Of a stretch of DNA of 64,000 nt, positions 1 to 64,000 are shown piece by piece. The notes under the pieces were generated by a model, which had not been told where the DNA came from, made no database searches, and worked only from the letters and a program-made list of their open reading frames with translations. The DNA is taken from NCBI GenBank assembly GCA_964019415.1, contig OZ025877.1, positions 4,174,242 to 4,238,241 on the forward strand, read 5' to 3'. Source of the stretch: Ianthella basta. Lineage: Eukaryota > Porifera > Demospongiae > Verongiida > Ianthellidae. How positions within the stretch are numbered: position 1 is the first letter of the stretch; every line of letters begins with the position of its first letter. A program made the position numbers and the translations under genes.

Positions 1-842
1 TTTTAGCTATAATTAACTGTCTCTTTTCAAATATATATGAAGTACCCAGTCTACAAAGTGCATTACACTTGAATTTGTGATTCCAGCTTCAAAATTTTCA
101 TTGAAAGGCGAAATTCAATGTCAATGTATACTCGACAGTATCTTACTCTCTCCTGGCATTGACATTGTATCCTAAATTTTCTGGAAACTTTCATGAATTT
201 GTATGGTACATATTATGTATGCAATGATCAAAGTAAGCTCAAAACAATCACTGCATGTACAGTGGTATTGATAATAGAATGTTAAGAAATATAATAATAT
301 GACAAGAAGAATTGCATGCTCAAGCTCAAAATGCATGCACACGTCTTATACAGTAGTAAGGAGGAAGAAAATATTATGGCTTGAGAAGGGAAAAGGTACA
401 ATTTCAAGCAAGCAAAATCCCAGTCACATACAATCTCCTCACCTTTACACCACTTATACTATCCCTATATGTACCTTTTATATATAAGGATTTGTAGGAA
501 GTTTGACGTCATCCAAGGTGAATACTCTCAGCTAGTTGAAAGATAGTTATTGTAAGTGTACTCTCTCTCCATTCCCCTGTGTGTATGTTTGCTTAAAATT
601 ATGTGATGTGTGCAAGAGAGACAACTGTGAACAGTTAATGACAGTTTCATGAGAATGTGCAAAACTGTGTGTTAGATGTACCCTAATTTTTTACTTTACT
701 GAAATATTTTTTCTTTAATTGTCCTTCCTCGCATGGGTTAAAAGGCCATGCTTGAAAGCCTGCTTCATCTGCATAGACTCATTAGCTGTCACAAATAACA
801 AAATAAAGCACATTTAATATGTCAGCACTTTCTGTCATTCAG
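1..842. other. Upstream sequence or intron of aGPCR-1, no gene seen
   Basis: AT-rich sequence before the first visible SRCR exon. The acceptor at 841-842 is good and the exon after it needs one base from an earlier exon, so coding sequence must lie upstream. I found no exon here with a signal peptide and a matching phase-1 donor. The true start is either outside the window or in a small exon I cannot recognise. Confidence 0.6.
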
Positions 843-2065
843 GTTTGAGTAGTAGGATGTCAAGTGGCTCTGTTCGTCTTGCCAATGGAAATTTGTATTC
901 TGGCAGAGTGGAGATATGGTACTCCAATCGGTGGAATACTGTTTGTGATGATGATTGGAGCACAAATGATGCTAGAGTTGTGTGCAGGCAATTGGGCTAT
1001 TACAGTGGCGCAAGTGCTCGTTGCTGTGCATCGTTTGGCCAGGGAACAGGATCAATATTATTGGATAACCTTAGATGCACTGGATCAGAGAGCTCTCTAC
1101 TGTCATGTCCGCATGCTGGCCTGTACACACACAACTGTGGTCATAGTGAAGATGCAGGAGCAATATGTAAGCACACTTGCTCCCTAGAGATAGTAAAACA
1201 TCTCAAAGCTTACTCATGGCAGTGCTGCACTTGTGGTAATGAATCATTTATATCTATTATATATAATTATATCTATAGGCGCATATAACGGTAACACACG
1301 CTTGGTTGGTGGTTCTTCAGAAAGTCAAGGGCGAGTTGAGATTTGGTACAACAGTCAGTGGAATACAGTTTGTGATGACTTTTGGGACTTGAGTGATGCA
1401 GCTGTTGTCTGCCAACAACTTGGGTACAGAGGAGCAGTAACAGCACACCATAGTGCCCACTTTGGAGCAGGTTCGGGACAAATACTTCTGGATAATTTGC
1501 AGTGCAGTGGACGTGAAGCAACACTATTGGAGTGTACTCACAATGGGATCAATGTTCACAACTGTGGTCATCACGAAGATGCAAGTGTAACATGTGAGTG
1601 TGACTTCTACAGTCATGATTCACAAAATTGCTTCGATATGTGCTACACTTGACATGTTTGGATATCTCCTACAGTCATGAATGTGAAGAATATCTTTCTT
1701 TGAATAATGACTGAATGACTTACTATATTCTTGCACATTAGGTAGCAGCTTAAGGTATTCAAGTGGATCTGTTCGTCTTGCCAATGGACCTACATCTACA
1801 GCAGGGAGAGTTGAGATATGGTTTGCTAACCAGTGGAACACGGTTTGTGATGACAGCTGGAGCACTAATGATGGATACGTGGTCTGCCAACAGCTTAATC
1901 TGGGACTGTCAGCAGTCTACAACAGTGCTCATTATGGACGAGGTTCTGGGAAAATACTTCTAGATGATTTGAGGTGCACAGGATTTGAAAGTTCTCTTTT
2001 GGACTGCCCTCACAGTGGGACCTATGTACACAACTGTGTACACTCTGAAGATGCAAGTGTAGCAT
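843..2065 (+). CDS. aGPCR-1 SRCR block (three SRCR exons)
   Basis: Exons 843-1166, 1279-1593 and 1742-2065 each encode one complete scavenger receptor cysteine-rich domain of 105-108 residues, all phase 1 to 1. Seen in each are an opening like VRLANG or [26 protein letters not shown] or similar, the [13 protein letters not shown] strand, and the closing HNC..HEDAS/AGxxC. This is the one-exon-per-domain arrangement typical of group A SRCRs. The first domain has CCASFGQG where the others have AHxxAHFG, adding a vicinal cysteine pair. SRCR domains bind proteins and microbial polyanions in animal receptors; the ligand here is unknown. Confidence 0.93.
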
Positions 2066-5000
2066 GTGAGTGTTCATACATTCATACATTATACCAAATT
2101 CCTTTGTGAACACAATAATGACATTTTTAAAATATATACGCAGGCATGCCTTTCCTTTGAGCTTAAAGGGCCCATGACATGCCAGAACAAGTTATCTTTA
2201 TTTAATGTAAAACACCTCAAAACACCAGTGGCACTAATGAAAACTGTTCGCAATGTACACAAATGGTCTAAAACAGCTCACTTCTGGTGTCGTGCTTCAA
2301 GAAGGCAGACATTTTGCCGGGTGACGCGTTATGACGTTACAAAGGGAACACCTCCAGCTGCGACGATACATAAAATGCCACGATTAATTTTTATGGGTGT
2401 TATTTGCAAACGATTCTAGATATTAACTATAATGTCTAAACATTGTGTTGCTGGTGGGTGTAATAGAAGCACTGAAGGAGGATTCGGCCTTCACACCTCC
2501 CCCAAGGACCCTGTTAGAAAGGCGAAATGGTCTAGCAATGTAGGAAGATGGCGATCTGACTGGAATGGAGTTCAGTGGTCTGCAGTCTACACTTCACCAG
2601 AGACTGCTTTGAGTCATCTGTTGTTCACTTGAGGAGATGGGAATGCCACCTAAGAAGAGCAGCCTTAAGAGTACTGCAATCCCAACTCTCTTCCCCAAGG
2701 CAGCTACTCTGAAGACAAGGTCTATGGCCTGGGCACATGCACTCATCAATCCATTTTGAAGCTTTAAAGGCCAGTGACCCTGGAATTAGCTCCAGATATA
2801 ACAGAAATTGTGTGGCTTCATTTCTATGCATATGCAAAATGTGCTGCAGATCCTGGAGGAAATACCAGGTGTTCAGCGATCTAAAGGGAGTGACACTAGC
2901 ACAGTAGGTGAAGCAGTGAATATGGATGGCATCACAGATGAGGACTTAGACGATCTGTGTAGCTGCTCAATTGCTTCTCAGGCATCAATAGAAACTACCT
3001 CAATACACACTCAAGTAGAGCAAAATACATCAGACAGAGGTATTTTTTATTGTAGTTGCAGAAGCTGTAACAAAGTATCGTTCCCGATTTAGTCATTAAT
3101 TAATTAGTCATGCCTTCTAACTGAAAATATTTTATGATTTAAAACCATGCAACATACACCAAGTCATCTGATGGAAATGTTTCCCTGATTTTACTATCAG
3201 CGCAAGAGGGTAATACAACATGGATTTCACAGCCAAGATACCTTGCGAATTGACGGTATGAGATATATTGTAGGATCCTAACACAAAAGAGAAACATGAC
3301 ATTGTTTGTACTGTACATACAATGATATTGTACGTAGCCACAACAGAGATACATTCACTAACATACCTGTGAGGTGGCCCACTTGTTGTTTCTTGCCCAT
3401 ATATTGTTGGCGAGTCTGATAAGCAGCCGTTTGAAGTACCCATTGGTTAAGGCAAAAAGGAAAAAAAACTTCATGCTCTATAATGCGTGTAACCCCCTCC
3501 GGCACTACATCCAATTCCTTTAGCTTCTCTCCACTCTTGGAATCTCCCTGCAGCATGCAAAGACACTCGCGGGGTGTGGGCATCTGTTGACGTTTCCCAC
3601 AAGTACACCTATAATTAGTACGAAATTCAAATGCTCAATGCATATAACCGGAAAGAAACAACGAACCTGGCGAGGAATCTGCCACTCATATTTGCTTTAC
3701 TCAAGCTCTAACGCCAAACTCTACATTCAATTTAGTGATCACCCTGTTGAAATGTACTGTTATAAGTTGTGCAAGCATTTGAAACAGAGCTAGCAAAACT
3801 TATGAAACCTGTGGTGTGTATTAGGTCTATAGTATTTTCTCATGTTCAATTCAGGTGGCTCTGGCTGTCCCACACCTAGTACCTTGTCAAATGGGCAGAG
3901 AAGCGTCTCCACTACCACTATTGGAAGTACGGTCAGGTACACTTGTTACACAGGGTACATTATGACTGCAGGCAGTTCTAGTAGAACATGTCAGTCAAGT
4001 AGCTGGCCATGGTGGTCAGGAAGTCGTCCTACCTGTGCCAGTGAGTCACAAAATCCAAAGCTTATTACATACAGCATACCTCACTTGTAGTATCTTATCC
4101 TTTTTGATTGTGTAATTTTATATGTTGCAGATAGTTTAATTATAAATTTATGTTCTCACTGAGCCACTGCTCTAACTGAACATAGAATTACAATTGTAGA
4201 AAGAAATTGATCAATAATGTGGATTGCTATTATATTGAATTGTAGAAAGTTTAGTTATTGAATCAAATATATTTTGCCATATTATATCAATTGAAACTTT
4301 AAGGGTCCTGTGGCACTCCAAGCTCCTTAACAAATGGACAAAGAAGCTACTCCAGTACCACTGTTGGGAACACAGTAACCTACACTTGTAACTCAGGGTA
4401 CATTAGGACTGCAGGCAGTTCTAGTAGAACATGTCAGTCAAGTGGTGTGTGGGCAGGAAGTCATCCAACTTGTACCAGTGAGTGATTCCTAAAATAATTA
4501 TGGCATGCTGAAAACAGAATGCCCCACTTGTAATATCCTACATTAATGTCACTGCATGTGCAATTGCAGAGTTTTGGGTACATATAGTAAATGGTTGACA
4601 CACAGTACTATTTTCTGGATGTCTAGCATAGTTGTAGTTTCCTTGGCTTAGACTCTTGTAACTCTCAACGCATGTTGGTGCGGCATATCAGGGAAGCCTG
4701 CATGCTGCAGGCGGGCATTCCTGCTATAGTAGCCAGTTATATTATAGAAATGGTATTGACTGAAATTATGTGTTATGTCCAATTCTTGCATGTAATCTTA
4801 TTGTTTTGCCATTCATGTCCACAAATCTGTTAAGGGTCCTGTGGCACACCCGGTTCCTTGACAAATGGACAGAGAAGCTACTCCAGTACCACTGTTGGGA
4901 GCAGAGTCACTTACACCTGTAACACAGGGTACATTAGGACAGCAGGCAGTTCTAGTAGAACATGTCAGTCATATGGTTCGTGGTCAGGAAGTCATCCAAC

Positions 5001-8000
5001 TTGTACCAGTGAGTCAGTCCAGAGATTATTGCATGTTATAATTTCAAGGGCCTTACCTGTATACTATCCTACATTGCTATAATTAATGGTGTGATCTGTT
5101 TATTTTGGAATTTGGTGTGTATGTTGTGTGTCTAGCTCTTAATCTCTCAATCCCATTTTATTTTACTTGACTGGCTGGGTTTTAAATCTGGCAAGTAGCA
5201 AATTCCTTTGGAATGGGATGATGCAGCAGAAGCCATGACATTTGTTCATTTGTGACATTTCGGTGGTAGAATGGTATTTTCGATCAGAACAAGGGAAAGG
5301 TATGACTTGTGTGACAAATGCTAAAACAGCTCCACTTAGAATGAAGAAGGTGGTTGAATACAGCGAATTATCGTGCTAGTCCTATATAGCAGTGAGAACC
5401 AGCAAAGGTAGCTGCCTATGGAAGAGGTTGTACAGTATGCACTGCTAACCATGATTTCAACATGGCATGTAGTGGAGTCATATTATATTGTATGCATATT
5501 GTACCTTTTAAGGGTCCTGTGGCACTCCAAGCTCCTTATCAAATGGACAGAGAAGCTACTCCAGTACCACTGTTGGGAGCACAGTCACTTACACCTGTAA
5601 CACAGGGTACATTATGACTGCAGGCAGTTCTAGTAGGAGGTGTCAGTCATATGGTTCGTGGTCAGGAAGTCATCCAACTTGTACCAGTGAGTGATTCCAG
5701 AGATTATAGCATGCTATAATTACAAGGGCCTCACCTGTACACTATCCTGCATTACTAAATAATGGTGAGATCTGTTTATTGTGGAATTTGGTGTGTAGGT
5801 TGTGCGTCCCACTCTCTAATAGAGGGTACCTTACTCTCTTAATCCCATTTTATTTTATTTGACTGGCTGGGATTTTGAATCAGGTAAGTAGCAAATATTC
5901 CTTTGTAATGGGATGATGCAGTAGAAGCCATGACATTTGTTCAGTTAGCTTTTCTGTAGTGAAATAGCATTTTTGATCACAACAAACAGAAAGTATGACT
6001 TTTGTGACAAATGCTGAGAAACAGGTCCACTCAGAATGACGAAAAGCTGCTGGAAATAGTAGACATTCTGCATTGCTTAATTTTTTACGCAGTCTTTCAG
6101 CTAGTATATAATGTAACAGGAGCTGTTAAACTTGCTAACATAATTTGATCAGTAGGCGCACAACTGTTAGTTTCCTTGGCTTATCAGATGTGCTCTGTAG
6201 AAAGACAAGAACTTGACAATTACCTCCAGAGAGATTGATGTGTTCTTCAGCTAGAAATACCATTGAAAATGAAAGGATTCTGACAAATTTACCATATTTG
6301 ACTATTTCTGCCGAGAAGAGTGATTTCATTGGTATCTGTATAGTAAAATTCATTCTGTCTACTATGTTCAGTCCTGATCATGGTATATTTCACTCTTGAG
6401 CGATACAATTGACCAGTGCCTATGTAGCCATGTTATTTCAGTACACATTTCCAATGAGTATGTGATGGAGTCACATATAATATTAGTATCAATACCTTTC
6501 AAAGGGTCCTGTGGTACCCAAAGCTCAATAACAATAAAAATTATACGGAACAATGCTAATTAAGAAGAGTCACACACTAAGTAACCTGGTATAATATCAT
6601 ATTTAATAATCTATAATGCTAATATAACATCATGATTGTTCTGCATGGTAGCGCTGATGATGAATGTAGGTCTATCTATGCGGCGATAAAAGTGGTTGAA
6701 TACAGGGGAATTGTTAGTCTCGCGCGCCCTGCAGCCCCTATTTCTCTTATTGCACAATCGCGGAGAAATAGGGTCTAGTCAGACTTGACCAATTTCTGGG
6801 TTACCATGGATTGTGCGGAATGTGTGACGTCATCAAAGCCACTTCAGAGCTTTGGATTATACGGCCAGCAGCACCAGAAGCAGCCATGGTGCACACTGCA
6901 AACACTTTTCCAGCAATCTAATTGGTCTACTCAAATTCCAGTAGAGATCCCAAGAACACGTCAAGTCTGACCAGACTCTATTTTATGCGCGATTGTGCAA
7001 TAATAGGAGCTGGTGCGCGAGATTAGGGAATTGTAGAGCTAGTCCTATATAAAGTGCGAACTGGCAAAAGTAACTGCCTATATGGGGAAGGGGCTATAAA
7101 GCACACAGTGCTAATCATGATTCCATAAAAGGCATGTGGTGTAGTCATATTATATTGAATGCATACTGTACCTTTTAAAGGGTCCTGTGGTACCCCAAAC
7201 TCCTTATCAAATGGACAAACAAGCTACTCCAGTACCACTGTTGGGAGTACAGTGACCTACACCTGTAACACAGGGTACATTAGGACAGCAGGCAGTTCTA
7301 GTAGGAGGTGTCAGTCATATGGTGCGTGGTCAGGAAGTCATCCAACTTGTACCAGTGAGTCATTCCTAAGTATATTGAACGCTGACAATAGAATACCTCA
7401 CCTCAATATCCTACATTAATATCACTGCATGTGTAAACTATTCCTTGCAGAATTTTGTGTGCATTTTGTTAATGGCTAACACAGGTTTCCGGAAATCGGC
7501 CATGGTTGTAGTTTCCTTGGTTTAGACTTTAATTTGCAGCTCTCAATGCACGTTGGTGACCAAGGAAGCTTGCTGCAGGTGCACTATCGTACTAGTACTC
7601 AGTAATAATCATAGAATAATGTTGACTGATATTAATATATAATTATTGTTATGTCCAATCGTTGCATGGAATCTTATTGTTTTGCCATTCATGTCTACGA
7701 AACGTTTAAGGGTCCTGTGGCACACCTCGTTCTTTATCAAATGGACAGAGAAGCTACTCCAGTACCACTGTTGGGAACACAGTCACTTACACCTGTAACA
7801 CGGGGTACATTATGACTGCAGGCAGTTCTAGTAGGAGATGTCAGTCATATGGTGCATGGTCAGGAAGTCATCCAACTTGTACCAGTGAGTGATTCCTAAT
7901 TAATAAGTATGTTGCATGCTGAAAATAGACTACCTCACTTGCAATATCCTACATTTATATCACTACATGTGCAAAATATTCCTTGCAGAGCTTTGTGTGC

Positions 8001-11000
8001 ATATTATTAATAGGTGTCTGGATGTATGGCATAGTTGTAGTTCCTTGGTTTAGACTTAAATTTGCAAATTCCACGCCTGATCATGAGCAAGGAAGCTTGC
8101 TGCAGGCGCGCTATCCTACTAGTAGTCAGTAATAATAATAGAAATTGTGTGGACTGATATTTATAATTATTGTTCCGTCCAATTGCTGCATGGAAACTTA
8201 TTGTTTTCCATTCATGTCCGCAAAATGTTTAAGGGTCCTGTGGTACCCCAAACTCCTTATCAAATGGACAAAGAAGCTACTCCAGTACTACCGTTGGGAA
8301 CACAGTCACTTACACCTGTAACTCAGGGTACGTTATGACTGCAGGCAGTTCTAGTAGGAGGTGTCAGTCATATGGTGCATGGTCAGGAAGTCATCCAACT
8401 TGTACCAGTGAGTGATTCCAGAGATTATTGCATGCTATAATTACAAGGGCCTTACCTGTATACTATCCTACAATACTAATTAATGGTGCGCGCGATTTGT
8501 TTATTTTGGAATTTGGTGTGTATGTTGTGCGTCTAGCTCTCTAATAGAGGGTACCTTACTTCCGATTCAGTTTAATTTTACTTGACTAGCTTGATTTTAA
8601 CCCATTAGCGCCAAATGACACTTAAGGCGCCATTTATTAGTTTGTGGGTAACCGAAGGTGCACATTAAAGTTTGTTAATTTCTCGCTACGAGTCTTGTAA
8701 GGACACACCACTTTCGAAGGACAGGTAGCATTCCTGGCACTTTGAACAGCCGCATTGTCTCATCCCTAAGTTGCGTCCAAGGACCACACTCGAGCACCAA
8801 ATTTTGCACCCAGTATGCAACGGGTGAAGGTGAGTTTATACCACAACGCAGCACAAATGTAAGACAACAATATCATTACCAATACAAGGCTAATTAGCCT
8901 TCCATCTTTCTGACTGACATTGGCAACAGGGCGCTCTTCTTCCTACTGTCTTGGGCGCGAATAAAGTTCAAATCCATGGCACACCAAATTGCTCACGTGC
9001 GTCGCCATTTTAATTTCGGCACTGAGTGCAAGGTGCGAATTTTAAACTTCAGTGCTAATGGGTTAAATGCTTCTACTGTATGATACAGTAGAAACCGTGT
9101 TCGTTAACTTTCTGTAGTGGAGTGGTATTTTTGATCACAACAAATTTATAATTATGTGTGACAATTTATAACAGAAACAGCTTTACTGAGAACGATGAAA
9201 AGAATGCTCAAATGCAAGATATCCTGCATTGGTTAATTTTTCTATAAAACTTTCAGCTAATAATTGTGACTGCTAAATGATCACGGTCCAATTATACAGA
9301 AACTCCTAAACTTGCTATATAACATAATTTGATCAGTAGGCGCAACTGTTAGTTCCTTGGCTTGTCGGAGGTGCTCAGTAGACTGTCAAATACTTGACAG
9401 ATTCCTCCAGAGGAATTGATGTGTTCTTCAGCTAGAAATACCGTGGAAAACAATGAGATGATTCAGACAGCTTTTTTCATTGGACTATTAGCCCTTTCAT
9501 CATTTCTGCTGAGAAGAGGGAATCTGTATAATAAAATTAATTCAATCTCCTGTGCTTAGTATGCTGACTTAATGCACTCTTGAGTGATACAATCGACTAT
9601 GTAGCCATGTTTATTCCTGTATCCATTTCCAATGTGTATGAGATGGACTCTTACATATAATTTTATTAGCATCAATCTTTTAAAGGGTCCTGTGGTGTAC
9701 CAGGCTCCTTATCAAATGGACAGAGAAGCTACTCCAGTACCACCGTTGGGAGCACAGTCACTTACACCTGTAACTCAGGGTACATTATGACTGCAGGCAC
9801 TTCTAGTAGGAGGTGTCAGTTAAGCGGTCTGTGGACAGGAAGTCATCCAACTTGTACCAGTGAGTGATTCCAGATTATAACTACAGTCAAGATAAATATG
9901 AACCACTCACTGCGATAGTCTACATTAATGTATAAGTGTGATCTTCTCATTGCAGAGTTAGGTGTGCATGTTATGCATCCCGTACTCTCATATAAGTTGT
10001 ATTATACTATACCATCCAAAATCATGACAACACCTTTCATATATATAGGCTGTAGTGTAGTCAGTTGTGTTGTAATGAGTACCTGTTATATTCTTGTTAA
10101 GTATGATGTAATGCATGGTGTGATGTATCTGGTATATTCTTGAACAGGTATAGTTTTGTAGTTGTCTCGTGCTGTGCCTCTTCTGGCAATTGATTGGTGT
10201 TGAACCCATGTGTGAACATGCAGTATGTCCCCCGCATAAAAATGCAACATCAGGGCTGTAGCACCAAGATAAAAACTGGACAGGCCATAGATGACAGGAC
10301 GCATACTAGGGGGTCTGGGGTCACGTCCCCCAGAAAATGTTTAAAATCTAGATGTTCTGTGAGTACGTTTGGGGCAATTCTAGGCCCATCAACACTCCAA
10401 TGAGTATGATAAAATGTAACCTAGACCAACAGGCACTTACAGCAGGAAAGGCGATCAAATGCAATGTAACAGGTAATAGAATGCATTGAAATAAGAAGAT
10501 AGCGCATTAAAAATCGAAATCTAGTGGTTTTGGTTGTCTCTCCAACGCTAGGCAGCACAAATCTCCACTTCCCTCGACTAGAAGACACCATCAACGCACG
10601 GCGATCGATTAACACACCATTTCACGCGTCAGAAAACGTCAAAAAACGTCATGCGACATCTGTAAAATGGCTGCCGCTGCTAAGGTTGTTTAGAGGACTA
10701 AGTATCTGGCTATTCCTTAGTCTCGCGGGGCCAGACCCTTTTCTTCCGGTCTTGCGTAACCCGCCCGCCCGATGAATAGGGTCTGGGAGTTAGCCTATGC
10801 AGAAGTCGTGGAGGCTCCCAACTTCGATTATCGATCGACGCCTCCTTATCGTACGAGATTCGAAGTGTTACTAGCAATCAGCTTCGTCGGCTATTCTTCT
10901 CTGGCTTGTTACTGCTGGCGTTCCATACGTACGATGAAGATGGAACACTGCTGTTTTTGTAAGCATCCTGCACTGAACAAGAAGCACTACCAGAGGCTTT

Positions 11001-14000
11001 TTGGCACAGCTATAACGATACGCTGCGCGTCGCCATCACCGACAAACTTAGAGATATCCTTGGCAGGCGACTGAGCCCGGAAGACGCTTTCTCTCGAAGC
11101 AGTATCATTTGTAAAGACTGTCGCATAGTGTAGCAGCCACTCTACAGGCAACTGCTTCAATCCTTGCGCCTTCTTCGCACACCGCCACACCACGTAGGGT
11201 TGAACTTGACCCACAACAAAGTTGTGTTATGAAACACCTAGTCCAGCGTTCTCACGGATATTACGCAATAACAGTCGAGCTAACTCCCAGACCCTTTCTC
11301 GGGCGCTTGCGCAATACCGGAAAGGGTCTCGCCCCGCGCGACTAGCTATTTCTTGGTCAAATTTAGTCCTGCGGCATTGTAACAAGACCACTCTGCTTAT
11401 AGAACATTGTTTAACCTTAGGCCAGTACCCCCCCCCCCCCCCCCCCCATTTGAAAGTGTGTTTAAAATGCAGATCTTCAATATTCAGAATTTTTGTTCCA
11501 GCTGCAAAAGCAGGAAAAAGCGTGAAATACGACAAAGAAACAGCTTGAATTAGAATAAATAATCATTAGAAAATGAAGCATAGATAAATATGTGGCATAG
11601 TACATTGCATAACTTTGCAAACATTCAACTAGTAAAATGTAACTGCAAAAATTATGTTGATCTAATTAATTAAACAGGAGATCTTATACTTGTTACTATG
11701 ATCAGAAGGCACACAAATGTTAGCTGTTAGGCTTATCAGATATGCTCAGTAGAATATCACTTACTGACAGATTCCTAAGGAGGAGTATAATGATATTATA
11801 TTTTTGGCTAGATATGTATAAATTTAACACTTTTCCTATTTAATCCTTTTGTGTCAGAAAGTTCTTGCTTTTTATGTCATTACATTAACATTTACATAAT
11901 ATTACCCATATAATTATATTCAAACATGACTGTAAGTTGCTCTCCTTTTCTTCTATTGCTTGCTTTTATGGAAAATGTGTTTCTAGCTATGTGATGGTAC
12001 AAAGCAGCAATAATACATTTAACAATGCTACATATGAGAAGCACACAGCCCAAAATGAATTTGTTATAATTATTATTTCATATAATTATTAAAATGTAAT
12101 ATGACACAATGATTATGCAGGTAGCACTGAAGGTAAATGTAGGACTGTCTGTGAAGTTATCGAAGGAGGTGGTGGAATACGGGATAAAGGTAGTTTTAGT
12201 CCTTAATGAGCCTGCAGAGTAACTGCCTATGGTGAAGGGGGCTGTACAGTACACACCACTAACAGTGATTACGAAATCACGTGTGGTGGAGTTATATTAT
12301 ATTGTATGCATATAGTACCTTTTAAGGGTCCTGTGGCACTCCAAGCTCCTTATCAAATGGACAAACTAGCTACTCCAGTACCACTGTTGGGAGCACAGTA
12401 ACCTACACCTGTAACACAGGGTACATTAGAACTGCAGGCAGTTCTAGTAGGAGGTGTCAGTCATATGGTTCGTGGTCAGGGAGTCACCCAACTTGTACCA
12501 GTGAGTCATTCCTAAGGAGGAGTTAACGTGACCTCCACATCTGGTCTAGCTATATTTTATGGAAAATATGTTTCTGGCTATAGTACAAAACAGCAATAAT
12601 AATTATATGGAACAATGCTACTTATGGAATGGCACACAGCCCGGAAGTAATTTGTTATAATTATTAATTATAATGCCATATGTTGTCATGATTATACTGC
12701 ACTTTAATGCTGATGATGAATGCATAGAGCTGTCTATGAAGCAAAGGAGGTAGTGGAGTAGAGGGGAATTGTATTGCTAGTCCTTTATAAAAGTGTGAAC
12801 TGGCAAAGCCTATATGGGGAAGGGGCTATACAGTACACAGTGCTAATCATGATTCCATAAAAGGTATGCGGTGTAGTCATATTATATTGAATGTATACTG
12901 TACCTTTTAAAGGGTCCTGTGGTACCCCAAACTCCTTACCAAATGGACAGAGAAGCTACTCCAGTACCACTGTTGGGAGTACAGTCACTTACACCTGTAA
13001 TACAGGGTACATTAGAACTGCAGGCAGTTCTAGTAGGAGGTGTCTGTCATATGGTGGGTGGTCAGGAAGTCATCCAACTTGTACCAGTGAGTCATTCCTA
13101 AGTATAATGCATGCTGAAAACTGAATACCCCACTTGTAGTATCCTACATTAATATCAGTGCATGTGTAAACCGTTCCTTGCAGAGTTTTGTGTGCATTTT
13201 ATTAATGGCTAACACAGGTTTCTGGAAGTTGGCCATGGTTGTAGTTTCCTTGGTTTAGACTTTTGCAACTCTCAGCGCCTGATGGTGAGCAAGGAAGCTT
13301 GCTGCAGGCGCGCTATCGTACTGGTACTCAGTAATAATCATAAAAATAATGTTGACTGATATTAATACATATTGTTATGTCCAATTGTTGCATGGAATCT
13401 TATTGTCTTGCCATTCATGTCCACAAATTGTTTAAGGGTCATGTGGTACCCCAAGCTCCTTAACAAATGGACAAAGAAGCTACTCCAGTACCACTGTTGG
13501 GAGTATTGTCGCCTACACCTGTAACACAGGGTATAGACTGACAAGAGGCAATTATAGCAGGTCATGTCAAGATGATGGAAACTGGAGTGGAAGTCATCCA
13601 ATGTGTTCAGGTCAGGTGAAACCATTAACACTTTTGACTGGCATGTTGATCCTAGTTTGCAATGTCCAAGAGACTAAACATAATATGAATGTCCACATAC
13701 AAGCGTGAATCTAATACATTAAGAATTGAGACCTTGATTACTCATCTTAATAGAATACTGAGTTTACATGACGAAGATGAGAATACAGTCTTATTCTCAA
13801 TCGTGCATGACTATACTAACTGAATACCTTCTTTCTCAGAGATAATTCCCACAATTATTGGTTTCAAGGACACTTACCTGCAAGTCAGTGACACGGAGGG
13901 AGCAGTCTCTGTCTGCCTGCAGAGGGCGATAAATCTCTACCGAGAGGACACAATCGCTGTTACTTTGCAGCAAGAAGAGGAGAAAGAGCTGGAAACAGGT

Positions 14001-17000
14001 TCACAGTGTTGTCTTAATCAATACACATAATGCCAAATTCACTTAACACTGTAGACATTCAATGACGTTGAAAATGCCTAATTTCCTATAATGATATCTA
14101 GCTACAGGTCTATACACACTTCAAAGAGTTTGGCTCACTGCCAACTGCCAAAATTTCTATATATGTATACCAGCCTATTAATTTTGAATTCACTTGTCTT
14201 CTAGGCAAATTTGATTCTGGTAACTTCAGTACATCTGTCACATTTGATGTTGGAGAAATGGAAGCATGTTTCAGATTCAATTTTGTCATTAACAATGAAA
14301 CAATAAAGTCAGAGCAATTCCAGCTGATGATGGTGAACATTTCAAATAGTACTGAGGCTAAAGTGGGTGCAGAAACTGTGGTCATCGCCATTGTGAGGAA
14401 GGATTCACGTATGTTTGCATAATTCTAAGTGAAGGTATAATACTGTCTGAGTTCTGCAAGTGAGTCTCTAGTGTCTCTCCCCCTTTTAGCTTGTCCTCCT
14501 GCTTTCCTGTTTCCTGAGACACCTATTAACTCACTGGCAAAGCACCCTTGTTCCTTACTGGATAGCAGTTTCGTACCTGGTGGCATGATAACTGCTCGTT
14601 GCTCTGTGAACAGTACATGGGATATTCTGGACATGTCTTAGTGTACATTTAGGAGTGATGCACCAGTGTCCGCAGTAGCAGTGGTGGAGGTTATTACGGA
14701 CTCAAATTCGCAACAAGGAGCACTTGAGGTATCAGTATAAGATTTTATATAATTACTGTACAGTCAGTTTGTTGGAATACACCTCAGACTTATCAGCAAT
14801 ATGCATTTGTTTGCCCTTTACAGTTAGCAATATGGGCTTAACCATAAAGCAGCTATGTGTACATGAAAATACTTTAATTGCTATTTAACATTCCTCTCTG
14901 AATTGTTTGTTACAGCGAGATCTTCAAACCTTTGTGGAAGTGACAAACATCACAAGAATAGGTTCTCATAGAGGATCACAAGTGTATTCCATCACAACAA
15001 GCATTGAAGTGGATGGAAATGCCCTTGTTCGCCACCTACAAAGTACATCAAGCAAGATTTCTGCAGTCATAATGGCTCAAAAGTCTGGTAAGTCAATCAG
15101 TCTTTGTACTCTTTCTCAAAGCAGTGTGATCAGTAACAAAGTCTGCTTCTGAATTACCTGAACACCTGCAGACTACTGTAACTGCTGTGATTACTCGAAA
15201 ATTAAGGTCCAGCCACTTTTCTCAGTAATGGCCAGCTTTCAGATATGCATTGGAAGTTATGAGGCACCACAGGCTTGTTCCTGCTCCAGTGAAGGTGTAG
15301 AGGTAAAATATAATATATTATTAATGTTAATCAAGTTCTCAACTGGTATTATTAACTCTTACATACGCTACAGTGTCTTCCAAGGTTCAGTCCTACTTTT
15401 GCTGCACCTGATGTAGCCCAATGCTTTCTAGATGTTGATGGTGACAGGAAACCAGATAATATACAGGTGAAAAATTTATGATATATATACAAATGACGCA
15501 TTTTTACCATAATTATTAATATCACTGTAATGCACTCAGCATCACAAGCTGTTTTGACCTCAATGATTAGCTTAGCTGTTCATCAGCTTTCATTCTCTAG
15601 CCCACTCACAATCAATGAAATACTGTATTAATACCAAATTATCATGATTTCTCCCTTAGGACCCCTGTATTGGATGTTGTCTACCAGACTTTGACCTGAC
15701 CTTCCAGTGGCCTAAAACTACTCACAATACGGTAGCTGAGTTGCCTTGCTCCACAATTCATTCCAGTTTCTCCAATACCAAAGTACAAAGGAAGTGTCTT
15801 CCTGATGACTCTTGGGAGCCAGCAGACATCAGCTCATGCACTTTCAAGAACACCACAAGGAATCCGATCTACCTCCTCACAACTAATGTGACAATGAGGT
15901 TTCAAAAGAACAGCTCAGAAGCAATCAATGCATTAAAGGCCGCCGTTGTGAAACAGGTAACCATGTTACAAAGCAAAATCTCTTTCTAAGTTCGCATGCA
16001 ACTGAATGAAAATTGTGTGCTTGCAATTTGAGTAATGTATTTATCTTTATTGGGTTTAGCTGGATAAATTGACTGAAGGAGATTCTCTCAGCAACACTTC
16101 CTACCAGATCACAGCACAAACCATCACCAGTGGTGAAGCAAACACTTCAATTGTCCTGCTGGTAGTAGAGTTTCTACCAAGTGTGAACCTAACAGAAAAT
16201 GCTACAGTTTCTACTACAGTGAATGACCCATTCAATGGTGAAACTTATACCATAACACAGATCATCGCTGCCAAACCTTCAGGTGAAGAATTTGCATAAT
16301 TAATTATTATGTGAAGGCATTAACATTAATCTTATGCATACACTCTTAATGATGCTTATTTTATCTTGGCTTATAGTTATAATGCATGACATTGACCATG
16401 CATATAATATTATAAAGGATTACTCTCTTCTATTGGCTATATGCACAATGTGCTGCAGATTCATGTTCCTGCAAAGCGGGGTCTGGCCAGGTTGCCCATC
16501 TCTGTGTTGGCCCATCAAGTAGCCCATGTGACTGCAACAGCTTTAGGACATGTGAAGTAAGTAGACAATGAATTTCAGTTGACTATAGTATTATATTGTG
16601 TACTGGTGAATGTACATGACGTGGAATGACAAAATATACTTCAAATTGCAATATGCAGTGCATTGATCCATATGTGAAGGATGACAAGAGTGGTCAGTGT
16701 TCCTTGGACACAGATGGAGATACCATTCCAGACTACAGAGTAATTTGATTGGTCACACACAGTTACCCAAAGCTATATAAACCAGTCTCACGTTGTACAT
16801 TCTCAGTTTTGTATGCAGTTGACGAAGGCCTTCAGGTCGAAATGTCCTGCATTCAGTTGTTGAATAATCTGCTATGTCTTACCCACAAACTATTTGCCTG
16901 CATTAAACAACGTAGCAATGAGCCTCTTCTTCTACACTAGAGTAATGGAATTGGCATGTAGTCATGCATAATTAAATTCGGAATCCAATAATGCGTATAA

Positions 17001-20000
17001 TTAAGTGAACAAAACATGCTTGTCCAATTATTGTCAGATGCTAGCTGAGGAGTAAAATGAACTCTGCTTACAGTTATTGGAGCTCATTCTGTGTACCTAG
17101 GATTCCTGTCTTGACAGATATGGACCAAACAAAACTAGAGGATGCCGTAGGTTCTCATTTGATAAGTAATTTGCATAGCTCTAAGCAAATGTCATTATCA
17201 AACAAATTGATGCTAATAGAATTAATATTATTACTGCTATTTTGCACATATACAGCTATTGCCATCAGCAGTTATCTAGCAGTAGAATGCCTTCCAGAGC
17301 AAGATGAACTGTGGAAAATCCAGTGGCCTCTTGCTGCACCTGGTTCTACTCAGTCAGTTCGCTGCCCAGGGGAGGGAGATACTATTTCACCAGGGTTGGC
17401 TCACAGGAGCTGCCTGTCTGGTGGCACTTGGGGCCCTGTGGATGCAACAGCCTGTGAGTCTGCAGCCGTCCGAGAAGTCAGAATTAAGGTACTTATTATA
17501 ATCTTTGCACTTGTTTGTCAAGTACATTCAATAGTTGTCCGAATTGCATTATATCATAATGTATTATGTACAACATTTTGTTCGCACAAATTAACTTCAG
17601 AATTATAATTGGCTGAATTTAAATTGCAGACCAAGAATTTTGTTGCTGCTCTGAACGAGACTTTAAACAGTGACCTTCCCATCTTGGATGCAGACAGGTT
17701 GAAGGTAGAGAGATTGTCAGTCTCTCTTCGAGATGCTCTAAACCATTCAACAATTGAAAATGAGAGACCAGTACTTCCTCGAGACTTGGAAACAGCAACT
17801 CATTTTGTGGAAGTTGTAGCTAAGTGAGTAACTGGAAACCCAGTCAGCTTGTTCCATACTGACCAAGCTTACATTGTTACTTTAGAATAATTATACAGTT
17901 ATATGGTTACTATGACAAAACAGCTTATATAATATTCTTACATTAGTGTCCTAAATATAATGCAGTTTATCTGAAAACAATGGCCTGTTTAATGGTAATA
18001 ATCAGGAGACCGAGAAAGGGCAGCAGAAGAAGGTACACACTACAGTTCAAGTATATTGCACACACAGAATTGTATATTTGCACTTGTACTCTATGTACTT
18101 TGTAGGTTATGGCAGACATTGTCAGCTCCCTTCTGGAAGAGAAGAATGCACCAGCCTTTGAAGCAACAGATAAGGTGGAATTTTACAGAAGGATATATCT
18201 AATTTTGCAGTTTGGTTGCTGCAGTTGCCCATAACATTGTTCAGACTATTGCCATTAACATTGTTTATAGTGTAGTAAATGCGTAAAATGTGTTCTTGCC
18301 TTCATTGTACATTCATTCATAGCGTGCTTTTCCATGATATACAAAAACATGCAGAATCCCTCCACAAGGCTCCTCAAGGCCACAGAAACAATGGCTAATG
18401 CAATAACATCTTCACTCACTATCAGCAAGCCTAGTGTCACCATATCAAGACCCAACTTTGGTAATTCACAAACCTTCTGTGTTTTTCAGTAGGCTTATCC
18501 TAATGATTTGTTTGACATTTTCCTTTCCTGCAGCATTACATGGCACAATGCTTTCCTCCAATCAGTTGCAATCACATGATAGTATTCAATTTCCTGATGC
18601 TTCAGTACAGCTACCTCAGTTCAGCAGACCAGAAAGTATCCCTCAGATTAAACTTCCTATCACGTTTATCTCTACAGCCAGACACAAAAGAGAGACATCT
18701 ACAGTGAATGAGACAGCAGAGGGTGACACAGTGGTGGAAGTGGTAAATGTAGTCATGAACAACATTGAGGAATACCTTCCAGCTGCAAATGGTGGAAAAG
18801 AAAGGTGATAGACAATTACCATTGCTCCACCTTGGTCCTATAGTAATTATATTTCAGCTGTATAGTGTCCTCTTCCCTGGGCCATATCTAATGCATTATA
18901 ATAATACAATTATAGGTATTTCATGGGTATTAACGGTATACATATATTCATTAGTAATTATTTATGACGATACAGTACCCATCCACTGCCAGGTCAAAAT
19001 GGTGTTGTTTATGACTGCTGCAAAGTATAAGGTGTCGATTATATTTATTCCTATCGGTTGATATGTTCAATACCATATCTAGAGAAATGACTTTAATGAA
19101 AGTGGATGTATTTGCAATTGTGTGAAAGAAAGTATTGTGACAGTCACAATGTGATTCAACAGTGAATGGACTGCTTTGGTTCTCATACCATGCACTCTCA
19201 CCATGCTGTTTATTAATTCACCTTAGATTGCTAGTAGTAAACATTTCTGCTTAACATGCTATAACACTCTTGGTAGAATTACGCAAACATATACAGTATT
19301 CCATTAATTGCGTATAATGGTGCAGCACAATACAATAAAAGGTAGTATTGCTGCTGCACATAACTGTTCACATGCACAGAGCACTGTTCTTATGAATATA
19401 CACTTCTTTTGTATTTTGCAGTGATGAACCATCTAATGATACTGTTCCAGCTAGCCTTGTGCTTTCCAGCCAAATCCCTGGCTACGATGGTAGGGAATTG
19501 GACTTCAATGAGACTGTGGAGCTGACATTCCCAATAAAGGTATGAATGAATGATCACAATAAGTAAGAGAGTGTGCATTCTTGCTTTTAACGTTAACCCA
19601 TTGGAAGGTTATGAAAATATATTCATTAAAGTATGTAAGAATATGGGTAGCTCTAGGACAAAAGACATGCATTGTGTATGCTTCAATTACCTGAGATTAG
19701 ACAGATTTCTGCTAATGACTAGGGACATATAATTAACCAAATTGTCTTATTCCTTAACAGAAAGAGGCAATAAATGCAACTGTCCCTGCTGGTAAAGTGA
19801 AAAAGTTTCGTTGTGCCTTCTTCAACTTCACTGGATCAACCAAAGGGATTGGATCCTGGTCCTCTGCAGGGCTGAATTCTGTAGCCTTCAATGGCACTCA
19901 TGTTCAATGCAAGGCCTCTCACTTGACAAGCTTTGTGGTTTTAGTCAGCATTTTGCCTTCAGAAGATCTGGTGAGTGTGAAATAATTGATTGAAATTATA

Positions 20001-22943
20001 GTAAAAGGCTTGCACAATCATACAAGCCTTTACATGTGTCTCCTCTCTATCTTTTGCAGCCTCCACTAAATTTCATCACGTATATTGGCTGTGGCATTTC
20101 ATTCCTTTGCTTGATTGGAGCAATAATATTTTTCCTGTCACTCAGGTTAGGACACAGCAGATAATAAATCCATGCTACATCAACTCATTAAATCATGTAT
20201 TGACACCGCTGCAGAAAGGAGTTAATTCAGAAGCTGCACAACTTTGTCCACCTCAACTTGTGCATTGCCCTGTCCTTGGGACTGCTACTGTTCCTCACTG
20301 GAGTACAGACAGCAACAGCCAATATGGTAACTAAAATGTGCACCTATGTTTGTTCCGATGGTGTGCTGTTGCAACCTAGTAAATGATGCATTAAATGATT
20401 TGCAAACAGAGCAGCATAGGACACTTTAATATAAAAGCTATTTTATATTTTATTGGTAACTAAATTGACATACACTTGCTTCTGTAAACTTTGTGTGTTA
20501 ATGTCCAGTTCACGTTCATAATTCCGATACTATAGGGAGCCTGCAAGTTTGTCACTGCCTTGCTGCACTACTTCTTCCTGGCTACCTTCACTTGGGCACT
20601 GTGCGAAGCTGTCCTCATTTACAACCTACTTGTGAAAGTATTTGGAGCGAATGACAGAAAATGGCTCTACATCTATCTGGCACTGGGATGGGGTAAGCTA
20701 TGTCTCACGGTACATGTTACGTTGTATAATCCTCATAAATTTATACAATGGAAGTCTGTCTACTATTTTCGTAGGTATCCCCATTCCCATTGTGGTGATT
20801 GCTGCTGGTTTGAGACATGACCACTACTTCATCAGACACTCATATGATGAGCATAGCCCACACTACAATGTAGTCAAGGCGTAAGTCATAGACATCCAAT
20901 GTTACTTAAATATATTAACTTTTTGTATTTCATGAATAATACTTGAATGAAGATTTCTCAATTCACTTGCTCCATAAACAGTTGCTGGTTGCCCAGTGAG
21001 AAAGGGATGAATTTTGCTTTTGTTGGACCAATGATAGCCATTATTGTGGTGAGAGATATAGGGAGTCATACAATTATACTGTATGATTGGAAGTTATGAG
21101 CAAATAATTACTGTTCACTTGTCTATATGGACACTTACGTACTGCGCTAGGCATGTCACTGATTTTATTATTACCATTACGTAGTGTGTACTGCTTGCTC
21201 CTGTATTCCTTTGGGAATGCTGTACAGGTGAATGCCACACTGCTCACTGTAAGTTTAGTGTCACTGGCTAAGTCTCAGTGTGGAAGAGTTGGAGGTGATG
21301 AAAAGGCAAAGCAAACCAAGGAGTATCTGGAAGTGGGAAAGTGAGAATTATGCTAGTCACAATTATGCCACCATTCCGTCCATATTTCAGTACTAAAATA
21401 CCTCTGTGAGTTCACCATAATTTTATAACTAAGAGGTTGGTTCATTGCAGTAGGCCACTGCAATTGACAGGCCAGGCTAGGTTGAACAAGGGCTAATCAC
21501 TGGATTGTTGGACCTACCGGTCTTCTACACCACACACTCTCTGGAGGCTGGGGGGGGCTGGAGCCCTATTGATGGTTACCTTTGATCGCTTTCCAGTTGC
21601 CGTCAATTAGGCTCTGGCCCCCAGCCTCCTGACATACTACGACTGGTGTAGAAGGCTGGTAGGCATAAAATCCAGTGATTAGTCCTTGTTCAATACTGTA
21701 TGGCTACCCTGTTGCCAATTGAAGAAACCAGTTTTCCAGGCCTGAATTTTGTAGAAAGATAAATATAGAGCACATAAGTAACACTAATAATTAAAGAAAA
21801 ATGTGGTATGCTATGTGTATAATATTACCCATTGTATGCTGATTCTTAGTATATGGCTAGATTGTTTCAACTGTTGCATCAGGCACAACCCATTCAATGA
21901 CTATTAAATTAATAGAGATTGGCTTCATTATAATTATATATTATGCTCATCCACATTCAGGCGTCTTCTTAAGGCCACAGTCATCCTTGTTCCTGTACTT
22001 GGCTTCACCTGGATCATTGGACTGTTTGCAGTTGGGGAGGAGGGGAGAGTCTTTGCCTACCTCTTTGTCATTGCCAATGTGTTTCAGGTGAGATAAGGTT
22101 AAGGAGATAATAGAATAAACATCCATTACAATAGACTACAGGTGTAATTGCTATGCCTTAGCTAAGAACACTTACGTACCAATTCAAAATATTAGTATCT
22201 GATCACCCTGTATCCCTAAGTTTAACAGAATTGATCGTAATTGCAATGCTGCTCATCCAATACCCTATGCACTGCAGGGATTGTTCATATTTCTATTTCA
22301 TGTCGCAAGACATGAGAAAGTGTGGGGGAAGATAAAGGCCAAGCTGCCTAAACTGAAGGTATGCACTAGCATCATAAAACTATTATGAACACATAATTAA
22401 AGTAATCACAGCGCTTGTTTGAGACAGGTTCCCAGTAAATTATATATCATAATTATGTTCATTCAGGACTTGAGCACTGAGCGTACAAGATCCAATGTGA
22501 ACACTACAGGTATTGCCAGATATACCACTTGACCACTTGTGAAATGTATGCTTTAACTTCATAGTGATATATACTCTATGCACATGCTGCCATTTCCTCT
22601 TTCAATAGCCACCCTTACGAGGTCCACCGGGAGGCCAGGAGACTTTGCAAGCTCCAAGCATTCTGCTTCCATGGCACACACAGAAACATGTGTAGATGGC
22701 AGAGAAGATATGGAGCACAGTGTGAATGGCCACGGCACATGGATGCTGGATGAAATGTCTAGCACTGTTGATCACGCTAGACCAAATAATGACTATGAAG
22801 CACCACCCCATCCCTTTGAAGCTCCCTCTGTCTATGATACACCCTATGCCATTACCACCACTGTATTTGCAGAAGACATCTATGTTGTGCAGGATGATCA
22901 TGAGGAGCCAGTATATGCCAATATCCAGAGAAGCATCCGATAA
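843..22943 (+). CDS. aGPCR-1: SRCR/CCP/Calx-beta/HRM/GAIN/7TM adhesion GPCR, 5' partial, in-frame stop
   Basis: About 43 exons: SRCR x3, CCP x11, two Calx-beta-like exons, an HRM/TSP3-like stalk, GAIN with GPS, seven membrane segments and a tyrosine-rich tail ending at TAA 22941-22943. Every junction follows GT-AG and the phases are continuous throughout. The family is made at the cell surface, usually self-cleaves at the GPS, and signals through the 7TM part after ligand or mechanical engagement. The SRCR exons are assigned here because the neighbouring paralogue has the same SRCR-then-CCP order, although a transposon-filled intron of 1.8 kb separates them. An in-frame TAG at 14639-14641 splits the reading frame, so the full-length product is in doubt: it may be a pseudogene, a null allele, or an exon that is bypassed. 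Confidence 0.85.
2432..2640 (+). pseudogene. THAP-type zinc-finger fragment with a frameshift
   Basis: The frame from ATG 2432 reads [10 protein letters not shown], then [14 protein letters not shown] and a tryptophan-rich stretch, matching the start of a THAP (C2CH) domain. The expected second half, [13 protein letters not shown], is present but in another frame from about 2570, so the domain is broken by one frameshift. THAP domains bind DNA and are common in P-element-type transposases and domesticated derivatives. Being intronic and broken, this is best read as a transposon relic rather than a gene. Confidence 0.7.
3380..3600 (-). pseudogene. P2RX7 C-terminal-like cysteine domain fragment
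   Basis: Read on the minus strand from about 3600 the sequence gives [18 protein letters not shown], followed by [29 protein letters not shown] and TRQQYMGKK. This is the pattern of the P2X7 intracellular cysteine-rich domain as it occurs in many invertebrate proteins and transposon-associated genes (CxCG, MPTxxECLC, then CLxxWVLxxA and YRxxYG). No downstream continuation is clear. It lies antisense inside an aGPCR-1 intron and looks like a mobile-element remnant or retrogene fragment. Confidence 0.6.
3855..13610 (+). CDS. aGPCR-1 CCP/sushi block (eleven exons)
   Basis: Exons: 3855-4040, 4304-4477, 4835-5008, 5513-5686, 7181-7354, 7711-7884, 8234-8407, 9686-9859, 12327-12500, 12913-13086 and 13437-13610. 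All are phase 1 to 1; ten are exactly 174 bp and the first is 186 bp. Each codes for one sushi domain with the pattern SCGTP, [22 protein letters not shown], RxCQSxGxWSG and HPTC. Most copies are nearly identical in coding sequence, and flanking intron sequence is also repeated, so the block grew by recent tandem duplication of exon plus intron. The first and last modules are the most divergent. CCP domains mediate protein binding in complement-type and adhesion proteins. Confidence 0.93.
6505..6535 (+). pseudogene. Truncated CCP exon remnant
   Basis: The sequence GGTCCTGTGGTACCCAAAGC after an AAAG acceptor is the exact start of the neighbouring CCP exons (compare 7181). Homology ends after about 30 bp, so the rest of the module is gone. 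The preceding intron sequence matches other duplicated units, so this is a lost twelfth module. Confidence 0.8.
6715..7025. mobile_element. MITE with about 70-bp TIRs and a 9-bp TSD (Mutator-like)
   Basis: The left end starts TAGTCTCGCG and the right end finishes CGCGAGATTA; the inner arms match imperfectly over about 70 bp, including TTGCACAATCGCG and CAGACTTGA. The element is flanked by GGGAATTGT at 6706-6714 and 7026-7034, a perfect 9-bp target-site duplication. Related empty-site sequence occurs in the duplicated intron near 12761. Long TIRs with 9-bp TSDs are the hallmark of Mutator-like elements. No transposase is present, so it is non-autonomous. Confidence 0.85.
8601..9062. mobile_element. 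TTAA-flanked MITE, piggyBac-like
   Basis: The element begins CCCATTAGCGCC and ends with GTGCTAATGGG, giving inverted termini. It is flanked by TTAA at 8597-8600 and 9063-9066. A TTAA target and CCC...GGG termini fit non-autonomous piggyBac-type elements. There is no transposase frame inside the 462 bp. It sits in the intron between CCP exons 7 and 8 of aGPCR-1. Confidence 0.75.
10290..10345. repeat. Probable interspersed repeat fragment
   Basis: A stretch containing GGGGGTCTGGGG followed by CACGTCCCCCAGAAAATG has an internal near-palindrome and a higher GC content than the surrounding intron. It looks like a transposon end, but its boundaries are not defined here. Confidence 0.35.
10718..11344. 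mobile_element. Mutator-like non-autonomous element, 627 bp, with zinc-finger-like coding remnant
   Basis: Left arm TAGTCTCGCGGGGCCAGACC and the reverse complement of the right arm TAGTCGCGCGGGGCGAGACC match over about 70 bp, ending in a shared GGGTCTGGGAGTTAGC. Flanks are GCTATTCCT (10709-10717) and GCTATTTCT (11345-11353), a 9-bp TSD with one mismatch. Inside, about 10940-11130 reads [19 protein letters not shown], then after a frame change [17 protein letters not shown] and IICKDC. This CxxC...CxxC arrangement resembles a ZAD-type zinc finger. The element is GC-richer than the host intron. Confidence 0.8.
11429..11448 (+). repeat. Poly-C run
   Basis: About 20 consecutive C bases follow CAGTAC shortly after the Mutator-like element. 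Such runs are length-variable and error-prone in sequencing. Confidence 0.9.
13840..17488 (+). CDS. aGPCR-1 stalk: Calx-beta-like, HRM-like x3, TSP3-like loops, Cys-rich exon
   Basis: Twelve exons: 13840-13998, 14205-14408, 14490-14728, 14916-15087, 15172-15302, 15374-15466, 15660-15956, 16060-16282, 16459-16556, 16659-16739, 17101-17146, 17256-17488. The first two form a Calx-beta-like fold ([19 protein letters not shown], later [14 protein letters not shown]). HRM-like modules with C...WP...C...C..W...C occur in 14490-14728, 15660-15956 and 17256-17488. Acidic calcium-loop motifs [14 protein letters not shown] and [13 protein letters not shown], followed by cysteine-bearing linkers, resemble thrombospondin type 3 repeats. 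Exon 16459-16556 has six cysteines in a CxC...CxC layout. Exon 14490-14728 contains the in-frame TAG. Confidence 0.8.
14639..14641 (+). other. In-frame TAG stop in the first HRM-like exon of aGPCR-1
   Basis: The exon reads STWDILDMS, stop, CTFRSD. In aGPCR-2 the aligned exon is [16 protein letters not shown], with CAG at this place. A single C to T change explains the stop. The exon is otherwise intact: 239 bp in both copies with conserved splice sites. It enters in phase 1 and leaves in phase 0, so skipping it alone would shift the frame. Confidence 0.9.
16740..17100. other. Intron with a GAAGGCCT...GGTCGAAA repeat motif
   Basis: The intron between the two TSP3-like exons contains GACGAAGGCCTTCAGGTCGA at about 16829-16850. 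The same core recurs in the palindromic element at 24336-24519. It is probably the end of an interspersed repeat; no coding signal was seen. Confidence 0.45.
17630..19970 (+). CDS. aGPCR-1 GAIN domain and GPS cleavage motif
   Basis: Exons 17630-17823, 17966-18032, 18106-18174, 18355-18460, 18534-18804, 19422-19539 and 19761-19970. The helical part contains [17 protein letters not shown] and [14 protein letters not shown]; the beta part contains [18 protein letters not shown]. The last exon carries the [35 protein letters not shown]. The HLT tripeptide, where GPS autoproteolysis occurs between L and T, is intact. Two of the four usual GPS cysteines are replaced (GL for GC, CKA for CxC). A furin-type RHKR sits in exon 18534-18804. 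Confidence 0.88.
18680..18691 (+). other. Furin-type RHKR site inside the aGPCR-1 GAIN region
   Basis: The codons read R-H-K-R followed by E-T-S-T. R-x-K/R-R is the consensus for furin-like convertases. aGPCR-2 has ARRRV in the aligned place, a weaker match. Some adhesion GPCRs are cut by furin in addition to the GPS; whether this one is used is unknown. Confidence 0.4.
20060..22943 (+). CDS. aGPCR-1 seven-transmembrane domain and cytoplasmic tail
   Basis: Exons 20060-20145 (TM1), 20215-20326 (TM2), 20536-20692 (TM3), 20775-20880 (TM4), 20982-21048 (TM5), 21228-21340, 21961-22087 (TM6 and start of TM7), 22278-22358, 22467-22509, 22609-22943. Class B2 signatures are visible: [16 protein letters not shown] in TM3, CWLPSEKG then FVGPM in TM5, [19 protein letters not shown] in TM6, and [18 protein letters not shown] at the end of TM7. 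The last exon encodes an acidic, tyrosine-rich tail with [22 protein letters not shown] and [12 protein letters not shown] followed by I is a pYxN-type SH2 docking motif, so tyrosine phosphorylation is plausible in addition to G-protein coupling. Confidence 0.93.
21434..21730. mobile_element. Long palindromic MITE in an aGPCR-1 intron
   Basis: The two halves are imperfect inverted repeats. Left TTGAACAAGGGCTAATCACT and ACCGGTCTTCTACACCA match the reverse complement of the right half (TTGAACAAGGACTAATCACT, ACCAGCCTTCTACACCA). The centre holds a second inverted pair (GAGGCTGGGGG and CCCCCAGCCTCC). No coding capacity. The whole element could fold into one hairpin of about 130-bp arms. Confidence 0.75.
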
Positions 22944-23312
22944 GAGTGAAACAAGTATACCTCGAGTGATATGTAGCTTAGTATGACAGTAGGTTACGTG
23001 AGTGCTAACTTTTGTGAGTTTAACACAGTGTGGTGTGCAGTGTGTGAATGAGGCCATAATTATAATTGTTACAATTTTGAGTGAGTAGCTAGGTCATCAG
23101 ACTATTCATTTATGCGTTGTGAGTGTTTGATCATTATTATATTAGCTACTTTACTGTTGGTGTTTCCATTGATAAGTACATTTAGTTATAAACGTCAGTA
23201 TATTATTATAATACTTCAGCTACGAATATATAGCCAGTGTTATACTGTAACAGTATTCTGAAGTGAGTATGCAGTGGGCAGTCCAATGTAAGGATAATCA
23301 TTGTGTCCACAG
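22944..23312. other. 3' flank of aGPCR-1
   Basis: AT-rich sequence after the TAA at 22941. The stretch TTTAACACAGTGTGGTGTGCAG near 23020-23040 is also present after aGPCR-2 (46400-46425), so the 3' UTR was part of the duplicated unit. The nearest AATAAA I see is beyond the fossil exon, at 23889. Confidence 0.6.
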
Positions 23313-24045
23313 GTAATAAGAAGCTGTTCCATTGTGCCTTCTTCAAATCTCCTGGAGGCATAAACAGAACTGGAGGGTGGTCTTACAGAGGACTGACCAG
23401 TACTCACCGGTGGAGTCATTATGACTCACATTATGTAAAGTGCAAAGCATCCCACTTCACGTACACTTTAATTGTGGTTCTGACCACTATTGTGCTCTCT
23501 AATGATCTAGTATGTGTATAGTACCATTGTTGCATAAACGGAAGACAATGTTCTAGATAATTATATAGCCAACTCTTTAAGCTGAACTTCTGGCCACTGC
23601 CAACAATTTCATTGGTACTTAATAAGGGAAAAGGGTGGGCAAGTGAGTGATACATATAAATTACACATGGTACAATTCAATCACTTTATGCCTTGTCTGC
23701 AGACACATGTAAATTGACGTGTGATAATCAGGAAACTCGGCAGTTATGCACTTCTGCATATCAGCAATTCAATGCAATAGATAATTTACATATCTGGTAA
23801 TCTTTTAATAAGATTGTCCTGCTTCATATTATATCATAGCTGAAGTCCTGTTAGTACAATTGGACACACTGGATAGTATGTGGTCTTTAATAAATCTTCA
23901 TTAAACGAATGATGTGTAATAGCATTACCTCGTGCAGGTATCTGCTCAAAGTCATTGTCATCTGTATTTCTCTGCTGACACTCACCTGGATCATCTCATT
24001 GTTTACAGTGTGGAGGAGAAGAATGTCTATAGTCTTGGAATTCCA
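23313..24045 (+). pseudogene. Fossil of a third adhesion GPCR copy (GPS and TM6 exons)
   Basis: Exon-like 23313-23509 reads KKLFHCAFFKSPGG, TGGWSYRGLTS, YVKCKASHFTYTLIVVLT and ends NDL before GTATGT. It aligns along its length with the GPS exons at 19761 and 43409, but HLT has become HFT. At 23938, after a CAG acceptor, YLLKVIVICISLLTLTWIIS corresponds to the TM6 exon start ([20 protein letters not shown]), then diverges. TM1 to TM5 are missing between them. It is a decayed third tandem copy. Confidence 0.8.
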
Positions 24046-24335
24046 ATGCATTTTGATTTACAACAGAACTGCTTAATTTAATGATGACTGATGATTGCAT
24101 GATTGAAATGCATGAATATAATTTGCAATCCTGTTACACAGAATATGCATAGATAATCTAGGTTAATGCAACTTTCATAGGTCATTATATAATAGGAGTC
24201 AGGGATACGTAAGATCAAGCAGTAGTACATAAATAGACCTATGCTTATATTGAGTGCAACTTTAGGCTCAGGGAGGTTTCAAGAGTATAATTTGGTAGAG
24301 GCTCACTGCTACGGCATAGATAGGACTGGGCTAAA

Positions 24336-24519
24336 CTTGAGCAATCATGTAGCAGAGATAAATTGAATGCAAAATATTTCGACCATGGACGTCTTTATAA
24401 GTTACAATACTGTATTACATATATAATTATTGTAACTGATGAAGGCCTCCGTGGTCGAAACATTTTACATTCAATTTATCTCTGCTATCTCTGCTATCTC
24501 TGCTACGTGATTGCTCAAG
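24336..24519. mobile_element. Perfect-ended palindromic (foldback) element
   Basis: CTTGAGCAATCATGTAGCAG on the left pairs with GCTACGTGATTGCTCAAG on the right, and inward AAATTGAATGCAAAAT pairs with ATTTTACATTCAATTT. The arms run nearly to the centre, where TTACAATA pairs with TATTGTAA. The right arm has gained extra 9-bp units of TATCTCTGC. No coding capacity; a foldback or MITE-type element is likely. Confidence 0.7.
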
Positions 24520-25246
24520 AATTTGCCCAGTACTTTCAGGAATATAAGTCTATTGCTAATCAAGAAAGGACAAAAATTTTGCAGCATGTCATCGGCAAAT
24601 TGTCAGTATAGAAAGTCTCAATTGACTGATGACACTGGATAAGCAGGTTTTAACCATGCAATTTCTGGATGTAGCTGCAGGCAAGTGAGTATTAAAACAG
24701 CCAATTCTATGCTTTGCATGTCCATTTACGCATATTATTATTATACTGCATCAGTGCCTTTCATTGTTTTACAGTCCTGAATGTAGTTGAAGGTTGAAGG
24801 TCGAAGGCAAACTGAATACATGACCAGGGAGGTATATCATGAATGTACAGAACAGGGAATGAGCAGAAAGTCAATTCAAGTTGTCCATGTAGTTCTAGCA
24901 TTAGTACATTTGGTGTTTGTTTTGGTAAACGGTGCTTCAGCAAACTTAAGCCCTTCAACTCCCATTCTCAAGGGACTCTTGTACTAAGTAACTATAGCTA
25001 CTAGATAACTTAAGTAATCATGTCTAGTGCTAATGAAATTGAAAATGAATTGCATTTACACCATGGGGGTCTTGCAACAATGGACCTCATCTCACACATA
25101 AACTCAGTGTGTGAATAGAACTTATTGAAGTTATATATAACAAGTGTAACAGCAATGGTATATATACGTACATGGATACGTACAGTATGATTGTTCTGTG
25201 TCTATATTGACTGACTGACTGATTGACTGACATGCTGACTGACTAA

Positions 25247-25268
25247 CTGTGTGTGCATGTGTGTGTGC

Positions 25269-25337
<69 letters not shown>
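25247..25337 (+). repeat. (TG)n microsatellite
   Basis: Nearly pure TG repeat with a few interruptions, preceded by imperfect GACT repeats from about 25207. Apparent long frames across it are repeat artefacts. Confidence 0.95.
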
Positions 25338-25341
<4 letters not shown>

Positions 25342-26748
25342 AGAAGCTGTATGAGTATAGCAGAAGAGTGACAGATCTGCAGATGATAAATCTGGCATTA
25401 AGAAGGTAAAAATATTTTGCCTGGTTGCAGGTCCAGTCATACTTGTGAACCATAAACCACTGGGGAGATTATAGCAACATGTGGAATTCTCCCTTAGGTG
25501 CTTGCATACACACTTACCATGCAGTGTTCAGCACTGGTTGTGCAACTTATGCTACCAACCTAGATATACAAGTGCAGGTGGGAAAGTTCTTCAGCAAGGA
25601 GCTTAGGTCAAATGATTATGACTTGACTGTATTGATCTGTTCCTTCCTTGCCTGCATTTCATGTCATGTAGTCCTAATTAGTTAAAAGACATTTCACCTC
25701 AATGATAAGCACAAAAGTCAGAATCTAGACTCATGGTCACTGAAGATTGGGTATAAGGAACATAAATAACAAGTGGGAGCACTAGAAACAGATCCGTGAG
25801 TTTGGTTTTGGAGGTTATAGTTCTCTAATGTTGTTTTGGCATAACATAAGCCCTTCAAATAAATTAATCAGTGGACTGCTGTATGTTGTTGTAGGGTGCC
25901 TAATGTTGTATTGCCTATGACTAAGTGATAGTGGGTTTCTTGCAAATATACTGGGGTTCATCCAAGTTGAGTGTGTAGTCACATGGTCTTTAATGAGGTC
26001 AATCGTACCACCAGAAGTATTATGATGCATGAAGCAAGGTAAAGGGATGAAGATTTTCTTTAACTAAAGTCTCATGTGGGATGGCCTATTTAGTTAGTAA
26101 AATAACACATGGCTAGGACAGTGTTGTTAGCAACATGATATTCCATGTATAAAATCTATTATTTATGTTCATTTGTTTGTCGGTTGATCTCAGTTCAAAG
26201 AGAAGCTACAGCACAAGGCACAAGGCACGACCAAACTCTCAGGGACTATGAATCTACTGATTGTCAAGTGTCCTCCATGCATTGAAATCTTCTGTCTTAA
26301 TGTTCTTGGTGGAATATCCTTCGACTTACCGCTTTGCTAATTATATGATGAACTAGGAAATCTACATGGCATCAAACTTCCTCATTTTGCCTCAGTAGTG
26401 ATAAATTGTATTTTGCTACGCATTTTGCAGTATACAATTATTATTATACATATATATTTCCAGGAGTTGTCTTGCTCAATGGGGTTTTTGAAGTCTATTC
26501 ACATTACACTGTGGAAGGCACAACAAAGGTAAGAGCTCATATAACATAATCATATCCAATTCCAGCGCGGCATTGCTGCCATTTGCAATTGAGTAGAATA
26601 TGGAAGTTAGACCGAGATTATTATGAATCTATTGTTTGTGGTTTCCTAAGTCATTGCTATAATTGCTAGTACCTAGTATAAAAGTGATTTACTAAACCCA
26701 TTTATGTGAAAGCACCTGTCACAGGCACTACAGTGCCTAGTGCAGACA

Positions 26749-26812
26749 ATGTCAGAATTGAGCCTCATCATTACTGCTGCAGTACTGCTGATCTACCAAC
26801 AAACGACACAAG
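26749..26812 (+). CDS. aGPCR-2 exon 1, candidate signal peptide
   Basis: ATG at 26749 opens [16 protein letters not shown], then QQTTQ and a split glycine codon before GTATGC. The hydrophobic core and small polar end fit a signal peptide. The exon is 64 bp (21 codons plus one base), leaving phase 1, which joins the SRCR exon at 27865. A competing frame over the same bases gives [15 protein letters not shown] and has no leader. There is no transcript evidence. Confidence 0.6.
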
Positions 26813-29800
26813 GTATGCCCTAATCATTTTTGTATACGTAGCTATGAGTTCAATTGCACTTGCCTGTTTCTGGATTCTCTTATCTGTACATTGTTCAGTT
26901 CAGAAATATAGAAATTATATTTTCATAATTATCCTACATTCTATGTAGGAGCTTATCTGAGTTGGTTTTCAGAGCAAAAATTATATAACAGATTCAGTAA
27001 CATGATACAAAATTGTACTCCCATGTGCAAATTATTTGCAATTGCTGCATCCAACTTGTGCCAATTTTAATGCCGGTGCTTGATCCCCAGGCATGAGCTT
27101 CAGCAACTTGCACTGGTAGTCTTTATGCCTACATCAATTATTGCTATAGTGCAAACACTCTAGCAAAGTCGTGTAAATGATAATTTCCCTTTGTAACTTG
27201 TGGTGGCTATCCTTTGCTGAAGCACTGTTGCATACATTATACTGCATGGGCAGCATGCATACAAGAATGCAACTTACCCGGTGTGGTGCACGTGGTGGTG
27301 GCATGTGGGTGGTGATATGTGGTGGGTGGTGACACATATGTGGTGCAGTTGTGTATATGATAGGTGTGTTTTATAGGTGTGTGGGGTGATATTGGCTGTG
27401 TGTGAATGACTTGTAGTAGTTTGATGAGATCATGGAGCACTTACAGAAAGCCCGCTTTCTACTACTTCATAGCAGCTATAATCTGCATACAGGTGTGGTG
27501 TTGGGCCAAACAACTTGCAAGAATACAGCGACGACAATTTATGCAAGTATTCAGTGCTGAGGTTTCAGCAGTGCAAAATTAATAATTCTGTAAAGTGGTA
27601 CCTAAGCATTAAGTGTTATCGAAAAATTGTTTATATCTATAAGCATACCATTCACTGTACACAAACAAATTTATAGGTCTACTTACAAATTCTGCTAAAT
27701 TTATATAGTCCATTTAATCTCTCCTGGTCAATAGGCATAATCAGATATTATTCACTAGGCCCTTCATATCCCTGGAAAATTGTAATATATCTATCATTAT
27801 TAATTATATTATCCGCTTAGCATTGGCGTTTTACAATAATGCAACTTGCACTGTTTTACAATAGGCTACAGCAATGGTAACATTCGATTGATTGGTGGGA
27901 CCATAGTTCAACAGGGAAGAGTTGAGATTTGGTACAACAGCCAGTGGAATACTGTATGCGATGACCTTTGGGACTTGAGTGATGCAACCGTTGTCTGCCG
28001 CCAACTTGGGTACAGAGGAGCAGTAACAGCACATCAGAGGGCACATTTTGGACGGGGATCAGGACAAATACTGTTGGATAACTTGCGGTGTACTGGAACT
28101 GAAGCTTCCCTTCTGGAGTGCAGCCACAGTGGTATCAATATACATGACTGTGGACACAGTGAAGATGCAAGTGTAACATGTGAGTGAGATCATCATGCAC
28201 ACCAAGTTTATGTTAACCAAAACTGAACTACTGTTATGTACAATTGCTGGCATGTCAAGAGATAAGTAATAATTACACTTCAAGTAGAAAAATTAGCGTT
28301 GTTCTAAAGCTATAAGCTAAAGGCCGGTGAAGGTATATACTAAGAAGGAATAAAAGGAATCGCGCTTTTGCATTATGTACAAAGTGGATTTCCTGGAGGA
28401 ATTATAAGGTTTCATGTAGAAGCTAAATTTTAATTAAGCCTTTGGTCTTGTTTTAAATTATAATACATATATACATATTTGTACAAATGATTTGATATGG
28501 TCATGTGTTTGATTTCACAATCACACAGGTTCGAGAAATACCATATACAATAACTATGTTCGCCTGGCTAATGGAAACACATCTTCACAGGGCAGAGTTG
28601 AGATATGGCACTCAAATCAGTGGAATACTGTTTGTGATGATGACTGGGGCTTGAATGATGCCACTGTAGTATGCAGGCAATTGGGTTATTCCAGTGCAGA
28701 AAGTGCTCCTTGCTGTGCCAGCTTTGGTCAAGGAAAAGGACAAATCATTTTGGATGACCTGATTTGTTCTGGATCAGAGAGTTCTTTGCTGTCTTGTCCA
28801 CACTCTGGCCTGTATGTTGAGGACTGTAGACACAGTGAAGATGCAGGAGTAGTATGTAAGCTTAGATGAATTAGCACAGTTTACTCATAACCATACACAT
28901 GCAGTTTATAATTATAACGAATCTTAATACAATCTGCATAATCTACGAATCTAAGTTATTCCAAATGCACCCTTGGCCAATTACTATAGAACTGCCTAAC
29001 ATGATCAATGTATTTATTTCAAACATCATAGAGAGGTGCATGAATTGTACTATGGTACTGCTCCTATAATTTATTGCAATGGAAAACAAGCAAACATTTG
29101 CAATTTTGGCACAGTTATATGTACAGTAGTTTTTCAATAAGGGACTATGTTACTATAATTATTATACCAATCTAAATATTTTACTTAAACTAAGCTATAC
29201 TAAACAAGTGTGAGAACAGGTCATTTTCGCTTCGGCCTTCAATCAAATTATTTACAACAAATAATATTCCTTTATTGGATGGTCTAACGGTGTAGTAATT
29301 AAATTCCATTGCAATGGCACCATACATTTATTAAATGCTTCAAAAGTCTTGTAGACTTTGAAGTTGGGCTTTAAAGTGAGAATCTCAGTTTGATTAGAGT
29401 CAGTATAGGCTGAATATTTGCTACATTTCACATCTTTAATAGTAGAACCCCTAAATATGTCATAGTACCTCGTACTATTGCGACAGTCCAAACATGCAGG
29501 TGTGATTGCAGCCATTCAGATCATTGAGGGCCAACTGGTTACTGTGGTTGCAATTGCATGCATATATAGAAGTTATGGGAGGGCATAATATAGTGAAATC
29601 AGTTTGCTGTAGCCACCCTTGAACTTCTTGCTCTAGCTATATTATAGTTATAAATTTTGAACAACACTCAGTTGGCAATTAACTATTACACAATTCTTAC
29701 ACTTTAATGCTGAACATTGCCAATTCTTCAGGTCAGATAGATGGTAACATACGGTTGGTGAATGGTTCTTCTGAAAATCAAGGGCGAGTTGAGATTTGGT

Positions 29801-32800
29801 ACAACAGTCAGTGGAATACTGCTTGTGATGATTCCTGGGACTTGAGCGATGCAAATGTTGTATGCCGACAACTTGGGTACAGAGGAGCAGTAGCAGCCCA
29901 TCAGAGTGCCCATTTTGGACAGGGGTCAGGACAAATACTACTTGATGACTTACAGTGCACTGGTACTGAAGCTTCCCTTCTGGAGTGTCCACATTTTGGC
30001 TTGAATTCGCACAATTGTGTACACAGTGAAGATGCAAGTGTAACATGTGAGTGAGTTCAGGACTATAATATTATAATTATTTTTAAATGTCAGTCTGCAT
30101 ATAGAAATTGATAGTGATGTATGCTTATAATTGATAATCTTTGTCATTCTGAAGCAAATTTATAACCTTTGAGATAATCACCCATATGAGTGTGGAAATG
30201 GACCTTTATGCAAAAAGCACATAATTATCATCATCAGTTATCATCCTCACTTTCAACTCTCAATGTTCTCGCCCATGAGCTATGTAGGCTAGAGTATTCA
30301 TCATTATTATTTCATTTAGTTTCATTAGATTTACAAAAGTAATGTCACAAGTTAGCTAGCACAGCCTACAAGGCAGCTGGTGTCAAATTTGCTTACGGAT
30401 GGACTGGTAATGGTACAAACTCCGAATCCATTGATATTATAACGTGGGATCATTGATGTCTCAGGCTAGTGGATTAAAAACCCATGCAGACATCCTGTTT
30501 CAATTGTCATCAACTGAGTCTGTGCAGTGGCGTCACTGCAAAAGATCCTCTTTAACAACATCATCATGCTTTGTAATACTTTGTACATGGATACAGTTAA
30601 ACATACGACATTGTACAAATCACTTGGCAGTGCATTTATTTTGACTGCATTGCAGGTTCCAGTAACACTTTCAATAATAACTTTGTCCGCCTGGCCAATG
30701 GGAATATATCTTCACAAGGCAGAGTTGAGATATGGCACTCAAATCAGTGGAATACTGTTTGTGATGATGGCTGGGGCTTGGAAGAGGCTACTGTAGTATG
30801 CAGGCAATTGGGTTATTCCAGTGCAGAAAGTGCTTCTTGCTGTGCCAGCTTTGGTCAAGGAACAGGACAAATCATTTTGGATGACCTCAGTTGCTCAGGA
30901 TCAGAGAGTTCTTTGCTGTCTTGTCTACACTCTGGACTGTATGTTGAGAACTGTGGACACAGTGAGGATGCAGGAGTAGTGTGTAAGTCATTGTTAAGTT
31001 TAATTCCTAGCAAATATAGAGATAAACAGTATCAAGGAAATTATATATACTGCACTCATAATTGCTGTTTGTACAGGTCAAAACAATGGTAATGTTCGCT
31101 TAGTGGATGGTTTATCTGAATATCAAGGGCGAGTTGAGATTTGGTACCATAGTCAGTGGAACACTGTTTGTGATGATGCCTGGGACTTGATTGATGCAAC
31201 TGTGGTATGCCACCAACTTGGATACAGAGGAGCAGTAACAGCACATTTGGGTGCTAGCTTTGGACGCGGATCGGGACAAATCTTACTAGATAACTTGCAC
31301 TGTACTGGGAGAGAAGCATCTCTTCTGGAGTGCAGACACAGTGGGATCAATGTTCACAATTGCAGACGTAATCAAGATGCAAGTGTTACATGTGAGTGTG
31401 AATGTAATTGGCATATATTGGATTCATGCTACTGCGCTTTCAAATTTCTGCATAACAAGACAATGTATATTATATGTGCAATAGGTGCCTCTACAAGGTT
31501 TTCAAGTGGCTCACTTCGTCTTGCTAATGGCTATGCATCATCAGTGGGCAGAGTTGAGATATGGTTTTCTAACCAGTGGAACACTGTCTGTGATGATTAC
31601 TGGAATATTGAGGATGCAAATGTTGCATGCCGACAACTTGGGTTTGGAAGTGCAGCATTAACGGCACATCAGAGTGCCTATTTTGGGCAAGGGACAGGAC
31701 AAATCCTACTAGATGAGTTAGACTGCAATGGAACGGAAGCATCCCTCCTTCAGTGTACACACATTGGTCTCTATTACCATGACTGTGGACATTATGAAGA
31801 TGCAAGTGTAACTTGTGAGTGAAATTAAATTATTCTCCTGGCAGCATAGCAATCAGCTATCACTGTACATTTTTGCATATATAGCCTTTATCTTATTGTA
31901 ATTTGACAAGTTGCACGTTAGCTAAATCATTTATTGTATGGCTTCCTGCAAATTGATTTATATAGGTCAAGGTAACGGCAACATTCGCTTGGTAGGTGGG
32001 ACCCTCGAGTATGAAGGACGAGTTGAGATTTGGTATAATAGTCAATGGAACACTGTTTGTGATGATAACTGGGACCTGAATGATGCACATGTGCTATGCC
32101 AGCAACTCGGATATAGAACTGCTATAACAGCCCATCAGAGTGCTCATTTTGGGCAGGGCTCTGGACAAATTCTCCTGGATGAATTGCGGTGCACTGGAAC
32201 TGAAAAGTCTCTTCTGCAGTGCCCTCATGGTGGCATCAATTCGCATGACTGTAGACATACTGAGGATGCAAGCGTAACTTGTAAGTTTGCAGAAATAATG
32301 CACATGAGGTCCTGTAAGACTCAGCTAATATATTGCCTATACTGTTTTGCCCTGTACATGATGCAAATCCTCTTCTGGAAGACAGATACTATTTTATACT
32401 ATTCTTCGTTTGAAATGGCCTGAGTGATCAGATATGAAATGGGATTCATTGGCATTATATAGCCAAAATGGACTACTGTCTATTACTGAGTGTATCTGTA
32501 AAAGAGCAGTATCTGCAGGGAGCAAGTTTCATCTTGGGCCTGATAAAACTGTAAACTCAAAATCTTTTACTAAACTTGATGTCAGGGTATCTTGGCAATC
32601 ATGGTACTCACCACACACTAGGTTCAATCAAATTTTGGGTTACATCTGTTGTATAATTAAATTGATGATCTTGATAGATTCTGTTTCCATTGCATTTGAT
32701 AACAAAATAACTGTAATCATTATAGATTCGAGAGCAATTTACAATGCAGTAAATTTGATTTGAGATATTTATCAGTAGAGTGGCAGTAAATCATTTTTGA

Positions 32801-35800
32801 ATAATGGGAGCGCATGCATTTATAATATTGCATGCAACTCGATATAGGTTGGGATATTTATTAATTTTAATTGTATAGTCTTTCAGTTTGGCAAAATAAT
32901 ATGTCTTTCCAAATTCTGCTCACTTCATTTAATGCTAACATTTAACTCTTTTTGTGCCTATTTTTGTATTACGTTTACATTAAGTTCCTTTTTGTTTTGC
33001 TTCTGGTATAAATAACAGAATTACTAATAGTACTTGGAATTCATGCATATCACATTCTTACATTTAAATCAGGTGGATGCAGTGACCCTGGTACAAGTTA
33101 TGGCATTGCTCGTACGCTCAGTGGAACTGCAGTCAGTGATACTGTTACATACTCTTGCCCAGCTGGATACATACTGTCTGGGAGCAGCACCAGGACATGT
33201 GGTCTCAGTGGAGTTTGGTCAGGCACCTTACCAACATGTACTTGTGAGTTCAACATGGCTTTCTAGTGCTGATAAGCATAGAATATCTTAGTTAATTCAC
33301 ACCTTTTAAGGGCATAATTCCAATCTGTTAATTAAAATTATTATGACCTCCAAGGACCAAAGACCGGATGAATAGATTGATCATGTAAGGATGTGTTAGC
33401 AATTTTAACATTCAAAGCTAATACTGTACTTAAGACTGCGCTTGACTGACAGAAATGTGCAAACTTTGTCTGTGCCTTCAGCATTTGGACTTGAATTGGA
33501 CTGGCAGTTTCTCCTTCAATTTCATGCATCAGGGTATCTTTAGTTGTACACAAACTGTGCATTTGCTTTATGCTATTACGTTTTACACAAGACTCTTATC
33601 TGTAATGATGATTAGGGTGATTTTGTTTGGAATGAATTGCTCCAAGAATGTTGTTTGTTCCATTCTGCACTGCCAGTGTCTTGCAGCAACCCAAACTCTT
33701 TGTCAAATGGACGGACTTACTATTCTAACACCACCATTGGGAGTACAGTCACCTACACCTGTTACACAGGGTACAGACTGACTGCAGGCAGTTCCAGAAG
33801 AACCTGCCAGTCTAATGGCACGTGGTCAGGGAGTCATCCTGTTTGTACCAGTGAGTATTGCATTAATGTATGCAAATGATTGAAGACCACTTGAAAGCAA
33901 CTAGGCTTAAGGATTATCGTAAAATTTTCAGCCATCAATGCATAAGGAGTGTGGTATAAAGCTTGTCTAAACTTCAATCGGAAAGACGATATTTCTTAGC
34001 CAGTACAATAATATCTTTATTAAGTTTCCTGACCTTTCCAATTAATTGACATTTACATATTCTTCTTAGTTAATAAATATAGTGCTACATGGAGGTGAAA
34101 TTTGACAAGTAGACTGAGGGTAATTTACATAAGCCAGCCTGTCCATTACAGCAGACTGCTGCAGAAAAACTGACTTCTAGATGATTATTCCATGGAAGTC
34201 ACAAATAATTATGCATAAAATAATATTTAGTGTATAGGTGAGGAATGACAATTTGCCACTCCAACTTGTATCAAACCCTGGAACTAAACTCTAAACTGGT
34301 GAATTTTTCTTCATTGCCTGCTCTTTAGTCATGACTTCCATTAGACTACACATAAATGCAACTGAGCTAAGCTTTCTTCCTATCTTGCTCTTGTTCAAAT
34401 CACTAGTATTGCAATGGTGAGTATTTCATAGCAATTTTAGTTATCCTGCCATCCATTATAGCACCACATGCTGCATGACTCACTCTTGAATTAGTTTGTC
34501 TTTGTTTTATTCTATCATAGTTGGATAAAGTTTGGTAAGGCAGTCATTATTTGTAAGGCAGTCATTATTTGTCTTTCAATAGGACTAAATCTAGACACTG
34601 ATAATGGACCAGGTGTATGTACCACTATAATAGGTGCACTGTTCAGACATTAACCGTCCATCAAACTATATAATAAATAGCTAGGTCAGCATGCAGGTAG
34701 ACAATTGAAGGCATGCAATGCACAGTAATGCAGGCTCTTCCCTTGTTCCCTTTGTGTTGAGGGTCAATATCCAGACCTATAATACCTTCAGCTACATGCA
34801 CACATGCATGTACGCATACCTACAGAATTTAAGAATGGGAAATAATATAATTATAGGCCCATCAAATTGTACACTATACTGCACCTTTATCATAGTTGAC
34901 ACAGCTGTGCTATAGTCATTGCCATCCTATGGCATGTGCTTGTACTGGTTCTATAGTGTTACTACATGTATCTGAGCTAAAGAGGGACTATGTCCAATTG
35001 GTTATAATTGCATTCAGGAATACTTAGCCCTCATTTGAAACTTCTTTCTGATACAGTTGTCACATGCCCCTTGCCCATCGTACCAAGAAATGGGCAGAGT
35101 ACTTCATACAGTGGAAGGAACTATGGTTACATAGTCACCTTCAGCTGCAACACTAGATACCGCCTGACAGGAAGCAGCTCTAGGACCTGTCAGTCTAATG
35201 GGCAGTGGTCAGGCACACAGCCAGCATGTAACAGTAAGTGGAGCTAAGTTTAATTTGTACATAACTTGAGACTTTTCAGTGCTTGATTTGCCTAATTCTT
35301 GAACAGATATTTTATAATTACAGATGGTAGTTAGATGCCTAACTGATGTTACAGCTAGTCATTCTGTCATCCATTGTTAAATGTCACAATGCTGTGTCTG
35401 AGTTAGAGAGAAACGTGCATCAGTACTTCTTCCAATTTTTAGGATGAGTAGGGCAATGCGAGGTGCTCAGAACCAGCCCTGTAGCCTTGTTGAGAACCCA
35501 ATGATGGGTAGCATGCTGATAGGTATATATGAAAATTTATTAGCTGAATCTGGCACATCCTGTCCATCCCTCCAAAGGGATGACTTATTCAGACTAAGTT
35601 TTGTACTTGTATGCCAATTCTATTAATGCATTATATAAGCATGCAATGCATTGTTTCAGATTTATTTACCATACTTTTATGCCATTTCTTTATAGCTTAA
35701 CATTAGGATTTGCTTTTACATGACTGTTCATGACCAAAGTAACACAATTATGAATATACTTGTCATTCTATCACACTTTCTGCTATATACAGTTGTCTCA

Positions 35801-38800
35801 TTTTGTGGTGTGCCTTCCGCACCAAGTAATGGGCAGCTGTCATACAATGGAAGGAACTACAATGATAGAATTACCTTCTCCTGCAACACTGGATACCTCC
35901 TGAGAGGAAACAGCTCCAGGACCTGTCAGTCCAATGGACAGTGGTCAGGAACACAACCTACTTGCTACGGTAAGAATGGTGCCTATTGCATGTGAATATC
36001 TCCAGTCATGTATTTTGACGCATTCAAAGAACACATTCAAACACCACACACACACGCACAAACTTCAATTTTTGCATTTCCTTGCGACCAACTGCTGGTT
36101 TTATTATTTTCTAACAAATTCTCCACTTCAGCTGTTGACTGTGGTGATCCTGGTACTGCATTAAATGGTAGACGCAGTGGCAATTTGACAACATTTGGCT
36201 CTGTAGTGACCTACACCTGTGAAACAGGCTACCGTCTGGAAGGACCCAGGACCATAACGTGCACATCAAATGGATTGTGGAGTCAGATGGCACCTCGGTG
36301 CAACAGTAAGCTGCTTTGCAATTGAATTATAATTCATTTTTGTATACTCTGCAGCTACAGGTAATAATTAAAATTCAAGAATTAATTGCTGAATTGATTT
36401 TCAGTCAAATTCTGTTATATAAGTCAGATGTGGAACAAGCATGCCACATTTAGAAGAGCCTAATACATGTGGAATGGCTATGGATGGCTGAACCTAATTT
36501 TGAAGTGACCACAGCTTCTAATCATTAATTTTGGCTTTAATCAGAATGCATTTCCTACGACAGTGTCTTGGCTTTGTGGGTGTATATAGAATTGGAAACG
36601 GAAATCTGCCCTAGCACTCACAATATACTTTCATTTCCCAATGCTGCATAGGATTTGTGCTCAATTATATTACACTTCAGTTAATACTTATTGGAATCTT
36701 CGAATCTTTAAACTGTGCTACAGCTGTCACATGCAGCGTGCCCTCCACACCAAGCAATGGGCGGCGTACTGACAGAGGGAGGAACTACAATGATATAGTC
36801 ACCTTCAGCTGCAACACTGGATACCTCCTGAGAGGAAGCAGGTCCAGGACCTGTCAGGGTAATGGCCAGTGGTCAGGAACACAACCAACATGTACCAGTA
36901 AGTGGAGGTGACTTTCAGTTATAATAGGAAATACATTGAACCAAAGTTTTACCTGGAAACTCTCCATGGCTTTGATGGAAATGGTTCTACTGCATTTGGA
37001 AACACTTGTCTACCTTGCTTAGTAATTCTTATAACAATGATGATGTAGTATTAAGTGTTCTTGTATTTGTGTGAGTTGGAATAATTGTGCATTGCCCACG
37101 TGTATGCATTCGCAAGTGAGGATTACTTAGTAAAACTGTTTGTCCACTGCAGTTGTCAGATGTGGTGGCCCCCCTGCTGCTCCTATAAATGGTCAACGCA
37201 TTGGCTCTGGTACATTCTACAACTCTGTAGTGATTTACTCGTGTGATACAAACTACATACTACATGGCTCAAGGAATAGAACCTGCCAGTCTAATGGACA
37301 ATGGAGTGGGATATTAACTCAGTGCAATCGTAAGCTATAATATTTGTTCATGAAAACCACTGTCCTAACCAGAATGTTGGGGTGCATAATTGTTACAGTG
37401 CATATAGGTAGTGTCGCAATATACTTTTGCACTGTTGCAATATTGCGGATGTGCCTTGTATGGCCAATGCCAGGCTATATAGCTGAATAAAGAACTTAAT
37501 GACCCATTTTGCACTAGTATGGATAGACAGCACATCTTTTGATGTAGAAATATGCACATGCACATCTTGTCTTTTGTAGAGGCATTACCAACCACTGTCA
37601 GCTTCAAAGAAGCTTATCAACAAGTGAGAAAGGAAGAGGAAGCAGTGTTGGTCTGTGTTGTAAGAGAGATGAATTTGCACAGGAAAGATACAGTCACTGC
37701 AGTCAGTTTGCTGCAAGGAGAGGAGGAGAATCTGGCTTCTGCATGTGAGAAATACAGCTGAATTTAGAGCTTTTGTAATGAACTTGACTAAGTGTGTCTT
37801 TGTACTATCATTAATATTATAGCCTACCATTATAATTACAGGTTTGTATGAAGAATGTTGACAACAATATACATTCATTTGCTTTGCATAGTACATTCTG
37901 AGAAACAATATTGGAAATAATATTACTGAACTGGCATTATGTTTAGCTATGCTCGTTTGACAAGTGTGTGCTGTCATTTTCTGCATATTGCTGGCTAATA
38001 TAGAAACTGTTACATCTCAACGTTTCACTAATGCAGACTTTGATGACATCACGGAATATGTGACGTTTGGTGTTGGAGCATCAGAAGCATGTTTCAACTT
38101 CAGTTTTGTGGCTAGCAAAGCAAAGAATAGAGAGCAAATCAGACTGCTACTTGTGAGCAATTCAAACAAGACTGAAGTGGATGAGGGTTCAAAGTATGTG
38201 GTCATCAATATTGTGGGTGAAGAGTCACGTAAGTTAGATATATGCAGACAGTCACAAACCAATTTATATTAATGCCTATAATAATGCGGGTAGAAATATT
38301 TGCTTCCACATATTCACCTCTTGTTCTAATCATGCAGCCTGTCTGCCAGCCTTCCTCTTTCCTGAGACACCCATAAACTCACAAGCTGAGTTCCCGTGTT
38401 CGTCTCTTGATAGTAGTTTCTTACCAGGTGGTATGATAACTGCGAATTGCTCTTTAAACAGCACGTGGAATACTTTGGATATGTCTCAGTGCACATTCAG
38501 AAATAATGTACCAGTGATGGCATTAGTAGTGATGGAGGTTCTTTCTGACTCAGCCATACAAAAGAAGACCTTGGAGGTACATACCTACATCCACCCATCT
38601 CATGAATACATGGAAGTGAATTTGCTGATTATGTCCAAGGATTTTGTCTATCTGTTTTACTCTGTTGATCTGTTTGTATTCCCTCATTGCTCATTGGAAA
38701 CTTAAAATGCAAAGATATGCGTTTCATCTGCCTTCTCTTTAGGCAGCCATACATCGCTTGCCACAAGTGACTAACATATCACAAATTCAGTCTCCTGGAC

Positions 38801-41800
38801 GATCACTGCTGTATGCCATTAGAGCAAACACCGGCACTAATGGGAAAGCAATTTTAAGACATTTTAGAAGAATGTCAATCAAACTCTCCACTCTGATGCT
38901 GGTTCAGAAATCAAGTAAGATATGTGATACTGTTCATCTAGAATAATTATATTGTTATTACCTTTAAATTATGTCCATAATATTATATGTGGCTATCTAT
39001 TCCACCTGCAGATTACTGTAACTGTTGCGATTACTCAGCAATTAAGGTGCAGCCACTCTTTTCAGTGTCTGCCAGTTTTCGTATATGTACTGGAAATATT
39101 CAAGCACCACAGGCATGTTCCTGCTCCAGTAATGGTCTAGAGGTGAGCTAGTATGTTCAGTGCACATACAATGTAAAGTGTACATTTCTGACTGTATTGT
39201 ACCCAAGCTACCAGTACTTTCATTCATCCAGTGCCTTCCAAGATTCAGTCGAACTTCTGGTCCACCAGTGCAATGCTTTCTGGATGTTGATAGAGACAGA
39301 GTACCAGACATAAACGTAAATGCCTAAGCTGATTAGCAAATAACTACACAAACATTATCCATAATAATTATTATTCTATCATGCTTAATATTGTGGTTTA
39401 AATTGTTATCCCACTAACGTAATTGTGCATACACATTTATATATACAGAGTTTTGTCCTCAATCCCTATATCATTATGTGATCTCCATCACTAGGACCCC
39501 TGTGTTGGCTGCTGTCTGCCGGACTTTGACCTGACCTTCCTGTGGCCTGAAACGCCTCACAATACAATTGCTGAGCTGCCTTGCTCCACAATTCATTCCA
39601 GTTTCTCCAACACCAATGTGCAAAGGAAGTGTCTTCCTGATGACTCCTGGGAGCCAGCAGACATCAGCTCATGCACTTTCAAGAACACTACAAGGAATCC
39701 GATCTACCTTCTCACAACTAATGTGACAATGAACAGTCTAGAGAATAGCACTGAGGAAATTGATGCAATAAAGACGGCTATTGAGAAAGAGGTAGTTTTT
39801 CCAAATATGAGTGATGTCTCATTCATAACCTACATACAAATCAGGCTTATAATACTTGGTACATTTGTGGTGACCATCATTATGATTATACTTTGTTTCT
39901 TTAGCTACACAGATTGACTGAAGGAAAAATGATCAATGATACGTCTTACAAAATTACAACGCAAACCATTACCAGCAATGGGGCAAATACATCCATAATT
40001 TTGTTGGTTGTGGAATTTCAATCAGATGTGAACCTGACAGAAAATGCAACCATTTCTGCTACAGTTGAAACACCCATTAATGGTGTCAAATACACCATCT
40101 CACAGATCATTGCTGCAAAACCTTCAGGTATACTTATAGGGCAAATATGTACAATCATTCAAGTTGCTTACGTAGCATGGCCTTCATGATTGTGCTACAA
40201 ACTTACTTTTGCAGTGAGCAGTTTGTTATGCAAATCCCTTCCTCTTATATCTGTTTTGCATGTCACTATACAATTATACAATTTATGTTATCACTGTAGA
40301 CTCATGTTCCTGCAGAGCAGGTGGGCATCAGGTTGCCCACCTCTGTGTTGGCCCATCCAGCAGTCCATGTGATTGTAACAGCTTTAGGACATGTGAAGTG
40401 AGCATTCACTACATAAATTAAACGCATGAGCACAGGTGCACTATGTAGGTGTGAATTACTCTTACACGTAAAATGTTCAATGAAAATTAGCAAATTTCTA
40501 CTCCCAAAAAGTGCATCGACCCATATGTGAAAGATAATATGACTGGAAAGTGCTCCTTGGACACTGATGGGGACACCATTCCTGACTACAGAGTAAGTGC
40601 TGTCTACACATTATCTACTTAACTATAATTGTTATATGTAATGAGTGTGCCTGTATATATCCACATCTGCATCAGTATAAAAATATATGTATGTATGTAC
40701 AGCCATTCCTTGAAAACACTATGAATGCATCTCTGTTTTGTACTGTAGGATTTCTGTCCTGGCAGAAATGGACCAGGTGAAACAGGAGGATGCCGTGAGT
40801 TCTGAAGAACTATGCATGTATTCAAAATCAATTTTTATGCTTCAAAATATGTGAATATTCCATTAATACTTATATGAGATAATTATTGTGTAATCGTGGG
40901 CCAATGATCGACAGCCCGGGATTGCTGTGAGAGAGCTTGTATGCATTTGTCGCGGGTACACTGGGCAACTGCACTGAGCACTAAGGCAATCACAAACGAA
41001 TACAGGCACTTATATATATATAGGATACAAGACTGTTACAATTGCATCAATTTATATGTATAATGATTGAGTGTGGCTTGTTTCCTACATTTGTATGATT
41101 ACAGCAATTGCTGTTAATAGTTCGCTAGCTGTACTATGCCCTGAGGAGCAAGACAAGCTGTGGAAAATCCAGTGGCCATCAGCTGCTCCTGGCTCTACTC
41201 AGTCTGCTCGCTGCCTATGGGAGGGAGATGCTATTGGGTCAGGGTTGGCTCACAGGAGCTGCCTGTCTGGTGGCATATGGGGACCTGTAGATGCAACTAC
41301 TTGTGAATCAGTTGCTGTGAGGGAGGTCAGGATTGAGGTACACATGCACTTGCCCACAAGTGCTTTTGCATTCAAGCAGCCACATTAAAATTGATCCCAA
41401 AGTAAATTTATATATAATAATTATTATGACTTTAATATTTGTGCATACAGACACGGAATCTTCTTACTGCACTGAACCAGACAGTAACCAATGGTCTTCG
41501 CATCCTAGAAGGAGACAGGATGAAAGTGAATAGAGTAGCAGAAAATCTTAGAGATGCTCTAAACCAGGCAGCTACAGCTGAAAATGAGAGATCAGTACTT
41601 CCTCGAGACTTGGAAACAGCAACAAAATTTGTAGAAGTTGTAGCTAAGTGAGCAGACCCAGTAAACATATTTATAGGCTTGTCTTGCATCTGCAGGTAGA
41701 ACTTGTTCCTATTACATGGGTATCTTTATTAATATCTATATCCTGTATACTTTTGTACAGCCTCTCCAAGAACAATGGTCTATTCAACAACAATGCCAAT

Positions 41801-44800
41801 GAGTCAGTGAAAAGACAGCAGAAGGCAAGCGATATAGTTTGTGATTCAGTTACAAAGTACATGTATGTAATAATGTGAGTTTTACATGACATTGAATATT
41901 GATTTACAGGTTATGGCAGACATTGTCAGTTCCCTTTTGGATGAGAAGAACACACCAGCATTTGAAGCAACAGATATGGTACTACTGCTGATGAGTATGC
42001 ACAGGATCTGGAAATGTCTGACAAATAATTGACTTATGTGCCAACATTCCTTAATATGTAATAATTCAATACTAATGATAAAGCTATGGGCAATGGCTAG
42101 CTGTCATTTAACACAATGAAAACGACACTTAAATACCTATTCTCTATCCATGCATGCATATATATAAAACCTTAGCATGGCTCACTTATGTCTCCCCTGA
42201 TTTACAGAATCCAGCTACGCGACTTCTGAAGGCCACAGAAACCGTTGCTAATGCGTTCACCTCTTCTCTCACTATCAACAATCCTAGTGTCACCATTTCT
42301 AGACCAAATTTAGGTAATTGTAATCATTTTGTTGCATATTGCTATGTGCATGGTCTCATTCACTTGGCCATCAATGTTCTTAGTCCTCTAGTGCTTCATA
42401 TCAATTTTACTCATTGGTGTCCCTTGTTATCTTCTTTCAGCATTACATGGCACAACACTTTCCTTCAATCAATTGCAAGAACATGGCGGCATACAATTTC
42501 CAGATTCATCAATCAAGCTACCTCAATTTAGCAGACCAGAGAATATCCCACACATTAAATTGCCAGCTGCATTTATCTCAGCAGCCAGGAGAAGGGTAAC
42601 ACCAGTTGTGACACGTGTAGCAACTGAGGATGACACAATGCTACAAGTGGTGAATATAGTCATGAACAACATTGAAGATCACCTAACAATTACAAGAATG
42701 ATCAGGAGCAATGCAAAAGAGAGGTGAAGAACATTGCATGTTCTTGAAGTTTCAGTCTACCAGCAATGAAACAAATGATGATGGAACCAACCATGCAGTG
42801 ATCAGTGTAGAATCATGAGTAGATCACAGCAGTCAGGCCAGAGCCCAGTGGATTGAAGGGGCTCCTGTGGTCCGAAGACCTAATATATGGTTATCATGCC
42901 TAATCGTAGGCATGAACAGGGGCTGTCATTATCTGTAGACCTTTGAAATGGCAGGGCACGAAAAAAGGTGATGCTGCCGAGAATCAAACTCAGACCTCTG
43001 GCTTAAACTGCCAGTGCTCTGCCACTGAGCTACGACGCCCCATAGCAGCCACCCCCCTTCTATGCCCAGTCTAAGTTGAATATTAACATATAATTAAAGT
43101 AATGCTTACCGTAGTTCATCTAATACAATTATACCTGAGCTCTATGATACATATTTCTATTATACAGTGAAACCTATTCTGCTAGTATTGTGCTTTCTAG
43201 CCAAATCCCTGGCTATGATGGTGGCGAGGTAGACACCAATGAGACAGTGGAGTTGACCTTTCCCATTAAGGTATATAATTATTAGGATCAAACATGAGAG
43301 TGCACAATTATCAAATTACATATGTAACAATAATAATTAATGAAATATTGGTCACATTTCAGCGACTGACAATAATCTGAATAGAGAAATTTCTTTCTTA
43401 CCATGCAGAAAGAGGCATTGAATACAACTGTCCCCACAGGCAAAGTGAAAGAGTTCCGTTGTGCCTTCTTCAATTTCACTGGAGCACCCAATGGGACTGG
43501 ATCATGGTCCACTAAAGGGCTCACTTCTGTAGTCTTCAATGGCACTCATGTTCAGTGCAAGGCCTCTCACTTGACAAGCTTTGTGGTTTTAGTCAGCATT
43601 GTCCCATCAGAAGATCTCGTGAGTGTGCATTAAATGGTCATATCCAAGATTAGAATTTCTATTATGCACACGCAGTATTAATAAAAATACTATAGTAAGT
43701 ATTCATAGTATCAATCACTGCAAGCCTGATCAGGTCAGATTTAGCAAACTCAACGAACCATTTAAATTATAACTACAACATTTTAACTGCAGCCTCCACT
43801 GGATTACATCACATATATTGGCTGTGGCATTTCATTTCTTTGCTTGATTGGAGCTATCATATTTTTCCTGTCACTGAGGTAGGAACAAATTAATTAAACA
43901 GTCCATATTAATCAGAACATCTCTTAGGCCAAGTTTTTTTCTTTGAACTGTTACAGAAAAGAGTTAATTCAGAGGCTCCATAACTTTGTCCACCTCAACT
44001 TGTGTGCTGCGCTTTCCTTGGGACTACTCTTGTTTCTCACTGGAGTGCAAACAGCCACTTCCAATGTGGTAAGAGTAATGAGCTCCCATGCATGATCTGT
44101 ATAAAAGTGCAATCTTACCTGCTGCAAGTGGCACCACCGGTGATCAGCATAGGAACCACTTCAGATGTGAAGTTACATGTATAATGATAGCGACTAAAAT
44201 GGCATACTTTTTATTTACCACAGTTCACTTTGTGTATTTTTGCTGATTTACTACCTTAGGGAGCCTGCAAATTTGTGACCGCCTTGCTGCACTACTTCTT
44301 CCTGGCCACCTTCACCTGGACACTGTGTGAAGCTGTCCTCATTTACAACCTACTTGTGAAAGTATTTGGAGCAAATGACAGAAAATGGCTCTACATCAAT
44401 CTGGCACTGGGATGGGGTGAGTATAGATCTCTTAGTACATCTGTTATATAATATTATAGTATAAATGTACATCTACCTACTAATGTCATAGTTATCCCCA
44501 TTCCCATTGTGGTGATTGCTGCTGCCTCGAGACATGACCACTACTTCATCAGACACTCATATGATGAGCATAGCCCACACTACAATGAAGTCAAGGCGTA
44601 AGTCATGTACACAGTCATTGGCTCTTCGTAGTTCATGGAAATTGTGCATAACGAAAGATTTCTATTCTCAATGGCTCTTAAAACAGTTGCTGGTTGCCCA
44701 GTGAGAAAGGGATGATATTTGCGTTTGTCGGACCAATGATAGCCATTATTGTGGTGAGATATTACAAGGAGTCATTCAATATAATGTATGGTTGGGGATT

Positions 44801-46326
44801 ATGAGCTAACTGCTACTGGTATATAGGTGCTGTCCACTTGTCAGTATTGTGCACTATATAATATATGCCTGTCTCTAAAATTATTTTTGTGAATGCCAAT
44901 GTATTAAGTACTGCTTGTTGCTGTATCCCATGAAACCTGCACAGGTGAATGTTGTACTACTCACTGTGAGCTTGGTGTCACTAGCCAAGTCTCAGTGTGG
45001 GAGTGTGGGAGATGGTGAGAAAGATAAACAAACGGAGCAGTATCTTGAAGTGGGAAAGTGAGAACTATATATGCATACATACATCGCCAATCCATTCACT
45101 ATAATACTACTAATGCTCTGTTACCAACAAAGTTAATACAGTTTACAAGCCTGTAATAAGAGATGAATAATGACAGTTACTGTATAATGCACACAGGCAT
45201 TCACAAGTAATGCTCTTACCCATTTGCTTATGCCAGGCCTAGTTGTGGAATACACTGTATGCTGATTTTCAGCTCATGACTAGGATGCCACCATGCATGC
45301 ACTATTCCATCATGCACAATCCATCCAGTGACTATATGAATGAATATTACTGCCTCGATAATCTTACCCGCAGGCGTCTTCTGAAGGCCACAGTCATCCT
45401 TGTTCCTGTACTTGGCTTCACCTGGATCATTGGGCTGTTTGCAGTTGGGGAGGAGGGGAGAGTCTTTGCCTACCTCTTTGTCATTGCTAATGTGCTTCAG
45501 GTGAGACAGCTGTCAAGAGTTAAGCATTCACAGGTGCAATGTCTATGTCGTAGCAAAGAACGGTATCCATCAGTTGATAATAGTTGCAGCAATAATTTCA
45601 CGGTATCTCTATAAGTTTGTTAAACTATAGAATAATTATCAATGTTGTTAATCCTATACTCTACTATTGCAGGGGTTGTTCATATTTCTGTTTCATGTTG
45701 TAAGGCATGAGAAAGTGTGGGGGAAGATAAAGGCAAAGCTTCCTAAACTGAAGGTATGCAGTGACGTCATCAATTAATGTGAATACATACCTAAAATTAT
45801 TTTTTATCACAGCTCTTGCGTGAGATAGGTTAATAAGTACCTTATGTATTACTCATTCAGGACTTGAGCACTGAGCGCACAAGATCAAATGCAAACATTA
45901 CAGGTATTGTCAGGTTCACCGCTTGTGAACTGTATGCTCCAGCTTCATAGTGATACACTGTGTGGCTAAATGCTTTCATTTCCTCTTTCATTAGCCACCT
46001 ATACAAGATCCACAGGGAGGCCAGGAGACTTTGCCAGCTCCAAGCATTCTGCTTATATGTCACACACGGAAGCAAGTGTTGATGGCAGAGGAGATATGGA
46101 GCACAGTGTGAATGGCCAGAACACATGGATGCTGGCTGAAATGTCTAGCACCTTTGATGACACAAGACCAGATAATGACTATGAAGCACCACCCTATCCC
46201 TTTGAAGCTCCCTCTGTCTATGATACACCCTATTCCATTTCCACCACTGCATTTGCAGAAGACATCTGCGTTGTGCAGGATGATCATGAGGAGCCAGTTT
46301 ATGCAAATATCCAGAGATGCATCTAA
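26749..46326 (+). CDS. aGPCR-2: complete SRCR7/CCP7/Calx-beta/HRM/GAIN/7TM adhesion GPCR
   Basis: About 44 exons, from a signal-peptide exon (26749-26812) to TAA 46324-46326. Order: SRCR x7, CCP x7, Calx-beta-like, HRM-like x3 with TSP3-like loops, GAIN/GPS, 7TM and tail. All exon phases join without a break and I found no in-frame stop. The 29 exons after the CCP block match aGPCR-1 one to one, most with identical lengths. It should be a type I-like surface receptor with a very long ectodomain and an autoproteolytic GPS. The start is an inference: the signal exon is the only upstream segment with both a hydrophobic leader and a phase-1 donor that fits the first SRCR exon. Confidence 0.9.
27865..32280 (+). 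CDS. aGPCR-2 SRCR block (seven exons)
   Basis: Exons 27865-28179, 28529-28855, 29732-30046, 30656-30982, 31077-31391, 31485-31814 and 31966-32280, each one full SRCR domain, phase 1 to 1. Two types are visible. A 315-bp type with AVTAHxxAHFG (domains 1, 3, 5, 7) alternates with a 327-330-bp type, of which domains 2 and 4 carry CCASFGQG. Domains 1, 3 and 5 share GRVEIWYxSQWNT and YRGAV. The alternation indicates growth by duplication of a two-domain unit. Confidence 0.94.
28180..28528. other. Intron, nothing else seen
   Basis: Short AT-rich intron between SRCR exons 1 and 2 of aGPCR-2. Confidence 0.6.
33073..37329 (+). CDS. aGPCR-2 CCP/sushi block (seven exons)
   Basis: Exons 33073-33243, 33677-33850, 35057-35233, 35793-35969, 36132-36305, 36724-36897 and 37153-37329, all phase 1 to 1. 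Unlike aGPCR-1 these modules are diverse. Modules 3, 4 and 6 share GRNYxxxxTFSCNT and [17 protein letters not shown] segments. Module 2 resembles the aGPCR-1 type ([17 protein letters not shown]). Module 5 begins [16 protein letters not shown], like a typical complement-type sushi. Confidence 0.93.
34540..34580 (+). repeat. Short tandem duplication
   Basis: TAAGGCAGTCATTATTTG occurs twice in direct succession within a CCP intron. Confidence 0.85.
37580..41337 (+). CDS. aGPCR-2 stalk: Calx-beta-like, HRM-like x3, TSP3-like, Cys-rich
   Basis: Exons 37580-37744, 38037-38228, 38338-38576, 38743-38914, 39012-39142, 39232-39315, 39495-39791, 39905-40127, 40300-40397, 40512-40592, 40749-40794 and 41105-41337. 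They correspond to those of aGPCR-1, and eight or more have identical lengths. The first HRM-like exon reads through CAG where copy 1 has TAG. The TSP3-like loops read [13 protein letters not shown] and [13 protein letters not shown], followed by [15 protein letters not shown], the classic DxCPxxxxxxxxxxC linker of thrombospondin type 3 repeats. For the second Calx-beta exon I chose the acceptor at 38035-38036, because the one at 38002-38003 would create a stop at the junction. Confidence 0.8.
41451..43618 (+). CDS. aGPCR-2 GAIN domain and GPS
   Basis: Exons 41451-41647, 41761-41824, 41910-41978, 42208-42313, 42441-42723, 43168-43270 and 43409-43618. [31 protein letters not shown] and [12 protein letters not shown] match copy 1. 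The GPS exon has [17 protein letters not shown] and [15 protein letters not shown], with HLT intact and the same two GPS cysteines missing. The intron after 41824 starts GCAAGC, a GC-AG intron; copy 1 uses GT there. Confidence 0.88.
42800..43040 (-). repeat. tRNA-headed SINE or tRNA-derived repeat
   Basis: On the minus strand from 43040 the sequence gives GTAGCTCAGTGGCAGAGCAC, then CTGGC-AGTTTAA-GCCAG, then a T arm CTGAG-TTTGATT-CTCGG. These are A and B box-like elements with clear D, anticodon and T stems. The acceptor stem has mismatches and position 33 is G, so it is not a working tRNA; by position the anticodon would be TTT (Lys). The unrelated tail toward 42800 suggests a SINE in the GAIN intron of aGPCR-2. 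Confidence 0.6.
43793..46326 (+). CDS. aGPCR-2 seven-transmembrane domain and cytoplasmic tail
   Basis: Exons 43793-43878, 43957-44068, 44260-44416, 44492-44597, 44687-44753, 44945-45057, 45374-45500, 45673-45753, 45861-45903 and 45995-46326, phases identical to copy 1. TM3 [18 protein letters not shown]5 CWLPSEKG and FVGPM, TM6 [19 protein letters not shown], and [19 protein letters not shown] after TM7. The tail keeps [14 protein letters not shown] and EEPVYANIQ, ending RCI. The membrane region is the most conserved part between the two genes. Confidence 0.93.
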
Positions 46327-47650
46327 TGAGAATGAAAATAGCAGACTTCGGGTGATACGTAGTTTAATATAGTAGTAGGCATACATGAATGTTTAATTTG
46401 AACACAGTGTGGTGTGCAGTGTGTGAATGAGACTATGAGTATAATGGGCATATTTTGCTTGAGTGAGCAGGATAGGTTGTAGAACTGCTTTTAAGCATTT
46501 AATAATTGTGTGTACATGTTTGACAATCATTGTAATAGTTGATCTTGATTGCTGATGATTCCACTGATAATTCCATTTTGCTGAAAATGGTGAGTACAGT
46601 CAATAATTATTTATTTAGTGAAAGCTTATAGTGGGTGCACGCACGACATCACGAGCTCGTGATCACAGACAGGACTGTACTTGAAGTGCACTATGCGTTG
46701 GTATAATTTTGAGGCTTTGCAGCAGCCTTACTCTGTTCAGCGCATTAGAGATTTACATATAGATCATAATTATTTCTATTAATCATGAGACAATAAACAG
46801 TGGTAACTCAGACCTTTGCATATCTATAAAATTACTAATGATTTATGAATTAAAGTGAAATGAATATCTGCCTATGATATATAACTGTATACTGTGTCTG
46901 CAGTTTTGTGCTTAATATTCTGCTTTGGTAAACAATGCATGTTGTTGCAATGCACAAAATAGTTGACCTATTGCTAAGCATACAAGTGGAACCTTATGAT
47001 GAATACAAGTGGAATATATAACTTTCAGAGGTGTCACTTCTACTACTGCAGATTCACACTGTCATTGGTGGCTCTACTACAGCTAATAAATGAATGCATG
47101 GTTCACATTTTCAATTGTGCCATGCCAGCTGTTCAACATTGTATTATACACTTGCAGGTGAAGTTGAACAATTATATTAATATTATTGGAACATGTGCAC
47201 ATTGCATTATAAGTACAATAACTGTGTTCATGACAAATGTCATAATGTGACTGTGCCATAACAATACAGCTGCAGGAAACAATCAACAATCCATGGATAT
47301 GGTTGTTCTAACCATCAATGTGCTGGAATTTTGATTCCATGACCTGCATGCCATAGATTATACTACAACTATTATTTGTACTAGCTCCCAGGATAACGTT
47401 TGAAATTTGAGCGTTTAACCAACCTGAACCGTCCACTTAATTGGAGCATTCCGTAGACTCGCACCGTAAAACTCCGTTCAGTTCAGTCCAGAAATGAAGG
47501 AGATTATCCCGGACAACAACAAGTATTTCGAGTTAAAAAAACTCGTGGGGCTGCCGCCCCAACTCGAAATACTTGCTCCCTTCGGTCGCTGCTCTGTCAC
47601 TCATGATTGGTAACACATGACATTGTGTCATACACCTCAGTGACAGTACA
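46327..47650. other. 3' flank of aGPCR-2 and intergenic DNA
   Basis: AATAAA at 46792-46797 is a possible polyadenylation signal, 466 bases after the stop. The rest is AT-rich with no convincing exon. A strong hairpin lies at 47520-47575 (separate entry). Confidence 0.5.
47520..47575. repeat. Perfect 15-bp hairpin with GGGGCTGCCGCCCC loop
   Basis: CAAGTATTTCGAGTT at 47520-47534 is repeated in inverse as AACTCGAAATACTTG at 47561-47575. The loop has its own GGGGC-TGCC-GCCCC hairpin. A similar GGGGCTGCC core forms the palindrome at 48547-48571, so both are probably copies of a hairpin-type mobile repeat. Confidence 0.8.
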
Positions 47651-47682
47651 CATACACCACTAGTCACCAAACATAGCTACAT

Positions 47683-47707
47683 GACACACACACACACATA
47701 CACATGT

Positions 47708-47748
<41 letters not shown>

Positions 47749-47845
47749 CGCACGCACACATACACATGTGCAAACACACAGACACAGACACAGACACACA
47801 CACACACACACACATCACACACCACACACGCACACACCACACATG
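47683..47845 (+). repeat. (AC)n microsatellite, compound
   Basis: Long AC repeat with internal variant units, including two copies of ACATACACATGTGCAAACAC. Long frames on either strand here are repeat artefacts. Confidence 0.95.
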
Positions 47846-47987
47846 CACAGAGAAATCTCCAGCAAAGACAGACACATGACTGCTTACAGCACATGCATTT
47901 ACCGTGAATATTCACAGAAATATAATGTACCAAGGAACCCACAGTCGCCAGAGTAGCTAGTGGTCTGTGATGGCAAAAGCTACGTAC

Positions 47988-48184
47988 GTTTGCTACAGCG
48001 CAGTACGCGTGGGCCAGGTTCTGAAGAGCATTTAGAAGGGCAACCGTGCGAGCTAAGCTTTTCAACGCTAGAAATGGTTGAAGAATGTTAGCGTCAACAT
48101 ATCACGGCGCTCACCAGTTTCTACGTTACTCCTGTCATGTGTTCCAGGCGGTGGAGTGAAGTCCTCCGAGGCGGGCGCGGCCAT
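47988..48184 (-). CDS. Candidate first two exons of a minus-strand gene
   Basis: ATG at 48184 (minus strand) lies in a GC-rich patch and opens MAAPASEDFTPPPGTHDRSN, with the exon ending at 48115 before GTGAGC. A second exon at 48052-47988, after a TTAG acceptor, continues ARTVALLNALQNLAHAYCAV and ends at GTACGT. Phases agree (1 out, 1 in). I do not recognise the protein. Later exons would have to lie between here and aGPCR-2 and were not found, so the gene may be truncated or have tiny exons. Confidence 0.45.
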
Positions 48185-48479
48185 TATCGAAGAAGGCGCG
48201 GGCGAAGTCGATGACCTGTTGGGCGCTGTCTAGAAGCTGTCTCTTTGTCCGTCGACCAGAAGTGCTGTAGGAGTCTGTTCCAGGGTCAGAGGCGGAAGAG
48301 AACGTCCAAAGTTCGCTAAGACGTCGTTTCGAAGCCGGTTTTCAAAGTCCCTTGGCCTTGCACACGGTCTACTTCCGGCCGAATAAAATGGCCGACAATA
48401 TAAATTCCCTATACCCAATACTTCGCCCAATACATTCAATATAAATGTAAGCATTGACGCACAACCGTAGGTTGGCGTA

Positions 48480-48504
48480 TTATATATATATATATATATA
48501 TATC
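48480..48504 (+). repeat. (TA)n microsatellite
   Basis: About 12 TA units in a row. Confidence 0.9.
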
Positions 48505-48546
48505 CGTAACATGAAGCCATATGAAAACGTCAATTTGAAAACAATA

Positions 48547-48571
48547 TAGGGGCTGCCTGCGGCAGCCCCTA
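48547..48571. repeat. 25-bp perfect palindrome
   Basis: TAGGGGCTGCC-TGC-GGCAGCCCCTA, 11 paired bases with a 3-base loop. It shares its core with the hairpin at 47520-47575. Confidence 0.85.
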
Positions 48572-48767
48572 AAAATGTGTGTTACGTTTATTATAATAAG
48601 ATGTGCATTTGCATGCATTTATTACAATGTCATGATACTCTTCACTTTAGTTTCAGAACTGCGATAGTTAACACTTCTAAACTATCTGTCCTTCAGAATA
48701 AGTATTGCACTAGTGCATTGTAGCTACAGATGAGATGTCTGGCACATTTATGGATTCTTGTGGTTAG

Positions 48768-50144
48768 CCGTAAGCGCCAAAAGAAAGTCTTGTGGCAAAG
48801 GAGACTAGCTCAGAGAATTGTCCTAGCTGGAACTGCAAAGAAACTGTCACACTGGTGAGAGTGGAGCAGGCTGTTAAAGTCTGAACATTAATGGGATACA
48901 GCAAGCCATGATAAGCATTTTTGTGTGAGCTACAATTAGGCAAAGATGATGGCAATCCATCAGTTCCTTTGATATGACCTTGCTTAAATTATGATCAATG
49001 TACTGATAATTCCAGTGGTGGCATAATGCAGCTGCGCCATTAGCTACACCTCAGCCATAGAAGTGAGTGTTTTACTAGACCAATGTATATTTACTAGAAG
49101 TAGCACTCATTATTTGCAAAATTATTAATTTTTGAAAGTGGGATCCTGAGCATATAGGTTAGCCGGTGTACCTCATAATTTAGCCACATGCCCATTTAGA
49201 GCATTTTATCTTGCTCCTGGAATGTCCCAGTAAAGGCGTAGCTAGACAGGCCAGCCAGTACATTCACTCTGCTTACTTGCTGCTATACACAGGAAACACA
49301 TTGACAGCTACCAACTGCAATCCACAAACATTTTATAATGGAAGATATCAAAGTTGTGTCTTAGGAAAGCAACGTTGCATCCTATCCATCTATTGCTTGA
49401 CTATCTGCACTGGAAATGGAGGGGGAACATCTCACTGGCCGCTGCCAGTATTGATGCCACCCTAACAAACTGACACAGTAGCCCTTAAAATCAGCACGTA
49501 TGTGATCTGCAGGGCAATGCATATAATGTGTACGTACATGTTCAACAGCGTACAAAAGTTCTGTAACAATAAGTGGTAGCCATCTAATTCATTCCAGTCG
49601 CAGATAGAATCATGAGCTTTGGCCACGATACATGCGAGGAGAGCACCATTAGGCTAATGAGCTAAATTGACCTATGCCTATAATTATATAGGCATAGTGG
49701 TAATTGCCCCATTGAGGAAAGCCATACATCAATTAGGTAACATACAAGCTAGCTGATGGAGCCATCCAAGGTCCTCTGTGGGTGGGAAAAGAAGTCTGTT
49801 AAAGTCATCATCATTGGCCATGCATGTCACCCTGGCTTGGCTTCTAATGTGAGGGAGCCCATGCTCCCAATATTATACGGAGTTGTATATAGTTGTGTCC
49901 CTTTTGATGAATTTATCAATGAGCCATAGATATATCTTCTCTGGCCTATTTTAGGCTTCTTATTTGTTCCAAGTGCACCAGTGATAATGCGTTTTGCCTT
50001 AAGTAATACTCAGTGACCTTCTGCAGAACACACACCGATACACTTCTTTACTGGTCTGCAAAATGCATGCACGGGGTTGAAAGATGAGCTGGAGGGCAGT
50101 GATAATGATGTATGTGTCAAGATGTTGACAGGTATTTAGACTGG
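48768..50144 (-). CDS. Possible minus-strand gene, exons uncertain
   Basis: Several minus-strand stretches look coding and have splice-like ends. From 50144 after TTGCAG: NTCQHLDTYIIITALQLIFQ. At 49653-49538: NGALLACIVAKAHDSICDW, ending before GTACGT in phase 2. At 49461-49411: VASILAAASEMFPLHFQ in matching phase. At about 48955-48768: NAYHGLLYPINVQTLTAC, ending SFGAYG and TAA. The second and third join in frame, but I could not link all four without a stop. The composition suggests a helical intracellular protein; no family recognised. Confidence 0.3.
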
Positions 50145-50577
50145 CTGCAAGCAAAAAGGTATGGATAGTGTAATATAAACATTATAGGTAATGACAATGG
50201 CATGCAGAACTACTATTGTGACAGAAATTGTAAAATTATAAAATTATTGTGAATATTATATTGTGTGATTCAGGCGTAGATTATAATAATACAATATGTT
50301 CACAATTAGATCTCATTATTATATGCACTTCATTAATGTTTCACCTTCTGAATCAGCTGACACCCTTCTACATGACTATATGACTGTGCATGATAACAGT
50401 ATCAATGTCATGCCGGTATGCAACTGTAGGTATGTATGCTATACTAAACAACAGTAAACAAAGATTGAACATCATAACAACAAAGTCATAGCTAAATGAC
50501 AGTCATGATGTTTATGATTTTAGGCATCATTCCTATCTAATCCGCTTTACCACACTTCAACACTGTTTCCAGGAGTC

Positions 50578-53500
50578 ATGCCTACTCAGGCTAAGCTGCT
50601 CTATTTTCATCTGTTCGTGGTGTTCACTCTCTGGTATAAAGCACAAGGAAGATGCTCCAGTTGTCCTAGCAATGGATGCCCCCAAACAGAAATGTCTCAA
50701 GGGTGAGCTTTAGCAATAGTATAAATAATTGATTAGATCAAGATATGAATAATGCTAAAAATATATTTCAATAATATTATGTTGACTGTGAGTACTGACT
50801 ACTTTTCTGTAACTTCATTCTGATCCGTATGCACAGAAAATGCTTCAATGCCAGATACAACACAACATCCTACAACAGTAACAGTACTTTACATAACAAC
50901 AACCTATACTGTGATGCCTACTGTTGCACAGGCTACAGGAGCACACATGATGGAAACTGTCAAAGTTTGTCGGTCAAAGTCTGCACGCATGCACACATTC
51001 AATGTGTCATGTAACAATTGCAATGAAGTACATTTACAATGTTCGATTTGTACCACAACAGTAAGCTGGAATGTACATAATTTATAATATTAATCATACA
51101 GTGAAATCTGTCAAAGAAGAGCCACCTCTGGGCCAGCTCTAACTGACCTTTATATAGAGGTGGCTGCTCGAAAGATGTAGACAGTAATGCTTTAGTGCCA
51201 TTTGAGGCCAGGGAGGCTGGCTGATTTAGAGAAGAGGCTGCGTATCTCATTGACCATCTGAGACAGGTTTCACTGTATGAACTATATACATATAAAATAT
51301 GCAGTCAGGCACAAGGAGGCCATACTCATAAAATGTAATACATATATTTGCAGCTTTCTGAAAAGCTATGTATTATGCTCTAGCTATCTGTTAGAGAGGT
51401 AGCGGAGTCTACTGGCAGAGGTCACTGAGACACAGAACTGTTTCTCAAGCTTTCAGTTATAATAGTTCTGAATTGAAGCCTCTATTTGTATAAGTACCTT
51501 TAGGTGAACCTGTTGCTAGCAATTATTTCACTATATTACAACAAACTGTATGCACAGGTTCGAAGGTGCATGCCCGTGTTAGATTGGTGCAGTATGTGTA
51601 TTGCAAGGGTGAACCTGCCCTCAACACATTCACAGACTACATAATTTTATAATTGTTGTGCACACATGCACATACAACACATGACTATCAGTATAGTAGT
51701 TTATTTTATAATTCTACTGCAGTTATCACATGTAGCATGCCCTCCATGCCAAGTAATGGACAGCGTACTTACAGTGGGAGGAACTATGGAAATGTAGTAA
51801 CCTTTAGCTGCAACACTGGGTACCTCCTGAGAGGAAGCAGATACAGGACCTGTTGTTCCGATGGAGAGTGGTCTGGGACACAGCCAATATGTGTCAGTAA
51901 GTGGAATTGTACATACTGTATAATTATAATAAGGAATGCTTGGAATAATTATACCTATGCTATTTCTTGCATGTACTGCCAGGGTCCTGTGGTCCCCAAG
52001 TTTATTATCAAATGGACAAAGAACCTACTACAGCACCACTGTTGGAAGCATTGTCACTTACAGCTGTAATGACCTGTACAGACTGGTTGTAGGCAATTCT
52101 AGTAGGAGTTGCCAATCAAATGGCCTTTGGTCAGGGAGTCATCCAATTTGTTCACGTAAGCTCACACTTGGCATATTCATGGTATAATACAACATACTTG
52201 CTCACTTAATAGTTCAATTATCAGCATACAATTGGACAGCAGTCTCCGTAGGCATATAAATAATAGGTTATTTTTCTTCCAATCAAGGCTATTGTGGTGA
52301 GCCAGGCAGCCTAGCAAATGGAAGGAGAAAGATCACAGGGTACACACAAGGACATTTTGCCAGCTACTTCTGCAATGCAGGGTACCGACTTGCAGGGAGT
52401 TCTACCAGGACATGTCAGTCAGATGGTACATGGTCAGGAAGATCATATCCTATATGCAGGTGTAAGTACTGTTCTTTGCTGTTCCAAAGTCTTGTTTAGG
52501 TGAAAGATATTAACAGTACTAGCGCATGAAATTTTACTACAGCACTGTTCACATGATACTAACATTTCACTGATTTTCAGTTGTGCAATGTCCTACTTTG
52601 GATTTGCCAAATGGCCACATTACTGGAAATGATCAGGATAGAAGCTATCAGAGCCCTGTACAGTACAAATGTGAAGAAGGATATGTGTTAATCGGAAAAG
52701 CTTCCATGACCTGTGGAGCTGATGGACAGTGGTCCAGTAGCATGCCCACTTGTGTTGGTGAGTAATAATTATTGAGTCAATAAAATTTGGGGCAGCAGTA
52801 GGCATGAGAACAATTGAGATAAATATATTGATGAATAATCTATTGAACTCTCTACGAATAGCTACACCATAATTATTTGTTTTATATAATAAAACATACT
52901 ATAACCTGATTAGTCCATTGTTATTGGGATGAGCCTAATCTGACGGCAGCCTATTCTGATATTTAATGCACATTAATTTGATATCTTTCTGTAACACAGA
53001 GTCAGCTGCCATCTTTGGCATTAAATTAGTTTTCTGTTTCACATCTGCTGCTCTGCTGGTGGTAATTGCAGTCCTAATCTACTGCCTGTGCAAAGGCCAA
53101 GGTGAGAGCTATTCTGTGTGTGTTATATAATTCACAAGTGGTCAATAATTGGATATATCAATAGTTCTATTCACATGCAGGTTGCTGCAGAAACCAGAGA
53201 AAGAATGTATCTTCCACCTCTACTGCTGTGCCCGTGTCAGCAACTGGCACTGCTACCAATGCCAACTGTAGCCACTCAAGCCCAGAATATGAGCCAGAGT
53301 ATGATGACATAGATTCACCTAATAGAGCATCATGTTATGCAAGTTCAGCAGCAGGCTTTCATGTAGATGCTTCTAAGTCTGCATTCAACAAGGCATCGCC
53401 AAACACACCAAGAGTTGCCACAAACAGTAATGGCAGTTCATATGCAGCACTTGATGAAACAGGTATTCAGCAGGGACTATACAGCAAATGTGAACCAAGG

Positions 53501-54322
53501 TCGAAGACTGTACAAGTATATGACGTAGCTGGCTTGCCCGACAGATGTGTAGCTAAAGCTACACTCAAAGAGAAAGTATCAGTCTATGAATGTTCAGAAG
53601 CTGATCTGCAATCAGATGACCTTGAGGCACATTTCAGTGAGGTGCAATATGATGCAACAAAAATCTTCCTGGCTGGCAGTAGCAGTCCATATGCAGCACT
53701 TGAAAGAGCAGGCATTCAGGGGCAAGGAGAATACAGCATATGCCAATCAGCTCCAAAAGCTGAACCAATTGGCCCACCCAGAATTGCTATCAACAAGGCA
53801 GGAGATGTGGCAATGTTTGACGAGGAAGCAGCAGATTACGGAAAGCAGAAAGTTGATCTGCCATTACACACTTATAAGCCATATTTCCATGAAGCATCCT
53901 GCGATGAGCCAAGAGCCATGCTGCATACAGCACTTGATGAAGCAGACATCCAGATTGATGCAGCTCAAGAATATTGCGAATGTAAAATGAGCACAAATCA
54001 AAGTCCAATAAATGCTGCTGTATGTGCAATTGACACAAGTACTGCTATGTATGCCAACGTGGGCGAGGGTGCAGTTATGCTTGCTGATGAAAGATCTGAT
54101 AAAGCAAGGTCAAAAGCTGGTTCGCAATCTAGTGAATGTGAAATACATATTAGTGACGTGTCAACTGCCTTGCCTACGTCAGCCAATGGTACTGCTGCCT
54201 CTACCAACTGCAGCCAATCAGCAGCAATATCTGAGCCAGTGTGTACTCAACAACCACAAGCCCTAACTAAGGGCAGCAGCAACTTAAGTATATCATGCTT
54301 CAGTCCTGGTGGCCAATTATAG
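50578..54322 (+). CDS. Type I CCP receptor with tyrosine-repeat tail
   Basis: Eight exons: 50578-50702, 50837-50964, 51723-51896, 51983-52155, 52288-52461, 52581-52757, 53000-53101, 53181-54322. ATG 50578 opens a signal peptide (KLLYFHLFVVFTLWYKAQG). A short cysteine-rich N-terminal domain follows (GRCSSCPSNGCPQTEMSQG, later YCDAYCCTGYRSTHDGNC, EMI- or EGF-like). Then come four CCP modules, one membrane segment (LVFCFTSAALLVVIAVLIY) and a 380-residue cytoplasmic tail. The tail has SSYAAL and SPYAAL (ITIM-like), EYEPEYDDI and AMYANV. CCP module 2 is 173 bp, one base short of its relatives, and is frameshifted; as a phase 1-1 exon it could be skipped without harm. Family and ligand are unknown. 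Confidence 0.82.
53181..54322 (+). CDS. Cytoplasmic tail exon of the CCP receptor, internally repetitive
   Basis: A single long exon. Three diverged units begin near 53438, 53687 and 53922: YAALDETGIQ..LYSKC, YAALERAGIQ..EYSIC, TALDEADIQ..EYCEC. The start (VSATGTATNANCSHSS) recurs near the end (TSANGTAASTNCSQSA). The tyrosines sit at matching places in each unit. Such spacing suggests multivalent phosphotyrosine docking. No enzyme domain is present. Confidence 0.75.
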
Positions 54323-55025
54323 CAACTTCCACGTAGAGCATCACAAAGTATGCATGTATGACTAAAATATGGAGAATGCGACAAAGTGCATGAATATTTC
54401 AGTAGTATAATTATGTGTGTGACATGGACATGTATGCTTAAAATTTGTATTTCTATTAAATTTGTGAAATCCATTCATTGGATACAATAAAATTTAAAGA
54501 GAAACAGCAATTATGCAAGTGGGTGCCTATAATTATACAATTATCCACAGATACCCTTATAGTTATAATATAACATTGTAATAATTTCACTCCTTGGACT
54601 GGTCGTTATTTACTTTCAAAGTGCACAGCTGAATTTAAAAATAGTGCATGTGCTGTTTTGTGAGGACGCAGTGAACATAAAGGTTGTGGAAGTTTCCATT
54701 CCATCCTAGAACATGCAGCCCCGTAAGCATGTGCGCCCCAGGGTGTTTACTCAATGACAAAATGGCTCTCAAGAGAAAGGCTTTCTTGCCACGTTATTTC
54801 TAAGATTATAAACACATTGCCTCTGTAAGTAGGGAATGTAATTTGGTCACTGCTTCTTATTTACTTTGGTTCCTATAGAGCTGTTAAGCTAGAGATCATG
54901 ATGGTAAATTACGGCCCATTCGCCTTGTCCATTACAGTTATCATTCTGAATACTCATGACTTAACACATCCCAACTTTATTTATACGTCTGTTTGTGTTG
55001 CAGCGACTCTCCACTGGCCATAGAC
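54323..55025. promoter_or_regulatory. 3' UTR of the CCP receptor and spacer
   Basis: AATAAA at 54486-54491, 164 bases after the TAG, is a likely polyadenylation signal. Beyond it no exon is clear before the acceptor at 55002-55003; the upstream part may hold a non-coding first exon of the next gene. Confidence 0.5.
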
Positions 55026-57264
55026 ATGGTTGTCCCCGACTCCAAAATGCGGAGAATAGGTGGTTGGCTAAGGCCCAACATCACTCCAATGGAAGAGCTG
55101 GCACGTGAGCGCAGCGCTACTGTGCACCACTGGACAGAGTTCAAGAATACAGCAGTGGAAAGGTAGGAATTTGAACTAAGGACTTATGTGGCTGAGTGGC
55201 TGCTCGGAGATACGAAGACGCGGTATCAGTTTACATAACCGTGCACCTTACAGGTGTTGTTCTTTATAGACCCATTTCTGAGTCTTTTAGCTGAAGCTCA
55301 CTTTCTCATGATATGATGTATGGCAATGAGTGGTATCTGTTCTAGGCTGACTTGAATGCAATACATAAAGTCTGTCTAGTCAATTCACAAAGTACATATT
55401 GCTTCATAGTATATAGCAAATGGTTACTATTCTCATGATTGAATGGTGAATGTTGCAAACATCGTGCTGTTTCTTTGACCACCACACTGTTGTACCCTTC
55501 TTACTGCAGCACCACCTGCCCATTTGATGTGGGTGTAGTTGTTTCTTTTGGTCACATGATCCCCACCTCCTTGATCAAATGGTTTCCAAGGTATCTGTGC
55601 TTTACCTATCTTACCTGTGTTTGGACATTAACAACTGAATGTCACACTACTACATAGGCACTTCTGTTATTGTCCAGATCATTGTGTTCCTCGTTGCTTA
55701 TTGTTCTGTTTTGCCAGAAGATGCATCAACGTTCACCCTTCGATGCTGCCGCAATGGAGAGGTTCATCTCCCATTCAGTATACCATCCTTTCAGGACAAA
55801 CAAGGACAGGAGTCACATTGTTGGAACTGTCACATGACAAGTGAGCGGTGCTTTGTGGAGTCTTCTGTTCATACAACAACTCGCATTAGATAAATGACAG
55901 TTTGTAGTGCTTGTCTGCCTCCAGTGTGCATAGCTCTACCTCTAAAGCACATGCAAAGGAGCTAGTTTCTAGATGTTGTATAAGCACAGTGTCATACCTA
56001 CGTATCTGTGAATGCGGAATTCACTGTGTACACAACATTTAGCTCAATCTGCTACTACAGACAACAGCTCACATTAATTAGTGACTGACAATATATATTG
56101 CCTGTCTGCCTTGTATGTGTGTATATAGAAGTCCCATAACGCACATCCCCCAAGTGGCAATACGTATGTCAATTCATGTTTACACTTCAGGTTTGATGCA
56201 GGCAACATCCTAATGCAGAGGGAGTACCAAATTCCTCCTCAAACTGTTTTTGCTCGTTTGTCAGAGGCCCTTGCAGACATTGCAGAAGACATGGTACCTT
56301 CCTAACATTGTACAGATATGAAACCAGCTCACTTTATTGTATAACATGCAAATAGTATGATTGCAACCGTCATACCTTGTACTTGCACATTATCTATACT
56401 TCCATCTTCAGCATTCCAGTGTAGCATTACTGTATAGTCCTCTGTCCCTACATCTCTGTGTATAGTTACTGACAACCTCTTGAAGATCTGCCCGCCCTCC
56501 AGCGGAGTGCCTGGCCACAAGATGAGACCAAGGTTACAGTAGGTAAGGCTTTACTTTTTCAGTACTATTATATGGGGTTATATGGGGAGACATTGAATAC
56601 ATTCTGCCTTGCTGCCTACACAGCTATTGATAGCTATTGTGCATTGTTGTTGGGTAGCCTAGTGCATATATTTGGAAGGGGGTACTGCAAAAGATGTATT
56701 GGATATATGGAGGGACTGTATAGTGGACACTGTTTTATTAATTCTGTTTTGTAGCTGGGAGGATTACAAAGCACATGGGCCATCTTGATGTTAGAACCAC
56801 ATCTGTGGCTCAGTGCATGAGACTGTATAGCGCACTGGGTAACCAGGTAGGATTGTGGGTTCAGTTTGGTGGAAGGAGACTGCGTCTGGTGCAGTTGAAG
56901 GAAATGGGAGATGAGGAAGAAGTGGTAGTAGGACAAGATGCCATTGAGGAGGTGGGTGGCTTGCAGTATGTCAGCAATGGGAAGAAGATTGCACTGCATT
57001 GGAAGGTCAGTAACTGTTCATTGTATAGATAGCAGCTGAAACATGCAACATAGCATTAGCACCTTTTGGCAGTTGCCTGTGTTAGTTGTGTATTTTTATT
57101 ATACTTGTCAAAAGTAGGACATTTGCCCTATCCTACGTATTGCTAGGGAAAAAGCACCTTGGAGCCTCTAACAATACTCAGACATATCTTGATGACACAA
57201 TCTCCAGACTCCATACTTCCATTGTTTTATAGCATACCACCAAGCAGGTTGCTTGTATGCTGTG

Positions 57265-57323
<59 letters not shown>

Positions 57324-57394
57324 CACACCACACACACACACATCCTAAAGCACAGTACACAGGCATACATGCTGTGTGCATGTTTGCTTAGTCT

Positions 57395-57482
<88 letters not shown>

Positions 57483-57901
57483 GTGTGTGCACATGTATAA
57501 TAATATTCATATTCACAATTATTATATTCATAGCCTTGTTGAAACAGCCTAGTAGGTAATAGGAAATATTCGTAGCTACTGGTGCCAAACCCACTGCACT
57601 CTAGTATTATGTTTATTGCTACTGGTACTGAACCTGTATACACCCTTTAGATGACCTGTGTACTGTGGCAGAGAGTTGGAAAGTCCCCATGTATGAGTAC
57701 CTGGCCATAGGTGCCTAGCCAACTGACACTGAATCTGGTATAGGAATAAACACCCACACTGTGTACTTCTGTATCATTAGGAAATCAGTTTCATTCAGTA
57801 AACATAACCACTGGACCACCTAGCTCCTCTAACTGCATTTGCTTTGTAGTGCAATACAGAAAGAGACAATTTATTATGCCCACCAAGGCTCATCAGGTTT
57901 G

Positions 57902-57932
<31 letters not shown>

Positions 57933-58104
57933 GCTTCATCATTCAAGCAATGTCTCATGTGCATGGTGATCCCAGTTTGTGGAGCAACTTGTCATAGAAG
58001 CTGTACTTATACAGGACTTTGCAGCACAACTGGCAAAATTGAGAGATGGTCAGAGAACTTTGCACTTAGTATGTGTCAGTGGAGTTAGTGGAGGAGAATG
58101 CTAG
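55026..58104 (+). CDS. Unrecognised intracellular protein gene
   Basis: Exons 55026-55162 (continuing upstream to an acceptor at 55003), 56191-56293, 56486-56538, 56762-57005, and less surely 57864-57896 and 57976-58104. Phases agree through the first four. Key segments: [99 protein letters not shown] and [20 protein letters not shown]. There is no signal peptide or membrane segment, so it is cytosolic or nuclear. I do not recognise the family. It looks unrelated to the receptors around it. The 3' end is uncertain: a stronger acceptor at 57848-57849 would give a different, short C-terminus. Confidence 0.6.
55434..55600 (+). repeat. Interspersed repeat, copy 1
   Basis: TGCCCATTTGATGTGGGTGT and CATGATCCCCACCTCCTT also occur at 62188-62240 in the same order and spacing, within a longer diverged similarity. 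This copy lies in an intron of the unrecognised gene. It looks like a transposon fragment. Confidence 0.7.
57267..57490 (+). repeat. Opposed (CA)n and (GT)n microsatellites
   Basis: A (CA)n tract at about 57267-57351 is followed, 48 bases on, by a (GT)n tract at about 57399-57490. The two are complementary and could form a very long hairpin. Confidence 0.95.
57907..57932 (+). repeat. (ATTG)n microsatellite
   Basis: Six tandem ATTG units. Confidence 0.9.
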
Positions 58105-58931
58105 AGGGTCATGCTGCATTAAGTGATCATGTTTACTTTCCTTTTCAGGAACAGAGGAGACATTAAGGTTTGTATATAACTTTAATTAATGTATGCGTTT
58201 GCAACAACACAGTCATACTTATTAAGTGAGTACATGAATGTATTTGGGCAGTTTCAGACATCCATCTAGGCCCATACTTTTGGGAAGACACCACTGATAC
58301 TCTATTGGCACACAGTGGTTGTACAAATGGTGGCCAAATGTGCCATTGTGTCACAACTAGCTGCAGATCCTACTTTCTGTTAATTTTACATTGACATTGC
58401 ATATAACCACTGAGACTTGACCACTGAATGTATAACATAATATATATGCATGTGTGCATGTGTACTGAATTAGTCTGGCTAGCTAGACAGCTAGTCGCTA
58501 ACAAGCACTAGTGTGGCTGTTTAAGAATGGTCTAGCTAGCCAGACTAGTACTGAACAAAATGCAGGAAATAATGATATTCATAGCCATGTTGACACACCC
58601 AGCCTAGCAACAAGAATATTCATAGCTACTGGAACTAAACCCTTTGCACTCTAGTATTATGTCATAGTTATGGGTACTAACCTGTCTGCACCTAGAGGAC
58701 TTGTGTATTCTGGTAGAGAGCCCCTGTATGCATGTTTAAGGTGTATAACATAGTGTGTAACCACACACAAGGTGGTATTGTAATTATAAAATTAGGAAAA
58801 TATATATCAATTCACAATAATTATATTTAGTCACTGGACAGGAACAGGAACTGTGTGCTTTCGTATAAATGGTTTGGCTCAGGATAGGGTCTGCAGCTGA
58901 GCAATATACTTGAGTGGGCAGAGTGTTGAAC
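58105..58931. other. Spacer with a small MITE
   Basis: AT-rich spacer between the unrecognised gene and the second CCP-type gene. Apart from the 77-bp TAGTC element at 58471-58547 no feature is supported. Confidence 0.5.
58471..58547. mobile_element. 77-bp MITE with 18-bp perfect TIRs and a 9-bp TSD
   Basis: The ends are TAGTCTGGCTAGCTAGAC and its exact reverse complement. The flanks are GTACTGAAT (58462-58470) and GTACTGAAC (58548-58556), a 9-bp TSD with one mismatch. It shares TAGTC termini and TSD length with the larger elements at 6715 and 10718. Confidence 0.8.
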
Positions 58932-60760
58932 ATGCTGATTAGGTACAGTCTACGAATCTACCTATTTTTGGTGGTTGTCTTCATTCTCTGGAATGAGGCT
59001 TATGGAAGATGCGCCTATTGTCCTGGCAGTGGATGTGCCCAAACCGGAATGTCACAAGGGTAAATTCCTCTACAGACACTTGCAGCTATAGCTATCTTCT
59101 TCATTCTGTACATTATTGAATAGGCAAAAGTAATGCATCTCTTATCTGAAGTTTGCAGTACTGCTGTTTCTGAAATTATTACCATGAATTTTGAGTTTAC
59201 ATGAATATAATTGCAAGAAGTGCTACAGGGCCAGGAACCACTTATCATCATATCAATCATTGTACTATGTGACGACCTATTACCAACAGTCAAGGACAGT
59301 GTCCTACACCGTTGGATGTGGTTTCTTATATATAAGTCGGTGCACCAAATTCAAGACTGTTTATTCTATAAGGTGAACTAATACAAAGCCAGCAACATTG
59401 TAGGCACTAGTACACAATGTGCAATTATGTAGCACACGTGCCCCTATGTTACTGTTGACTACAATGCAAAATGCTTCATTGCTAATCTTTACTTGCAAAA
59501 CCTTTGCAGGACACGTAGGACATTACGCTACAGGAGATTATATCGCAGCAACCAAACATGCAATCCTTATTGCTGTTCAGGTTACTTGTGGATTGATAAT
59601 GCCTGTCGTAGTAAGTCTGCATATAATACACCTGTATCTGTGCATCACATAACTATATAGCTGCCATTTTGTTGTTAAATGTTCTCACAGAACTAGTACA
59701 AATACTAATGTCCGCTGTGTTTATATCTGTATTATATTAACAAAACAAACAAAGTCAAATTGCACACTAGACTGTATGATGATGAAGATTTACTTTTAAT
59801 GCTAACCTTTGCATCATATGCATAAACGAGTTTATGAATTGCTCGTAATTTACTCTCTAGATCTATTACCCTAGGCCTAGGCCTTGTGCGATGAAGTGGG
59901 CCTTGTGCGATGAAGTGTTACTAGCAAGGATCCACTGATTGCTATAATTATATGTACCACTTCATTTTGAAAGCTACGAACAGTGCAATGATACTCAATG
60001 TTTATATATAGAGACATGCTCTTCATTTAAAATGCAAGATTAGTGATATAAGGTTATCCAGACATTGGCATGCATCTGTACGTGAAACTAGTGAAACAGA
60101 AATCCACAGGATGACTTGGGAGATAGCAATCATGCATATGCTTGCATGATCTTGTCCAGGAGGTGTGGGACACTACATGATCAGACACCAAACTTGCTCC
60201 CTTATAAACTCCAGTAACTGCACAAGCTAAGCAGGTGGATGCTAGTGTCCAATTAGTACACTCCATTACGCATATTAGTCCAATCACTATTAGTGTAAGA
60301 TCAATTTTATATAGTATCATAGTACAACAAACTTCATGCAATGAGTAAGGAGTACTGAGTAATCACCAAAAGCAATATCAGCCGTCCTGATGATCATGAG
60401 GTACTACCCAACCGGTATATGCAATTTGTATATACAGCATCACTGGTGTGATGTCCTTTCACATTCTCCATTATGTGTTACTGACTATTTTACACACAAG
60501 CAATCTGATTACAACAAACAACAAATGAACTACTATTTGTGGATCAAGTCCAATGATCAGCATTGACTCTTCCTTGTCACATGATGCAGGGAGTTGTGGG
60601 ATACCTCCTTCTCCTATAGATGGGCACAAAATCTTCAATGGAATCACTGTGGGTAAGACAGTCACTTACTCCTGCAATAATGGCTATGTTTTGTCAGGAC
60701 ATACAAGCCTCACATGTCTGTCCAGTGGACACTGGTCAGGGAGTACACCTTATTGTATAG
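58932..60760 (+). CDS. Second CCP-type gene: signal peptide, Cys-rich domain, CCP; 3' end uncertain
   Basis: Exon 58932-59059 opens MLIRYSLRIYLFLVVVFILW and ends GRCAYCPGSGCAQTGMSQ plus a split glycine (phase 2). Exon 59510-59610 continues RSNQTCNPYCCSGYLWIDNAC (phase 2 to 1). Exon 60590-60760 is a CCP with SCGIPPSPIDGHK, VTYSCNNGY, LTCLSSGHWSG and CIG. The first two exons copy those of the receptor at 50578 in order, phase and cysteine spacing, so the genes are duplicates. After the CCP the next plausible acceptor (61250) gives DVQG and a stop, which would make a small secreted protein; otherwise later exons lie beyond recognition or outside the window. Confidence 0.7.
59878..59920 (+). repeat. 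Short tandem duplication
   Basis: GGCCTTGTGCGATGAAGTG is present twice in direct succession in an intron of the second CCP-type gene. Confidence 0.9.
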
Positions 60761-60819
60761 GTGAGTATTATCTTGACAGCATATAATATGAAATTAAATT
60801 TAGAGACTCACTGTAACGA

Positions 60820-60882
60820 TAGTGTTGTCCCCAGACCCTCACTCGCTCGCACACAATTCGGAAGGGCGTGGGAACGAGACTA
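60820..60882. mobile_element. 63-bp remnant of a TAGTC-type MITE
   Basis: Left end TAGTGTTGTCCCCAGACCC and right end GGGAACGAGACTA resemble the termini of the element at 10718. The flanks are CTGTAACGA (60811-60819) and CTGTAACGG (60883-60891), 8 of 9 identical. It is probably an internally deleted copy. Confidence 0.6.
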
Positions 60883-60892
60883 CTGTAACGGT

Positions 60893-62100
60893 TCATCAAT
60901 TGTATAGCATTCAAGCTGGATTCAAGTAACAAAGTAGCAGAAACGTTTAATCAGCTGGTCATATATAATTATGCAGTAACCCATCCTGTATTATTGAATT
61001 TCTGCTAAATGAATCCAGATTGAAAGCTTTATCAGTGTAACGTTTTACACAATTAATTTTAGCTAATTTATTGTTAGTAAACAATAAATTCTGCAATAAT
61101 TCTACATTCTCCTCTTCAATGCATCGATAAGTAGCTATGTGGAAACACAGCATCACTACGTGCTAAATAATTATTGTGTTGCATGAATAGACTATTGAAC
61201 ATATTCACAATGTACATTTATGCTAAGCTTGGCTCTTCTTCCTTCTGCAGACGTCCAGGGGTAGGGGTAATCAAATGATGCACCAGTCCACACATACCTG
61301 AACACACAACTAGCATGCATTCTTGAACTCCTATAGCTATAAGGTCATTTGCAGTTGTAGATGAGGCAGCATTTATACCTAAGACATTACAGTAATTGAT
61401 CTTGTGTTCAGGCAGTTCCAGTTATGAAGATGGTTCATTTAATAGTGTATTGTACTCAGTGTTGAGAACAATTGTGTCAATTAGTCTGCATGCATGGCGA
61501 CAGATGTAGATCATGATCATGAACAGCACAACACCAGCACTGTAACTCTGCATGGCCATATACAGCATATATTATTATATCAGTTGTGGGAAAATTGCCA
61601 ATGTAACGCACTTTCCAAGTATTTGATTATACGTAATTTTACATCAAATGCAGTTATTAATAAGCACACACACAATACTAATAATTGTGTATTAATTTTT
61701 ACACTAATGTATATATGTATACACTTGAAGGAAACACACTCTATTGCTAAGGCAATCCATACATCCTTACTTGAGCGTGCACATCATTATAATTATGTCC
61801 ATCCAGAATTCTCCCTGGTGGGTTGCTCTCCATCTAGCCATAAAGGAAGAAGAGCCAGACCACTCCCTTACACTCACCCAAGGGCATTTTATGATCCAAT
61901 GTCGCTTTGGTGTTCAAATGAATCCCTTTTTGGCAGTGATTAGAGCTCACTGTTTTATGGTAATGATGTGTAGAGTAAGGGATTCTGAACTAGGCTGAGC
62001 CCAGTACATTTGGTCCTTCTAGTCCTTTTGCACCCACTACATGTATGACTGTATGACCTCATGGTACAGATGTACGTAGCTCATACTGGTTTTACTGGGC
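60893..62100. other. Non-coding sequence downstream of the CCP exon
   Basis: AT-rich. One acceptor-like site at 61249-61250 is followed by four codons and a stop (see the second CCP-type gene). An open frame from 61494 is rich in His and Thr and has no recognisable domain; I do not call it a gene. Confidence 0.45.
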
Positions 62101-62126
62101 TCATGATGGATCATGCATGAATGGTG

Positions 62127-62245
62127 CCCGCTGTGAACACCCTGCACTTCACTGTTGCTCTAGTCCTCTTTATACTGCAGCCTTTCCTGCCCATTTGATG
62201 TGGGTGTGGTCATTTTTTGGCCATGATCCCCACCTCCTTCACTGG
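62127..62245 (+). repeat. Interspersed repeat, copy 2
   Basis: Diverged second copy of the repeat at 55434-55600, including TGCCCATTTGATGTGGGTGT and CATGATCCCCACCTCCTT. Confidence 0.7.
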
Positions 62246-63255
62246 AATGAAAATTGCCTTAGTGTTTCAACTTTGGTACAATAAAATTATATAGAATTGT
62301 TCTGTGTCATTTCCTGCGTGCACTCCAAACAATGATCGAAGGGCATATTTCTGCTTCTTTTTCAAGTTTTAGGACATTGAGATATAAATGCAAAATTGGT
62401 GGAAGTACACGAGAGCATGAATGTTTATGCAGTTGTGACTGTCTTTGAAATCTTCACAAATTGCATTGTATTCTGAACTGGCTCATGCAAAATGGATGGT
62501 GCGCATGCATGGTTGGTAGTCTCTCAATGATGTACTACATACTAGTACTGGGTTATATACACATAGGGCAGAGATGAAGATCTATTTAATTGTACATCAG
62601 CAGTTTTCCTCAACACCAATCATACAGTCAATCACGTAACTGGTGAGCAATACTGCAGCTTTATAGAATAAGATGGAAGCAGGACATTTCTAACCGGGTG
62701 TCTTCGTCAAATGCTTACACAGCTCACACTGTCTCCAACTCACTAATCATACAGGACAACTACAAATCTGTAACTGAGTCAATTTAAAAAATATTGCAGG
62801 TAACTGTAAGCTATTTAACAGTTCTATTACAGGCAATTCAAGAAACATCAACTTAATTTGCTATCTGGTACAATTACTTGCATTTTCACTTATTTTTCCC
62901 TAAATCAATTTTGCCAGCTACCTTCGCATCAATATTGGCAAGCTAGAAAATTGATTGATGTAATACTTCGGTGAAGTGGCAAGTGATGCTGGTTCCAATA
63001 CCAATGGGAATGGACTAATGGAGCATTGTGGGAGGGCCTGGGAGCAATAATCATGTCTTGTCTAGGACTAATGAAGTAGAAAAGGGATGCTGTACTACCA
63101 GGGTTTCTTGCTAATGGCCTTAATCACTCCCACTAATTCATCGAGTGGGGGCAGACCCTTTCAAGAAACAAACATGCACATCAAGTATCATCATATACTG
63201 GACATGTACGAGTTTCTAGTGTCAACTAAAAGTTGTGCATGTGTGTTATTATGTG
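62246..63255. other. Intergenic, nothing seen
   Basis: AT-rich sequence with no exon, RNA gene or repeat that I can support. Confidence 0.5.
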
Positions 63256-63307
63256 CACGCGAGTGCATGTGTGTGTGTGTGTGTGTGTGTGTGCATGTGT
63301 GTGTGCG

Positions 63308-63342
<35 letters not shown>

Positions 63343-63347
63343 GTGCG

Positions 63348-63382
<35 letters not shown>

Positions 63383-63387
63383 GTGTT
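63256..63387 (+). repeat. (TG)n microsatellite
   Basis: Long TG repeat with interspersed CG and TT variants; the frames across it are artefacts. Confidence 0.95.
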
Positions 63388-63854
63388 TTGTTTGTGTCAA
63401 TGTAAAGATAGAGCTATTGCAACGTTAACTTAGGAGCTAAGAGCCTGTACCGGGAATAATATATAGGTGAATTGTATCAAGTGTTATGCATGATACATAT
63501 AAATATGTTTCTGCATTCTCTTGATGTATATTTTTGAAAGATTAATAACTTATACTATGAATTGCAGTATCACACAGATAGGGTATTCAAGTTACTCATT
63601 CAATGCAAAGTCCATGAATAGGGAATGATCAGCAAGTCCTTTCTGCTGTAATATGTTATTGGGATACTTTCACGATGTACATGTTTTGGCTCACTATAAT
63701 GGCGCTCTTACTATAATGCACCGAATCTCGATTTTTTATGTTTGTCTGTTACCTCATATAATCAGCGCCTCACAGGGAATCGAATCGTAACGCTCCATGC
63801 CAGTTGAGGTACTCGGGGTCCAGGTTCTTAAAGGGGTGCCGTTCACCTAGCTAC

Positions 63855-63906
63855 CTTGGGGCCGAAAAGCAAGATGTCCTTTGTCCGGTCCGGGCAGACA
63901 CGCCAT
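63855..63906 (-). CDS. Candidate first exon of a minus-strand gene
   Basis: Within a GC-rich stretch at the right edge, the minus strand has AAAATGG at 63906, then ACLPGPDKGHLAFRPQ and a GTAGCT donor, with an open frame of 17 codons plus one base. The base composition and position suggest a promoter-proximal exon, but there is only one exon and no recognisable domain. Confidence 0.3.
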
Positions 63907-64000
63907 TTTTACAATTAGCAACCGGCCCTTCCACTACCGGTCATTGGCGGACTTGATGCGCGCCATGCCAGTTAAGATAGTTGGGGACGCAGCTTAGAGG

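Follow-up and report, generated by a model that had tools for sequence, protein, structure and literature searches.

The window, the whole 64,000-nucleotide stretch of Ianthella basta DNA analyzed here, contains two tandem genes on the forward strand, A (843-22943) and B (26749-46326). Both lie in a tandem array whose members share a common core and carry, depending on the member, SRCR+CCP, FN3+CCP, or CCP-only ectodomains. Gene B comprises 44 exons in a single open frame of 2586 amino acids, from an ATG at 26749 to a stop codon ending at 46326. Its order is signal peptide, seven SRCR, seven CCP, Calx-beta-like, HRM, TSP3-like, HRM, TSP3-like, HRM, GAIN/GPS, 7TM, and a tail with tyrosine motifs. 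Gene A follows the same order, with three SRCR seen and 11 CCP in 43 visible exons, and its stop codon ends at 22943. The two genes and these ends agree with a preliminary description of the locus. The 5' end and first exons of gene A are not visible, because positions -4999 to 0 of the window read N. A GPS/TM6 remnant lies between the two genes, at approximately 23303-24010. The features are as follows.

Gene B, 26749..26812, +: signal-peptide exon, ending in phase 1; within 26001-27865, no other hydrophobic ATG exon has a phase-1 donor
Gene B, 27865-28179, 28529-28855, 29732-30046, 30656-30982, 31077-31391, 31485-31814, 31966-32280, +: seven SRCR exons, phase 1-1 (Pfam SRCR, 7 stretches, E=2.2e-212)
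Gene B, 33073-33243, 33677-33850, 35057-35233, 35793-35969, 36132-36305, 36724-36897, 37153-37329, +: seven CCP/Sushi exons, phase 1-1 (Pfam Sushi, 7 stretches, E=1.8e-71)
Gene B, 37580-37744, 38037-38228, +: E1-E2, Calx-beta-like, under the Pfam cut-off (exon pairing, Pfam)
Gene B, 38338-38576, 38743-38914, 39012-39142, 39232-39315, +: E3-E6, HRM1, linker, Cys-rich stretch, TSP3-like motif (exon pairing, Pfam)
Gene B, 39495-39791, 39905-40127, 40300-40397, 40512-40592, 40749-40794, +: E7-E11, HRM2, linker, Cys-rich stretch, TSP3-like motif (exon pairing, Pfam)
Gene B, 41105-41337, 41451-41647, 41761-41836, 41910-41978, 42208-42313, 42441-42723, 43168-43270, 43409-43618, +: E12-E19, HRM3 and GAIN with GPS, HL↓TSF (exon pairing, Pfam)
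Gene B, 43793-43878, 43957-44068, 44260-44416, 44492-44597, 44687-44753, 44945-45057, 45374-45500, 45673-45753, +: E20-E27, 7TM (exon pairing, Pfam)
Gene B, 45861-45903, 45995-46326, +: E28-E29, cytoplasmic tail with two YxxP motifs and EEPVYANI near the end, then stop
Gene A, 843-1166, 1279-1593, 1742-2065, +: three SRCR exons seen (phase 1-1 exon search; 5' end not visible)
Gene A, 3855-4040, 4304-4477, 4835-5008, 5513-5686, 7181-7354, 7711-7884, 8234-8407, 9686-9859, 12327-12500, 12913-13086, 13437-13610, +: 11 CCP exons (phase 1-1 exon search)
Gene A, 13840..14408, +: E1-E2, Calx-beta-like (exon pairing)
Gene A, 14490..14728, +: E3, HRM1 exon with an in-frame TAG at 14639-14641 (exon pairing)
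Gene A, 14916..17146, +: E4-E11, linker, Cys-rich/TSP3-like, HRM2, linker, Cys-rich/TSP3-like (exon pairing)
Gene A, 17256..19970, +: E12-E19, HRM3 and GAIN/GPS, HL↓TSF (exon pairing)
Gene A, 20060..22943, +: E20-E29, 7TM, tail with tyrosine motifs, stop (exon pairing)

Exons were modelled by pairing them between A and B, together with an SRCR and CCP search restricted to phase 1-1 exons. The second-ranked pair was used for five exons, chosen for phase continuity in E11, E15, and E16 and on the exon ends in E14 and E26. The visible exons of both genes join without a phase break, the phase being partly imposed by the method. For 44 exons of the gene B lengths to be open at random antisense positions, log10 P was -58.7. 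An automated procedure that chained exons by codon and splice scores was dropped, as it produced spurious exons and drifted when retrained. Two hydrophobic ATG exons with a phase-1 donor were present in 23000-27880, including the signal-peptide exon of gene B. Exons of similar appearance lie ahead of the SRCRs in copies E, Y, and C41a, with DNA similarity to gene B found only in Y; the upstream DNA of gene B matches that of Y and gave no match with C41a or copy E.

Domain composition and receptor class

A domain search of the spliced gene B protein, suggested in the preliminary description, placed SRCR, Sushi (7 stretches, 236.8 bits), HRM, GPS, and 7tm_2 over the Pfam cut-offs. SRCR superfamily domains contain six or eight cysteines. 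The SRCR exons encode five or seven cysteines in 28 of 28 domains, and the spliced A and B proteins gain a junction cysteine after each SRCR, which places these domains within the superfamily. HRM reached 49.1 bits in the E3-E8 piece (two stretches, best in E7). The third HRM scored 22.9 bits in context and 28.5 as a lone exon against a cut-off of 26.2, and its exon matched the profile in 8/8 paralogues. The HRM profile also matched the CCP part of gene B (50.7 bits), so HRM calls are not entirely independent of CCP calls.

The SRCR-CCP-Calx-beta-HRM-TSP3-GAIN-7TM chain proposed earlier stood in its order in both genes, with the Calx-beta and TSP3 assignments falling under the Pfam cut-offs. 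Calx-beta scored 18.4 bits in gene B (cut-off 27) and is hence termed Calx-beta-like; six of seven paralogues matched at E<=1 (best 9.9e-6), and a PDB profile search with this region retrieved no Calx-beta chain. TSP_3 scored 15.4 and 19.9 bits (cut-off 25), hence TSP3-like; 6/11 stretches matched at E<=1 (best 5.8e-4), and the DxDxDxxPD motif was kept in all 11. In sequence, the stalk consists of two repeated Cys-rich/TSP3-like units, followed by the third HRM and GAIN/GPS. For the linkers that follow HRM1 and HRM2, a SEA-like fold gained no support from Pfam (both linkers), PDB (the second), or linker-linker comparison, and they were left unnamed.

The 7tm_2 (174.2 bits; cut-off 20.6) and GPS (37.2 bits; cut-off 22.5) assignments in gene B were accompanied by matches in 6/6 copies each, and the Pfam GAIN model matched in only 2/6. 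A GAIN-7TM profile built from six copies retrieved ADGRL3 (7wy5, E=1.2e-50) over the later GAIN, GPS, and 7TM (profile positions 170-616 of 627). HLTSF was present in all nine E19 copies read, eight with one common 10-residue form and one with HLTSFAILVS. Adhesion GPCRs usually have four conserved GPS cysteines, which are not strictly defining; here, two are present and two replaced in 9/9 E19 copies, and the GPS profile is still over its cut-off. The combination of 7tm_2, GAIN with GPS before TM1, and HL↓T/S with a hydrophobic stretch behind it assigns these proteins, by sequence, to the adhesion GPCRs (class B2).

Predicted role and the stop codon of gene A

GAIN would cleave itself at HL↓TSF. 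The SRCR/CCP arrays may bind a surface-bound ligand, such as a microbial glycan, matrix, or a glycoprotein of another cell. Ligand binding with force, or shedding of the N-terminus, could then expose the tethered agonist (TSFVVLVS) and activate the 7TM, and phosphorylated tail tyrosines could recruit SH2 adaptors. Calx-beta, CCP, and SRCR occur in adhesion proteins too, and we give slightly less than an even chance to the same gene acting as an allorecognition or cell-matrix adhesion receptor, not as an innate immune sensor. Sister copies with FN3+CCP or CCP-only ectodomains on the same core favor such a role, and ectodomain turnover fits self/non-self recognition equally well as pathogen recognition. 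On the other side, sponge SRCR expansion is discussed as immune in the available parts of the literature (PMC10855680, PMC6208332).

As assembled, gene A has no intact frame: the TAG at 14639-14641 is codon 1134 of the visible frame, and the 5' end is missing from view. Gene A thus appears to be a sister copy of gene B interrupted by a stop codon, and it is probably not functional as assembled. It is possible, though we lean against it, that A is functional and that its stop arose as an error in sequencing or assembly, marks a segregating null allele, or is avoided when E3-E4 are skipped. The TAG is the sole internal stop among 2374 visible codons, E3 and E4 jointly form a phase 1-1 unit, so that skipping both keeps the frame, and A-X1 dN/dS is 0.28. 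Against this, seven other copies have a glutamine codon at the TAG position and stay open past it, and A-X1 dN/dS in the tail (0.52) and E1-E2 (0.42) exceeds that of the remainder. The gene A CCP2-10 exons showed a mean pairwise dS of 0.247 and dN/dS of 0.26.

Ectodomains and cores in the tandem array

Membership in an array with apparently swapped ectodomains was absent from the preliminary description, and is the larger point. SRCRs are borne by copies A, B, C41a, Y, and E; Z and C have FN3 exons, assigned by position only, and X1 and X2 are CCP-only, the upstream DNA of X1 being covered in part. Weak matches of copy E at E3, E4, E5, E8, E11, and E25 (SRCR or noise) were excluded before counts, as was E27 of copy Y, whose E7 was trimmed to the conserved start. 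Trees excluded copy E from E3-E19, X2 from E12-E21, and both from E20-E29; Y was chosen as the root of all core trees.

In the core tree, A was sister to the CCP-only pair X1+X2 (100/100). In the SRCR tree, SRCR1, 2, and 3 of A paired one-to-one with SRCR2, 3, and 4 of Y (96/87, 97/92, and 100/100). The A-Y dS was 0.372 for the paired SRCRs vs 0.821 for the core (E4 and E7 excluded), and the A-X1 core dS was 0.175. As judged from sequence comparison, the SRCR-block and core trees of A, and the corresponding divergences, are discordant. GPCR cores thus appear to have exchanged recognition modules via phase-1 exons. Copies of one ectodomain type were not grouped together on the core tree (99/200 shuffles needed equally few changes), a pattern over nine copies that fits swapping. 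The SRCR, CCP, and stalk modules have phase-1 boundaries on both sides, so an unequal exchange with a neighboring gene could fuse a new recognition cassette to a functioning core and leave the reading frame intact.

Alternatively, the array may descend from an SRCR-bearing ancestor, with the SRCRs retained in A and Y and lost or replaced in X1, X2, D, Z, and C. This is unlikely, even though the SRCR label alone takes only two changes on the core tree and phase 1-1 exons are easily lost: the gap between the A-Y divergences of SRCRs and cores is not given by descent and loss unless rates differ or the SRCRs alone were converted. Returning to swapping, it is a speculative and rather improbable extension that the array is a receptor-diversification system. 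SRCR/FN3/CCP cassettes, which seem to bring their own signal-peptide exons and may bring promoters, would be combined again and again with the conserved cleavable GPCR core, and also with a single-pass core that has a tyrosine tail (window 50605-54322). Germline exchange, and perhaps inter-gene splicing, would do the re-pairing, so that sensor repertoires would differ between individuals.

Probable gene unity and relation to known receptors

SRCR/CCP and GAIN-7TM with its cleavage motif were found in a single phase-consistent chain, as expected from the earlier reading, and SRCR, then CCP, then HRM3-GAIN recur in five copies (A, B, C41a, Y, and E). Between B and C41a, dN/dS was 0.24 in the core, 0.11 in the 7TM, and 0.22 in the SRCRs; by sequence, the ectodomain, 7TM, and tail are under purifying selection. 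Owing to this selection and the recurrent order, SRCR/CCP through 7TM is most likely one gene rather than two neighbors. A split between the CCP block and the stalk, the counter-case raised in the preliminary description, is unlikely because the last CCP lies only 250 bp (B) or 229 bp (A) from the first stalk exon; in copy E, which is without E1-E11, ~290 bp separate the last CCP match from the exon of the third HRM, which its phase-1 CCPs would join in frame.

It is very unlikely that the chain is a joining artefact, made from an HRM-GAIN-7TM gene and, directly upstream of it, an SRCR/CCP gene for a secreted or single-pass receptor. SRCR and CCP exon clusters do occur at C10 4.35-4.56 Mb without 7TM among the matches listed, a CCP-TM-tail gene without GPCR core lies at 50605-54322, and the reading draws on genome sequence with partly imposed phases; besides the short gaps and five-copy order, junction phases fit, and no membrane span precedes the 7TM of gene B, where hydropathy exceeds 1.6 only in the C-terminal 7TM part. 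Also very unlikely is that A and B are both decaying duplicates without function, as the stop in E3 of A, the remnant between the genes, and lesions in Y (stop codons in E3, E4, and E12, and E7 without a preceding AG), C (E17 broken), C41a (stop in one CCP), and E (E22 not found in 700 bp downstream of E21) might suggest, given that gene B is open over all 2586 codons and has the above dN/dS values against C41a; decay of gene A alone is likely. No tail exon was found near Y or copy E. We consider it highly probable that B forms a single intact gene encoding a large adhesion GPCR and A its stop-interrupted sister, within an array of copies alike in core and unlike in ectodomain.

Among known receptors, ADGRL3/latrophilin matches clearly in sequence over the later GAIN, GPS, and 7TM, and ADGRL3 has the order HRM-GAIN-GPS-7TM, as in A and B. 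Latrophilins carry lectin and olfactomedin domains, not SRCR/CCP; A and B differ further in their three HRMs, two TSP3-like units, and half-depleted GPS cysteine set. A search of genome contigs and viral contigs with the HRM2 exon found no relative.

The preliminary description knew of no family with this full combination, but coupling of this kind has precedents in the available parts of published studies. SRCR was reported in adhesion GPCR N-termini of amphioxus in 2008 (PMC2246102), a distant lineage compared here by description. Krishnan et al. (2014; PMC4302439) reported several SRCR repeats on the Amphimedon queenslandica adhesion GPCRs Aq712029 and Aq715659, and HRM, GPS, and fn3 in sponge adhesion GPCRs; compared by description, the figure 4 legend of that paper lists no CCP, Calx-beta, or TSP3 domain, and the part available describes no array or cassette swapping. 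Placozoan adhesion GPCRs likewise bear a putative pattern-recognition ectodomain, a C-type lectin rather than SRCR/CCP (PMC6321704). SRCR superfamily expansions are described for sponge, sea urchin, and starfish, with 7tm_2 among the top SRCR co-domains of A. planci (table 1), via domain counts and, in the part available, with no shared-core array with exchanged ectodomains (PMC10855680). SRCR-adhesion GPCR coupling is thus already published, and the full SRCR-CCP-Calx-HRM-TSP3 chain, for which no match was found in the part of the literature searched, is a variation on a known theme.

At this multi-copy locus, adhesion GPCRs seem to have exchanged their N-terminal halves and kept the signalling half constant. 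The locus makes testable how the varied N-termini of adhesion GPCRs originated, and whether scavenger-type recognition is coupled directly to G-protein signalling in early animals.

Gene Models and Domain Content of the Tandem Pair

The window (C10 4174242–4238241, + strand; genome of 209 Mb in 96 contigs) contains multi-exon genes of animal type. By blastn and tblastn, the halves carrying gene A and gene B share conserved blocks in identical order. For each block, we chose the A/B exon pair that agreed in phase, aligned well at the protein level, and had acceptable AG/GT sites, restricting the search for SRCR and CCP exons to phase 1-1. At E11, E15, and E16 of the core (exons E1–E29: stalk, GAIN/GPS, 7TM, and tail), the second-ranked pair was taken as phase-preserving; the absence of a phase break in the models is therefore partly by construction. 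Gene B comprises 44 exons, from an ATG at 26749 to a stop at 46326, and is open over 2586 codons. In gene A, 43 exons are visible between 843 and a stop at 22943, and the frame contains a single internal TAG. Splice scores were weak for six exons in A and five in B. The short median introns (187 bp in A, 172 bp in B) and a longest B intron of 1206 bp leave scant space for a concealed gene boundary. For 44 stretches with the exon lengths and phases of B at random antisense positions, log10 P of all being open was -58.7. The sequence makes it very probable that B is a single intact gene. The tandem pair of giant adhesion GPCRs proposed in the preliminary description is real, with B open throughout and A interrupted.

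The TAG of A lies in E3, at a site where seven other copies of the core encode glutamine. Copy Y keeps this glutamine but has a stop in the codon right after. Gene A is probably broken. It may represent a null allele, an error, or a gene expressed via joint skipping of E3 and E4, which would preserve the frame.

A domain search of the spliced B protein confirmed SRCR (seven stretches), CCP (seven), HRM, GPS, and 7tm_2 over the Pfam cut-offs. The Calx-beta-like, three HRM-like, and two TSP3-like motifs of the preliminary description fared unevenly: Calx-beta and TSP_3 remained under the cut-offs, while the third HRM exceeded its cut-off when the exon was scanned alone and matched in 8/8 copies. 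HRM calls require caution, as the profile also matches the CCP part of B. The Cys-rich/TSP3-like stretch does occur twice, and the two occurrences are mutually alignable (18 invariant positions in 11 sequences), indicating an internal duplication within the stalk. A GAIN-7TM profile built from six copies matched ADGRL3 (7wy5) at 1.2e-50 over profile positions 170–616. Hydropathy exceeded 1.6 nowhere in B except its C-terminal part, where six of the seven helices were marked and TM3 fell under the threshold. HLTSF is present in 9/9 copies of exon E19 read, in which only two GPS cysteines are kept. Two or three YxxP motifs are kept in 7/7 tails read, and EPVYANI in six of them, the exception being X1; both presumably resemble SH2-binding motifs.

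Copies of the Core and Their Ectodomains

The HRM2 exon gave 63 matches genome-wide, 27 of them with at least 53% identity over at least 84 residues (C10, 9; C41, 2; C18, 15; C13, 1). The GPS exon had 53 matches and the tail exon 11, the latter on C10 or C41 only, with none near copies Y or E. The DNA-level reading covered Z, C, D, E, X1, X2, Y, and C41a; all copies on C18 and C13 fall outside this set, as do one on C10 at 4053 kb and the second on C41. In a search constrained to the core phases, 29/29 exons fitted in each of Z, D, C41a, and X1, and 28 in C, where E17 is broken. Copy Y keeps 26, with stops in E3, E4, and E12 and no AG ahead of E7; X2 has 14, up to the end of the DNA examined. 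Copy E keeps ten (E12–E21) and lacks E1–E11, and E22 was not found in the remaining 700 bp. Its CCP array ends ~290 bp ahead of HRM3; since CCP exons end and HRM3 starts in phase 1, the lack of E1–E11 does not disturb the frame.

A remnant of a further GPCR copy, with GPS-like and TM6-like exons, lies between A and B (23303–24010). A second array at C18 1.70–2.12 Mb holds 15 HRM2-exon relatives at 53–66% identity, with no SRCR or CCP among the matches listed. Large SRCR and CCP exon clusters also occur, among the matches listed, at C8 3.37–3.48 Mb, C16 1.83–1.86 Mb, and C6 5.6–7.1 Mb. At G000:C12 4.78–5.04 Mb (L001–L008), class B-type 7TM genes that seem to lack introns are densely clustered, with ORFs mostly of ~650–890 aa and a Cys-rich N-terminus that we take to be somatomedin-B-like.

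SRCR followed by CCP was found in five copies: A (3 SRCR seen, 11 CCP), B (7, 7), C41a (7, 8, with a stop in one CCP), Y (4, 7), and E (7, 3). Z and C carry FN3 exons (7 and 21, assigned by position) and CCP, and D, X1, and X2 carry CCP alone in the DNA examined. In B, E, Y (two candidates), and C41a, the first SRCR is preceded by a short ATG exon that is hydrophobic and ends in a phase-1 donor; among these, only the B–Y pair showed DNA similarity. A second signal-exon type precedes C (58932–59060), D, X2, and the following feature:

50605–54322: separate gene-like chain between B and C, made up of a second-type signal exon, a set of four CCPs, a hydrophobic span within ORF 52960–53127, and a 385-aa ORF

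The 385-aa ORF (53165–54319) contains tyrosines, has repeated YAAL...Y stretches, and gave no match in a Pfam scan. The chain shares its 5' module with the CCP-type GPCR copies and, from its predicted layout, seems to have a single-pass core. Copy C likely starts at 58932–59060 and runs to C10 4275.6 kb, its 21 FN3 exons lying outside the window. Nine CCP exons of A (CCP2–10, 4304–13086) are mutually close (mean pairwise dS 0.247, dN/dS 0.26), as in a putative recent local expansion. The SRCR–CCP intron of A holds a THAP-domain-like ORF (2420–2629; 20.8 bits, cut-off 23.9), perhaps a transposon remnant.

Discordant Trees of Ectodomain and Core

In the E3–E19 tree of nine copies, A groups with X1 and X2 (100/100), two copies that showed no SRCR (X1 upstream DNA examined in part), and B groups with C41a (100/100). 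In the 7TM-tail tree, A remains with X1 (89/96), and B–C41a is nearly unsupported (42/12). The SRCR label requires two changes on the E3–E19 tree, and ectodomain type showed no extra clustering relative to shuffles (as low in 99/200). Descent with loss accounts for this label, but not for the age difference between the SRCRs and cores of A and Y. In the tree of 28 SRCR domains, A1–Y2 (96/87), A2–Y3 (97/92), and A3–Y4 (100/100) pair, and the paired domains have a dS of 0.372, versus 0.821 for the A–Y cores and 0.175 for the A–X1 cores. The nearest relatives of the outer block and of the core of A therefore differ, a comparison of few copies in which Y is damaged and the X1 upstream DNA was covered in part.

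Comparing B with C41a gave a dN/dS of 0.24 across 1390 core codons; the value was 0.11 for the 7TM and 0.22 for the SRCRs, seven in number. For A versus X1, it was 0.28. Between A and B, dS drops toward the 3' end (E1–E2, 0.86; E3–E11, 0.81; 7TM, 0.34; tail, 0.22), as would be expected if exchange had homogenized the 3' parts.

Relation to Known Receptors

We compared prior literature in the accessible text of PMC4302439, PMC6208332, PMC12716839, PMC10855680, PMC13197933, PMC2246102, and PMC6321704; adhesion GPCRs bearing SRCR are already known. The preliminary description knew of no family with the full combination; the full domain order indeed had no printed match in the accessible text of the literature searched, but SRCR-bearing adhesion GPCRs had already been printed, and the A/B combination is a variant on them. 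A shared-core array with exchanged ectodomains likewise had no printed match within that text. The array, in which shared cores carry discordant ectodomains, is of greater interest than the domain combination, and an immune function is a plausible candidate role.
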